DNA of 64,000 nt, taken from NCBI GenBank assembly GCA_030272155.1, contig CP126202.1:4423501-4487500 (forward strand). Direction: 5' to 3'. The stretch comes from Tetradesmus obliquus (lineage: Eukaryota; Chlorophyta; Chlorophyceae; Sphaeropleales; Scenedesmaceae). The notes beneath the pieces are model-generated. The model was not told where the DNA came from. It worked only from the letters and a program-made list of their open reading frames with translations, and ran no database searches. A program made the position numbers and the translations under genes. Below, in pieces: positions 1 to 64,000 of the stretch (position 1 is its first letter; each line of letters opens with the position of its first letter).

Positions 1-67
1 TGTTGGGTCATGCAGCACATCTGTTGATGGAATTTGGCAGGCAGACGTGCACACTGGTGCTGAGTAC

Positions 68-139
<72 letters not shown>
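68..139. repeat. (CAA)n microsatellite
   Basis: About 23 perfect CAA units in a row, downstream of exon 2 of the left-edge gene and so in its intron. Translations of it as poly-Gln or poly-Thr are artefacts. Confidence 0.95.
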
Positions 140-213
140 TCATATTTCGGTGACTACATTGCTCAGCGGCGTGAAATTAAGGGGAGGTGCGGAGAGACGA
201 GCAGCGCACTTAC

Positions 214-830
214 TTTTGGGCGCATGACTGTGCTGTGACGCTGCTGGCCGTCTCTGGCTGCAGCATAGCCTCCAGCATTCTCTGGGTTGGCACCTTTGAG
301 CAGCAATCAGTTAAAATGCACGTTTCTACTCAGGTTGTGGACATGTATTTTGTAAGCGTGTGTTTCGTGCACTGCTTTGCAGGTCCAGCTGCAGGCAGCT
401 TGCAGGAATGACTCTTTGGATGGTCAAGCAAAATGCTTGGCATGTGTGGGTGTAATCAGCTTGCAGGAACTATGCTGAAACAGGATTAGACCAGGGTTTT
501 GCGCCAAACACATTGCTTCGCAAGTCCGGCGGCAGGCGGCTTGCAGGAGCTCACCAGCGCTGGTAGCAGTCGCTGAAACAGCAGGCCGTTCGGCAGCAGC
601 GTCTTCAAGGCTTTGCCAGCTGGCTCTTTGAAGTTCAGGTGACTGTTTATGGGGTCCCAAATCCAGAGAAAACCATCCCGTGACGCAGATACTGCTGAAA
701 TGACTGCTTTGGGCTCTGCGCTAAGGCTGCCCAGTGCGTTTAGTACTGCTTTGCCCCATGCTGCATCTTGTAAACGGTCCTGCTGTCGTGCTGTTTGTGA
801 ATGCCGACTATCTGGAACACTTCGAACCAT
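214..830 (-). CDS. MYND-gene paralogue, 5' exons only (runs off left edge)
   Basis: Two exons are visible. Exon 1 (830-555, 276 nt) starts at an ATG and ends CTG|GTGAGC. Exon 2 (293-214, 80 nt) begins GTGCCAACCCAG and ends AAAA|GTAAGT. Both match the first two exons of the gene at 6259-11269: exon 2 has exactly the same length and phase, and exon 1 shares the pattern GKAVL..L..LSAEP.AV and GKALK.LL.NGLLF. The rest of the gene lies left of position 1. Function is unknown; membership of the MYND-finger family is inferred from the paralogue only. It could equally be a detached fragment of a duplicated gene. Confidence 0.55.
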
Positions 831-1102
831 GGCTATAACTTTGCATGGCACGCTTGACAATCAGCAGGCTCTGCACTGGAACGAGCTACTGCGGTCGGCA
901 ATGTCTTGCTGTCGCAGAATTGTGCCGACATCCGCGTCTGCGTGCAAGCTCACTTATACATTTAACACCAGACTTTTGTTGCATCCTAAGTACATGTGTC
1001 CACTTCATACCACAGCGAGCAGAGTTCCTGAACAGCAAATTCAAAAAGCAAGGTCGTGACAAAGTAACATCCGTCATTTTGTGCGACGATTTCACAAACA
1101 AG

Positions 1103-1371
1103 GGGGCCCACCACAAACCAACGTATAGGGGGGTGACGCGGTGCCACTTTCGCTATGGGGGGGAGGGGTTTTTTCAAGCCGGAGCCACTATTCGAAGGGG
1201 GGGTAGGGGTTCGAGAGCTCCGAGCAAGGGGCCGCTCCGTATGGCATGCCACTTTCCGAAGGGGGGGTAGGGTCAAATGACGAGAATAGCCACTTTCAGC
1301 GAGGGGGGGAGGGGGTGCTGCCAAACCCGCGTCACCCCCCCTATACGGTGGTTTGTGGTGCGCCCCCAGAC
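1103..1371. mobile_element. Foldback / MITE-like element
   Basis: The left end (about 1103-1141) and right end (about 1328-1371) are near-perfect inverted repeats of about 40 bp. The left end reads GGGGGCCCACCACAAACC and the right end is its reverse complement with a few mismatches. The roughly 190-bp core is G-rich and carries several GCCACTTTC-like units next to runs of G. There is no coding capacity, so it would be non-autonomous. I could not identify a clear target-site duplication, so the mobile origin is inferred. Confidence 0.55.
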
Positions 1372-1673
1372 GAAATTCAACTGCTTCAGTGTCGGAGCTT
1401 CAGTTAAATCGCTGTAGCCACTACAACAGGCACCTTTCTTGAGGCGTGATGTGTTTGAACTGCCTTCCACGTGCGTGCCGGTGTGCCACAGGCCCTGTGG
1501 CACGGTGGCACGGTGGCACCGTGGGCACGTGCCAGACATGCAACGTGCACCTGATGAAAGCGCAGCATAACCATCCTTGAGCTTGGCCATATGTCACGTG
1601 TTGTGCTGCAGTGGCGTCATAAACTAAGCAGGCTCAATTAAGTTCACAGATCAGTTAAATGCTCTGACTACAA

Positions 1674-1693
1674 GGGGGGGGGGGGGGGGGGGG
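1674..1693. repeat. Poly-G run, 20 nt
   Basis: Twenty consecutive G residues. The length may be imprecise in the assembly. Confidence 0.9.
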
Positions 1694-1719
1694 CACGCAA
1701 GCTTGCTATGGTCACCGAG

Positions 1720-1825
1720 ATGTCCAGTTGCATGTCCAGGCATGTCCAGTTGCACCAAATCGTGTCCAGGTGGTGTGTGTGCACGTCCAGTCGCATGTCC
1801 AGCCTGATAGCAACTGGACATACGC
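1720..1825. repeat. GTCCAG motif cluster, left
   Basis: Six or more copies of (C/T)GTCCAG, several extended to GTCCAGTTGCA, plus the reverse complement CAACTGGAC near 1811. The same motif recurs at 4365-4510. Confidence 0.7.
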
Positions 1826-3626
1826 TGCTGCTGAGACGATACATGCTCATATACGACACGCTACCAGCATGAGATGCCCCAAGTATATGTTCATGCATGT
1901 ATACCGCACATATCGTGGGATTTGGCAGCCAGCACGGCAGCTGAACTTGCTGTAGGGTTTGCCGTGGGCAGGTCAGCACCACCCTGACAATGCACAGCAA
2001 TAAAAGACTGCAAACAAATGAAACATACACTAGAATACTTGGTAAATGTGTATAATGGGCACGATAGTGCCTCACAGCGAAGATCAGCATGTCACCACAG
2101 TGTTGCACAGTTTCCCCGCACTGCTGAAACACCAGCCTCACCACTAGATCGTTTCAATCCACAACTTTTTCGTTCACTTGTTGAGATAGTCCCATTGTGC
2201 GGTGCTGCCAGGCGTGTCATTTGTTACAATACAAAACGGCAGGTGGCAAACGCCCGTGGAGTGATCGTCGACTAGCAAGTAAACAGCTGCAGACAACATT
2301 TGCATTGATTACTATAGAAGCAAACGAGTGATCGCACCCCTGTCGCGCACCGCAGCTGCTGTGCAGGTAGTGCGTAGGCCTGAAACAGGCTACGAGCTTG
2401 TGTCCGCTGGCAGAGCCCTTCGCGAACAGTGAACATGAATCACAACATATCAATGCGAGCATTGAGTATTCAGGTGGCTGTGGATGCCTGCTCATTGAGC
2501 TGCAGCAGTCTGTGCAGCAGTAGGCAGCTTTGCAGATATCCTGCAGGACATCATACACTGTTTGAAGCGCCTGGCGCGGAAAGGTGATCATCGTTCTACA
2601 TCAAAGCCATGGTAAGCCACTTACAGGCAGATCAGCAGCGGTTGGAACGACAGCCGGCGCCCAGCTCACTGTGGCACAGCAGCAGCAGCAGCAGCAACAG
2701 TCGCAGCATTGCAGCAGTACCGTCGCAGAAAAGAACAAACATTCACTAGATCAGGATCAGTTACATGTACAGCTATATTAGCCATGCTATGCTAGCTTCG
2801 CAGGGCTGTGTGCGTGCAGGTTGTCCACAGGTGCAGTTGTGCATCACATGTGCTGATGTTGCTGTTTGCAGGCTCCTACCAGCTGTCTGATTCCCAGCAT
2901 CACAGGTGGGTCGGAGTTATGCTCGTATAACATAACACGTTACTGCCGCTGCTGCTGCTGTCATAAAGTGACAGCTCTTCCTACTTGGAGCATGCTGCTG
3001 CCGCACACTTGGCATTTTTTGCAATGCGTACATGAACCACAACGCAGGCAGCAGACAACATGCCCAGCAGGCCAGCAGGTGCATGATGTAGAACATGCCT
3101 GTGACTTCACGCCTTGCCATGCCCGCAGTGTGGAGTGCGCACCACCCATCCAGCTGCTGCTGTCTGCTTCTCTCACACTTGATTGCAGTAAGCGTGGGGC
3201 CGCTGGATTTGGTGCAGCGGCAAACCTGCTGCTGGGAGATTGCGTTTGTGATGAATTGGCAGGAAGCTTGCACGGGCAGGCAGCAGGGGACACAGCAAGC
3301 AACCAGCTGGCAGCTTGGCATGGCTGGTGCACTTTCTGGTGAGCTTCAAGACGGTAAATGCCAGTGCAAGCAGTCTGCCTCATATGTGTAGTGCAGCGGC
3401 AGCGATTGGGTTGGCGCCCAGGACGCAGGCTCTTGCTCTTGAGCGTGGCAAGTAGGTGGCGGGCGCCAATCGGCACGCACGCACCTGCTGGCCCAAACCC
3501 TGTTTGGCATAGGGCCAACCTCAGCAAGTGCCACGTCCTACGCTGCAGCCTGCACGTATCAAGTGCAACTGCTCTGTTTCTGCTGCACTGCTGCAGGGGT
3601 GAAGACAACTGCTACACTTGTGATCA

Positions 3627-3998
3627 ATGCGGGCGGTAGCTGAAAAGCACGGCAAAGACCACGACGGGGACAAGGCTGCAGCGAAGCACCTGAGGAGGAA
3701 GCGCAGGGCTGAAGCAGCAGGCAAGAAGGGTGCCGACAGCGGCGCAGGTGGGGCGGCAGGCGGCAGCAGGCAGCAGCGTCAGAAGCGGCAGCCGCCAAAG
3801 CGCAAGAAGCGGGAGTCTGAGGAGTCAGAAGAGGAGGAGGCAGACAGCGACAGCAGCAGCAACAGCAGCAGGGACGAGGACGAGGCTGCAGGCAACAGCG
3901 ATGACATGGATGATGATGCAGCAGCAGCAGCAACGAATGGCAGGAGCAGGAGGGCAGGGGCAGGTAGGAACCAGAGATTGAAAGAGTATGAGAGGTAG
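3627..3998 (+). CDS. Short highly charged protein, unknown
   Basis: An open frame of 123 codons from ATG to TAG. The product is basic at the N-terminus (KHLRRKRR, PPKRKKR) and then acidic and serine-rich (SEESEEEE, DEDEAAG), with clusters typical of nuclear proteins. There is no recognisable fold. Stops just upstream in frame mean it either starts here or is a spliced last exon. It may be the disordered tail of a chromatin or RNA-processing protein, or a chance frame in GA-rich DNA. Confidence 0.3.
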   Translation: MRAVAEKHGKDHDGDKAAAKHLRRKRRAEAAGKKGADSGAGGAAGGSRQQRQKRQPPKRKKRESEESEEEEADSDSSSNSSRDEDEAAGNSDDMDDDAAAAATNGRSRRAGAGRNQRLKEYER

Positions 3999-6183
3999 GG
4001 ACAGGGCATGCTGAGGGAAGGCCCACCACGTTAACCTGTTGGTGTTGACGTGAGTGTGTATTTCATACAATGGTGTGAGCAGTGGTGTTCAGCGGTTGTG
4101 TATTTTTGATAGCAGAAGATGCTGCTGAGCATCAAAGCACTGCATCAGCATTTGTCTTTGTGCATGATGCGTTTGCTGTTTGGTGTTTACAGTCGTGTCC
4201 TGCAAGCCTTCACATGCATGCACATTGTGCAGTGACAGCAGGCAGTGGCCAGTCACCAGTGCCGAGGGCGACCACCATCGAGGTGTTCTTGACTGCAACT
4301 TTACTGTGGCGTCGAGATACGCATATAGTGCTTTTGTTACAGCTTTTCTGGTGCTGTAACACGTGTCCAGTTGCACGTCCAGTGCTCGTCCAGTTTGACG
4401 TCCAGTCTGCCTCCTCGACGTCCAGTGCACAACTGGACGTGCTCACGTCCAGTCCCAACTTGACGAGCCACATGTTACGTCCAGTTGCATGATGTGCAAC
4501 TGGACGTGCCTTGACTTGCATCTTGATTGTCTGGTGATCATAGTGAAGAAAGTGTAATATGACAGATTTAGGCATGGTGAATGCACAACCGTTCACCTGC
4601 AAGCAATGCTGGTCCAGAAGCCCCCCTGCCCGAAGGCTCCTGGCGCTCCAAGTGGGCTGTCCACGCAGGCACGTCTGTCCAGCATCATGGCATCATAGCA
4701 TCATGCGAAGTTCTCACCTGTAGGCCCAAAGAAGATTTACAGGGCAGCGGCAGCGTCAGATGAGCAACGCCCGGGCAGGGCTGCCATCTGCGCGCACCGC
4801 ACCCCCTTGAAGTAGTGCCAGGTAGACCGTGGTGTAGGTTCCAGTGATGACACTCGCAGGACACAAAACATAAGGTGTTACGTGTGTATGTTTGTTTGTT
4901 TGTTATGTTTGTTGGTTGGTTGGTTGGTTTGTTGTATGTGTGTCCTTGCAAGCAGTCAAGTAGTAACGGCGGTGCAGGTATGTGTAACATTCGCAGAGGA
5001 CAAGCCATGCAAGCAGTCAAGTAGCAACGGCAGCGCAGGTACGTGTAACATTCGAAGAGGACGGGCAACACGGCTGGTTCTGACACGGGCACTCAGGCGT
5101 CTGGTGCTCCCCACGTCAAGCAATGTTACTCCAACGCCACGTTCAAACCACTCTCAGTGAACAGCCACGGTAGGTGACACGGCAGGGGGCAGTGGCACCA
5201 CCACAGTATGATAAGTGGGGTCCCACTCATCAGCACGCCCCCTTATACCCTCATCAGACCCTGCTATGCAGTTATATACGTATCGAATGTCATCAAACAT
5301 GCGCATGCATGGTGTGCGGAAGGTACCACGCAGATGCTTTCGCAAGAACCGTGCAACATGTGTGAAGCAACAGTTTGTATCATACCCAGATCGGCGCATG
5401 TGGTGAATGCACCTAGCCACCTCCAGAACACAACATTTTTCGTGCATGATGATGCGTAACATGTGGCATAACCTGCCATGCAACATGTTACATGCATGCG
5501 AAGCGGTTTTGCAGGATGTAACATGTTGGAAACGTAACACATCAAAAGATGAGAAAGCCTGCAGCCGCCGTCTGTCAAAAAACACAGTATATGAGTATGC
5601 AAACCCTGGTTCAGCTGGCTAGTGTAGGACATCATAATAAAAAACCTTGACGGGCCCTAGACACCCCCCCCCCCCCCCCACCCCACTGCAGAAATGTGCG
5701 CTGTCAGGCCCCAGAAGTACATATATATATTATGTTATAGCTATTATATCATTTCTGGACCCTAAAAGCCGTGCTTTGGCGTGGGTGCAGCATCACACGA
5801 ACGATCTGATGTCTCTGCTGTGCTGCTACTGCCGCCACCCTCGGCACGTCTCGGCGTCTGTCTGCCACCTTGTCATCCTCTGGTATTTATGGCCAGGATA
5901 CTAAAACGTGTGCAAGCAACAGTACATGACCTAAGCTTTCATATGAGGCCACTCTTGCCTTCATCGGGCTCCTGGCAAAAAAGTTCGGACCCCCAAGACA
6001 AGAAAGTTAGTGGGCCCCCAGACACCCACCCACCCCTCCCCAAAACCACCTCAGAACCCCTGTAAAAACTTGCATTAGTCAATTTATATAATATGTAAGA
6101 TGTTCTAAAGTTGCCAGCTGAAAAGGGATGATGATGCTGTCAGTGGAGAAAGTGCCCCCCCCCCCCCTTGCTGACTAACCATG
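3999..6183. other. Intergenic stretch, repeats only
   Basis: No gene recognised. It contains the second GTCCAG cluster (4365-4510), (TGTT/TGGT)n at about 4886-4935, two roughly 61-bp tandem units around 4948-5065 that include GCAGGTA and GTAACATTCG, several ACATGTTACA-like words at 5355-5530, and C-runs near 5668 and 6154. Confidence 0.5.
4365..4510. repeat. GTCCAG motif cluster, right, with palindromes
   Basis: About nine copies of CGTCCAGT or its reverse complement ACTGGACG in 146 bp. Two parts are near-palindromes able to form hairpins: CGTCCAGTGCACAACTGGACG around 4420, and CGTCCAGTTGCA facing TGCAACTGGACG around 4478-4508. Confidence 0.75.
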
Positions 6184-6188
6184 TTACA
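6184..6188 (-). terminator. Candidate polyadenylation signal TGTAA (MYND gene)
   Basis: TGTAA on the minus strand, about 70 nt past the uncorrected stop at 6259 and 270 nt past the corrected stop at 6455. TGTAA is the usual signal in chlorophyte algae. Confidence 0.4.
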
Positions 6189-6258
6189 TGGCAGCTGCAT
6201 TGCTGCACCGTGCAAAAGGCTTTTGCAGCATTGTGTGTATCTCAGAACTAATCAATTG

Positions 6259-7526
6259 TCAGTATATACGCCACCAAATCTGGCTTTCTGCCATATCAGC
6301 AGCAGCTGCAGGCAGCTTGAAAAGCCGGATGTATACATGCTGGGCATCTGAGCTGTTGCAGCAACCGTTGCAGTGATCTCTGCAGTCATGGCTGCAGCAT
6401 CCGTGCCAACGCCCATTCCACGCAGGCCGGCCGGCGCCGCCTGCGTGGCAGTCATCACATGACAGCTGCTGCCCGCAGCCGCTTGCACACCGCCTTGTGC
6501 CCCGCTGGCGCTCCCAGTGCTGCACTTGGCACTGCCTGCTGCAGTAGCGCGCCACCTTGCAGCCGCTGCACCTGCTGGCCTTGCCTGCCACCAGCTCCTG
6601 CTCACTCAGCCCGCCCAGGTTGCTGCAGCGGGGGTTGCTGCAGCAGTAGGGCAGCGGCAGCCGGCTGATGACCGCTGCACCCAGCTGCTGCAGCCGTTTG
6701 GCCAGCTTCATGGTCGTCTCAACAGGGTTGCCGGCCTTGTGCTGCCGCTTGGTAGCTGCTGCACTGATGCGCTGCTGCTGATCACTCTGCAGGGTATCCA
6801 GGCGCTGCCGCAACGTCTCGTCATGCTCAAAGCATATGTACGCAGTGGTTTCGAAAGCAGAGCCGCAGTGCTGCAGCAGCCACTGCAGCTGCTGGGAGAG
6901 CTCTGGGGCTACCCTGGCAGCACCCTCTGCTGCTGCTGCTGCTGCTGCTGCTGCCATTTCATCTGGTTCAGCTGCTGCTGCTGCGGCGGCTGGAGCGTGC
7001 AGCACTGGACTGCTCAGTTGCGGCAGTGACACTTCCAGCCACTGCAAGCCAGCAGCAATGCACCCCGTAACATGAATTTGAACACCATATGGCCCAACTG
7101 TCGTCTTGCACTGCAGCAGCAGCTGCGCGGCTGCCTGCTGTGTCCCTGCCTGCTGTGCGGACATGACTGCTTCCATCACCCGCCCAATCAGCTGCAGGCT
7201 GTGAGCAACTAGCAGCACCTGCAGCTCGCAAGGTGCAGCGCCTGCGCCGCTTCTACTGCTGGTGCTGCAACTGCCACTCCCGCCCGTGCTGCTGACTACT
7301 GCTGCAATAGTACTCTGACAGACGTCATACAGGGTCCTGCAAGCCAGCTGTACACCTGAGCTCACGAGCTGCTGCAGCTGCGAGTTGCGCTCCGCATTGG
7401 CACTGCCTTGTGGGCTGCTGTACTGCCTGCATGACTCTGCTGCTGTTGGTGCTGCTTGTGCTGCTGCTTCCTGCTGCATCCAAAACCTGGCCGATCCTGA
7501 AACCCAGCCCCACACCTGACTCCAAG

Positions 7527-7562
<36 letters not shown>

Positions 7563-8190
7563 GTGACACACTGCTCTCTGCAGTGGGGTCGGCTGCAGTG
7601 CACTGCCAGCATTGCCCTGCTGCTGTGGCAGCTGCTGCTGCAGCCTGAGACTTGAACGCAGACAGCAGCAAAGTGAACGCTGCTGCATGATCTGCACCCG
7701 CTTTGGGCGCTGCTGTTGCAGCAGTGATGGCTGCTTGGTCGCTCACAGGCGCACTGCCTGCTGCTGGCTCCGCTGCTGCTGCTGCTGCTTGCATGGCCGT
7801 GTCTTGCTGACTGTGCTCAGGAGCTGGCAGCTGCTGCTGTTGCAATGCGAGCCAGCTGATCGCTGCTGCTGCAGAACTGCAATTGTCCATTATCAATTCA
7901 TACACAATGCGCTGCTTCTGGCTTGCGGAGCTGCTGGGATCTGACGCAGCAGCACTGGCTGCTGTCAGCTGCTGCCGCCCCATAGTGCGCACTGCTGCCT
8001 GCAGAGCAATGCTGCTGGGGCCTGGCTGCTGGCTACACACATCCAGCAGTAGCTTTTGGAAGTCAGCGCATGCTGCTGCTACTGCAGTGGCTGAGGCTGT
8101 GGTGGCGGCTGGCTGTGCACTGGCTTGCGCAAGCTGCATGTTGCCTACGGAGGCTCCTCCTCCTCCTTCACCTCCACCTCCACCTTCTGG

Positions 8191-8224
<34 letters not shown>

Positions 8225-8553
8225 GCCCATTTGTAGTTCGAGGGTGTTCCTGCAAACAACATTGCACGTGCAAGCAGCATCGCTAGCAACTGCACATTGA
8301 CGTGAATAACGTGCTGCTGGCTGTACAAGCGCCAACTATTACTGTGCTGCACAATGACAAGCATCTGCCAGCCTTACGTCCTCTCCTGCCATGCTGCAAG
8401 CATGCAGCTAGTGCCACTTGCACGAGCGCTCATGCGGGAGATACCATTAATTTATTCAACTGACAACAACTCACCAAACCGCAGTAACAGCAGCAGGAAG
8501 GCGCTGTAGTGTGACCAAACCCTAGCCGCCAGCTGCTCGGCTTTAGTAGCCGC

Positions 8554-8616
<63 letters not shown>

Positions 8617-8910
8617 GGCTGCACCTTCAGTCTTCCCTGCAGCTGCGCTATGGCTAGGTGAGCCAAATGTGCGCTGCAGTGATGGCATCATCAGCTGCAT
8701 TGCCACTGTCAGCACGCGCCTCAGCACAGCTGGCTGCTGCAGGAACTGCGTTCTGCAGCGCATGAGTGAGGCTAGCAGCAGCTTCACTGCCCGAGCTGCT
8801 TGCGCTGCATCATCTGCCTGCAGCAGATTCAGCTCAATTATCACCAGCAGCGCAGCAGCAGAATGAGCTCCAAATGGACTGCGGCTGCGGCTGCCAGAAG
8901 TAGTGCCGGC

Positions 8911-8945
<35 letters not shown>

Positions 8946-11269
8946 GCTCACCACTGCCGACTATCCTGCTACTGCTGCTGCTGCTGCTGCTCCCCTGCTT
9001 GTCCTTTGAGGTGTTTGCAGCCGCCTCCGTCACAGCCCGCTGAGGAGCCGACCCCTGGAACACGCCTTTCTCATCCACCACAGCAGACACCCAGCTGAAG
9101 ATGGCATCTAGCGCAGCAGGTTCCAGCTCAAGGCGCTGCTGCCGCTGCCCGTCCTCCAGCGGCATGCCTAGATCAGCCAGCAGCTGCTCGCGCAGCGGAG
9201 GCACTGCCAGAAGGCCCTCTAGCTGCTGCCGTAGTGCCCTGTCCCTCTAGCGGCAGCCCTGCAAGGCTGCGCTAGCGCGGCTCTGTGCGGCAGCATGTAT
9301 GTGCTCCGCCGCGCATGCTAGGTATGCTAGCTGCAGCTGCTGCACGTCATTGCTGGCCCATGCTTGCGCTGCTGTCGCCAGCTGCTCGCTTGCAGCCTCG
9401 GCAGCGCCGGCGCGTACAGCCACAAGCCCATGTGCTGCAGTCAAAGCCCGAGCAACAGCTGCAGCTCTCATGTGCATGTAGAGCTTCACTGCCCCAGCGC
9501 TGCTGCGCAGCTGTTGCACAGTGGACAGTGCAGCTGCCAGCGCAGGCTCAGGCTGCAGCTTCATGCGCAGAACAGCCAGCGGCAGTGCTGCACCAGGCAG
9601 CAGCAGCGCGAGGGTGCTGCTGGTGGCAGGCAGGGTCTGCATCAGCACGGTCCACAGGAGCTATACGCTCTGAAACATGGAGAACACGGCAGCCAACTGC
9701 CGAGCTGACTCCCGTGACAGCTGTGGCTGCTGACCCTGCTCCTGCTCACTGCAGCTGGTTGCAGCAGGTTCTGCAGCCAGCTGCTGCAGCACTGCTGCTG
9801 AGGCCCTGCAGCTGTCATTCAAAATCGCGATGAGATCTGCACGCACCGGCAGCATGCAGTGGCAGAGCAGTGAAAACGTGTGCTGGGAGGCAGTGTTTGC
9901 TTTGCGGTGGTGTAGCACCTCGCAGAAAAGACTGAGCTGGGGCAGCAGGGCAGCTATGTCACAACAAATTTAGACACCCAGCGAGTCCTGAGGACTATGG
10001 TGGGTACATAAATGTGCATTGCTGTTGCAACATAGCTCTGGCATGATCTTGCTGCAGCTGCTGCATACAGACTGGCCGCTAACCATGCAGCCAGGCATGG
10101 ATCTGCTGCATCCGGCTACAGAGTGGCAACACGTCTAGGCATAACAGAACTTGCACATTCATACCAACCACACGGCATGCTATGTACCCAACAGCCGGTT
10201 GGTTCAACACACGGGTTGTACACTTTCCTTGACTACAAAGGCTGGCTGCCCTCACCATTGCCTGCTGCCTACTTACAGCACAAGGCAACAAGCAGGTGGC
10301 CACAGGCCACAACAGCCTATGATCGTTATCTAATGTAATCATTGCACTCACCAGTGCCTGCCAGCATGTGCTCCAGGCGGGCATGCTGCGCCTCAAGCTC
10401 TGAGCCGTGCAGGGGGTCCAGCCAGCCAACCAGGGCATAGCCCAAGCACAAGATGGCGCTGCAGTGTATGACATGCAACACACAGCCTAGTCAACGCGCA
10501 TGTGAGCATCGCCAGCCGCAGCTGACATGGGCATATTTGCTACACAGCAGCTAGAGCATGAAAAACAGCAGTAGCAACAGCAGCCGCTGCAGCTTAAGGC
10601 ATGTATGCCAACATCATGCCCACCATACTGGCAACCATCAATCTGCTGCGAAGCAGGTGGTGGCAGGCAGGTAACATGTTGACAGGCACACCTGCACAGT
10701 GATGCTGCATGTATGATCCACATCTTTGACTGGCAGCGTCATTAGTTGCAGAACCATATGGCAGTGGTGAGTCATGTGCATGTGTATCACGGGTACATTG
10801 GCCTTACTTTTCGGCGCAGGCTGTCGCCGTGTCGCTGCTTGCCACCTGTGGCTGCTGTAGCGCTTGCAGCATTCTCTGGGCTGGCACCTGCGAGCAATGA
10901 CCATTTGTCAGCACACAGAGACACATTTTTCAACACTTTCATGGGGAGACATGTGTCAAGTCTGGGTGCACAAAGCTTGCAGGATCTCACCAGCATGCGC
11001 TCAAACAGCAAGCCATTCTGCAGCAGCGCCTTCAGGGCTTTGCCAAGTGGTCGTCGCCCAGACCGGTCTTCAGACAAGCACTCCACGAGGGGAATCCAGA
11101 TCCTTGCGAATCCATCCTGTTCTGCTAAGATTGTTGCAACCACTGCTGCTGGCTCCGCGCTGAGGCGCGCCAGTAAATCTAGTACTGCTTTGCCCAATGC
11201 TGCATCCTCAGTATTTGGCAGCTGTAGTGCAGCTGCTTGAGGCCGGACACTCCCTGAAAGCCGATCCAT
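6259..11269 (-). CDS. Large MYND zinc-finger protein, disrupted frame
   Basis: Exons read 11269-10991, 10887-10808, 10458-10352, 9953-8475 and 8249-6259; all junctions agree in phase. The protein is about 1,310 codons, alanine/glutamine-rich, with a MYND finger at the C-terminus: NPRCSNL, then CSGCKVARYCSRQCQVQHW. MYND fingers bind proline-rich partners; no enzyme domain is visible. Three defects stand out. In-frame TAGs lie at 9663-9661 and 9249-9247, each inside otherwise open, helix-rich sequence. In the finger, the frame slips at a run of four C (about 6500); one more base would give HKAVCKRL and a stop at 6455. It is either a pseudogene, a gene with assembly errors, or one with undetected introns. 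It shares its first two exons with the left-edge paralogue and diverges from the AAE14 gene across about 750 bp. Confidence 0.65.
8551..8613. repeat. (CTG)n tract inside MYND gene
   Basis: About 20 uninterrupted CTG units, read as poly-Ala on the coding (minus) strand. Similar shorter tracts occur at 6931-6953, 7528-7561, 8190-8221 and 8917-8943. Confidence 0.9.
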
Positions 11270-12022
11270 GGAGTCACTGTTGGTCCTCACGATTGACAGT
11301 CAGCAGGAGGTGCCATGGAGGAGCTGCTGGTGTCGGCAAGGCGTTGTTGTTACTGCACTGTGTGTGTGCTCTCTTGCAGTAGTTATCGTGCGTAAATACT
11401 TCCTTGGTTATAGTAACACTGGATTATGCGGCGATCTCTGGGGTCCATGAGACGTGCGTGGTTGTTTGATGGGTGGGTCAAATTGGTGGTTGAACATCCC
11501 GTTGAACTGCGCCGAACAAAGATCCCGTCCAAAGCGAGATCAACCACTGACCAAGCATTTGAACCCAATTCCTTACATTGTGCGTGTTCAAAACGAGGCT
11601 GACGACCAGCTGGAGGCTTTGACCGACCATCTTGACCTGTCAAATGCAGTGCCTGCCAGCTGTTTCGCCGGAACTAAAGCAGCTACATTGAGGTCAGCTC
11701 CACATTGGTTGAAATGGTTGCAGATGTTCTGGCTTTCGCCGCATGCGCTCCCTTTGGACCCGGGTACAACAGCTATGAGCTGACAGTAGTGCTTGAAATT
11801 CAAGGTGTAACACCGCTGACAAGAGCAGTGCTTGTCACATGTGTTTTGAGGATTGTACAACCCGTGGAGCACATTATAACGCAGTAAATTTATCTTTATC
11901 TATGCCACTACTGACCAGAACAGCTGTTGCAGCACGCCTAGTGTTCATGTGCATCTGTAATTCCTGCTGTTTCCCCATCACTGAATTGATGTGAACAACG
12001 TTCGCCACGCAGCCAAATTAGC
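11270..12022. promoter_or_regulatory. Divergent promoter region (MYND gene / AAE14)
   Basis: About 750 bp between two outward-facing start codons. Frames of about 60-110 codons exist between 11454 and 11887 on both strands, one reading YIVRVQNEADDQLEALTDHL, but none is convincing. No TATA box was identified with confidence. Confidence 0.35.
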
Positions 12023-14170
12023 ATGTCGACACATGTATGCTTGCCTCTGCTAGGGCTGGTGCAGCGGCACGGCGCCCGAGTCACCACGACGTGCGGGTGC
12101 AGCACACTCACCGGCCAGCAGCTTCACGATCGCGTAGCTCTGCTTAGCTGGGGCTTGTCAAACGTATACCACGTAGCCCCAGGAGACAGAGTGGGCTTGC
12201 TAGGCCTCAATTCAGACACGTTCTTCATAGCCTTGCTAGCAGTTCTGGATGCAGGAGCAGTAGCCTGCCCTATGAACTGGCGCTGGTCTGATGCGGAGGG
12301 GGCAGCTGCAATCGACCTCACGCAACCCACTCTGCTGCTGGCTGACGAGGCATGCATGCAGCTGGCATGCTCTGCTCAGGCAAGGGCAGCGCATCACAGC
12401 CAGCTGCTGCTGCTGGACGCAACTGCATGCGGAGCAACAGCTGCTGCTGCCCCAGCAGGACTTGGGGACTCGCTTGCTGTTTCTGGACACGAACCCAGCA
12501 GCAGCAACAGCAGCAGCAACTGCAGCAGAGGTAGTAGCAGGCAGCCAGGCTCATTGCAGGAGCTGCTTGCTGCAGCGGCTGCAGCACATCAGGCTGCAGC
12601 AGCACCCCAACAGCAGCATGCCCAGACACCTGCCTTGTTGACCCAGAAACAGCAGCAGCAGCAGTCTCAACAGCAGCAGCAACAACAGCAGCCTCAACAG
12701 CAGCAGCAGCTCCACCCCAAGCTGCAGCTGCTGCAGCCCAGCAGCGGGCAGGCAGCAGGTGCTGCCCTCATCTGCTTCACTTCAGGCACCACAGGCGCCA
12801 GCAAAGCAGCAGTGCTAAGCCATGTCAGCATACTGCACCAGTCTATGGCCAAGCTTGCAGTTGTGCAGTACAGCGCTGATGACGTGTACCTACATGTGGC
12901 GCCGCTGTTTCATATAGGAGGCCTCAGCTCTGCTTTTGCAGTGCTGCTGGCGGGCGGCGCGCATCTGTTCATGCCCAGGTGAGACATGTGAATGGTCCAA
13001 CACTAAGATGGTACCAGCAGATGATATCAACAGGTGTCAATGCATCAGCTGCTTGCTTCTGTTGCAATTGGGGGCCTCAGCTCGGCGTGTACGGTGCTGC
13101 TGGCGGGCGGGGCGCATGCGTGCATGCCCAGGTGAGAGATGTAAACGGTCTAACACCAACCAATAGTACCAGCAGATGAGTTGGACGGATACCGTATTGA
13201 CAGCGGCGTGTGCGGTGCTGCTGGCTGGCGGGGCGCATGCGTGCATGCCCAGGTGTCAGGCAGGGGCATGGCCCACAGATAGCAACGGCAGGTATGATGG
13301 ACATCCACAAGTAGCATCTGCTTGCTTCTTTGGCTTTGTGTCATGAGCTTCGTGCTTCATCCTGGCAGCAGCATGCTTAGGATAGTTGTGACAAGGTCGT
13401 GGCCGGTGTTATGCACGCAGCATGGTTGTGCTGCCTTTCCTGCAAGCTGTTCCTGCAAGTGACGCCTGCAGATGGGACGCAGGTGGTCCTGCAAGCTCCT
13501 GGTTGCCCCTAGTTGCCCCTGGTTGCCTTCTGCTTTGACCTCTGTGTTGAAATGCACAGGTCTTGAGTGCCCGTGTGCTTCTGGCACCTGGCTGTGCCAT
13601 GAACTGTACTCCTCTAGCTCCTATATATCTTCTGGTCCTCACATGCTGTCCTTGCGCCTGCCCCTGCTGCTGTGCTGCTGTTGGCTGCAGGTACAGTGCC
13701 AGCACAGCGCTGCAGTTGATCAGACAGCACCGGGTCACCGCCATGATAGCAGTGCCAACCATGATGCAGGACATTGTGTCTGCAGCAGCAGCAAGTCCGA
13801 CAGTACAACAGCAGCAGCAGCAGCAGCAGGTGCAGCTACCCAGCCTGCAACGTGTGCTGGTTGGTGCCGGCGGGATGAGCCAGCAGCTGCAGCAGGCAGT
13901 GATGGCGCTGTTTCCAAATGCACAGCTGTCGACAGCATACGGCATGACAGAGGGCAGCAGCTCCATCACATTCATATCGCTGCCGCAGCAGCAGCAGTTG
14001 ATGGCAGCAGCAGCAGCTAGCGGCGCCGCTGCGGCAGCTGCTGCTGCTGGGATATGCGTGGGGTGGCCTGCACCTGGCATTGCTGTGATGATACGCCCAG
14101 CAGCAGATAGTGACGGGCAGCAACCTCAGCAGCTTTCTCTGCTAGCCAACACTGTCACCAGCAACATCCA

Positions 14171-14212
<42 letters not shown>

Positions 14213-14593
14213 GCGGCTTGCACTGCAGATCACCAGCAACATTCGCCAACGGCTAGTAGGGGAGGTGTGCACGCGTGGCCCCCATGTGATGCAGCGCTAC
14301 TGGCAGGCTCCAGCGGCCACTGCACAAACCCTAAGCCCCGACGGCTGGCTGCACACTGGCGATCTAGGATATCTAGATTCATCTGGCTGCCTGTGGCTTC
14401 TGGGAAGGGCCAAAGACATGGTTAAGACAGGAGGCGAGAATGTGCATGCAGCAGAAGTGGAGGGCGTGCTGTTGAGGCATGCTGGCGTGGCAGCAGCAGC
14501 AGTGGTGGGGCTGCCACATGAGCGGCTAGGGGAGCAGGTGGCTGCTGCCGTGGTGCTGAGGCAGGGCTGGAGCTGGCAGGATGTTAATGACCC

Positions 14594-14652
<59 letters not shown>

Positions 14653-14864
14653 TGTTGAGTGCAGCACAGTTGCAGCAGCACTGCCGGGCTGCCGGGCTGT
14701 CTCCCTACAAGCTCCCCCGGGTGGTGGTGCAGCTGCAGGGCCTGCCTCTGAACAGCAGCGGCAAGGTGGTGAAGGCAGCGCTGCGGGAGCGGATGCTACA
14801 GCAGCAGCAGCGGGGAGAGCAGGCAGCAAGTGGTACTGCTTACGTTCATCGCAGCAGGTTGTGA
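12023..14864 (+). CDS. AAE14: 2-succinylbenzoate-CoA ligase (AAE14/MenE type)
   Basis: ATP-dependent ligation of CoA to o-succinylbenzoate, a step of phylloquinone (vitamin K1) synthesis needed for photosystem I. Exon 1 is 12023-12978 and exon 2 is 13691-14864; a split AGG codon joins HLFMP-R-YSAS, giving 709 aa. Adenylate-forming motifs appear in order: CFTSGTTGASKAAV (about residue 252), YGMTEGSSSITF (about 400), WLHTGDLGYLD (about 536), GRAKDMVKTGGENVHAAEVE (about 556) and the C-terminal lysine in SGKVVK (about 672). NSDTF, MNWRWS and VYLHVAPLFHIGGLSSA follow plant AAE14 closely, which separates it from 4-coumarate-CoA ligases. The protein is about 150 residues longer than the plant enzyme because of Gln/Ala insertions, the longest near 14594-14650. 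The last three residues are SRL, a canonical peroxisomal PTS1. Start chosen because it aligns with the family N-terminus. Confidence 0.9.
13066..13260 (+). repeat. Two decayed copies of the AAE14 exon-1 end inside intron 1
   Basis: The segment ending exon 1 (GTGCTGCTGGCGGGCGG...CATGCCCAG|GTGAGA) recurs at about 13066-13145 and 13200-13260, each time with the downstream donor-like CCCAGGTG. Neither copy keeps a usable frame, but both keep a GT donor context. Confidence 0.8.
14594..14650. repeat. (CAG)n tract coding poly-Gln in AAE14
   Basis: About 19 CAG units in exon 2, in the C-terminal subdomain of the ligase, between QDVNDP and VLSAAQLQ. It sits at a loop where plant enzymes carry only a few residues. 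Confidence 0.9.
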
Positions 14865-15060
14865 AGCAGCAAACAACAGCAGCCACACAGCGAAATTGGG
14901 CCATCCATCCTGGCAGCGATGCTACTGTCGCTGCAAGGTGCGGCTGCGCATACATGCGCTTCAGCAAGTTGAAGCCGGCGTTTCAATTGTGGCACGCAGT
15001 CACGCAGCAAACATTTTTTTTTCTGCGGTTGCCTGTTTGTTGCCTGGGTGTCAGGTGCGC

Positions 15061-15065
15061 TGTAA
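15061..15065 (+). terminator. Candidate polyadenylation signal TGTAA (AAE14)
   Basis: TGTAA about 200 nt after the AAE14 stop, a normal 3' UTR length. The remaining sequence to 15662 shows no gene. Confidence 0.45.
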
Positions 15066-15662
15066 CGCGTGCTGTGCCGTTGCACCTTTGCGGCCCTCCT
15101 GCTGTGCACCTGCACTTGCAGGCCAGTAAATGTTGCAGCAGATTCAGCCCACTGATGCAATCAGATTTTCATTGGCATGTCACGCAACACCTCAGTTGCA
15201 GGAAGAGGCGCCCTCAGCACCTGGCTCTATGACAAAACCCATGTGCCAGCTGGCACAGGCACTACAGCATGTACTTGTGACGACTCTGCATACTGCCCAA
15301 TGAGTTATCACACGAGTCGTTTCTTTGCGTTATTATCTGCCGCTTTCTCTGCGGGCTTTTGTTTCCTGCTGTACAGCTGCGCGGCAGTGACGGCGCCCCG
15401 GCCCGGCGAGCGACGGCCAGCGGTTGCTGCGTCGACACTGTCGACTCGACAGCAGCGATTGCCGCAACCTACGTCATCGTGCAGACGTCTAAGTGCAAGA
15501 CGCTGCATCTTTCGCCTTGACAATGCTAATGCAGCTGCAAATATGATGTGATGAAGGCCTGATCACAAGGCGATAACCAGCGAACGTACAGTCTACTCGT
15601 CAACTGACGGGCATCTGGGGTCATCTCAGAGGAGACTTTGGTGTCTTCCACGGCGCGACAGT

Positions 15663-16996
15663 ATGAAAGCATCTAGGATACTGCTGATTGGCGTGGTGGT
15701 TTGCTGCATTGCAGCATCTGCATGTGCTGCCAACCGCCTGGTGAGTAATATGTGGTCGTCAGGAACGGTTTCAAGTGCAGATCTGCGTACCTGGGCACCT
15801 GAGTGCGCTTTCTTGATGGCTGCCAGCAGGTGATGGTGCTGCAACTGTGTTGCTTAGCAGTGGGCCATGAATTGTCCTGTGTATGATCCGAGCTCAGTGC
15901 GTAGCACATGTGTACAATGCACACAACAACACTGCGTGCCCAGATGCTGCTGCAGCTGCTGCAACAACCTTTTGAGCGACCTCCGTACAGTTACACGCTC
16001 AGCGCGTAAAAGTTTTACGATGCTGGCAGGTATAGCATGCTGTTGTTGTGTGCTGAAGTTAGTGTGGCGTAGCACCGCTTGCGCGCCGCCTGACAACCTT
16101 CTCACTAACCAGCTGGCACATGTGTCGGTCAGCGCTGCGCTGCCTGCATGAAAGTGGCATCATTCAATGCTCTGCTGACATGTCCGTGCGCTGCAGGTGG
16201 CTGCTGCAGAACCAGGTGCAGAAGGAGCAAATCCGCTGAGGTCCGGACCTCACCACTGGCCAGGGTAAGTTGCGTGTGCACTGTCAGCATTGTACAGCAG
16301 GCCTTGCAACGCAGGGCACAGCACCATGATGCAGCACACTACACAGTTTGTGCAGGCTGCACTTGCTGCAGCATGCATTTGACAGGCCAACCAATGCGCA
16401 TGCAGAAAGTATGCCCCACTGCTCTGCTCAGGCATTGACAACGAACACATGGCCAGCCACATGCTTGCTGGCAGAAGCTGTTGCTGCTGCTCTTTAGCCT
16501 TACCAGCAGTGCTGCTGCACTACTGTGATTTGACTGGAATCGGCAGCTAATACATTGCATGCACTGCTGCTGGCAGCGCTGCACAGCACGCGGTGAATGC
16601 GCTGTCAAAGCACATGTGTCTGTGTGTAGGCCTCTTTTTTGCCAACAGGTATCAGCGCTGAACGCACAATGCCGCAGCTTTGCTGATGTGACCCCATCAT
16701 ACGTATCAAGCCTGGCTCATGTGTCAAATGTAGGTGTCCCGTTCAAGCCCCGGCTGCTGCTTGGACTCGGAGATGATGGCATGGACGGCGACGGCGATGA
16801 AGGGCACGGCAGGTGGTTCTGGGCTGACAAGGATGATAACAATGGCCCTGGCAGGTGGCATGGGGCTGACAAAGACGAAATGGATGGCCCTGGCGTGTGG
16901 CATAAGGCTGGCATGGATGGAGACAACAGCCGTGGCAGGTGGTTTGGGGCTCACGAGGATGGCAATGAGGGCCGCAGAAGGCAGTATCATACTTGA
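15663..16996 (+). CDS. Small secreted protein with four 14-residue Trp/Asp repeats
   Basis: Tentative four-exon model of 176 aa: 15663-15740, 16197-16264, 16372-16408 and 16649-16996. Exon 1 encodes a clear signal peptide (MKASRILLIGVVVCCIAASA) ending at CTG|GTGAGT. Exon 4 ends with four 14-residue units: GHGRWFWADKDDNN, GPGRWHGADKDEMD, GPGVWHKAGMDGDN and SRGRWFGAHEDGNE. They are acidic with a conserved Trp. The product is probably secreted or cell-wall bound; no family was recognised. The small third exon was placed to keep the phase and is the weakest part. A 21-bp direct repeat follows the stop region, and TGTAA lies at 17035. Confidence 0.5.
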
Positions 16997-17034
16997 GGAA
17001 GGCAGTATCATACTTGAGATGTTGGAACTGCAGT

Positions 17035-17039
17035 TGTAA
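17035..17039 (+). terminator. Candidate polyadenylation signal TGTAA (secreted protein gene)
   Basis: TGTAA about 40 nt after the TGA stop. This supports the gene ending here. Confidence 0.45.
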
Positions 17040-18990
17040 CCTGCTTCGAACAGCAGCCCAGCGAGCCACTGCTCCGCTCGTGAGGGCAGCCACTTCTAGG
17101 TGTTGTTTAGGATAAGACAGGTTCAGAATTGTCACATGCCAGGAGGCAACAGCCCAGCAAGCACAGCATGCTCATATGTTTCTGTACAGCTTGTGATCTG
17201 GCGTGTGAAAACGCATGGCAAAGTAGCACTGGGTAGCACAAGGCACCGGCTGGCAGCTGCAGCTGCGGCACATGATGATTAATATGTGCGTATACATCTC
17301 GTGTGGTATGCGCGGTACATGCCAAACGCTTGTATGCAAAGCGCAGTGCGGTGTATGGGCTGTTGACAATGAGCTGCCATCGCCGCCACCGCTGCTGCTA
17401 CTTCTGCTGCTGCCGCCGTTGCTGCCGCTACCGCCGCTGCGTTCTGTCATGCCGGCTGTTGTTGCAGGGCCACCTGATGCTGGGGCGCAACTGAGCATGA
17501 GAGACCGCTGGACAACCTGCATTGCGTAGACGCCAGCAAATGCCAATTGTGTTTAGACCAGCTGCATTTATTGGCAACCAGTTGAAGCCTGCGCCAGCGG
17601 TAAGGGACAAACAGAGTGCATCATACTTGCTGGCTTTTGGCCGACAGCAGCCATTGTATCACTGCTGCATCCCCCTTGTTTCTTTTGCATGTTGTGACAC
17701 AAGCTGCACGTTACTTGCACTTTCCAACGGACTGGCATCTCTGGTTGTTCAAACTGAGCTGCCACTGCCAGCTCACTGACCTGAGCTCCGCCATGGCGCA
17801 GTGCACTTTGCTTGTTTGGTTACTTTGCTTTGATGTAGTCTGGCATCTAAGTTTATGCTGGCTGCAAGCTTAAGACGGCTGTGGGTGCCATACCTCTGCA
17901 CAATTCGTGCCTGCGCCACAGGGTTGGTGAATATCATATGTGTGAACAGTTGCGGCGATGCAGCGTTGTGGTTGTGACAGGCCTGAATGCAGCTGCTGTG
18001 CTGATGCAGTGGCCGTTGCCAGCGCAGTAGCTTGAATAAAGAATGTATCAATGCAACGAGCAATCTAGCTGTTGCTGCCTTGCTGCTGCTGCTGCCGGCT
18101 CACCGGCATGATCGACGGTTGCAGTAGTCGACCTTGATGACTTGGTACTGGTTGTCATAGTTTGTTGCTATGACCTTGGTGGGTTGTTGTAGTTCACATG
18201 TTGCCGCCATGATGATGATGATGCTGGCTCAGCCGCAGCGTGGTGGCTATCAGCTGGGGCACTGCCCCTAGCCCCCTTGCTTGTGTTCCATCCCTTCATG
18301 CGGTTGCTATGTATGCGCAATTCATGCCATGGCGCCAGCCAGCCAGCCGCATGCTTGAGTGTTGTTTGCAACGTTGAGAGTGTGCTGCACGAGCTGCTGC
18401 TGGCAACATATGTGGCACCCGCACCAGGCGCCAGTCACCCGGCGTGGTATCATAGAGACGCGACATCATGCATGTCGCCAGGGTGTTTGCATGCCATTTA
18501 CTGCTGGGCAGGGCTAGTGCCGGAGTAAATGCTGAGGCACAAGCACTTTCCCCACCACACTAGCAAGACATGAGATTCCAACAAGTGAAGACAATGCATG
18601 CTGAAAGCACAACTGTGCCCTGCAGGGGTTCACGAACTTGTTGTCTGCCAACGTATCAGGAGACATGCAGACACATGACAGTTTGGGGCAGCGCCGTACG
18701 CAAACCAAGCCAGTCACAAGACACCACACAATCAAGCAGAAACCAAACCCTATAGTGTTCTCTGCGACGGCTGGCTGTAGGCAGGCACAGAGCAGGACAT
18801 GTGATGCACTTTCAATAGCCGCCTCCAGTGAAAGATCAAGAGCAGCGCATTGCATTAGCACAGTGCTGCAAATCACACAGTGCAGAAACCCATGGGCTGT
18901 CCTGCATTGCCAGTCATCCAAGGTGGCATCCGTTCATCAAGTCCGCCTGGTACCTGACACCTGAGAAAGTGTCACAGGTCGCCGTGCATA
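17040..18990. other. Stretch without a recognised gene
   Basis: Only short overlapping frames on both strands and a CCG/CTG-rich patch at about 17379-17440. It includes the 3' flank of the ankyrin gene, which ends at 18991. Confidence 0.5.
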
Positions 18991-21493
18991 TCACTGCACA
19001 CTCCCCGTCACCACGTTGGCCACTGCAGCAGCCACAACACTGCTCACCACAAAGTGATCCACCCAGTCACTGATTTCCTGCACCAGGGCTGGGTCGCCAA
19101 CCTGCTGCGCTGCAATCAGCGGTGTGATACCCGCGCAAGCACGCGTGGGATCTGCACGACGGCTGCGTATGTAGACGCGCACAACGCCAAGCTTTGCAGC
19201 TCGCACAGCAACCAGCAGCGGCGTGGTGCCAGCAGCAGCAAAGGGGGGCACAGCAGTCTCCACAACATCGCTTGGGTCCAGATCTCGGTGCCAACCCAAA
19301 AACTGTGTGACTTTGATGCACACAGCCGGCTCTGACAGGCCTTCACCTGTGCCCACAGAGCGGGTGAGGCAGATGAGGTGCAGTAGCTTGTCACGTGACG
19401 GAGCACCCGGCAGGTGTGGCTCCCACAGTGGAGTGGCACCGCCCACCCAGGCCTCCAACTCACCCACTAACGTAAAATCAGATAACAAGCACGCTGCTGC
19501 AATGGACCAGCCCTGGCTAACGCGTGCTGCTTTGCAGCTCAAGTGCATACGCATAGCATCAAGAGGAGATACACCATCACTGCTGCACAGCAACGGGTTC
19601 GCTCGGCCATCCTCTTTGAAGGCTAGCACTATGTTGGTATCCGCCGCTCGAGCAGCTGCCAGCAGTGCAGGCTCCCAGACACCAGAAGGCTTGCGCAGCA
19701 GAACATTTGGGTCACCAACCTTGGCTAGCATGACCTGCACAGCAGCGCTCCAGTCCCACAAACAGCCATTCATCAGCCTAGTCAGATAAAGACGCCGCTC
19801 ATGTGACATGCCACCAGGTGCAGCCATTGCCAGACATTCCTCAATGTCCTTAGCACTGAACATATGCAGCAGCCTGAGCTGCTGATCAGGGCGCCCACCC
19901 AGCAGCCAGTCAGCAATCTCAGCTGCAGCCATGGGTGAACTGTTGAGGCATGCCAACAGCAGTGGCAAGTCACCGTTGCCATCAGGAGCGTCAGGCCTGA
20001 TTCGACCATCTTCACGCAACACACGCAGCACACCAATTGCGCAGTCAGTGGCTGCTGCAGCCGTCATGGTTTTTGCTGGTTCTCCACTTGTGACAAGCAC
20101 AGCCTCGTTCAACCAACTCTCTTCACTGCTCAACTTTGCCAGCAACACACGCACGACCTCTGGTTCTACACCAATCACGCACTTCGAACCAGCAGATCAC
20201 GTAAGCGCAGGCTGCTGCTGCTGATGTCAGCATCATACTGCATGCTGCTGTACAACAGCAGAGCAGCCATGGCTGCTGGAGCCATTGCAGCCTTGGCTCC
20301 CCTACGTAGCAGCAATGCAATGACTTCCTCATTTTCACAGCCGTCTAGTGCACTGCTGCCGTCAGGCCCTACCACATTAGGGTCAGCACCTGCGTTCAAC
20401 AACGCCTCCATCATGTGAATGTCACCACGCATTGCAGCAACCTACAGTGCAGTGCAAGCTTTGTGGTTAATTGCCGAGGAAATTGTTTGATGGTTTGGAT
20501 CAGCACCTGCAGCCAAGAGGATCTGTACAGCCTCTGAGACCTACGTAGCAGCAATGCAATGACTTCCTCATTTTCACAGCCGTCTAGTGCACTGCTGCCG
20601 TCAGGCCCTACCACATTAGGGTCAGCACCTGCGTTCAACAACGCCTCCATCATGTGAATGTCACCACGCATTGCAGCAACCTGCAGTGCAGTGCAAGCTT
20701 TGTAGTTAGTTGCCGAGGATATTGTTTGATGGTTTGGATCAGCACCTGCAGCCAAGAGGATCTGTACAGCCTCTGAGAAGCCCATGGCAGCAGCACAGCC
20801 GAGGGGTGTATACGGTATTAACCCGGTTCCCTCTCTGTCAGGGTCATGAGACGATAGAAACACATGCAGCGTGATGATCTTCCAGAACCGCACAAATCGC
20901 CAATTGCTGCCTGCTGCAGCCCAGTGCAGAACAGGCATCCCTCGGTCATAAGCTGATGACTTGCTGCCAGTTTGGAATCCAACTGGGACCACGCTGTACC
21001 TGGCAAACATTGCTGCAAAAGCAGGCAACAACGGCAGCCAGCTTGTAATAAAAAATAAGCATATGAGCGTGCTTCCTGCACCTGCAACTGCAGTGGTGCA
21101 CGATAACCACAGCGCAGCTGCTATCATCAGCAGCAGTGGCCACAGTGACACTGCAAAGAACGCCAGAGCACCCTCAAGCCAATCTGTGCCCATAGTGACT
21201 GCCACTGCCACCAGCAATGTAGTCAGCTCCAGCAGCAGAGCAACAGGCCCGGCCACACTGTAAATGTCCCTCCATCGAGCACAGCTAGCTGAACTGTTGC
21301 ATGCAGGCTGCGTCTCCTTCCACTTTGAGGCGTTGTAGATGACCTCAGGGGGGTTGAGAATGACAGAAAGGATGGCTGCAGTGATCAAAGCAGCAACCAC
21401 ACTCAAAGACGTCGTGACGCCCTGCAGGTAGCTGTGGTACCGCTGGTGGTGCGCGAAACAGGCGTTTGCGCGCTGTGAGCCGTCAACCATCAT
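18991..21493 (-). CDS. Ankyrin-repeat membrane protein, frame needs one repair
   Basis: The N-terminal part (from 21493) has several hydrophobic segments (SLSVVAALITAAILSVIL, VALLLELTTLLVAVAVTM, LICLFFITSWLPLLPAFAAMF). Ankyrin repeats follow: TPLGCAAAMG, ALQVAAMRGDIHMMEALLNA and GADPNVVGPDGSSALDG, then more divergent ones up to TPLLVAVRAAKLGVVRVYI. Plant ankyrin/PGG proteins carry the membrane part at the C-terminus; here it comes first. A 239-bp tandem duplication (copies 20540-20778 and 20301-20539) can be removed as a GT-AG intron, 20680-20442, restoring the frame. A second break near 20178 needs one extra base to join LRDLLVRSA to IGVEPEVVRV. With both joined the protein is about 754 aa. 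No function can be assigned; a membrane sensor or scaffold is only a guess. Confidence 0.6.
20301..20778. repeat. 239-bp tandem duplication inside the ankyrin gene
   Basis: Two adjacent copies with an offset of exactly 239 bp and only a few differences. One difference turns CTGCAG into CTGTAG on the coding strand of the left copy, creating TAG immediately before GTTGCTGC. 239 is not a multiple of three, so unspliced readthrough shifts the frame. Confidence 0.95.
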
Positions 21494-23430
21494 GCCTGCA
21501 TGGTGCAGAATCAGAGCAGCACATGCCTTGGGGCAGCTGGTGTCTCATCGCTCAGCAGCAGCGGTCACTGCGGCAGTGCCGCGTCTGGCAATCCCAGTTA
21601 TAAACGGCAGTGGATGGTTGCCAGCCTGCCGCAGCTGCCTTGTCAGTGGCATGTGATTATCGGCATTGCATACTAGCACTGGCACCCACAGACAGGCCAG
21701 CAGGCAAACATAGAGTTTTGAAATGGAAAGGAATTTTGTGCAACCATGTTACCTGGTTCAAGGTGCTTCACAACTACTGCCCCACAGCGATTGTGCTGCA
21801 CAAAGCCTCTCTGCTGCGCTCAAAGCCTATGAGTGCAAGAGCGGTTCAGAGCGGTTCAGCCATGTAGACAACAGTCAGTGCTGAATCTAGATATTCATTT
21901 GAATGCATGTGCAGTTACACAACATAGTATTGTATTATCAAGGCAGTGCTGACCGATCTCCAGCTGTGACATCACTGCTGCATCTGCGTCAGTGTTGGTA
22001 GCCGCTGCCGGCACCAGTGCACTACTGCTGCTGCTGCATAGTTGGGGCAGCTGAGTCAGCAGCTATGCTGCCAACTACTAGGTTTCAGGTGCATGCAACA
22101 CATTTAGTATGCTGCTTTTCAACAGTTTGGGTTGTTGCTGCTGCTTGGCATGTGTGCCTGCACTTGCTGGGCCAGCATCACCAGTGGAGTGCCTGTTGCT
22201 GCTGCTGCTGATGTTGCTGCCACGGCCCAGTGGATTGGAAACAAAGTAGACAGGTTCCTCGTACGAGCCTGCAGCTTCTCACCAACCAGTGGGCGTACTT
22301 TGCCAAGCGTCCTCTCGCAGTGCCGAGGGCTTTCCAACTCGTTCACTGGCCTGTTGTTGCGCATCATCCGCACAAAAGAGGCATATGATATTCTAAAACT
22401 GACCAGGGTGTACCAGATTCGTAGACTGTGCAAGTTCTTGAGCCAAGACGCAGGGCGTGTGGTCCCGCTGTACAGTCACGGCTGGCGTTGTTATAGGACT
22501 TATTGATGATGTAAATAATGTGCCACCACACATTGTACAGCTACATGCGAGTGATCAGGCAGTTTGCAGCACATGCACCGTGATCGTCACCGGTCTTAGT
22601 GGTCTGGACCCATCTGCTGCATACGACCTTGCACCCCGCTTCATGGGCGAACAGGAGGTACTGCCAGCACCAAAGTTACTGGGATGCGTCGATACAACTT
22701 TCACACCGCAGGGATGCGTCAGACCACTGCTGTTCCACGTGATGGTCCCCTACCAGGCCACAGCTAGCTAGTCAGCTATAGCTGACGGCTAGCCTGCATC
22801 CTCAGGGCCTGTCACGGCCACACCATCATACGACAGAGGCAGTGTCCATCTTGTTACTGCAAGCTGTCGCTGGTGTGCATTGTGTTGAACGTACTGACAC
22901 CAGCAGTACGTCCTTGGATACATTTGCAGAGAATAGGTAGTGGCCACATGTGCTTGCAGCTTGCTTTGCCTCAGCCTGTGTTAGAGAGTTGCGACGTGCA
23001 TCATGCACCTGGCAGGTCAGACGTTGCAAGCAAGCATAATGCCTGTCGCTGCAGCGACACGAAACCAGCTGGTTTTGACCATGATGTGCTGGGGAAGTGC
23101 TTGTGCTTCATGCATGTGCACATATGAGCCTCACGTGTCTCTGAGAGTTGCTAGTGCTTTGGCATGTACTTCTGAGAGGGGGAAAAGCCAGGCTGTGTAG
23201 CCTACACAAAATGGTAGCGTGTATTCCCCGGTAAACTTAACACTTGCATGCATAGTGAGAACTGTTACGGCAGCGACTGTCTACAGCCTGCAACAGTCGC
23301 AGGATGGAATGTATCGGAGCCATATGTACATGCGATCACAATATCAGCAGCCAACCCACAGTACGGGCATGAACCACCTTGCAATCACAACACTGCTTGC
23401 CCATCCTTGGCCTTGTGCTGCTCTGTCCAT
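21494..23430. other. Stretch without a recognised gene
   Basis: The longest plus-strand frames (22132-22506 and 22457-22771) overlap and show no family signature. They could be exons of an unknown gene; splice sites were not resolvable. The right end grades into the repeated last-exon copies of the AIMP1-like gene. Confidence 0.4.
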
Positions 23431-23437
23431 ATGGATG

Positions 23438-24045
23438 ACGCCAGCATCATGACGGGCCCCTCACACCACACACACGGTGCATTGTGCACTGTAAATGCCA
23501 CGGGCCCATTGCTGGTCATGAAGTGAACACCCACATAGCTGCAGCAACAGCACCCCGCCACAGCTTCCAGTCCCGTGCCTGGTGTGCAGACACACATACC
23601 CTACACTGTGCGCTCGAAGGTAACGACTTCCGCGGTTGTCATATAGGCATTCTTCTGGCGGTGCTGATCCGCTGTCTGCATAAACAGCCATCCCATCACA
23701 CGTAACAGCCTCCTCACGCCACATGTGCGTTAGGGATGGTTGAAGCCACGGGCCCCTTGCTGGTCATGAAGGGCACGCCGTCACAACTGCATCAACAGGC
23801 CCCGCCGCAACCTGATGACTTCGGGCCTGGCGTGCAGACACACAGCCCCGGCACTTTGCGCTCCAAAGTAGTGCCTTCCCAAAATTGTTGTCTCGGCATT
23901 CTTCTGGCTGGGCACTGCTGCTTACACAGCAACATGCCCGTGCCCCCTCTCAATGCCATCAGGCTCATCATGGCCACATCACGCCACGTGTGCATTGGGC
24001 AGTGTTGATGCCACTGGTCCCTTGCTGGTCATGAAGGGCACACCC
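23438..24045 (-). repeat. Tandem copies of the AIMP1-like last exon
   Basis: The word GCTGGTCATGAAG, from the terminal exon (coding [10 protein letters not shown] in reverse), occurs at 23511, 23759 and 24024, spaced 248 and 265 bp, with similar flanks on both sides. The rightmost is the in-frame exon; the other two lie downstream of the stop and are degenerate. Confidence 0.85.
23922..23926 (-). terminator. Candidate polyadenylation signal TGTAA (AIMP1-like gene)
   Basis: Minus-strand TGTAA 53 nt past the stop at 23979. If used, the two downstream exon copies would lie outside the mRNA. Confidence 0.4.
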
Positions 24046-27000
24046 TTGTAGGTGGGAGTGCCGTCTGCAGCAGCAGCAGCAGCAGCGGGCGGCGGCAGCA
24101 GCAGAGTTTCCAATAGCCGTTACGATCACTGCAGAGGTCGCAAGCGTCAAGTGCCCGCCATGGTGCACCCTCCCCCGCCCATCACGTGCACACCCTCGCC
24201 TCATTACTGCCGCACAATCAACAAACAAGCAGCTGTGATCCAAATCTCCGTAACTTAAAGGCCTGTGATACTCGTTGCATGCAGTGGAAAAGTACAATGC
24301 GGTGCCTGCATGTTGCTGTTCTACCAAAACCACCACCAGCAGCAGCATGCCAGCTGTTCCCAGCTCACCTGCTGCTGTGGTGAGGTCAGGGAAGAGCCGC
24401 TCCAGGATCTTGCGCTTGGGGTTGACCTCCTCCAGCGGGTCAGCGGTGTAGCTGCAGGGTTTGAAGCAGGGAAACATGGCAGGTCAAAGCTGGAGCGAGG
24501 GTTCCCAACCAGCAGGGAATGCTGCAGTACACGTGCTGCCATCGAGCAGCAACAACCAAATATGGCATATTAGCTGCACGCAATTGCCATGCGACTGTAG
24601 GACACTTGAAGACAACTGCTAGCGTGGCTGCCGCCGCCGCTGCTGCTGCTGCTGCTGCCGTCGCTTCCGCTGCTGCCGCTGCTGCTGTCACTGCTGCTCA
24701 CCCCTCAAAGGTGATGCGCTCCCCCACAGGCACGCCCTCAGGTGGTGTGATGGGGTCCACCTTGTCATGTGTATCGTTTGACGCACACAGCACCTACAGA
24801 CACAGCAGCAGCAGCAGAAGCGAGCATAGCCTTCAGCCAGTTCTCACACATATGTAGCGAGAAGGGTCACTGGGACCAAACCAGCATGGCCACTGATACC
24901 AGTTTTTTTATTGACACACATAAGATTGGAGGCATGCGCAACTACAGCGATGCCAGCTGCCTCAACACCACGAACGCCCCGACGTTTTGCCTCAGATATT
25001 CTCAAACTTTTCTTGCACATCACTCAGCGAGGCGAGCCTCTCATGAGCGGTGTGTGTTCATCACAGGCGGCCAACAAACAGAACATGCAGATATCACAAA
25101 GCATCATAAAGAATCTACAAGGCATCAAGCTCTCTGCAATAACATTACAACACATTACATCACATGTTCCACTCAACAAGGTGTGGGAACCCCAGTCAGG
25201 AGCCAACGAGAGGCTCTTAGGGGGAATAAACCCCAAGCTATTTGCAGGCCGCTGCTCCATTCATCAGTTGCGCATGGCGCCCTTGGCTGGCTGCAACACA
25301 CACCAGGCAGCTCAGACCCCACCGCCGCAATCAGCAAAAAGTGAGCAATCACTGCTGTCCCCTTACCATGCCATATGACATGATGTCCCTCATCTTGGCC
25401 GGCTTCAGGTTGCAGCACACCACCACGCGCCGCCCCTCCATCTGCTCCTTGGGCACAAACTTGACCAGGCCGCTGATGACCTGCGGGCAGGGTTTCAGCA
25501 GCAGGTTGCAGCAACAGGGTTTGGCAAAGTATAAAAACGTGTAATCACACGCCGGCCCTCCATCTGCTCCTTGGGCACAAACTTGACCAGCCCGCTGATG
25601 ACCTGCAGGCGGGGTTTTGGCAGCACAGTAGGGCAGCAGGGTTCAGCAGAGATTGGATACAAAGATAGGATTTGAGCTTGGGACTGACAGCTGGCAACAA
25701 AACAACAGAGGAACAAAGGAGGTAGACACTAAAAACCGTTGTACGCATGCCCGACAGCAGGGCCTGGCAATGAGGCACACAACTGACCTTTTACACACCC
25801 AAACCAAGCAGTCTGCAACACAAGCCACTGTGCCATGGCCTCGGCACTCACCTACTGAGTGGTGAAGTCACGGGGTGCCGTCCAGGCACCCTCGGTCATG
25901 GAAGTGTGTGTGTTCAGGGTTTCGTCATCGGCCACGACACGGCAAGCCACAACACAACAGCCACATACACGGCTGTCAACCTTTCTGTTGCGATGTAGCC
26001 ATGGCCTGAGCAACATCAACTCCACCAATGTGTTGGCCCATCGTTCACACCCAAGCCTCCCAAAACACAAGCACTACGACTCCCATGCATTACAACCCAA
26101 CCTCAGCAGCGAAACCGCACCTGGCGCGGCTTTTCCTCCCTCACATCAATCTTCCAGGTACAGCGCGTCTGCATTCATCCCCCACACCAACCAATCACGC
26201 CCCGCACCCCTGCGCAGTTCGTAAACCAAGCACTACTCAACTCAAACCAAACACAAAGCCGCACCTGGCGCGGCTTCTCCTCCCCCACATCAATTTCCTC
26301 CAGGTACAGCGCGTCACTGTCACACCAAAGCCCTCGATCCAGTGCAGAACCCAAGCACTAGATGCAAACCCCCAGCAGAATGCCACACCGCACCTGGCGC
26401 GGCTTCTCCTCCCCCACATCGATCTCCTCCAGGTACAGCACGTCAGCGTTGGGGTGCTGCTGCACGCTCACAATCTTGCCAACGCGGATGTCCAGCATGT
26501 CGATGCGCGGCTCCTCAGCCTCCTTGTTGGGCTTTGGCGCTGCATCTGCCTTCTTCTCCTTCTTCTTCTCCTTCTTTTCCTGCTTGCCACCAGCTGCTGC
26601 TGCTGCACCTTCTGGTGGTGCGGCGCCTGCTGCTGCAGCAGCTGCCGCGCCTGCCGCTGCAGGTGCCGGTGCTGCTGTGGTTTTGCTGCTGCTACTGCTG
26701 TCTGCTGCTGCTGCTGCTTTGCCGCCAGCTGCTGCCTTTTCCTTCTTGCCACCACCCTGCATGCAGCAGCAGCAATGGCACAACTGAGGTGAGCTTCTCA
26801 GATCAATCCCTGGGCATCCAGAGCATATGCTGTGCGTGTTAAACTGATCTGAAACACCATACAATCACTCACGCCAGGAGATTTGTCGCTACAAGCCAAC
26901 AGCCAAAACACTGACAGCTACACCAACACCAAGACACCTCATGCCAGATACGCCAGGTGATGCACATGCCCACCGCACAAAACAACGAAGAATCAGCGTG

Positions 27001-28613
27001 CCGTGGCCTCGGCACTCACCTACTGAGTGGTCAAGTCACGGGGCGCCGTCCAGGCACCCTCGGTCATGGAAGTGTGTGTGTTCAGGGTTTCGTCATCGGC
27101 CACGACCGGCACAAGCCACAACACCACAGCGACACACATGCACACGCACAGCATCAACACTGCAAAGGCTCTGATGATACCCCAACCCCCATGCCATATT
27201 CAAAGTGTGGCGCTGCCGAAACTGCCTAGATGCTGCTCAAGTGGCAGAGGCAGCACATCAGCTGGATCTATCCAGCTAGCTACCACCCCAAACCCCTCGT
27301 TATCTATCGCTTTGCGCACCTGCGCAGGCGCTGCTGATGTGGCAGAGGTGGCAGCAGAGGCAGCAGGCTTGCTGCTGACTGGCGGCGGCGGCGGCAGCGG
27401 CACGAATGCCGGCAGCGGCACCGCAACTGCTGCGAAGCCTGCTGCTGCTGCGCCTGATGTGTGCTGGATGAGGTCAAACCAGCGCAGCAGGCTGCAGGAC
27501 TGGTTGGTCTGCGCTGCTGGGAGTGTTGACTGGAAAAGTAAAAGTGTGGCAGGGGCAGGCAGCAGGCAGCAGAGGTGAGACAGTGCAGCAGGTTGCAGGA
27601 CTGGTTGGTCTGCGCTGCTGGGAGGGTGGACATGGCAGGTACCACCCCATGTGTGTCGAAAAGATGGCAGGCAGCAAGCAGCAGAGATGAGACAACACAG
27701 CTTTTGGAAAGAACATGGCACGCTGCTGCAGCCTGTCAGCTGCCGCTGCAGCTGATGCTCGTACATAACAAGATTCATCCTGTCATAACAACATGACAGC
27801 GTCACTCACCGATGCAGGGTGCAGCAGCCCAAACAGCACTGAGTCTGCTAGGGTGGGCGCTGCGCCTCCTGCAAGGAAGGTGCGGCTAGCCAGCCAAGCC
27901 GTCACCTCTGATTCAAACATTGTTATAACATGTTCACAGCCTCACTCACCACTGCTGGGTGCAGCAGACCAAAGAGCAGCAGGTCTGCTAGGCTGGGTGC
28001 AGCGCCTCCTGCAAGGAAGGTGCGGGTTGGGAGTGCTGCGTTGATCTTGGACAGCTTCTCATCTGAGACTGACCCTGCCAGCTCAGCAGAGGCCAGGCTG
28101 AGCCATTCAAGCACCTACATAATGAAACAACAAACAAATATGTCAAGTTAACAGTGGCGCGGTTGGCAGCGTGCGAGCAGGTGGTTGCAGGTGGCACTAC
28201 AAAGCAGTGCGCAGAGTGTGCATGGCATTGTGTGGAACTTTGCAATAAGCACCATCTGAAGTTAACTTTATACAACACGAGAGGAGGCGAGAACAGGCCA
28301 GCATAAAGCGTGTGGGGCGATGCATGAAAGCCAAGACATGATGCTGCTTTGGAGCGCAGGGCTGCAGTGCTGCTGCTGCTGTACTTCCCATACAACTACC
28401 CTCAATCAAGACCGCAAGAACGGGTCTCACCTGCGCCTGCTGCGATGGTTGCGAGCCTAGAAGCTGATCTGCTTTGCTTGAGCTGCGTGCAACTTGTTGG
28501 CAGGCACTGACAAGGGCGGGCACTGTGTCGGCTGCTGGGGAAGCATTGCCTGCAGCGCCGCAGTATGCGGCTACCAGCTGCAGTATCTGTTTTCTGCTGC
28601 TTTCAGACGCCAT
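23979..28613 (-). CDS. AIMP1/Arc1p-like tRNA-binding aminoacyl-tRNA synthetase cofactor
   Basis: Eight exons join in phase to 431 aa: 28613-28431, 28114-27950, 27529-27320, 26756-26394, 25480-25367, 24793-24702, 24451-24369 and 24064-23979. The N-terminal third (LEWLSLA...[26 protein letters not shown]) is GST-C-like and would dock on synthetases. A Lys/Glu/Ala-rich linker ([11 protein letters not shown]) follows. From about residue 268 comes an EMAP-II type OB-fold tRNA-binding domain: [70 protein letters not shown] and [10 protein letters not shown]. The tail after this is short and unlike the usual C-terminus. No synthetase catalytic core is present, so it is a cofactor rather than a synthetase; plants have the same arrangement. 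It starts 355 bp from the divergent RAP gene. Confidence 0.88.
26117..26315 (-). repeat. Two copies of AIMP1-like exon-4 end in the next intron
   Basis: The exon-4 end plus donor (CACCTGGCGCGGCTT... on the plus strand at 26391) recurs at about 26117-26170 and 26261-26315. A copy of the exon-5 start lies at about 25551-25612, and one of the exon-3 start at about 27585-27634. Confidence 0.8.
27810..27905 (-). repeat. Phase-0 duplicate of AIMP1-like exon 2 (possible alternative exon)
   Basis: A 96-nt copy of the second half of exon 2, 140 bp downstream, flanked by CAGAG acceptor-like and GTGAGT donor sequence. It is open in the same phase ([20 protein letters not shown]). It could be spliced in as 32 extra codons or be a decoy. 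Confidence 0.75.
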
Positions 28614-28968
28614 TGGTACGAGTATAAGCTGCCAGTCGAGCGTTCAGGAGTAGCACTGTGGACGTGTTTGGCTGCAGCAAGCAAGCCTATCGCGTAGTTG
28701 CAGCGCACGCTCCGTAACTACTGGTCAACAGTGGCTGATCGTCATTTACAGATGCTGTGAGTTGCGTTCAGCCACTCAACTTGATCCTGGCGTCGATGCC
28801 TTCTTCAGACCTGACCTCCACCGTCACGACTGTACAGCTCCTGCGTCAGGTGTAGCTAGACGCAGGGCATATGCACAGATCATACGTATTGCGCACGTGT
28901 CGACAAATGTTTCAAAGGCGCAGGCAGCATAGGGACGTATACTAAGCTCCAGATCTGTCATCATTGGC
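28614..28968. promoter_or_regulatory. Shared divergent promoter (AIMP1-like / RAP gene)
   Basis: 355 bp between the two outward start codons, presumably with both 5' UTRs and core promoters. No specific motif was recognised. Confidence 0.4.
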
Positions 28969-31900
28969 ATGGCCAGATTGCCAAACAGCGTGTTTCGTGC
29001 TTTTCGAGGAGCTGCCTTTCGCTGTTGTGTTGGTGAGTAGAGTATATGGTAAATGGTGCTTCCTGGCACGACATGCTGGGCCTCTGCCTGCAGGCATGTA
29101 CATGTACTTCTGCTGCCTCAGGCTATGGCCTGGTGCTGTGCTGTCCTGTGTTCCTGCTGACATTTCAGCACGCAGTGTATGGCGCCAAATGCTGCAGCAA
29201 ATGCTTCTCAAATGCTGCAGCTGATATATGCTGTCTTTCTGAGGCACTTCAGATGTGTGGTGGACATGCTTTTCTGACACTCGCTGCTGTGTCTTGTGTT
29301 ACAGGCCCAGGCAGCACTTGGGCACACGGAAGTGTCAGCACATTAGGCTTCTTATCAGCCTCAGCAACAGCAGCAGCAGTGACACCATGCAGCAGCCTAA
29401 CCAGCAGCATACAAAGCAGCAGCGCCTTCAGCCATGCCAGGTCAGCATCAACCCAAGCACCCCTCATGCGCATGCAGCAGCAGCAGCAAGACCAGCAGGG
29501 TGACAGCAGCAGCAGCAAGGCATCTTGGGGCAAGTTGATTGCTGGAGGTGCAGCAGCAGCAGTTGCAGCAGCTGCTGGCTGGGCGGTGTGGTCTGACAGT
29601 GAAGCAGCTAGGAGGGCTCAGGTGTTAGCTGAGGAGTCTAACAGGGGGAGCCTGCCGCGATGCTCTGTTGCAACCCAGGTGTGTTGAGTCAAAGCTGAGC
29701 AGAACGGCCTGCAGGACTAATGCAGAGTCTTGGCCAAGCCATTACTGCACGTGCTTTGCAGCTTGATGTTGTGACCAGGAGGCGGGTTTGGCAAGCAGCC
29801 AGGCATTGCCTGCAGCCAAGTCAACGCTCTGCCACATGCATTTGCCATCAAAAGGAAGCGGTGTGTCCTCAAGTTGGTGCGGTTTTGTCGTCTCAGGCTT
29901 AGCATTTGATTGATCGTGATACGGCTGTCTGTCGCTGCTGCGCTTTCTTGTTTTCCCGCTGTTTGTTGTTTTCCGCAGGGTGCAGTGGTCAGCTGCTACG
30001 CCGGCCCACTGCTCTCCCTGCTGCACGGCACCAGCCCAACCCCAGCGCAGCTGCAGGAAATGACAGCGTCAGTAACACATGATTCATTGCTACTAACGCC
30101 CTGGGAGCTCGTCAACTGCCTCTGGGGCCTTGCCATGTTTGGTGCTGAGCTAAATCAGCAGCAAATGCAGGCGCTGGCAGCAGCAGCAGCAACACAAATG
30201 CAGCACATGACGGCTTATCAAGCCATTGTAGCTACCTGGGCGCTGCTGCTGCTGTGCAGCAGCTGGCAGCAGGTCTGCAGCAGCTGCTGGCTGCAGCTGC
30301 TGGCCAAGCTGCAGGGCTGTAGCTTGCAGGAGGTTGATGAGGCTTCTGCATTGTACCTGCTGCATGCGGCGATGCAGCAGGCAGGGCTGCAGACAGCAAC
30401 AGCAGGTGAGGATGGGCGATTATATTGTTGCAAATGGAGTTGTGACAGCTTTCGTGAGCTGTGTGCAGGATGTTGTTGGCTGCACTCATTGGTGCTGCAG
30501 TGAAGCACCTGCTCGCAGGCTTCTCCTTGCGGACACTGCATTTCTGGCCTGCGTGAGCTTGCTGCGGCGTCTGCATTGTACCTGCTGCATGCGGCCATGC
30601 AGCAGGCAGGGCTGCAGACCGCGGCAGCAGGTGGGGGTGTGTAGGTACAGGAGCTGCCTCAGCTGTGGCTTGCAGCTTCTGTCACTCCTCAGCTGTGGCT
30701 TGCAGCTTCTGTCACTCCTCAGCTGTGGCTTGCAGCTTCTGTCACTCCTCAGCTGTGGCTTGCAGCTTCTGTCACTCCTCAGCTGTGGCTTGCAGCTTCT
30801 GTCACTCCTCAGCTGTGGCTTGCAGCTTCTGTCACTCCTCAGCTGTGGCTTGCAGCTTCTGTCACTCCTCAGCTGTGGCTTGCAGCTTCTGTCACTGCGC
30901 TGGCGTGCTGTGGTGTGCCCTGCAAGGGCCTCACCCGGGGCCAATCAAAGAAGAAAGTAATGTGAAGCCTTCCTTGTGTTTTTCCTTTCAAACATGTGTT
31001 TCTTTTTCATCACTGCTGCAGGCGCCTCCCCTAGGGCCAGTGAGGCGGAGGTGACTCAGCTGCTTGGGCAGCTGCCAAAGGCGCTGACAGCCAGGGTGGC
31101 AGCAGCGTACAAGGTGCGTGCACAAGCAGACGTGTATGTGTAGCTGTGTAGCTTGCACAGCGTATCAACAGTGTTTAATGTCTGGTTGCTCAGCCCCTGC
31201 TGCTGCTGTTGCCAGCTCACCGACCAATACATGGCAGCTGCCTCTTGCAGACATAACCCCTGGGTTCTGTGTGTAAACACTGTGCTGCTGCTGCTGCTAC
31301 TGCTGTGCTGCAGGATTACGTGCCCTTCCAGCAGTACATAGAGGGTCCCTTCCTGGTCATCCTGCACATTGCAAAGGCGCTACCTAGCCAGATCAACACA
31401 GCAGCAGCAGCAGCAGCAAGCAGCAGCAGCAGCAGCTCGCCGTACCAGGTGGCGTATGGCGGCTTCTCTGCAGCAGATGCTGATGCAGCGAGTACGCTTG
31501 TGACTAACAGCAGCCTGCTCAGCAAGCTGCGGCGCAACCTGTACTTTGGGTGAGCTGCCCGGCTGCTTCATGTTGCATGGTTGACGCAAATGTTATGCAA
31601 CATTTTTGCCTGCAAGCTGTGTTTAGTGGCCAAAAGCAGCCTGCTGAGCAAGCTGCGGCGCAACCTGTACTTCGGGTGAGTGGACTTTCCTATGCTGTTG
31701 CGTGGCTGACATTGTTTCTTTGCGTGACCCTTGCAAGTTTGATTGGTTGATGCCATACTGCAGTTGGTGCCCTGGTCCCTTCTTCAACTTGCAAGCGCTG
31801 CAGCGAGTGCTTTGGTGTGCTTACAACACCACAGTGTAGCCTGCAGCTTGGCTGCAGTGCTGCCCCGAGCCCAGTCGCAGCTGCATGTGGCGGGCATCAT

Positions 31901-32006
31901 GTTTGCGGTGGCTGTCTGCCTGGAAGTAGGTGCACCTGGCCAGGCCTGGGCACTGCGCAGATGGCTGTTCTGATGTGTCTGTCCTCCACCACATCTGCCA
32001 CTGATC

Positions 32007-32062
<56 letters not shown>

Positions 32063-33199
32063 TGGCGCTCCGATGAGCTGCTGGACAGGCACCAGGACGA
32101 CCTCAACCAGGTGGGAGCAGCAGCAGCAGCTGCAGCAGCAGCCTGTGAAGTGGCTGTGTTGCAAGCAATGGTGACAGCTTGGCAAGCAGATGGCGTGCAG
32201 TGCGTGCTAGGCATTGAATCTGACGCGTGGCGCTGCCCTGTCACATGGTATGCATGGACCACAACAGCCGCTAATCCTAAATCCTAATGCTTCTGCTGCT
32301 GCTGGTTTGATGCCGCCCAAAACCTTGCCTTTGTCGTGAGATGCTTCCACTTGCTGTTGCTGCTGCTGCCTGCAGGTGATGCATGTGCTGAGTCGGCGGC
32401 TGATGCTGCTTCCTGTGCAGCAGTCGCCAGACATCGACGTGCTGCTGCCCTCACACAAGGCGGCCCTGCTGCTGGACGGTGAGTGGTGCTGCTGCTGCTG
32501 CTGCTGCTGCAGCTGCTGCTGCTCCAGCTGCTGCTGCTGGATCACATGCCAGGGTATTGCTGCCTCTTGTGCTTCCAGACAGTTTGGGTTCACCGCGCGG
32601 CATCTGCATACACTGATGAAGCGGCAAGAAGGTGAGTGAAGAGCCATTCTGTTGAAGAGCTTGACAAGCTTTTATGATGACGAGCCATGTTTGCATACAC
32701 CAACAGAATGGACGATCCATGGCGGGAATGTCACCCACTCTTCATGTCGTTGGCAGCTCAGCCAACGTGTGCTTGTGGTTGTGTGCTCCGCTTGCCCGCA
32801 GATGACTTGCCGCCCTTACCCAGCAGCAGCGCCAGCAGCAGCAGCAGTCAGTCCAAACACCGCCAGCAGCACCAGCAGCAGCAGCAGCCAGCAGCAGCAG
32901 GCTCCAGCTCCGATGCCTACCTGGCAGCCTGCCACGATGCACTGTCAGTACTGCTGCGCAACCGCTATGCAGCGCCCCCAGGCGGCTTCCATGCCAAGAG
33001 CACACCTGGCATCAGAGCAGCAAAGGCACGTTGCTTACAGCAGCGCGGCTGGCAGGTGGTGCATGTGGCTCTGTCAGAGGTGGAGGCGTGCATGGGAGGG
33101 CCGAGTGCAGGGGCGGGGCAGAGGAGGAAGCCTTGTGACTTGGCAGCGGGGCATGCGGCGCTTGAAGCGCTGCTGAGAGCACGGCTGAAGGGTGTTTGA
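28969..33199 (+). CDS. RAP-domain organelle protein (OPR/FASTK-like), mitochondrial presequence
   Basis: Exons: 28969-29032, 29305-29678, 29979-30405, 31022-31113, 31314-31549, about 31796-31925, 32062-32110, 32376-32478 and 32802-33199 (about 620 aa). The exon 6-7 junction is one phase out and may hide a small exon. The N-terminus MARLPNSVFRAFRGAAFRCC is basic, amphipathic and free of acids, as in mitochondrial targeting peptides. The middle has the helical repeat LTPWELVNCLWGLAMFG seen near RAP domains. The RAP domain is split: SPDIDVLLPSHKAALLLD, then a Gln/Ser insertion, then AKARCLQQRGWQVVHVALSE. RAP proteins bind organellar RNA and control its stability, splicing or translation. The last exon is followed by four more copies of itself. 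A frame at 32579-32631 resembling RAP sequence cannot be spliced in without a stop. Confidence 0.75.
30661..30900. repeat. 30-bp minisatellite, 8 copies
   Basis: Eight essentially identical copies of a 30-mer starting AGCTGTGGCTTGCAGCTTCT, in intron 3 of the RAP gene, just after a copy of the exon-3 end (about 30566-30635). It is open in several frames but lies inside the intron. Confidence 0.95.
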
Positions 33200-34239
33200 A
33201 AAAGGCAATGGCCAGGGTCTTGAAGCCTGCAAGGTGGCAGGGGCATCGGTGCAAGGTTGGCTGCAGTTACAGCTGAAGATGTCAACCTGGTACTATGCAG
33301 CAGCGCGGCTGGCAGGTGGTGCATGTGGCGCTTACAGAGGTAGAGGCGTGCATGGGAGGGTCGAGTGCAGGGGCGGGGCAGAGAAGGAAGCCTCGTGACT
33401 TGGCAGCGGGGCATGCGGCACTTGAAGCGCTGCTAAGAGCGCGGCTGAAGGGTGTTTGAAAAAGGCAACGGCCAGGGCCTTGAAGCCTGCAAGTTGCAGG
33501 GGCATCGGTGCGATTTTGGCTGCAGTTACAGCCGGAGATGTCAACCTGTGTACCGTGCAGCAGCGCGGCTGGCAGGTGGTGCATGTGACGCTTTCAGAGG
33601 TAGATGCGTGCATGGGAGGGTCGAGTGCAGGGGCGGGGCAGAGAAGGAAGCCTCGTGACTTGGCAGCGGGGCATGCGGCACTTGAAGCGCTGCTAAGAGC
33701 GCGGCTGAAGGGTGTTTGAAAAAGGCAACGGCCAGGGCCTTGAAGCCTGCAAGTTGCAGGGGCATCGGTGCGATTTTGGCTGCAGTTACAGCCGGAGATG
33801 TCAACCTGTGTACCGTGCAGCAGCGCGGCTGGCAGGTGGTGCATGTGACGCTTTCAGAGGTAGATGCGTGCATGGGAGGGTCGAGTGCAGGGGCGGGGCA
33901 GAGAAGGAAGCCTCGTGACTTGGCAGCGGGGCATGCGGCACTTGAAGCGCTGCTAAGAGCGCGGCTGAAGGGTGTTTGAAAAAGGCAACGGCCAGGGCCT
34001 TGAAGCCTGCAAGTTGCAGGGGCATCGGTGCGATTTTGGCTGCAGTTACAGCCGGAGATGTCAACCTGTGTACCGTGCAGCAGCGCGGCTGGCAGGTGGT
34101 GCATGTGACGCTTTCAGAGGTAGATGCGTGCATGGGAGGGCCGAGTGCGGGGGCGGGGCAGCGGCGCAAGCCTCGTGACTTGGCAGCGGGGCATGCGGCA
34201 CTTGAGGCGCTGCTGAGAGCACGGCTGAAGGATGTGTGA
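33037..34239 (+). repeat. RAP terminal-exon segment in five 260-bp tandem copies
   Basis: The word CAGCGCGGCTGGCAGGTGGT starts at 33041, 33301, 33561, 33821 and 34081, exactly 260 bp apart. Each copy encodes QRGWQVVHV..SEV.ACMGG to RARLK.V and a TGA. Copies 2-5 are preceded by (A/G)TGCAG, a possible acceptor. The middle copies are nearly identical, so amplification is recent. Confidence 0.95.
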
Positions 34240-34838
34240 CGTTTGGGGTTACCAGGGCTTTGATTTTAATTTTGGAGCAGGGGTGTAGGTGCATGTGGGG
34301 CTGCGGTGAAGGCTGAAGCATTTTGAACTGGAGAACCCTGTCCCCTGTTGTTGTGCGTCTAGGGTTTTGGTTGGTGTCTGCTGCAGTACTGGTACCTGCT
34401 GAGCTGTTGCGAGTAGTGCCGACTATGCCGAGCTTTAGCAGTTCAGAGCTTGCGGAGGAACTCAACCACTGTGCTCATCGCTGAAAACCAAGACAGCAGC
34501 AGGAGCAGCAGCAGCAGCAGCAGCAGCAAGTTCTGCTTGGCACCACCAAACCCTTGTCGGCTATCCCATTCCTAAATCAGCACATTCACATTTGCCTTTT
34601 TACTCGAGCGTGCTGTGTTGCTGAGCACCTGAGCACGAAGGCGCATGTCTGAGCTGTGACTTGGAACGGACCAGCAGACGCACACGCCCGTACAGCTGTG
34701 CCCACTAGTTTTAACGCAGATAGTAGTAGTTACGAGAGCCGATCGACACCACAGCAGCTAACACAGCAGTCCATAGGATGCCTGCTGGCGTGGGTGGCTG
34801 AGGCAGCACTGCTGCTCCTGCAGCACTGCTACACATGA

Positions 34839-35477
34839 ATGGGCACAGCCAAGCAGCAGGCACACCCAGCAGGGAACGACGGCAAACACAGCGACAAACA
34901 GAACAGCAGCAAACCTGCGCAGCATGGTCAAGCGGAAAAGTACAAAGACATCTTTGACGTTTTCATCAAGCAGCAGCGGCTCCCTGCGCTTGTCAAGGCG
35001 CTAGGAAGCAGCATTCATGACTTGCTGAGCTTGTGTATGGTCAACAAGGCTTTATGGGCTGAGCTGGCATGTGACCACAAGCTCTGGAGGGGCGTGTACC
35101 TGGACAATGACCCACTCGTGACTCCAGAGATACGGTGAGCAGTCGCCTGTTTAAAACTGATGTGCAGAGCTGGCGAATGTGACATGCGAGGGTAACAGCT
35201 GCAGCAGTTGCAGTTTCACCTGGGGACTTGTGTTACTGAGCAGCTGCTAGCATGAGCTGTGTAGCAGGCATGCCATCACCAAGCAAGGGCAACGACGCTC
35301 TCTGACATCACAGCTCTGGCTCCCTGCCTGTCGCATTCACAGCCTGCTCGGACTCTTCTGCTTCCGACGCTGCTGCTCCGCATGCTTTCCTGCAAGCAGC
35401 AAGCACATGCTGCAAGACTTCAACCCCGCGGCCTGGCCAGCATCACGCACAGCCTGCCTGCTTCTTGCAGGCGTGGT

Positions 35478-35554
<77 letters not shown>

Positions 35555-35576
35555 CTGAAGCAGCCGCGTCTAATGA

Positions 35577-35609
<33 letters not shown>

Positions 35610-37079
35610 GCGTGTGTTTTTCTGCAAGCAGCAAGCGCATGCTGCGCGACTTTTACACCCGCGGCCTGCCCAGCATCACGCACAGCCTGCCCCGCAGCGG
35701 CCTGCAGCACAGCGCATGGCTGCGCTGCTGCTGCCTGCTGCACTCGAAGCCGCGCCTGGTGCTGCTGCTGGCGGGGCGCGACCCTGTTATTTTGCGGCGG
35801 CTGGGGGAGTCCGAGGATGACGTTATAACGTTAAACCTGGGGCTGAACTACCACCTGGACTCGTACCTTGATGAGGACAGCCGGCGCTTCGCGGCGGAGT
35901 TCCCGCAGGTCTTCCAGGTGAGGGTGTGAAGTATGGAGTGTGAAGTGTGAAGTTCGCAGCGTGAAGTTGGGCCTCGGTGGCGGCGTTGAGTGCAAAGGTC
36001 CCGCAGGTGTTCCAGTGAGGGGTGTGAAGTGTAGAGTTCACAGCTTGAAGTGAAACTTTAGTGTTGCACCTGCACACGGTTGAAAGCATCGAGCCCCAAC
36101 AAGCTGTTACTCACAATCATGGTCTTGCTGCTGCTGCAGGACCTGGATGCAGGCGACCTGGTGGTTCCTCAGAACTTCAAGGGAGCGGGGCTGTACGCTG
36201 CAGTGGCAGACCCGTTTACCCGTGACAATGTTCGCCTTGTTGCTGCTGCTTACTTGCAGGACCTGGATGCAGGGGACTTAGTTGTCACGCAAGATTTCAA
36301 GGGAGCAGGGCTGTACGCTGCAGTGGCAGCACCTGTTCACCCCTGACAGTTGTTGCCTTGCTGCTGCTGCCTGCCTGCCAGGACCTGGACCCAGGGGACC
36401 TGGTGGTCACTCAGGACTTCAAGGGAGCGGGGCTATACGCTGCAGTGGCAGACCCGGGCTCAGCGCCCTTCATGCAGCTCAAGAAGTGCGGCCGGGACAG
36501 CGCAGGTGCGTAGCAGTGCTTTGTTTGCACTTCTCTGCGTTGCGTTTGTAGGGTGTCTGTCTGTAGGCGCCTGTGTCTGGCGGTAGCAGGCGGCCTGCAG
36601 CAGTGCAGCCTGCAGCAGTGGCAGTCCCGGGCTCAGCGCCCTTCATGCAGCTCAAGAAATGCGGCCGGGACAGCGCAGGTGGGCTGCTCGTGCTGTTTAT
36701 ATTGTGCATCTTTGCTGCCCTGCGCCACAGCCGCACTGTTTCCGCAGCAGCACATTGTGTTGCTCTTCATGCACGGTGCCTTTACCCCTCCACCTTGTTG
36801 CACGCAGAACAGGTGACTGCTTTTGCCACACTGTTCTTAAGATTGTATGTTTGGCTTGCCTTCCCTCCTGCCTCCCCTGCAGGCTTTGGCATCCTGGGCA
36901 AGGACCAGGCCCCTCCAATGTTCCCGCTGCTGTATTATTGTGATGCCCACTTAGATGAGGTGTGGGAGATGGACCGCAAGCAGCTGCTGGCAAGGCAGCT
37001 GTACTGGTACGGCTACACCATGCTGGCTGACAAGAGTATGTTCAACTGGGCCACGCTGGAAGTCCTGGAGTCGCTGTAG
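34839..37079 (+). CDS. Possible F-box-like protein of unknown function
   Basis: Four exons join in phase to 301 aa: 34839-35134, 35629-35917, 36382-36505 and 36883-37079. Exon 1 after a low-complexity start reads LGSSIHDLLSLCMVNKALW then DHKLWRGVYL, similar to an F-box core (leucine/serine-rich helix followed by a W-x-x-x-Y/L segment); this is inference. F-box proteins recruit substrates to SCF ubiquitin ligases. The rest (SKRMLRDFYTRGLPSI, DLDPGDLVVTQDFKGAGLYA, LARQLYWYGYTMLADKSMFN) has no family I recognise and is not LRR, WD or Kelch. The second acceptor is AAG rather than CAG. It ends with TAG followed by CAGs and then TAA five codons later. Confidence 0.6.
35480..35553. repeat. (CCTG)n microsatellite
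   Basis: About 18 tandem CCTG units in intron 1 of the F-box-like gene, just after a decayed copy of the exon-2 start (about 35389-35470) and followed by a (CTG)n tract. Confidence 0.95.
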
Positions 37080-37318
37080 CAGCAGCAGCAGCAGTAACAG
37101 CAGCAGCAGTGCTTGCAACTGCAGCAGCACTGCTTGCGGCTGCAGCAGCAGCAGCACCACCACCACCACCAGCACCAGCAGCATATATGACCGGGCCACG
37201 CTGCAGCTGGTGGAGTCGCTGTAGCAGCAGCAACAGCAGTACTTGCGGCTGCAGCAGCGGCAGCAGCACCAGCGGCATGTTCAACTGGGCCATGCTGCAG
37301 GTGCTGCAGTTGCTGTGA
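36140..37318 (+). repeat. Repeated exon edges of the F-box-like gene
   Basis: Exon 3 start (GACCTGGA.GCAGG..ACTT/CTGG) occurs three times (about 36140, 36260, 36382). The exon-3 end recurs at about 36605-36679. The last-exon end (GCCACGCTG.A..T.CTGGAGTCGCTGTAG) recurs at about 37195-37223 and 37285-37318. Only one copy of each gives a phase-consistent chain. Confidence 0.85.
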
Positions 37319-37726
37319 GGCTTTCAGTAGCTGCTAGTAACTGTGCTGCTGACTGCAGCATCAACTGCTGCAGCAGCAGCCAAAAGTAGCAGTAATGTAG
37401 TAGCATGTGTGCTGCTGCAGTAGCAGTGCACAGTCACAGACACACACGAGACATCTTGTGACAGTCGTTGAGGTCAGGGTGCGTTTGTTGACCGCAGCAG
37501 CAGCACACAAGGAGTCAATTGGGTCATCCTGGAGCTGCAGCAGCCGCAACACTGGTGCTGGAAGCGGCACATTTCGTGACATTCGTCAAGGTCAGGGTGT
37601 GTTGTTAACATGGTGTTTGCAGAGTTGGTGTGTTGTGTCTGTTGACCCCAGCAGCAGCAGCATCAGCATCAGCAACAGCAGCAACATCATGGTTGCTTGG
37701 ACCGCACTAGAGGTCCTGCAATCACT

Positions 37727-37779
<53 letters not shown>

Positions 37780-39119
37780 GGGTGCTGTCACAGCCAAGGG
37801 TTGGCGTGGCAAGTACACGTCTGCACTATTGTGCCAGGGAGGTTGTGCAGTCAGGCAAGGACAGGCTGAGCTTGGACTGAACTTCACAGGCATGCCCTGC
37901 GCACTGCGCACTGGCGAGGCATGCACTGCGCACTGCGCACTGGCAGTGCACTTTGCGTTGCAAGTCAAGAGTCTTGACAATTTGTCATGTTGAACATCAT
38001 GATGATCATGTTGAGGCATGCTGGTCGGTCTGCAGTTGCAAGGATGCCCCTAGCGAGAGAACTGCTGCATCTGTTTGAGCAAACTGGGATGCTTTTGGTC
38101 CAGCAGTGCTGGCAGCACTGTTCAGCCTCTTTTGTGCGGCCTGCACTTCAAGTGCTGGCTGCCGCCTGCAGGGCAGACACAAGCTGTGGCCAGCCATTGT
38201 CATGATGGCAGTCACCATGCTAGCCAGTGACAACACGCCTTGTGCCAACAACGAGCAAGCCGTGTTACGAAGCGGATGGTAACAGAAGAATGCCGTGCAA
38301 TGTCGCCTCAGGAAAGGCGGTTGATGACATTGGTTGAGCAGCCCTGGCACTACACAAACCAGAGAGGTTCAGCAGCTGCTGTCGCTACACAAACAACTGT
38401 TTAATTGTTCATGGATGACAAATGCCGCATGTCAGTGGTCGCGGCACGTCGGAGGTGACGCCAGAGCCAAGTTCCGGCCCTGCTCGGCAGGACTGCCAGA
38501 ATCCTGGAGCTATCTGTGTATTACAGCAGCCCAACCGTTGTGGACTTTAAAACAACATGATTAGTGAATTATTGAAGCGCCATTGGAGCACGACCTGCGG
38601 ACCGTGTTCGTGGCCTTACAGTAATGGGACAGAACACACTCATCCAGATTTTCTCGCCACACACGCCCAGAGTACCCTTAAAACCGACTCTTACCGCATT
38701 ACGATAGAAGTGCACGGTGGGCGAAGCAGCATGGATGCAATGTCAACCATACGGCCATTGAGTAGCACTGCTGACAAGCTGCTTGCCGCGCCGATCGCAC
38801 GCCAGACTCCTTCAACATTCTTACAACTTAAGTGTGCGCTGTTTAGCAAGCAACGAAAGCGACTGGTTGCGTGTCACTTGCGAAGGGTGGGTCATGAGCT
38901 GTCATGCCGCGTGTTATGTCAAGTGGGCAAGCTTGCGCTCAAATACCCTTCGATCTTGACTTTCAAGTCTTCAGATTGCCTGTGTGCCCCGTGTTTGTTC
39001 GTTGCTCTGCAACAACCTTTTTCTACGGTTTGTTTGAACGAAAGTTGCCCAGCAAGCCGTGCGCTGCAGCCCTCAGACCCACCAGACGTTCCAGTCGTTT
39101 CATTAAGCAACGAGACAAG
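37319..39119. other. Intergenic stretch upstream of the plus-strand MIP gene
   Basis: Contains a (CAG)17 tract at about 37727-37778 and short GCGCACTGCGCACTGG repeats near 37890-37945. A 197-codon frame (38557-39150) runs into MIP exon 1 but has no homology signature and is probably chance; it would include the promoter and 5' UTR. Confidence 0.45.
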
Positions 39120-40514
39120 ATGCCTTCTACAGTGGATCAGGAGACGGTGAGCTGGCATAGGTTGCACAGCTCAACTTGCCCGGCGGGTCTTTCCTGCAGA
39201 TGCACATGAGTCCGCAGCTGCTGCTGATCCTGAATGAAAAGTATTGACCCGAAAAGTTGCCGCGATCGTGCAGGTGTTCAGCAACTATCAGGCGATCGCC
39301 TCCAGGACTTTCAGTATCTCGCTGATCGTGGAGTTCATCGTAAGCTTTGATGGATGCATTGGATACACCGCATACTTCAGCATCTTGCAGAGCTGCGTGT
39401 GCAGAGACAATCAGCATCAGCGGCAGTACTTCTGCTCCGGAAGCAGCGCACTCGCTGGCAGCCTGGCAGCAAGCGGTAGCGGCTATAACGCCACAGCTGC
39501 AGAGCTTTATCTTTCATTGAAAGATCACTCTACTTATGAGACTGACAAACCACGTCTTCTCTGTCTCCGCACGCTGCATTTCTGTCCGGCGCACCTGGCT
39601 TCGGGTGAGTTACTGGACGGCTTTGGTTTTACATCAGGCGCTCTGCAGTGCAATGGATTAATTAGAGGCAGTAGCAGCACTAGCAGCGGCTGCCCTAGGG
39701 CAACCGTAAGGAGCGGGCCCATCACAAGTAGCGGCGATTGGGCTCTACTGCTTTGTGTGGGACCCTCAGAATGTTTCATCGACCCTCAGCTATTAATCGC
39801 ATGGGCCTCAGTAGCCTGTTGCTGTCACCATCATCTCACACCTAGATCACACTCCCTTTTGCACTACCCCATTTCGTGGCTGCTGAGGCCCCTATGCACA
39901 ATGTTTGCTTGCTATGTGCTGCATGATGTCGTCATTCAGTTTTGCCGCATCAGAAGGTGCCATCTGTCAAGGGGCAGTGCAGTTGCTGCAGGCCCGTGCT
40001 GCGTGTACTGCCTGGCGACAAACACGCATCTCACCATTTTTCTGCTTCGCTGCTGCTGCTGCTGCTGTGCAATGCAGTTCAAAATCTTCAATGCTATAGG
40101 GTGAGCACATCTGCAGCCGTTCCTTCCAGCAGCAGCCTCTCTATGTGCCGTGGTGCTACTGAGAGCTGTACTGTGGCCTCACTCATTCACTTTGGTTTGT
40201 CATTATCTCAATCGGATACATAATGCATTGATCACTTCGTTCGGTCTGCTTACATGCAATACACAATCTCGCTGCCAACATGCACAACCCTAGCGCAGCC
40301 AGCACATGACAGCTTGCAGCCCTTGCAACTCACTACATACACACAACACGCAGCTCATGCACGCACTTTGCATGCACTGACTCTTCTCACTCCTGCTGCT
40401 GCTGCTGTGGTTCTTTGCAGGTGTGCTCATCTTCAGCTTCTTGGGAACTACCGTGACCGACAAAGTGCACGGGCCATGGGTGAACGGCCTGGCACTCGCG
40501 TGAGTGCCTGCGCA

Positions 40515-40547
<33 letters not shown>

Positions 40548-42697
40548 ATAGGCGGCAAGATCTCCAAACCCTCAACGCCTTCTAGGCTACCACAGTGCGT
40601 ATGTCGTGGGGTGTGGATGTATGATACAGGCATGCGGGAAAGCGCCTGCAAAGTGTCCGTTGCAAACCGCTTGTGTTGACATCCTGCTGCTGCTGCTGCT
40701 GCTGCTGCTGCCGCAGCATCTGCATCTACATGGCCGCCAACATCTCAGGAGGCCACCTCAACCCCGCAGTGACCATGAGGTGGGTGGCTGGGAGGGGAGG
40801 GTGTCTGCTGCTGCTGCTGCTGCTGCTCAGCAGACACATGTGCACAAGCCCTGCTCTTGGTTCACAGCCGCCATTGACAGTTGCGTCATTGTCTGGGCAT
40901 GTTGCCATGCAGGTGCAGGTGCATCTGCTGCTGTTGCTGATACTGCCATGGTATAACTTGACACATCAGTTCCAGCAGTCATATGCTTCGCCCTGCAAGC
41001 ATGCTGTGCGTTCCAGGCGTGCAGCAGCGCACCACAGCTTTTGTGTTTCATGAGTCTTTGATGGAGCTGGGACTGATAGATTGGCGCTGCTGCTGCTGCT
41101 GCGTGTGTCTGCTGCTGCTGCAGCACGCTGCTGTGCGGCTTTTACCCGCTGCTGCACTCCATGCTGTACATCGCACTGCAGGTGGGGTTGCTGCTGCTGC
41201 TGCTGCTGCTGGTGGTATGGTAATCAGATTTTATGTTTTGCATGTGGCTTATTGGTATTTAAACTTTCTGTTTCGCATGTGGCTTATCGGTATTCAACCT
41301 TTCTGTTTTGCATGTGGCTTATTGTGATTTCTACACACGTAAGCTTGCACATGGCGCAGCTGGCATTACGTCGTCACCAGCATGCTCAATGCAGCAGCAG
41401 CATAACAATGTCATGTGTCATGTTGCAGGATATGCTCAAGCTCTGCATTGCCGTCATTGCAGCTGCAGCGTTGCTCACCACCAACCATAAAATTAAATAA
41501 TGCTGATGTACCCTTGCTGCTGTTGCAGATTGTGGGAGCCATTTTTGGCTCGCTGCTGGCTGCTGCACTGGTGCCTGAGGCACACATCGGTGAGTACAGC
41601 AACACAAACTGTTAGAACACAGTTGAAACGAACAAGGATTGCACAGCACCACACAGCTGCACTGGTCCATCCACCCTGACATATCCCACAGCATGCATAG
41701 GGCCGAACCATTGCTAACTGACACTGCTCTGCCTATCCTGCAGGCATGGGCAACGGCGGCCCCGGCTGCTTTGACCCCACCACCATCGACCAGACCATTA
41801 CCCGCAGCCAGCTGTTTGGCTGGGAGGTGGTCATGACCTTCACGCTCATCAGTGTGGTGTATGCCTGCGGTGTGGCCAAGCCCGGCCACGGCAGCTTCAC
41901 GCCGCTGGTGGTGGGGCTCAGCCTGGTGGCATGCGCAGGCACGGGAGGCAAGTACACCGGGGCGGCACTCAACCCCGCACGCGTGATCGGTGAGTGAGGG
42001 TTGCATGAATGGTTTGTGTGTCACAATATGTGCTTTAGTGGTTAGTTCCTGAACAGTATCGTATCTGGTCTGGCTCTGTAATCGACAGACCATCGGGGTG
42101 AGCGCAGCAGTTTGGCAAACACATGTTTGGCGCAATGTACTGCATGTGTGCTGGCTGCAGTAGGCGGGTAGTGGCAGCTGCATGGTGGCTGTGTGGGTGC
42201 AGCTGTCTGCGGGTCAAGTACAGTGTCCATTCATTCTAGTTGCAGTGCGCTGTGCTGCGCCATTGCGGACATAGCATATGGCTGTGCACTGCCGGGTGTG
42301 CCTCACATTCTGCTGCTGCTGCTGCTGCTGCTGGTTCAGGCCCGCTGGCTGTGTTTGGCTGCGGCAAGGAGCTGGCGTGGATCTACATCCTGGCAGAGCT
42401 GCTGGCGGCACTGCTGGCCTGCTCCATCTTCGGTGAGCGCCTGCTGCTGCTGTGCAATGCCATGTTGCCGTTCTTTGGCTGCTGGTACAGTGGGCGCTGC
42501 CGGCTGTGCATGTCTGCACTGATCGTAGCTTGCCAGCCGCAGCTCTTGTCCAACAACTTACCCAGCAACCTGGCGATGACCTTGCAAGCGCCTCCAACTC
42601 ACACGCCGCTGCTGCTGCTGCTGCTGCTGCTTTCAGCCTTTGTGACTGGCTTTGGCCCGGTGTCCCCCTTTTCCTCCATGGCCACCTGCTGACATAC

Positions 42698-42730
<33 letters not shown>

Positions 42731-43615
42731 TGCAGCCTTTGTGTCTGGCTTTGGCCCACTGTCCCCCTTCACCTCCATGGCCACTTTCAAGCTGGGTCAG
42801 GTGGAGGCGATGTGGATGTGGATCACAGGTGCGTTTGTTTAAACTTGTTTGAATATGAGGCGGGCGTGTTTGAAGCTGTTTGAGTTGGGCGGGTGTTGTG
42901 GCCACTTTGCTGGGGTAGGTGGAGGCTGGGGCAGGTGGGGTAGGTGGAGGCGCTGTGGGTGTGGATCACAGGTGCGTTTGTTTGAACTTGTTTGGACATC
43001 ACAGGGAACATAGCCAATGTTGCTTGGTTCTTCAGTTCTACTTCAGTGTTGCTTGGTCCTCCAGTTCTACGTCAGTGTTGCTTGGTTGATCAGATCGCTG
43101 GCGTGTTGCGAGAGGAATGCAGCTGTAGAGTGAAATGCAAGAGCGCGGGGCATGTGAAGGGGCGGCTTCCGTCGCAGCGATTGCTGCACTGCTGTGGCTG
43201 CTGTGTTGTGCTGCTGCGCTTTGTGTTTCACGTCAGCCTGCGCGCATTTGGTGTTGCAAGGTATGGATGTCTTGCGACAACCGTGTGCGTGCCGCACTGC
43301 TGCTGCTGCTGCTTCAGGCAACCCTCCCAAGCGCTTGAGCGAGGGTGGGGTTGACAACGTGACAGACCTGGTGTCCCTCCTGCACCAGCCTCCTAATGTG
43401 CTTGCCTGTCCACTGCTGCTGCTGCTGCTGCAGGCAACCCTCCCAAGCGTCTGAGCGAGGGTGGCGATGACAACGTGACAGACCTGGTGTCCCACCTGCA
43501 GCGCATGGGCACCTCTGCCCGCTCCGATTTTTTGGGCGGCAAGGGAGCCTCAAAGTCTGCAATCAGGCGCGCTGACGAGGCTGATGCAGCTGAGGCAAAA
43601 GAGGACCAGGCATAA
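39120..43615 (+). CDS. Aquaporin / MIP-family channel, copy A
   Basis: A membrane channel for water or small neutral solutes. Exons: 39120-39146, 39274-39339, a provisional 39541-39604, 40421-40499, 40717-40779, 41124-41181, 41529-41589, 41744-41989, 42340-42432, 42736-42828 and 43434-43615 (343 aa). The first NPA box is in ISGGHLNPAVTM and the second in TGAALNPARVIG, with the selectivity-filter Arg directly after it. Hydrophobic segments include SGVLIFSFLG, IVGAIFGSLLAAALV, VVMTFTLISVVYACGVA and YILAELLAALLACSIF. The C-terminal tail is hydrophilic and acidic. Confirmed exons sum to 3n+2, so one exon of 3n+1 is still needed between exons at 39339 and 40421; my 64-nt choice is tentative. Solute specificity cannot be read off. 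Confidence 0.85.
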
Positions 43616-43910
43616 ATATCCTGGAATATCTTGGATCCTTTGTGGCAGTTCAGTATCTGCCATTTGGTGCATTGTTGAGGAGGATGCAGCTGAGGCAAAG
43701 GAGGACCAGGCGTAAAAATCATGGAATATCCTGGTTCCTTTGTTGCTGCTCAGTATCTGCCATTTGGTGCAATGAGGAGGCTGATGCAGCAGAGGCAAAG
43801 GATGACCGCCTAGGCGTAATTGTGCCTTTTTGCTTTACAAGGGCCTGGTTGGTTGCTGCTGTGTGATGCGGAGGGTGCAGCAGCTTATGCCAAGGAGGAC
43901 CAGGTATAAG
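42639..43910 (+). repeat. Repeated exon edges of MIP copy A
   Basis: The exon-9 start (CCTTTGTG.CTGGCTTTGGCCC) appears first as a decoy ending in TGA (42639-42691). Exon 10 start GCAACCCTCCCAAGCG appears at 43319 and at the real 43434. The exon-10 end (GATGCAGCTGAGGCAAA..AGGACCAGGC.TAA) recurs at about 43671, 43771 and 43863. Confidence 0.85.
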
Positions 43911-46900
43911 ACGGCCTCGATTGTGTGTTGCACCGCAGCATCTGCAATCAGGCTGGCTGAAGAGAAGGATGCACTCAGCAACAGATCATAAAGAGGATGA
44001 GTATTACGCGGGTTCGGCGCAATATGCTGAAACCCTAGAACAATATATGAGGTGTGACTGGCGCACAAAAGAGGTTGCGAACGGAACGGCACGAAGTTTG
44101 GACGTGCATGCACATGACAGAAACTGTGCTTGCATCCCGGTGCATGCGGAGGCCAAGGAATGTAGTGCTGCATTCATGTGGGTGGCGGAGGTTGGAAGCA
44201 CGGCAATGGTGTGTTGTTTTTTGGTGTGCATGCATGCTGTGGAAGTGCACAGCTTGGCTGCCATACATGTGGGTGGTGGAGGTTGGCAGAAAAGGACTGC
44301 TGCTGTGTTTTTCAGGTGGCACGTTTGCTGTGTGTGCTGCACAACGCGGCTGCCACACACGGAGGCACGCGTGAGGTTGCTTTTCTTGGAGGCATTGCAC
44401 GCAGCTGCATTGCATGGGGTTGCACCACCGTTGCACATGACAGAAACTGTGCATGCAGAGGCCGAGAAATGCAGTGCTGCAACTATGCAACGGTGCGCAT
44501 GTGGGTGGTGGAAGTTGAAGCACGGCAATGGTGTGTTGGTTTTGGATGTGCATGTATGCTGTGGAAGTGCACAGCTTGGCTGCCATACACAGAGGCATGC
44601 ATGGCGTTGGCTTTGCATGGAGGCATTTTGTGGGATCGCACCACTGAGGCTGAAGGCTCGGCACAACTGCTGAGGACTTGTGACAAAGAACAGGCGTCGC
44701 ACATTGACAGGGGCGCGCTGCCGACTTGCAGTGTGCTGCGATGGCGGCAGGTGGTGCCGGGAGGTCTGGCCCCCAGACTTGAGTATGTCACATTTAAACA
44801 GGAGGATGTGTGTGTGACTTGAGGAGGCAACAGGAGGGTGTGTGTTTGCATGTGACGTGCTTGGAGGTGTGCATGTGTTTGTGTGTGTCTTTTGTGAGGG
44901 TTTTTTTTGTTCTGCTCCTGCTGTGCTAGTGCTGATGGAACTACCAGCATTGCAGCCACTGATGTTCATTTTGGCTGCCTTGATTGAGCTGAGAACACGC
45001 TGTGGACACGCAATGCAGTGACTGTGCAAGCAATGCCGTGACAGGATCATTCGCTGAGCAGTTTGTTCAGTGTGTGTTCTGCTACGTAAGCTGTGTCGGC
45101 CAGCAGCTGCAGATATGCATGCAGGCTGCTGTGATGGGCACAACAGCATGGCATGTCGCAAGCTCTGCTGGACGGCAGCTAGACATACGTGTCTGCAGTG
45201 CAGTGCACGTGTGTGCATACCCTTATGTATACGCAGACAAGACAGACAGCCTGGCACATCCTACATGCATTCATTACCTTTTGATGCTTTTGCTGAGTGC
45301 CAAAGTATAATACGGTTGGCGCTGTTGCGTAGTCCTCAGGTGCAGTACAGACAGGCCATCTGTGTTTGTCAGACATTCAAACGGACACGCGATCAGCAAA
45401 TCAGATGTATTGCTGCACAACGCCCTGCTGCTGGAGCTGCCACAGCACGCAGTGCTGCTGCTGCAGGCACCAGCGAAGCAACAGCAGCCTCTGTCTATCT
45501 GTTGCACACCATGCTTTTCGGTGGTGCTGTGGCCAGAGTAGCCAGGCCTTTGTCTGATAGCCTGATGCAAGGGCCGGGAACCCGGCAGTTTTGGTGGATG
45601 ACGGACATATGTAGTCAGCTTACACACAGTACAGATACAGTACAGATACACGGATGCTTTTGCCCTGGAAGTGGGCACATACATACATACATACATGGTT
45701 GTCTGGCTTTTGGCATACTTGGCACATGCTTGCAGCATGCGCAGAGTGGCTGTTGCGCAGAAGCAAGTGAATCACCTGCTGCTGTGCCGGGTTGTCTGCT
45801 GCTGCCTAGCTTTGCCGCCAGGGCAGCATGTGCTCCCTGTTCATTGTCATGTTATGGGTGTAAGAAAGCAGGGGCAGCAGCAGGCGGCCCCGACAAGTGT
45901 GAAGTACCACCAGTACTAACACAGGCCTGCTTTGTGAAGTGTCTTGCAGCTCAGTTATGGTGTCAAGCAGCTGCTGCTACCCAGAGTAGTAGTGCAGGCA
46001 GCTGCTGCTGCCCTCTTTTGTGCAGTGCGTGCAGCTGCGCTATCCTGGGAGTGAGGAATTTCTCTGGCAGTACATCAGCCGGATCGGATCCTGAGGATCA
46101 GGAAAGCAGACTCAGGTGTCATGTGTGTGTGTGCACAGCCCCACAGTGTTGTTTCAACGTGGGCGTAACAGCAGTTGTTGTCTAAATTGTGGGCGAGGAA
46201 GGTGGCGGCGCCACAGGACCTGATTATTACTTCACAGGTGTCAGTTGCAGTTTTGCGAGGTACGCTAGAAATCAGTGCTGTCTGGCAGCTGCAAATCAGG
46301 CTCATCGGTGGTGTGTTGTGTGCGCGTGTGTTCAACCCTGAGCTGAGCTGCCGCCTGTGTTTGTTTGTCTTTTCCACGTACCTTTGCTGCGTGAAATGCG
46401 GCTGCACCCGTCTGATACCACCTACAAACAAAACTGTTACTACAATTATTGCTACACCAGCACTGTGAAGCACTGTTGTGTTTGCCTGCTCTATTGCTGC
46501 ACAGCTGCAATGTGAGCTTGGCTGGAGCCTGTTATTGAATCAAAAACGGGCTGTGTTCCCGTCGTGTAACACACAAATTGTGGAGACTGCAGGGGTAATG
46601 CACCCGAGCTGGTGTGCCCTTTCTTTTACAATATGGCATGTGTGTATGCTCGGTGCACAGGCCGTTTGATACACGCTGGATGACCAGAAGATGCTGCCTG
46701 TCCAACGGTCGGCTGCTTGGTCTATCTGTGTGTGATTGGCCAGCAACGGTCGTACGAGAGAAGGTGATCAGGTCGGTGACATGATGCGTTGCTGCAATCT
46801 GGAACGGCATACATGCGTAGCCAGCCGGCTGTGGTGTTGCGCTTCTAGCATTCAGTGACAAGCATGTCATACATACCTTACCAAGCTACTCGGCGCTGTT

Positions 46901-49037
46901 CTTTGAGGTTACCTCCCCCTATGAGCCTCTTGTTGGCTCCTGATTGGGGTTCCCACTCCTTGGTTGAGTGTAGTACGTAATGTAACACAGACTACAGCGG
47001 TTCAGGCTTCTGGTGGTGGACTTGCATTGCACTTTGCATGTGCCTTTGCTTGACACCAACTGTAACAAGCATTCTAATGCTTACACCCTTAACTACAGAG
47101 TCAATTCTGCACCCACACCATCAGCCGCTGACGGTCAGATGACCTTTTCAAGCCACACCGCAACTCCTTTCTCAGCGCACATGGTGTGCGACTACCCTCG
47201 ACTGAGCTCAGTCTGTGTGGCTGCCTCATGTTTGCGAAGCCGGCTGCTTGCGGCACGCTTAAGCTTCTGCAGGCCCCGAGCCTTGAGTCAAAGTGACAAC
47301 GGCAGCGACTCATCCTTTGACAGTGTGGCCGACTCCAAAGGTTACATTGCAAACACCAGCACTGCCTGGCAGCCCAGACATTGTGAGCCGAAGATGCAGA
47401 CCTGCAACATATCAAGACTGTGTCGTAAAGGTCAGAGGTACTGCTTCCTTTGTGTCAGCAAGCGCTGCAGCCATCCTCAACAGCCAGCAAGCCAGGTGAC
47501 ACCACAACTGCCACCAGAGAAAACAGTTTCTTCTAATCGTCTGCTGCCACGCCTGCCATAGCAGTCGCACACCTGCTGCGTGCAAATCATCCAGCCACTG
47601 CACAACCGCAGGCAGCCGGCTGTGCAAATCCTGATTTTGTCAACAGCAACTGTCGGCAGCAGCCAACCTTGCTGGCACTGCCAGTGCCAGTGCACTGCCA
47701 GTGCACGAGCTGCAGGAGGCGAAGTAAAACAAAAGCGTGTGCCTCAACATATTGAACAGTACGCAACATGAGCAGAAACGCATGATAACGTCAACTCATT
47801 TCCTGAGGAAGCAACACAGTTCTTGACATGCCAGCTATCCCTTTCCTTCCCAACAGATGCAGGAAGGCAAGGAACATAGCAGGCTGCCACACACGAATGT
47901 AAAGCAAGCAGAACACTCGTCTACAGCTTGATAAGATACCGTTGATAGTCGTTTTGATAGTCGCAGGCTGGCAGCAAACAGATCAACAACGCAGCTGAAC
48001 CGCCAAACAACGGTGTTGGTAATCGGCGACCTGTGTAACCGGCGCCCTGTGAGCTGAATATAAGCTGAATATAAGCTGAATATAAGCTGAATATAAGTAC
48101 ATACCGATTTGTAGTAGGGTAATCTCCACCAATCTGTAGTGAAGTAATATGCAGCAAGATACAACAGCCGGCCTGCATGACATGCATGCAGCCACAATCC
48201 GTGTTCACACTGCAAGTGTATAGCATTGGAGTAAATTGTCAATCAGCGCCCAACAGTGCCGTGTGCTGTGAAAATCAGGCATCTGCCGCTACCCCTACAC
48301 ACAAACAAACACTGTGGACCTTCACACACACCTACATACGTGTGCAGAAGTATCTGGCATAATACACATCTGCAGACAGCAGCGCCATGTGTTCTGATAC
48401 ATCCGCATTTGCTGGAGCTGTGGCACGCGTTGCAGCAGCACAAGCAAACTGCACGTGCAGCTGATGGGGAACTATAAAATCCAAGTACGGACAACCATAA
48501 ACTTACTGCGCAAAGATGTCAGTGACGCATAGCATAGAGCATCTGTCCTGTGTGCTGGCTACCCTTGCCCGCCAAAGCCGCGAGGTGCCCAGCTTTTCAA
48601 ACAGATCAGGCCTGGCTACAGGACCACAGCACCAGCTAAAACTGTCTTCACAGATTTGCAACACAGGAACAGGTATGCGTCACACCATGCCCTGCTGTCG
48701 GCACCAGCATTATACTGCAGTGATCATCGATGCCGTAAAGAGAGACCAAAAAACTCAAAAAGAGCGCATAAACATGCCCTGCTGAAACACCCATCGCAAC
48801 AGCCAGCATGCTGGCAGCGCGACTGGGCTACATACATGCCACAACACAGTAAACGTTGCGTCCTGATGTGAAACGAACAACACTGCAACAATGCCTGACT
48901 CATTACGTTGGTATGTGACTCAGCCGCATGAGTAAAGTGCAACAACACGTTGTACCCTCCAGCAGACATGAACAAAGCACCTGCTGCAACGCCGTCGTGC
49001 ATGTTCAGTCTGCACCGGAACAACAGCAGTGAACACA

Positions 49038-49079
<42 letters not shown>

Positions 49080-49444
49080 GCATGCCTGCATATGCATGCC
49101 TCAAATGCATGCCTGCAATGCATGGCTCCGTGGACGACTCATATGCTGTGCGGTCTGCATCATGCATGCCTTCAATGCATGCCTTCCAACCAAATGCATG
49201 CCTTCAAATGCATGGCCCCATGCACGGCTTCAGTGCTGTGCAGTGTGCATCACACGCATGCCCCATCTGCAAGCAACCACATTCCTTTGCTTCCAGCTTC
49301 TGTCCTCGTGCAGGTGCACATTGCACGCATGGATGCACCTTCACATTCCTTGCGCCCACACCATCCCAGAAACACAGCCAACAGACACGGCAGACTCACA
49401 ACACAGCCGTGTGCAATCACCGCTTGTAACAGCAAGCCAGGAAC
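43911..49444. other. Region between the two MIP genes, repeats and no convincing gene
   Basis: A roughly 323-bp offset repeat at about 44114-44290 and 44437-44600 (CATGACAGAAACTGTGC..., GTGGAAGTGCACAGCTTGG). Long plus-strand frames at 45070-46185 and 47013-47561 have no recognisable domain; the second is free of repeats and could be coding. An 11-bp GCTGAATATAA repeat x4 lies at 48052-48096. Confidence 0.45.
49038..49077. repeat. (ATC)n microsatellite
   Basis: About 13 ATC units, followed to about 49240 by at least seven ATGCATG(C/G)C words spaced 10-30 bp. Confidence 0.9.
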
Positions 49445-49775
49445 CGCTTACGCCTCAACCTCCTTGGCATCAGCAGCACCAGAAGCGTCCTTGCCGCCGG
49501 TGAAGGTGCTTGTGAGCTTAGATAGCGCAGACAAAAAATCACAAAGCACAGCGCAAGCAGCCAGGCTGGATGGCTTATCATAAGCAGTGTTTGATTATGC
49601 CTCCACTTCCTTGGCATCATTGGTGGTGTCCTTGCCGCCAGTAAAGGTGCTTGTGAGCTTGGATGGCGCAGACAAGAAAGCGCTGCGCGCATTGGCGCCC
49701 ATGCTCTGCAGGTGGCTCAGCAGGTCTGTCACGTTCTCATCACCACCCTCGCGGAAACGCTTGGGGGGGTTGCCT

Positions 49776-49814
<39 letters not shown>

Positions 49815-50150
49815 GCGGCAGCAGCAGCAGCAACGTCGCTACATGTTGGCGCCGATACTCTGCAAGTGGCTCAGCAGGTCTGTCACATTCTCATCGCCAC
49901 CCTCGCGGAAACGCTTGGGGGGGTTGCCTGCAGCAGTAGCAGCAGCAACAGCAGCAGCAGCAGCAGCAGGGCACATGCGAATATGTTGGCGCCCATGCTC
50001 TGCAGGTGGCTCAGCAGGTCTGTCACGCTCTCATCACCACCCTCGCTGAAGCGCTTACGGGGGTTGCCTGCAGCAGCAGCAGCAATGTGGCAACATGTTG
50101 AGAGGTCGGTGCAGGTGGCTCAGCAGGTCAGTCAATTTATGCCGCCGCCC
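49445..50150 (-). repeat. Repeated exon-10 segments of MIP copy B
   Basis: The exon-10 start (minus strand GGCAACCCCC..AAGCG, then GACAGACCTGCTGAGCCACCTGCAGAGCATGGG) occurs in the real exon and at about 49855-49935, 49985-50072 and 50095-50150. An exon-end copy lies downstream at about 49445-49530. (CAG)n tracts sit between the units. Confidence 0.85.
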
Positions 50151-53100
50151 TCTCTGAGACGCTGACCATGCCTCTCCATGCCAGATGGTGCGCAAGGCCA
50201 TAGTAAAAATCACATCACAATCACATTCAGACCGTCAGCAACAGTCACACACACCGTTTTTCCACATCAGCAGCGCCTCCATTTCATACATCCATCCTTT
50301 GAACTCTGGATCATACATTGTCGTTACCCAGAAAAGGAAATTCAAACACGCTGTAGCCACGCGCCAATAATCCACATCCACAGCGCCTTCACCCCAGACA
50401 CCTTCTCTCGGATCAGAGACCATACATCATTGTTATGGAAATCAAACAGCATCCCCTCTGGCCCCACGCACCTGTGATCCACATCCACAGCGCCTCGCTC
50501 CTCTTCAGCTGGAAGGCAGCCATAGAGGAAAAGGGGGACAGCGGGCCGAAGCCAGACACAAAGGCAAAGATGGAGCAGGCCAGCAGTGCCGCCAGCAGCT
50601 CTGCCAGGATGTAGATCCACGCCAGCTCCTTGCCGCAGCCAAACACAGCCAGAGGGCCTGAACCAGCAGCAGCAGCAGCAGCAGCAGCAGCGTAGCAACG
50701 AGTCAGGCGGCGGTCTTGTGCAGTTGCATACCCGTGCGACACAGCATACCACACCACAGCATGTAGCTAGATGGTTACTGCATGCAGACAGGCCTTTTGG
50801 CCAGCTAGCAGGCCTGCAGCAGCAAGCATCCTTGTTGCACAGCTGTGCAGCATTGCTCACCAACTTGGAACTGGACTGTGCCTGGCTGTATAGATATTGC
50901 AAGCAGGCAGACCTGCTTTGGCCTGATGCATGCATTCAGCAACCCCACTCCTGTCGCTAATATAATTTCCTCCAATAAACCGACAATTCACAGCATTGTA
51001 CTGAGCACGTTGGTGCGCACACAAATCTCTTCGCCAACACTGCTGCATCCCTCACTCACCGATCACGCGTGCGGGGTTGAGTGCCGCCCCGGTGTACTTG
51101 CCTCCCGTGCCTGCGCATGCCACCAGGCTGAGCCCCACCACCAGCGGCGTGAAGCTGCCATGGCCGGGCTTGGCCACACCGCAGGCATACACCACACTGA
51201 TGAGCGTGAAGGTCATGACCACCTCCCAGCCAAACAGCTGCGCATTGGTCATCTCCTGGTGAACGGTGGTGGGGTCAAAGCAGCCGGGGCCTCCGTTGCC
51301 CATGCCTGCGCAAGCGGTAACATACCATTAGCACAACTTTAATTCAGCAAAATGCAGCTGCAAAGTGTTGTGGCGGTCACAGCAGACCGAACCGCCGTTA
51401 CCCATGCCTGCAGGGCGCAGCAGTTCAAAAGAGGCATCATGTTGAAGTTAGGATGGATTGTGAAGACCTGCGCATTGGTCACCTCCTGGTGGACGGTGGT
51501 GGGGTCAAAGCAGCCGGGGCCACCGTTACCCATGCCTGCAGGATAGGAGAATCAGTGTCAATTGACAATGGTGCGACACTATGCTTGTTGTGAGTGATGT
51601 CAGGGTGCACGGTGGTGGGGGCGAAGCAGCCGGGGCCGCCGTTGCCCATGCCTGCAGCATGACACACAACAATATATGAACATTTAAATTTTTGGGGCGG
51701 GTGGTGGGTGGAAAGTGCTGGGGTGGATGGTGGTGGGGTCAAAGCAGCCGGGTGGGAAGAGCAGTGTCACTAAGCAATGGTTCGGCCCTGTGCTTGTAGT
51801 AGGTCATGTCAGGGTGGACGGTGGTGGGGTTTGCCGCACCGCCTGCAGTTTGTCACCCTGCCGTCTTTCTGGACTGAGGTAACAGCACCCGGGACAGCAT
51901 GCAGCAAGCTCAAGACACCCTGCGCCCACAGCGATTGGATTCTTCCGGATATGTACTGGCTTTTGCATTGGGTTTGGATTGGATTTTGGATTGGATTGGT
52001 TTTGGATTGAGATGTGGAACACATGCAACTGGGCTGCCCACTCACCCACGTGTGCGCCAGGCACTAGAGCAGCAGCCAGCAGCGAACCAAAGATGGACCC
52101 AACAATCTGCAGCAGCAGCAGCAGCAGCACCAGCAGCAGCAGCAGGGGCAACACAGGGTGATTTCACTGTCCTTGTTTGCTGGTGTTCAGTAGCAGCTGC
52201 GGTGCCTGCTGATGCTGGCAATACAGCTTGACCAGATCAACTAAGAAGTTTGTGCATTGAGCATGCGGTAGATGACAATGAGTGATTTGCAAGCAGAATC
52301 TGTGGCTGGCACACATGCATACTGTGGATGTACATCCACCAGCCATGCACATTAGACATTGCGCAATATACCATCACAAAGAGCCAGCACAGCAGCAGCA
52401 GCAGCAGCAGCAGCAACACCGCCCCACCTGCAGAGCGATGTACAGCATGGAGTGCAGCAGCGGGTAGAAGCCGCACAGCAGCGTGCTGCAGCAGCAGGCA
52501 CACACAGCAGCAGCAGCAGCAGCAGCAGCAGGATATCAGACGCAGTTTGGTGAGATGAAAGCTGCGGCATGCTGTGGCGGGCCCAAGCAACGCAGCAGGG
52601 GCTGACTGCAACATGCATTGTGCATGTGGCAGAAGAGGCTGCTGGATGTTACAAGCGGCAAAATGACAAACGAATGTAACAACAGCTGATGCATGTCCAG
52701 GCGACGTGCTCCCATGCTCAAACATTGATTGGCTGCTGTGATAGGCAGCGGTTGTGCTGACCAGCAGCAGCAGACACCCTCCCCTCCCAGCCACCCACCT
52801 CATGGTCACTGCTGGGTTGAGGTGGCCTCCTGAGATGTTGGCGGCCATGTAGATGCAGATGCTGCGGCAGCAGCAGCAGGCAGCAGCAGCAGCAGCAGCA
52901 GCATGAGCTCCAAGTGATGATAAAGCTGGCAGGTGTGTTACACAACAAGAGTCTGCAATCAGGGACGACCAGCACAAAGTACTTGAAACCAGTCATAAGT
53001 GCAGCAGGCAGGAGTCACTGAATAGCGTGGGAGACTCACGCGAGCGCCAGGCCGTTCACCCATGGGGTTGCAGGACTGTGGGTTTTACATTCTAGGAGCA

Positions 53101-54624
53101 GCAGCAGCAATGCGCAGTCACTCACGCGAGCGCCAGGCCGTTCACCCATGGCCCGTGCACTGGGTCACTGACAGTAGTCCCCAGGAAGCTGAAGATGAGC
53201 ACACCTGCAGCGGCAGCAGCAGCAGCAGCAGCAGCAGGGGTGAGAAGAGAGTCAGCGCATGCAATGTGCCATACACAAGCTGCACTAAGTGTGTATGTGT
53301 TGTGCCGCAGGGGCTGTGCACTGTGGCATGTGCTTGCCGCAGTACAGTTGAGTGGAATGGGGGTGCGTGACACAGCAGTGCTGCAGAAGGAAGTGGCCAG
53401 GGTGTGTAAGGAACATGATGCTGACGGACACTGCCTGCTGCACAGCTGCTTACCCTATCGCAGTGGAGTTCGATGTCAGTGTACTGCAGTGTGCAGCAGC
53501 AGCAGCAGCAGCAGCAGCCAAGGTGGGAGTTAAACGGCCGTCAACCGGCATCAAACTGTGTGGCACAGCACGTGCCTGCAACAAACTGCACTGCAGCTGC
53601 AGGATCCTGCAATGCTCATCATGGCAGCATGCAGCATGCTGCAGTTTCTATCCAATAAAAATGATGCTGCCTTTGAAAGAAAGGGCTCTGCTGAGGCCCT
53701 GAGCACCCCTGAGGGGTTGGGGTGGGGGGATGGGTGGGGTAGGGGGCCGGGGGGAGGGGAGTGGCAGCGGGAGGGGTTGTGCTGAAGCAAACAGCTGACA
53801 CATGTATAGTTTGTCCTTTTGTGCAGGCTTATGTGCGCATGCGCTGTGTCTGGCCGAAGACTGAGAAAATAATCCTGACGGTACCACAAGGACGGGGTGA
53901 GTCTGGTGTAAGATGATGAGAACAGCGAGCAGACTGACCAAGAGGAGCCCGTTAGATAATTTTTACTTTTGGCTTTCGAAAACTCCCAGCACAGCTCTGA
54001 ATACCACAATCGCCTCTATCTAATCAGCCGCTCTTCACGGGTGGTGTGTAGCAGCACCTGCTGCTTGTGCAATTATCCTAACTGTTGGCATTTAATGCAC
54101 GAGCAGGCGCCAGTCCATCGACTCACCCGAAGCCAAGTTCGCCGGACAGAAATGCAAGGTGCAGAAAGATACAAGAGGTGGTGGTCAGTATCTCATTGTC
54201 TCAAGACAAAGCTATGTAATGACTGATGCGCTGATCGGTATTCATAAACGTCTCTGCTGCTGTTGCTGCTTAGTGCGAGCTGCCAGCGCCGACAGTGCGT
54301 CTGGAGCATGAGTACTGCCTCTGATCAGGATACGCCATTCATGATTACAATCAACCGATAGCAGGACTTGCAATGCATCACGTGCGTGTGCAAAGAGCTT
54401 ACGATGAACTCCACAATCAGCGAAACGCTGAAAGTCCGGGAGGCGATGGCCTGGTAGTTGCTGAACACCTGCAGAATCGCGCAACCATTTCGTATCATTA
54501 ATGTGCTTTTGTAAACAGCAGCGGAGGCTGTGAGAGCAGCTGCTTTGTATAGACCGGCCGGGTAAGCTGCTGAGCTGTGCAACACACGCCAGCTCACCGT
54601 CTCCTGATCCACTGCGGACGGCAT
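49595..54624 (-). CDS. Aquaporin / MIP-family channel, copy B
   Basis: Paralogue of copy A, in opposite orientation. Exons: 54624-54598, 54468-54403, 53204-53126, 52861-52799, 52485-52428, 52106-52046, 51305-51060, 50657-50472 and 49773-49595. Exon lengths equal those of copy A except that exon 50657-50472 (186 nt) is copy A's two 93-nt exons fused without an intron. Both NPA boxes and the following Arg are kept, and the start MPSAVDQET mirrors MPSTVDQET. The tail (GGDENVTDLLSHLQSMG) resembles A and then diverges. As in A, an exon of 3n+1 nt is missing from the model between 54403 and 53204; a conserved block at 54127-54156 matches 39575-39604 but lacks an obvious AG acceptor. Very likely functional as a channel if that exon exists. 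Confidence 0.82.
51385..51832 (-). repeat. Four to five copies of MIP-B exon-7 start in the preceding intron
   Basis: The real exon start (plus-strand view GTGGTGGGGTCAAAGCAGCCGGGG ending CCCATGCCTGCG) is echoed at about 51385-51418, 51468-51540, 51600-51655, 51718-51755 and 51808-51832. Two keep the CCCATGCCTGCAG acceptor and an open frame. Confidence 0.9.
53036..53080 (-). repeat. Copy of MIP-B exon-3 end with donor
   Basis: ACTCACGCGAGCGCCAGGCC at 53036 repeats the exon-3 end and GTGAGT donor found at 53121-53145. Confidence 0.85.
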
Positions 54625-54684
54625 CTTGACCGGGTGCTTTTTGATTGAAACAAAAGTTCTGGCAGTGAGACGTTTGCAGCGCAC

Positions 54685-55620
54685 GGCTTGCTGTGCAACC
54701 TCCGGTCTATTGCTTGTCTGGAACAGGCTGTTGCTGAGAGACGATCAAACTCAGACGTGAACCAACGTTGTCAAGACCTTGGAGTCATGATTAGCCTTTT
54801 ATGTCCTCGCTGGCCGACTGAAGTAACACCGGCATGACGGTGTGACAGGTCGGGGCCCACCTCTCGCGAGTGACACTGCTTTCCGCTACCTTACGTTGTG
54901 TTGCGCTGCCCTTTCCAGCATCAGAACTGCCCTCCGACTCTTTCGGACTCAACGTCACGTCCTGCTTGCATCTGCAGCAGAACACTTCACACTTGAAGTG
55001 CGCCCGACACAGGGTTGGGCCAACCCTGCAGGGATGACTCATGATCTACTAGACATTATAAAGAGTTGCAGGTCACACATTACAAGACATAGTATGTTCC
55101 ACAGCATGGATCACTCCCAGTAGGTTACACTGCCAGAACTCGACATCCCTCATGCTCAGAGCCAACAGCAGGCCAGCAAAGCTCATTCTTGCTTGGCAAG
55201 CACTGCCGTCACAACATCCTGCTCGCAGCAGCATTCCTCAGATTTTGGCACTGCCTGCTGCCACCTACAGGAGCCAAAATGCCAATGATAGGCAATGCAT
55301 GTCATGCCAGCATTTATGGTCGACAACAGTTGCTGCTGCTGCGCAGCTAGCACCACTGGCAGCCTTGCACCAGAAAGCCTCTGTCGAGGCAAGTCTACTG
55401 CCTGACCAGCCCTCCCTGTGAGGTCACTGCCAGTGCACACAGTGCACATCATGCAACGGCGCACAGCGCTGTGCTAGCACATGCTGCGTCTCTGACACAA
55501 GCCTATCTTCAGATAACAGGCAACTGCGTCCAATCCAACTTAACACGCAACTGCTGCAGCTGCGCAGCTTGACAGCGCCACCTTCTGAGGAAGCACCTTG
55601 CAAACCCAGCACACTACATG
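54685..55620. other. Intergenic stretch upstream of MIP copy B
   Basis: No gene recognised. It must carry the promoter of copy B; only short frames without signatures are present. Confidence 0.4.
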
Positions 55621-55623
55621 TAC

Positions 55624-55767
55624 GTCAGCTTGCGCCCGCTGCTGTCAGCTTGCGCCCGCTGCTGTCAGCTTGCGCCCGCTGCTGTCAGCTTGCGCCCGCT
55701 GCTGTCAGCTTGCGCCCGCTGCTGTCAGCTTGCGCCCGCTGCTGTCAGCTTGCGCCCGCTGCTGTCA
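55624..55767. repeat. 20-bp minisatellite, 7 copies
   Basis: Seven identical copies of GTCAGCTTGCGCCCGCTGCT. They are open in three frames, but this only reflects the repeat. Confidence 0.95.
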
Positions 55768-55934
55768 CGGGCTGCACATCATTTTGCCAGCTGTGAGCTG
55801 CACGCAACAGCCGCAGCGCAGGCACTGCTGTACAGCAGCCATCTACAGATGTACTACATGATCTGCAGACAGCTGTCTGTCTGTCAACAACTGCACATAC
55901 GCCTGGTGCATCCAGTGCAGCAAGTGGATGCCAT

Positions 55935-56855
55935 CAGCACAGCCATGCCACCTGCACTTGAGCAGCAGCATGCCACCAAGGACAGGCTGCACTGTCCAAC
56001 GCCTCGTTGAAGCACCAATCACTGCTCACTGCCTCTCATCGCCAATAGAAGGGCCTGCACATATTCCCATGCCACCTGCACTTGAGCAGCATCATGCCAC
56101 CAAGGACAGGTGCACTGCCCACTGCCTGTCACCACATAACAAGATCCTGTTCCTGATCAGAAAGGCCTGTACGGCTGGCTGACAGGCGCAGCAGCGTACT
56201 GCGGGTACTGGGCTCTTCTGCTCATGGAGGCAGGTACTCGCCCCGCAGGCGCTGCATCAAGTGGATGGCATCAGCACAACCATATGCCACCTGCACTTGA
56301 GCAGCATCATGCCACCAAGGACAGGAGCACTGTCTACTGCATTGTCATCATAACACCAATCACTGCTCACTGCCTGTCACCGCCAATATCAAAAGGGCCT
56401 GTACAGCTGGCTATTAGGACTGGCTGTCGCTCTTGCTCAGTACCTGCCTCCACGAGCAGAAGAGCCACATCAGAAGGGTCTGCAGGGCTGGCTGACAGGC
56501 GCCCCTGGTCAGTGCCTGCCACTATGAGCGAGCAGCCACATCAGAAGGCTGCTGCTGCTGCTGCTGCTGCTGCTGGCTGCTGCTGCTGCTGCCTGCCACT
56601 ATGAGCGAGCAGCCACATCAGAAGGGTCTGCAGGGCTGGCTGACAGGCGCAGCAGCTTATGGCCGGCTGCCTCTCCTTACATCATCAGAAAGGCCTGTTC
56701 GGCTGGCTGCCAGGCGCAGCAGCATACTGCGGGTACTGCTGGCTGTTAGGACTGGCTGCCGCCCCTGCTTAGTACCTGCCTCTAAAAGCAGAAAGAGCCA
56801 GATCAGAAAGGTCTGCAGGGCTGGCTGACAGGCGCAGCAGCATACGGCCGGCTGC
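55935..56855. repeat. Dispersed copies of the CCCH-gene 3' end and an associated repeat
   Basis: TGCCACCTGCACTTGAGCAGC followed by ATGCCACCAAGGACAGG occurs three times (about 55945, 56070, 56286). AGAAAGGCCTGTACGGCTG followed by GCGCAGCAGCATACTGCGGG, the reverse of the coding end of the CCCH gene, recurs in whole or part at about 56155, 56395, 56480, 56610, 56690 and 56810. Confidence 0.85.
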
Positions 56856-56861
56856 CTCTCC

Positions 56862-56866
56862 TTACA
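56862..56866 (-). terminator. TGTAA signal directly after the CCCH-gene stop
   Basis: On the minus strand the stop TGA (56872-56870) is followed within 4 nt by TGTAA. If used, the 3' UTR would be only about 20 nt. Confidence 0.35.
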
Positions 56867-56869
56867 TCA

Positions 56870-57519
56870 TCAGAAAGGCCTGTACGGCTGACTGACAGGC
56901 GCAGCAGCATACTGCGGGTACTGCTGCGGCCCTGCAGGCGCTGCATGCTGCTGCTGCTGCTGGTAGGCAGGCTGCAGCGGATTGTATGCCGGCTGCTTCG
57001 GCTGCTGCGGCTGCTGCTGGTACTGGTACGGCTGCTGTTGCTGCTGTGGATATGCTGGCTGCACGAAGGCAGGCTGTTGGTACTGCGGCGGCTGCTGCTG
57101 CTGGTACTGGTAGGGCTGCGGAGGCTGCTGCTGCTGCTGCTGCTGGTACTGGGCCTGCTGCTGATACTGGGGCTGCTGCTGTGGCTGCTGGTACTGTGGC
57201 TGCTGCTGTGGCTGCTGGTACTGTGGCTGCTGCGGTGGCTGCTGGTACTGCTGCTGCTGCTGTGGCTGCTGGTACTGTTGCTGCTGCTGTGGCGGTGCAG
57301 CTGCCTGCTGCGGCACCCAAGGAGATGGCATCGGCACTGCTACAGGAGCAGCCTGCTGCTGCTGCTGCTGCTGCTGCAGCTGACTGCTGCCGCTGCTGCT
57401 GCCAGCAGCCACGTTGTGCACGCCTTCATGCAGGTAGTTGCAGTTGTCTCCGTGCCTGCACTGCCCAAACCTAAACAGCTTGCACGGCTTGGTTCTGTAT
57501 GCGCTGGGCTTTGGCTTTG

Positions 57520-57569
<50 letters not shown>

Positions 57570-57961
57570 CCTGCAGCTGATCCGCTTGGGCTCGGGCCCC
57601 TGCTGCTGCCTCCTGGCTGCTGCTGCTGCTGCTGTGGTGCTGTGTCTGCCATGGCCTGGTGGAGCTTCTGCTGCACCTGCTGCTGCGTCTCGCTGCGGGG
57701 CCGCCGCACACCTCCACCCTGCGATGCATTACATAGCACCCGCACCGCAGGCAAGCAGATAGAACAAAAACAGGTCAGGCTTGCAAGCCTGCCACTTGGC
57801 GAGCCAAAACTTGAAACAGCAGCAGCACAGGCGCCTCGCACCCCCACCCTGCGATGCATTACATGGCACGCACGCACCACAGGCAAGTAAACAGCACGGT
57901 GTAAGAACAGCAACGCAGCACTAGACAAGGCTGCAAGCCTGCGCATGGCAAGCTAGATGCT

Positions 57962-58015
<54 letters not shown>

Positions 58016-61000
58016 CACCACCGGTTTTCGGCAGGAGGATGCTGTTGGCAGGAGAATGACGACATTTGGTGACCAAGCAAGGATGCTGTAGCACAGCCGC
58101 CTCATAATCAATACGGCGAAATAAGCAAAGTGTTACTACTATGCACTTGTCCCTGCCCAACAATGGCTGCTAGTGCTTCAAAGTGATTGGCAGATTTGAA
58201 GGAAGTCACAAGGCATGTTGGCATAAACGGCCCAAATGCATTTAGGCTGTGCATGCCACGATGACTGTGATTCAGTTCAGATCAGCTCAAGCACCTCAAA
58301 ACACCAGAAGCCAAAACATTGCGGCAGCAGCCTGTTTGATCACTCTTTGGGCCTTGCCAGGATCGAACTGGCGACCTTAGGATGCCTCTCACTCGCAGTG
58401 AGTCATGTTATGAGACCTACGCGCTAACCAACTGCGCCAAAGACCCAGCCCAACATGCCAGCTCCAACTGGGGCCAGCAGCCGGCTGCAGGCAACTGCCG
58501 CTGTTGCTGCAGGCAGCAGTGCCGCGCCTGCTGACTGTCATGTGGCCATGCGACCGCTACTGCTGCCTCTGGGGCGATAGCTTGCCCACCCCTGTAACAG
58601 ACCTCTCTCGCCGACTTCTGGGCTGCAAGATGCCTCTGGAGTTTCACTTTAATTGCATCTTGTGGCTTGCTATCGGGTTCTCATGATATGTGAGCTGAAA
58701 GAGGGGCAAGTGACGCGCTCTAGGGCGATGGCTTGCCCACCCCTGTAACAGACCTCTCTCTCGACTTCTTCATGCCAAACACCTATGGTAAGCAGCACCA
58801 TTGTGCATCCCGCTTGCTGTTTGGACCATGCCTGCCTTCCCTTGTGCGTTTTGTGCCCTGTGCTTTGAGCACCCTGCTGCTTTTCGTGCTGCACTTCGCA
58901 CATGCTGCACTGCATGTACTTGTTGGTTTATGGGGAGGTAGGGGCTGCAAGATGCCTCTGGAGTTTCACTTTGGTTGCATCTTGTGGCTTGTTATCGGGT
59001 TCTCATGATATGTGAGCTGAAAGAGGGGCAAGTGACGCGCTCTAGGGCGATAGCTTGCCCACCCCTGTAACAGACCTCTCTCTCTCTCTCTCTTGCCCAC
59101 CCCTGTAACAGACCTCTCTCAGCGATTTCCTGTGCACACCGTTGAACTCCTCTCGGCGCAACATAAAATAATATAGAACCACATCTCCTTCCCGCTTTCC
59201 CTAGAGGCCTACAACCAAGCTGCATGCCTCACCTGCACCATGTCGCGGTACTAGCCCTCACCTTCAGATTAACCACAGACACCCACAAACAGTACACCAG
59301 CCAAAAACTAAAGTGCAGCAAGCAAGCCTCTCACCTGCACCATGTCGCGGTACCAGGCCGCATAGCTGCTGTCCACCACGTTGTAAGCCGCTGTAAGCCG
59401 TAAAACCTCAACACATAAAACCAGCAATTTGCCGAGTGCAGCAAGCACGCCTCTCACCTGCACCATGTCACGGTACCACGCCGCATAGCTGCTGTCCACC
59501 ACGTTGTAGGCAGTCAGGAACAGCGGAGGCAGGTAGGAGCCGTCGGCACTGACAGGGGCGGGCTGGTAGCGCGCTCGCGGCACGTAGGAAGCCGCACGGC
59601 CAGCCAGCCTGCACAGTACATGCATGTGTGGCAGCAGCAGCAGCAGCAGTGCGTTGAGCAAACACTACAGAGGCACCCACATCACATGCAGGTGGCACGT
59701 TAACGTCACACCCTCACACGTTTCAACGCCTCAGCGTGCAAGCCTCGGCCCCCGAAACCCTAAGCACAGCTTGCCCAACATCCATCTGCCTGATCCAGTT
59801 TCTAGAACACCATTAGATTCAAATGATCACAAAAGGAGGCTACTTCAACAGGACCTTCCTGCATTTTGTATCATCACCCTCACCTGGCCGCCTCTGCTGC
59901 CCGCGCCAGGCTCATGTTCTGCACGCCCCCCGACATCAGGTGATCCAACGCATCCACATCCTTGCGCGCACGCGCTGCCGCTGCCACTGCTGCTGCCGCA
60001 GGACTTGAGTGGGCCTCCCCATTCAGTGACTCGTCATTGTCATCGTCATCGTCTGCTGCTGTTGTGGTGGGTGCTGCTGCGTCATCCACCCCAGGCAGCG
60101 ACATGTGGCGGAACTTGCAGGATGCGCCAAACCTGCAGACAACCCAGCAGCAGCAGCAGCAGCAGCAGGTGCGCAGGCGAAGTCACTACAGCTATCGCGG
60201 CTGCAGTGAGTTGCGATGCTGCTGTTGCGCTGATCCAGCAGGTGAGTGCAGTAGCACTGGCAGCCCACACAGCAGAGCACTGCCCTCATGATCCCTGCCA
60301 CAATCCACCAGAGCTGAATATATTTATAAATTATATACATTATATAAACATAATTTTTATTTATATTGTTTGAAAATGTTATCTTAATGGCGCCTGGGCT
60401 CACCTGCATTTTCCCTGCTGCCAGAACACACACAGGGGTGGGATCTTGGGGCTTTTGCGTGGCGCTGCTGCTGCTGCTGCTGCTGGGGCCTGCTGCACCT
60501 CCTGCTGCTGCTGCTCCTCATCCTCTGCATAGTCTGCTGCATCATACTCTGCCTCATCGCCGTTTGCATCATCTGCGTGAGTGTCTTCTGCGGCGCTGCT
60601 GCCCTCGCCTGCTGCTGCATCGTCACTATTGGCGTCCTCCTGCTCTTCTACCTCTGCAGCAGCAGCAGCAGCAGCGGCAGCGCATGAGTTGAGCAGTGCA
60701 CACCATACACAGGAGCGCTAGCTTGCCCATCATACAGCAAGGCATCAGCAGGCTCAAACTGCCCTCCATAACTGTTAGTTTGACATGGTGCCATTGTGCA
60801 CTGGCAGCCAGCAGCCGCCCAGGTTGTAGAAAGCCAGGCACGGCTGCACAAACAAGCAGCCATACAGCCACAACGCCTGCCATATGCTGATAACGGACAC
60901 CAGAGATAAGGCAGACACAGCAAGTCAGCCAGCATCAGCACTCCTACAACACTGCAGCATCCAGCCACACACACCCTCCTCCTCCTCCTCCTCTGCCTCC

Positions 61001-61254
61001 CCCTGCCCCTCTTCACCATCCTCTTCCTTCTTTGCAAACATCGCAGCAAAGCCAGCATCCCTGTTCTTCTTCTTCTTGCTGGCCTTGCCGGCCGCGCTGC
61101 TGCTGCCGCCGCCGCTGCTGCTGCCGGCAGCGCGGCCGGCTGTTTTGAACTTCTGAGGTGTGTTCCAGGTGCCCCAGTCTGGCGTGCCGCTCCATGTGTG
61201 GTTGCCTGCCAGGCCTGTGCGCACCTTGACAGAGTACTCGGTGCCTGTGGGGTG

Positions 61255-61301
<47 letters not shown>

Positions 61302-63958
61302 GAGGTTAGGCACAGCAGCACGTACGGCGTGCCCCCCCAGGTGTGGTTGCCTGCAAGGCCTGTGCGCACTTTTACAGAGTACTCGGTGCCTGTGGGCAGC
61401 AGCAGCGGGTGGTAAGGCAGCAGCAGCAGCAGCAGCAGAGCGGTGAGGTGGGAAGCAGTACAGATGGCAACGTCTCAGCAGGTGTGGTTGCCAGCCAGGC
61501 CTGTGGGCACTTTTACAGAGTACTCGGTGCCTGTGGGGTGGAGCAGCAGGAGGAGCAGCAGCAGCAGCAGCAGCAGAGAGGTGAGCTGGGGAACAGTACA
61601 CATGGCAACGTATCAGCAAATGTGGTTGCCTGCAAGGCCTGTGCGCACATTTACAGAGTACTCGGTGCCTGCGGGCAGCAGCAGTAGCGAAGAGGTGAGG
61701 TGGGCAGTGGCATGGCATGGGCGCAAGTAAGCGCTTTGCAGGTATTCCGTGCCAATGGGAGCAGTGGGTTGAGCAGAGCGGTGGTGAGTGCAGTGCCGCT
61801 ACAAACACTGCAGGCAGGTGTGTAGGCGTGCCATGCAGTGGCAAGAGATGGCAAGCAATGGCATGCATTTGTGCAGTGCCTTGCCACGCGATGATGTGCT
61901 GCTGATCAGTAGCCTCGCATGCCTCATTTGTGTGGGGCCCAAGAGTGCAAGGCAAAAGTAACAAAGTAACAACATTCAAACAAAGTGCCGACAGATGTGC
62001 TGCTGATCAGTAGCTCGGCATGCCTCATTCGTGTGAGGCCCAAGCGTGCCAGATACAACAGAGGTGCTTTGGCAAAGTATCCCAATGCTCAGTGCTTGAG
62101 GGAAGCAGCAGCGAGCTACGAAGCTTTGCACAGTGGCAATACGTTTCAGGTACAACAGCGCAGGCTGCACACACGCACGCACGCACATATGCACGCATAC
62201 ATATACACAACACACGCCTCACCTGCCCGCAGCTTGGGCAGCTGTATGGTGTCATACACAGCATCCAGCGCACCATGGCAGCAGCACAGCAAGCCACAAC
62301 CGCCTGTCCTGTGCCAGAGCCCTCTGATTCCCCCTCCCACCACACACGGCTGTGTTGCAACCGCCACAGCCCTCACCTGGCTGCAGCTTGGGCAGCTGTA
62401 TGGTGTCATACACAGCATCCAGCGCACCATGGCAGCAGCACAGCAATCAACAACCCCCTGTCCTGTGCCAGAGCCCTCTCAATCCCCCTCCCACCACACA
62501 CGGCTGTGTTGCAACCGCCACAGCCCTCACCTGGCTGCAGCTTGGGCAGCTGTATGTTGCCATACCCAGCATTTAGCAGACCACAGCATCTGCAACAGCC
62601 AGCAACAACACTCTTTCCTAAGCCAGCACCACAAACCGCCACAGCCCTCACCTGGCTGCAGCTTGGGCAGCTGGATGCTGTCGTATTCGCGTGTTGCCAG
62701 CAGACCACAGCATTCTCAACAGCCAGCAACAACACCCTTCCCTTTCTCAGCACCACCAGCTGCCACACGCCTCACACCCCTCCCCCTATCCCCTGGCATC
62801 TCACCTGGCTGCAGCTTGGGCAGCTGTATGTTGTCGTACCCAGCATTTAGCAGACCACAGCATCTGCAACAGCCAGCAACAACACTCTTTTGTAAGCCAG
62901 CACCATACAACCGTCATAGCCCTCACCTGGCTGCAGCTTGGGCAGCTGTATGTTGTCATACTCGCGTGTTGCCAATAGGCTGGTCCACTTCTTGTCACCA
63001 GCAGCACTGAAGCTGACCTCCCACTCCACACCCTTCGGGGGCAGCTGCAGCATGGAAGTGAGGCAGGCAGAACAGACATAAGTTGCTTTCTTTCTATAAC
63101 TTGCTTGAAATGCAAAGCAGACACGCATGTGCAGCTGAAGCTGACCTCCCACTCCACACCTTTTGGAGGCAGCTGCGGCAGCAGCAGCAGCAGCAGCAGT
63201 GCAGCAGAGCAAACATGAGCTGCTTGCAAGGCAAGCTAGTGCACGCATGGGCAACTGAAGCCGGAGCATCCAGCAGCACGACAGATCCAGTCAGCCAGAT
63301 CCAGGTAGCTGATAATGGTAACCGATATATGTCACTGCTGCAGTGCCACGTGTTATGGTGCCGTGCAGCAGGCTCAAGTCCGGTGCGTCCAGCAGCAGCG
63401 TGAGGCTGCTGTTGGCCTATCAGCAGCGGTCACGCAATCACAGCAGCAGGCCAGACACGCACCTTGCCATTGAGCAGGCTGAGGTCGGGTGCATCTAGGA
63501 GTGTACAGAAAAGCCACTCAGCAGCACACAACGGCCGTAAACTACCCATACTGCTGCCCTATTACACTCTGCTCACCTTGCCATCCAGCAGGCTCAGATC
63601 GGGTGCGTCCAGCACCAGCGTGAGGCTGCTGTCAGCAGCAAACAATACAGACATCCAGCCAGACCTAACCAAACCCTACCCAATCAGGTGACTGCTGCAG
63701 TGTCATGCAGTCTCACCTTGCCATCTACCAGGCTCAAGTCCGGCGCATCCAGCACTAGCGTGAGGCTGCTACTTGCCTATCAGCAGCGGTCAAGCACCAG
63801 TCACAGCAGTACCCCAAACATGTATCATAAACACACACCTTTCCATCCAGCAGGCTTAGGTCGGGTGCATCCAGCACGAGAGTGAGGCTGCTGTCGGTGG
63901 CGGCGTGCAGCAGCAGGCGCGGCGTCTGGCGCAGAAAGTGCTCACGGATGACCCGCTC
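56870..63958 (-). CDS. FN3-like plus double CCCH zinc-finger protein (5' end beyond window)
   Basis: Seven exons join in phase to 668 visible residues: 63958-63839, 63044-62927, 61244-60975, 60653-60404, 60132-59884, 59608-59458 and 57718-56870. The first three give an FN3-like module (GVEWEVSFSAAGDKKWTSLL, YDNIQLPKLQPGTEYSVKVR). A Lys-rich then Glu/Asp-rich linker follows. CCCH finger 1 is CVFWQQGKCRFGASCKFRH and finger 2 is CKLFRFGQCRHGDNCNYLH, both CX7CX5CX3H and split by a conserved-looking block (TAYNVVDSSYAAWYRDMVQ). The C-terminal 180 residues are Gln/Pro/Tyr-rich and end PYRPF. CCCH fingers of this type usually bind RNA, and the Q/P/Y tail suggests a phase-separating mRNA regulator (inference). 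The last intron holds a tRNA gene. Confidence 0.82.
57958..58014. repeat. (GCA)n tract
   Basis: About 18 GCA units in the last intron of the CCCH gene. A second tract, about 15 CTG units at 57521-57566, encodes poly-Gln in its last exon. Confidence 0.9.
58349..58446 (-). tRNA. tRNA-Met(CAU), elongator type, with a 25-nt intron
   Basis: On the minus strand the acceptor stem GGGTCTT pairs with AAGGCCC. The D arm is GCGC-AGTTGGTTA-GCGC. The anticodon loop is CTCATAA, interrupted after position 37 by an intron (58408-58384). The T arm is GCCAG-TTCGATC-CTGGC. The mature length is 73 nt without CCA. TGGCGCAGTTGG and GTTCGATCC are the internal A and B boxes for RNA polymerase III. The sequence matches eukaryotic elongator tRNA-Met, not the initiator. 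It lies within, and on the same strand as, the last intron of the CCCH gene. Confidence 0.93.
58565..59125. repeat. Repeat block with 332-bp offset in the CCCH-gene intron
   Basis: GGGCTGCAAGATGCCTCTGG through CTCTAGGGCGAT occurs at 58619-58730 and 58951-59050. CTTGCCCACCCCTGTAACAGACCTCTCTC occurs four times (about 58583, 58731, 59055, 59093). Confidence 0.9.
59228..59386 (-). repeat. Copies of CCCH-gene exon-6 end
   Basis: The exon end TGGTACCG(T/C)GACATGGTGCAG plus GTGAG donor (real at 59458) recurs at about 59331-59386, with a longer match upstream, and at 59228-59256. Confidence 0.9.
60305..60385. other. AT-rich patch in an intron
   Basis: An almost pure A/T stretch (ATATATTTATAAATTATATACATTAT-like) in the intron between the two halves of CCCH finger 1, in an otherwise GC-rich region. 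Confidence 0.7.
61257..61301. repeat. (CAG)15 tract next to an acceptor
   Basis: On the coding (minus) strand this is (CTG)15 ending 13 nt before the acceptor CAG of the exon starting at 61244. Confidence 0.9.
61340..61672 (-). repeat. Three copies of CCCH-gene exon-3 start in the upstream intron
   Basis: GTGTGGTTGCCTGC.AGGCCTGTG.GCAC through AGTACTCGGTGCCTG, the exon start with its CAG acceptor, recurs at about 61340-61396, 61480-61536 and 61619-61672, each separated by (CAG)n. Confidence 0.9.
62222..62850 (-). repeat. Five extra copies of CCCH-gene exon-2 end
   Basis: CTCACCTG(G/C)C(T/C)GCAGCTTGGGCAGCTG.ATG (reverse of NIQLPKLQP plus GTGAG donor) recurs at about 62222, 62374, 62527, 62646 and 62802, besides the real one at 62921. 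A copy of the exon-2 start lies at about 63120-63175. Confidence 0.92.
63361..63775 (-). repeat. Four copies of the first visible CCCH-gene exon end
   Basis: The exon end coding SSLTLVLDAPDLSLLDGK recurs at about 63361-63412, 63461-63500, 63586-63634 and 63715-63775. At least two keep an open frame and a GTGAG donor. Confidence 0.9.
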
Positions 63959-63960
63959 CT

Positions 63961-63992
<32 letters not shown>

Positions 63993-64000
63993 GCAGAAGC

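What the first reader, a model, noticed from the sequence alone, without database searches (positions are those of the whole stretch)
12979..63775. Exon edges are copied in tandem into introns and 3' flanks of nearly every gene
Copies of exon ends or starts, together with donor or acceptor, were found beside the AAE14 gene (2), AIMP1-like (exons 2, 3, 4, 5, 8), RAP (exons 3, 5 and five terminal copies), F-box-like (exons 2, 3, 4), both MIP genes (exons 3, 7, 9, 10) and the CCCH gene (exons 1, 2, 3, 6, 7). This is more than 40 copies in 51 kb. Units are about 40-265 bp, often flanked by (CAG/CTG)n, and range from near-identical to decayed, so the process seems continuous. I know of no general description of a nuclear genome in which splice-site-spanning segments are the preferred unit of tandem duplication. 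Consequences could be decoy splice sites, alternative exons or new introns.
Basis: seen in the sequence. Interest (0 to 1): 0.88.

Follow-up and report, generated by a model that had tools for sequence, protein, structure and literature searches.

The report
Exon-edge copies scattered in algal introns
In this genome, probably of a green alga, short copies of the ends of exons, splice signal included, sit in neighbouring introns two to three times more often than copies of adjacent sequence, which leaves many possible decoy splice sites whose origin is not yet explained.

Summary
In 324 kb (window, both flanks, 24 other 10-kb places) near direct repeats cover 15% of the sequence; an order-2 shuffle gives no near pair at 50 bits. 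With gene models from a self-trained gene finder, 28-nt windows at the edge of exons of 90 nt or more have a local copy in 107 of 491 cases, against 39 of 503 on the intron side and 21 of 277 in mid-exon. The excess holds without the window contig (73/383, 23/387, 13/214) and under a locus bootstrap. Exon-internal sites that only look like splice sites are not enriched when exons are weighted equally. Many copies stop about 6 nt past the donor or 3-5 nt before the acceptor. They are not held to a reading frame and are overwhelmingly direct repeats. CAG/CTG tracts are not enriched at their ends. Best reading: recurrent short copying of exon edges into the adjacent intron, tolerated because the copy is spliced out. 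Hand-set simulations of neutral tandem duplication, with or without gene conversion, did not give the size of the bias. Its cause is unknown.

The parts
12905..13275 (+). AAE14-like (AMP-binding) gene: exon end at 12978 with donor, plus decayed copies in the following intron
   Evidence: Pfam AMP-binding
20301..20778 (-). two 239-bp units, 98% identical, spanning exon and intron of a predicted gene (ankyrin-like by eye, not tested); young contiguous tandem duplication
23462..24045 (-). Arc1p/AIMP1-like gene, decayed copies around the exon predicted at 23988-24064
25424..25651 (-). copy of the start of the exon coding [18 protein letters not shown] with its own CAG acceptor (25549-25602), upstream of the exon at 25367-25480
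   Evidence: tRNA_bind domain
26112..26450 (-). exon end coding [11 protein letters not shown] + GTGCGG at 26394 and two copies of it (ending 26265 and 26121); the last has a 2-nt deletion
27470..28025 (-). copies of an exon start (27470-27694) and of an exon end (27781-28025) in the same gene
25830..27138 (.). 141-bp repeat, 94% identical, two copies 1168 bp apart in introns of the same gene; no other copy found in the genome search
30322..30639 (+). exon end at 30405 with donor and a copy in the next intron
31500..31680 (+). 55-nt exon end + GTGAG and its copy 126 bp downstream; flanks unlike each other
33038..34239 (+).
36124..36681 (+). copies of exon edges in the F-box-like gene (122-bp units; 70-nt copy 173 bp away)
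40717..43615 (+). MIP gene 1 (exons predicted from 40717; upstream exons near 40421-40502 seen by comparison with MIP2)
42646..42994 (+). MIP1: copy of exon 9 start with acceptor (42646-42682) and copy of exon 9 end with donor GTGCG (42933-42994)
43284..43500 (+). MIP1: copy of the last-exon start (43318) before the real one (43434)
43556..43819 (+). MIP1: 100-bp repeats of the coding end and stop in the 3' flank
49595..54468 (-). MIP gene 2, inverted paralogue of MIP1
49692..50163 (-). MIP2: repeated starts of the last exon (50067, 49927, real 49775, decayed one near 50107-50163)
51238..51829 (-). MIP2: copies of the exon-7 start beginning at CAG|GCATGGG (51651, 51535, 51407; real 51305), with mostly unlike upstream flanks
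53034..53151 (-). MIP2: 32-nt exact copy of exon-3 end + GTGAGT, 86 bp downstream of the real edge; the real edge keeps the intron start shared with MIP1
57702..57887 (-). exon-edge copy, CCCH gene
59312..59511 (-). exon-edge copy, 95% identical, CCCH gene
61181..61675 (-). 138-bp units overlapping a predicted exon, CCCH gene
62211..62974 (-). copies of the exon end ...CTGCAGCCAG|GTGAG (real boundary 62926; copies at 62804, 62530, 62376); last 28 exon bases 27-28 of 28 identical to the real ones, intron part decayed or unlike
63331..63897 (-). decayed copies around the exon predicted at 63837-63958

Best explanation
Short stretches of exon edge (mostly 30-65 nt of exon plus about 6 nt of intron at donors, or 3-5 nt at acceptors) are repeatedly copied, in direct orientation, into the adjacent intron, typically 100-350 nt away. 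The original edge stays in use, so the copy is spliced out with the intron, is tolerated, and then decays as non-coding DNA carrying a possible decoy splice site. This runs on top of an ordinary background of larger local tandem duplications (unit plus flank), which produces the rest of the repeats. Shown: the copies, their preference for predicted exon edges, ends aligned with splice signals, direct orientation, lack of frame constraint, and presence in most sampled loci. Inferred: that they arise by short-patch copying (replication template switching or templated end repair) and that alignment with splice signals comes from how or where copying stops. Not shown: use of the original edge in RNA, and why genuine splice edges are preferred.
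For: Edge preference: (107/491 vs 39/503 vs 21/277; internal GT- and AG-like sites about 10% against 24% donors and 19% acceptors with exons weighted equally). Ends: in 103 edge-only donor pairs +1..+6 identity is 0.74-0.88, then 0.43 at +7; in 81 acceptor pairs 0.96-0.74 over the last four intron bases, then 0.58; overhang peaks at 6 nt for donors (20 of 156) and 3-5 nt for acceptors (42 of 142); ends of spaced pairs of >=95% identity fall on long-exon splice boundaries in 43 of 336 cases, 6.6 expected, maximum 12 in 30 shifts. Identical edges with unlike flanks (flank identity under 0.7; random mean 0.57): 30 of 76 pairs with 28/28 exon-edge identity against 5 of 76 for the control seeds together. 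Direct: 428 direct against 35 inverted near pairs. Non-coding copies: 20 of 21 gaps not 3n; mismatches 0.057, 0.050, 0.128 by codon position in 68 clean pairs of 184 edge-only ones. Pasting into an existing intron: MIP2 exon 3, a 32/32 identical copy while the real edge keeps the intron start shared with MIP1.
Against: Many edge-only pairs are not isolated pastes: spacer and matching flank beat all 15 controls in 45% of 94 donor and 58% of 48 acceptor pairs (6% expected), and local flanks beat all 20 controls in 64 of 147 on the intron side and 43 of 147 on the exon side; so part of the class is decayed larger units. Unlike flanks at 28/28 edges are not in themselves strange: with an ungapped measure the share is 0.50 of 76 in the genome and 0.32 of 37 in the neutral simulation. 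At acceptors the similarity before the exon is about what two unrelated acceptor sites would share (my reckoning from the matrix), so the acceptor end may lie at the exon's first base. Spacers have no traced source: 11 of 150 had a hit (25-82 nt) in another sampled locus. I know of no mechanism that stops copying at +6 and -4. Boundaries come from an ab initio gene finder without RNA evidence; with nothing masked the event-level excess is smaller (58 against 44).
Confidence: 0.48

Rival explanations
1. Differential persistence: ordinary short tandem duplications with random ends; those spanning one exon edge survive because the copy falls in the intron, and the exon part stays recognisable longer because the original is under selection.
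For: In 88 alignments holding both parts, exon mismatch is 0.084 against 0.146 in intron, near the neutral expectation; in 53 units found by their intron part, exon and intron parts diverge about alike up to 20%; copies are not frame-constrained; residual flank similarity; the neutral simulation also gives unlike flanks at 0.32 of its 28/28 edges.
Against: The simulation without conversion gave edge 0.09-0.11, intron side 0.09-0.10, mid-intron 0.17-0.18, against 0.24-0.28, 0.10-0.12 and 0.08-0.09 in the genome; unlike flanks are nearly absent for 28/28 intron-side seeds in the genome (0.03 of 31) but not in the simulation (0.24 of 34); the step at +6 of donors is not expected.
Confidence: 0.27
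2. Gene conversion: old tandem units whose exon-edge part keeps being overwritten from the constrained exon while the intron part drifts.
For: MIP1 and MIP2 last-exon copies look orthologous at their junction, by eye, yet carry gene-specific variants; MIP1/MIP2 exon identity is patchy (differences 1/63, 2/58, 11/61, 15/246, 2/93, 18/93; chi-square p = 1e-6); the end of similarity equals the edge of constraint; at 20-25% intron divergence the exon part shows only 7% (4 units).
Against: Units found by their intron part show no slower divergence of the exon part up to 20% (49 of 53 units); simulated conversion at three rates did not create the asymmetry because intron copies are homogenised too; concerted change was looked at in one place only.
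Confidence: 0.12
3. The copies are functional (regulatory decoy splice sites or cassette exons) and kept by selection.
For: Splice signals are retained in many copies (156 of 207 donor pairs with both sites scoring above 1); third-position mismatch excess.
Against: Gaps break the frame; the third-position excess is roughly what a neutral copy of a constrained exon gives; decayed copies such as M2_c1 and the 2-nt deletion in the copy ending at 26121 show loss.
Confidence: 0.08
4. Artefact of assembly or of gene prediction.
For: No reads or RNA were available; some predicted short exons are themselves copies.
Against: The effect remains for exons of at least 90 or 120 nt and outside the window; copies range from identical to decayed; Pfam supports several genes.
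Confidence: 0.05

Closest known systems
Intron gain by tandem duplication of an AGGT-bearing exon segment (Rogers model; ATP2A1 and fission-yeast cases as described in the Introduction of PMC4974935)
   Same: Internal duplication in a gene creates extra splice sites without changing the protein
   Different: Here the copy usually sits inside an existing intron with its own donor or acceptor; only 3 of 374 introns tested look like such a gain
Potato RdRp duplication crossing an intron-exon boundary (PMC4974935; abstract and Introduction read)
   Same: Duplicated segment crosses one exon boundary and carries splice signals
   Different: One case that made a new intron; here many cases, mostly possible decoys, with a measured preference for edges across sampled loci
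Introner elements (PMC9860276; two passages read)
   Same: Repeated DNA tied to exon-intron structure
   Different: Spacers here are mostly private to their locus within the sample, and the one intron repeat searched genome-wide had two copies, both in one gene
Templated insertions and filler tandem duplications of end-joining repair (recalled, no paper read)
   Same: Short direct copies of nearby sequence with unrelated filler
   Different: As far as I recall, those have no known preference for splice boundaries

Membership tests
AGGT tandem-duplication intron gain | Upstream exon end repeated at the intron end, or intron start repeated at the next exon start | tested here: not met
   3 of 374 and 3 of 350 introns at >=18 of 25 matches, the same three introns; not met as a general rule
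Introner elements | Near-identical intron sequences in unrelated genes | tested here: not met
   11 of 150 spacers hit another sampled locus, matches of 25-82 nt; 141-bp intron repeat had 2 copies in the genome search, both in one gene
Tandem exon duplication | Whole exon with preserved reading frame | tested here: not met
   Median exonic similarity 43 nt in edge-only pairs; 20 of 21 gaps not multiples of three in 68 clean pairs
Contiguous tandem repeat (minisatellite) | Head-to-tail copies without spacer | tested here: inconclusive
   Aligned length over 0.9 of period in 34% of 143 arrays, under 0.5 in 47%; >=95% pairs: 168 spaced, 5 contiguous, 27 overlapping
CAG/CTG microsatellite-driven duplication | Repeat tracts enriched at breakpoints | tested here: not met
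   71 of 572 ends, 83 (sd 8.5) expected; repeat coverage and tract density per locus rho 0.21, p 0.31; simple repeats were masked before the ends were set
Concerted evolution by gene conversion | Copies within a gene resemble each other more than their orthologues in a paralogue | tested here: inconclusive
   Seen by eye at one edge in MIP1/MIP2; no general slowing of the exon part up to 20% divergence
Templated insertion by alternative end joining | Dependence on polymerase theta; microhomology at both junctions | not testable with these tools
   needs mutants or newly arisen events

The most novel reading that the evidence does not exclude
A splicing-linked mutational process: DNA corresponding to the footprint of splice-site recognition complexes (exon edge plus ~6 nt at donors, ~4 nt at acceptors) is copied back into the same gene's introns, for instance through repair templated by nascent RNA held at splice sites, so genuine splice sites, not look-alikes, are mutational hotspots and introns are continually seeded with decoy sites.
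Probability: 0.2. Interest if true: 0.9.

Novelty: new variant of a known kind. Interest (0 to 1): 0.62.

Why it matters
If right, mutation in this genome is not blind to gene structure: about one exon edge in five has a nearby copy (107 of 491), two to three times the rate just inside the exon or intron. That would supply decoy splice sites, raw material for alternative exons and new introns, and a direct way to study how introns grow and turn over. It would also make exon edges a mutational hotspot that can be tested by mutation accumulation.

Tried and rejected
Event-level overlap: with one copy masked 72 and 71 of 143 against 41 and 43; with nothing masked 58 against 44 (1 of 200 simulations as high). 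Masking can force false boundaries, so I moved to seed tests. A first re-alignment aligned regions to themselves and was discarded; one search replaced it. Motif control: pooled exon-internal GT-like sites first matched real donors (202 of 867, 23%), which seemed to undo the result; 155 of the 202 came from one in-exon array in L018, and weighting exons equally gave 9.7%. I first favoured gene conversion; the comparison of units found by their intron part and simulations (a pilot had too few duplications to read) did not support it as the general cause. Simulation parameters were chosen by hand, so the simulations argue about direction and rough size only. Introner-like spacers: not supported. 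Intron gain: rare. Frame-keeping cassette exons: not supported. An opposite splice site at the far end of copies was no commoner than at the same place in the real exon (58 against 61 of 103 donor pairs, 33 against 41 of 81 acceptor pairs), though both exceed the intron background of 33% and 29%. In one search, ends of contiguous and overlapping pairs showed little (1 of 10 and 2 of 54; expected 0.1 and 0.9). The tblastn step returned no rows, so exons of the contig-9 MIP genes rest. Species name: not settled; plastocyanin is closest to 2plt and 7zqe among solved structures, recalled as Chlamydomonas; GC resembles the 57% given for Tetradesmus obliquus in a table passage of PMC5966456.

Literature: eight searches listed no description of a general exon-edge duplication bias; the library lacks most subscription journals. 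Papers: PMC4974935 abstract and Introduction; PMC5966456, PMC9860276 and PMC8226300 in passages only; the rest in search listings.

Full report
Setting. The window lies in a 104.66-Mb assembly of 17 contigs (G000:C12:4423501-4487500). The pattern (CAG)7 matches 101,829 times forward and 103,641 times reverse. Gene content and composition fit a chlorophycean alga; the species is not settled. I fetched both flanks and 24 other 10-kb places, 324 kb in all with the window. Genome letters beyond that were limited.

The repeats are real. Self-alignment of the masked window gave 94 near and 2 far direct pairs at E <= 1e-3. Over 324 kb there were 428 near and 54 far pairs at 50 bits, and no near pair in an order-2 shuffle; the near pairs cover 15.4% of the sequence, very unevenly (0 to 77% per locus; 6 of 24 sampled loci have none). 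Grouped, they make 143 arrays, 46 of them on the window contig, with median unit 91 nt, period 140 nt and identity 88% for the best pair. Near inverted pairs number 35, so the process makes mostly direct repeats.

Gene models. No annotation was at hand, so I wrote a gene finder and trained it on the 324 kb itself: 54 genes, 499 exons, median intron 260 nt. It learned a donor CAG|GTGAG and an acceptor whose upstream tract is itself CTG-like (CTGCAG|G). Pfam confirmed AMP-binding, tRNA_bind with Arc1p_N_like, MIP and SRAP in its proteins; the RAP/F-box product had no hit and the CCCH product was not submitted. It fuses neighbouring genes and calls some copies as small exons, so the main counts were repeated on exons of at least 90 or 120 nt.

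Edge preference. For each predicted edge I asked whether the last or first 28 exon bases recur within 1.5 kb at 24 of 28 or better. All exons: donors 110 of 399, acceptors 88 of 372; intron side 42 of 408 and 45 of 377; mid-exon 10 of 168 and 17 of 167; mid-intron 25 of 284 and 23 of 282. Profile for exons of 120 nt or more, donors: 12% in each of the three bins further inside the exon, 25% in the last 28 bases, 8% just inside the intron. Pooled for exons of 90 nt or more: 107 of 491, 39 of 503 and 21 of 277; ratio to intron side 2.8 (2.2-4.7 by locus bootstrap); 16 loci in favour, 1 against, 8 ties; without the window contig 73 of 383, 23 of 387 and 13 of 214. Pooled exon-internal GT-like sites first seemed as rich as real donors (202 of 867); 155 of the 202 lie in one in-exon array, and with exons weighted equally internal GT-like, AG-like and all positions give 9.7%, 10.3% and 10.4% against 24.2% and 19.2% at real donors and acceptors. 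The base rate explains part of the impression: a random interval of the same length hits a predicted splice site in 29-31% of cases, against 41% (nothing masked) to 50% (one copy masked) observed.

Anatomy. Exon-seeded pairs are of two main kinds. In 'through' pairs (75 donor, 61 acceptor) similarity runs on into the intron, as in an ordinary duplication. In 'edge-only' pairs (103 donor, 81 acceptor) it stops at the splice signal: at donors identity is 0.74-0.88 over +1 to +6 and 0.43 at +7; at acceptors it falls over the last four bases, which two unrelated acceptors would also largely share. The remaining 29 and 53 pairs are intermediate. Among pairs with all 28 exon bases identical, 30 of 76 have intron flanks with identity under 0.7; for the control seeds together 5 of 76. 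With an ungapped measure the shares are 0.50 of 76 for exon edges, 0.03 of 31 for intron-side seeds, 0.17 of 30 for mid-intron and 0.40 of 15 for mid-exon. Ends of spaced pairs with at least 95% identity fall on long-exon splice boundaries in 43 of 336 cases, 6.6 expected. Of 166 such pairs that could be classed (2 near locus ends dropped), 58 in 42 places lie at exon edges, 18 in 9 places wholly in introns, 50 in 21 in exons and 40 in 16 between genes, although introns are 46% of the sequence. Copies lie downstream of donors in 87 of 103 and upstream of acceptors in 56 of 81 edge-only pairs, at a median distance of about 220 nt.

Fate of the copies. In 68 clean pairs of the 184 edge-only ones (real exon at least 80 nt, copy outside predicted exons) mismatches by codon position were 0.057, 0.050, 0.128, and 20 of 21 gaps were not multiples of three. 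That is the pattern of a neutral copy beside a constrained exon. In 88 alignments holding both parts, exon and intron mismatch were 0.084 and 0.146, and gaps were multiples of three in 17% of cases in both parts.

A polarised example. MIP1 and MIP2 are inverted paralogues in the window. At the end of MIP2 exon 3 a 32-nt exact copy, exon end plus GTGAGT, sits 86 bp downstream; the real edge keeps the intron start that MIP1 also has, and no array was found at that place in MIP1. Here the copy seems to have been added to an existing intron after the paralogues parted, without its flank. Elsewhere the picture is different: at MIP2 exon 7 the old upstream flank shared with MIP1 belongs to a copy, not to the real exon. 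Two further MIP genes on contig 9 gave no self-repeats in the 4.8 kb read.

What does not explain it. Introner-like mobile introns: spacers are mostly private within the sample (11 of 150 with a hit elsewhere). CAG/CTG tracts: not enriched. Splice-motif microhomology alone: motif-matched internal sites are not hot. Neutral tandem duplication with selection on the real exon: the simulation gave edge, intron-side and mid-intron rates of about 0.10, 0.09 and 0.17, not 0.26, 0.11 and 0.085, though it does give unlike flanks at 0.32 of its identical edges. Gene conversion: suggested by one MIP edge, by patchy MIP exon identity and by 4 units at 20-25% intron divergence, but not seen in the other 49 units found by their intron part and unable in simulation to make the asymmetry. 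Against a pure pasting model, about half of the edge-only pairs keep traces of similarity in spacer or flank, so the class is mixed.

Verdict. The feature is genuine, present in most sampled loci and oriented by predicted splice sites. The most economical mechanism is short-patch copying of exon edges into neighbouring introns plus neutral decay; why real splice edges are favoured remains open. Known single cases of boundary-crossing duplications and of intron gain by tandem duplication (PMC4974935, abstract and Introduction read) are the nearest relatives. A general, measured edge bias was not found in the eight searches listed under Tried and rejected.

Noticed in passing
acceptor sites of predicted genes, 324 kb: The learned acceptor has a period-3 CTG-like tract before CTGCAG|G in place of an ordinary pyrimidine tract.
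   Followed up: partly
40717-43615 and 49595-54468: Inverted MIP paralogues with patchy exon identity (98% in some exons, about 81% in others) and introns that mostly do not align, which hints at short-tract conversion.
   Followed up: partly
L018, about 7974-9800: A long in-exon array of near-identical units that dominates pooled motif counts.
   Followed up: no
L032, L035, L036: Local repeat coverage of 43-77% against none in six other sampled loci; duplication-prone and clean regions alternate.
   Followed up: no
1720-1820 and 4365-4510: Degenerate copies of a 12-mer like GTCCAGTTGCAC, some of them inverted, near the left end of the window.
   Followed up: no
right flank L030 (window coordinates about 71120-73855): An SRAP gene with the same kind of exon-edge copies; Pfam counts four separate domain stretches in the predicted protein.
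   Followed up: partly
L027, boundaries 700 and 590 (minus strand): An exon segment repeated on both sides of a 55-nt spacer that begins with GTAG; a possible recent intron gain.
   Followed up: no
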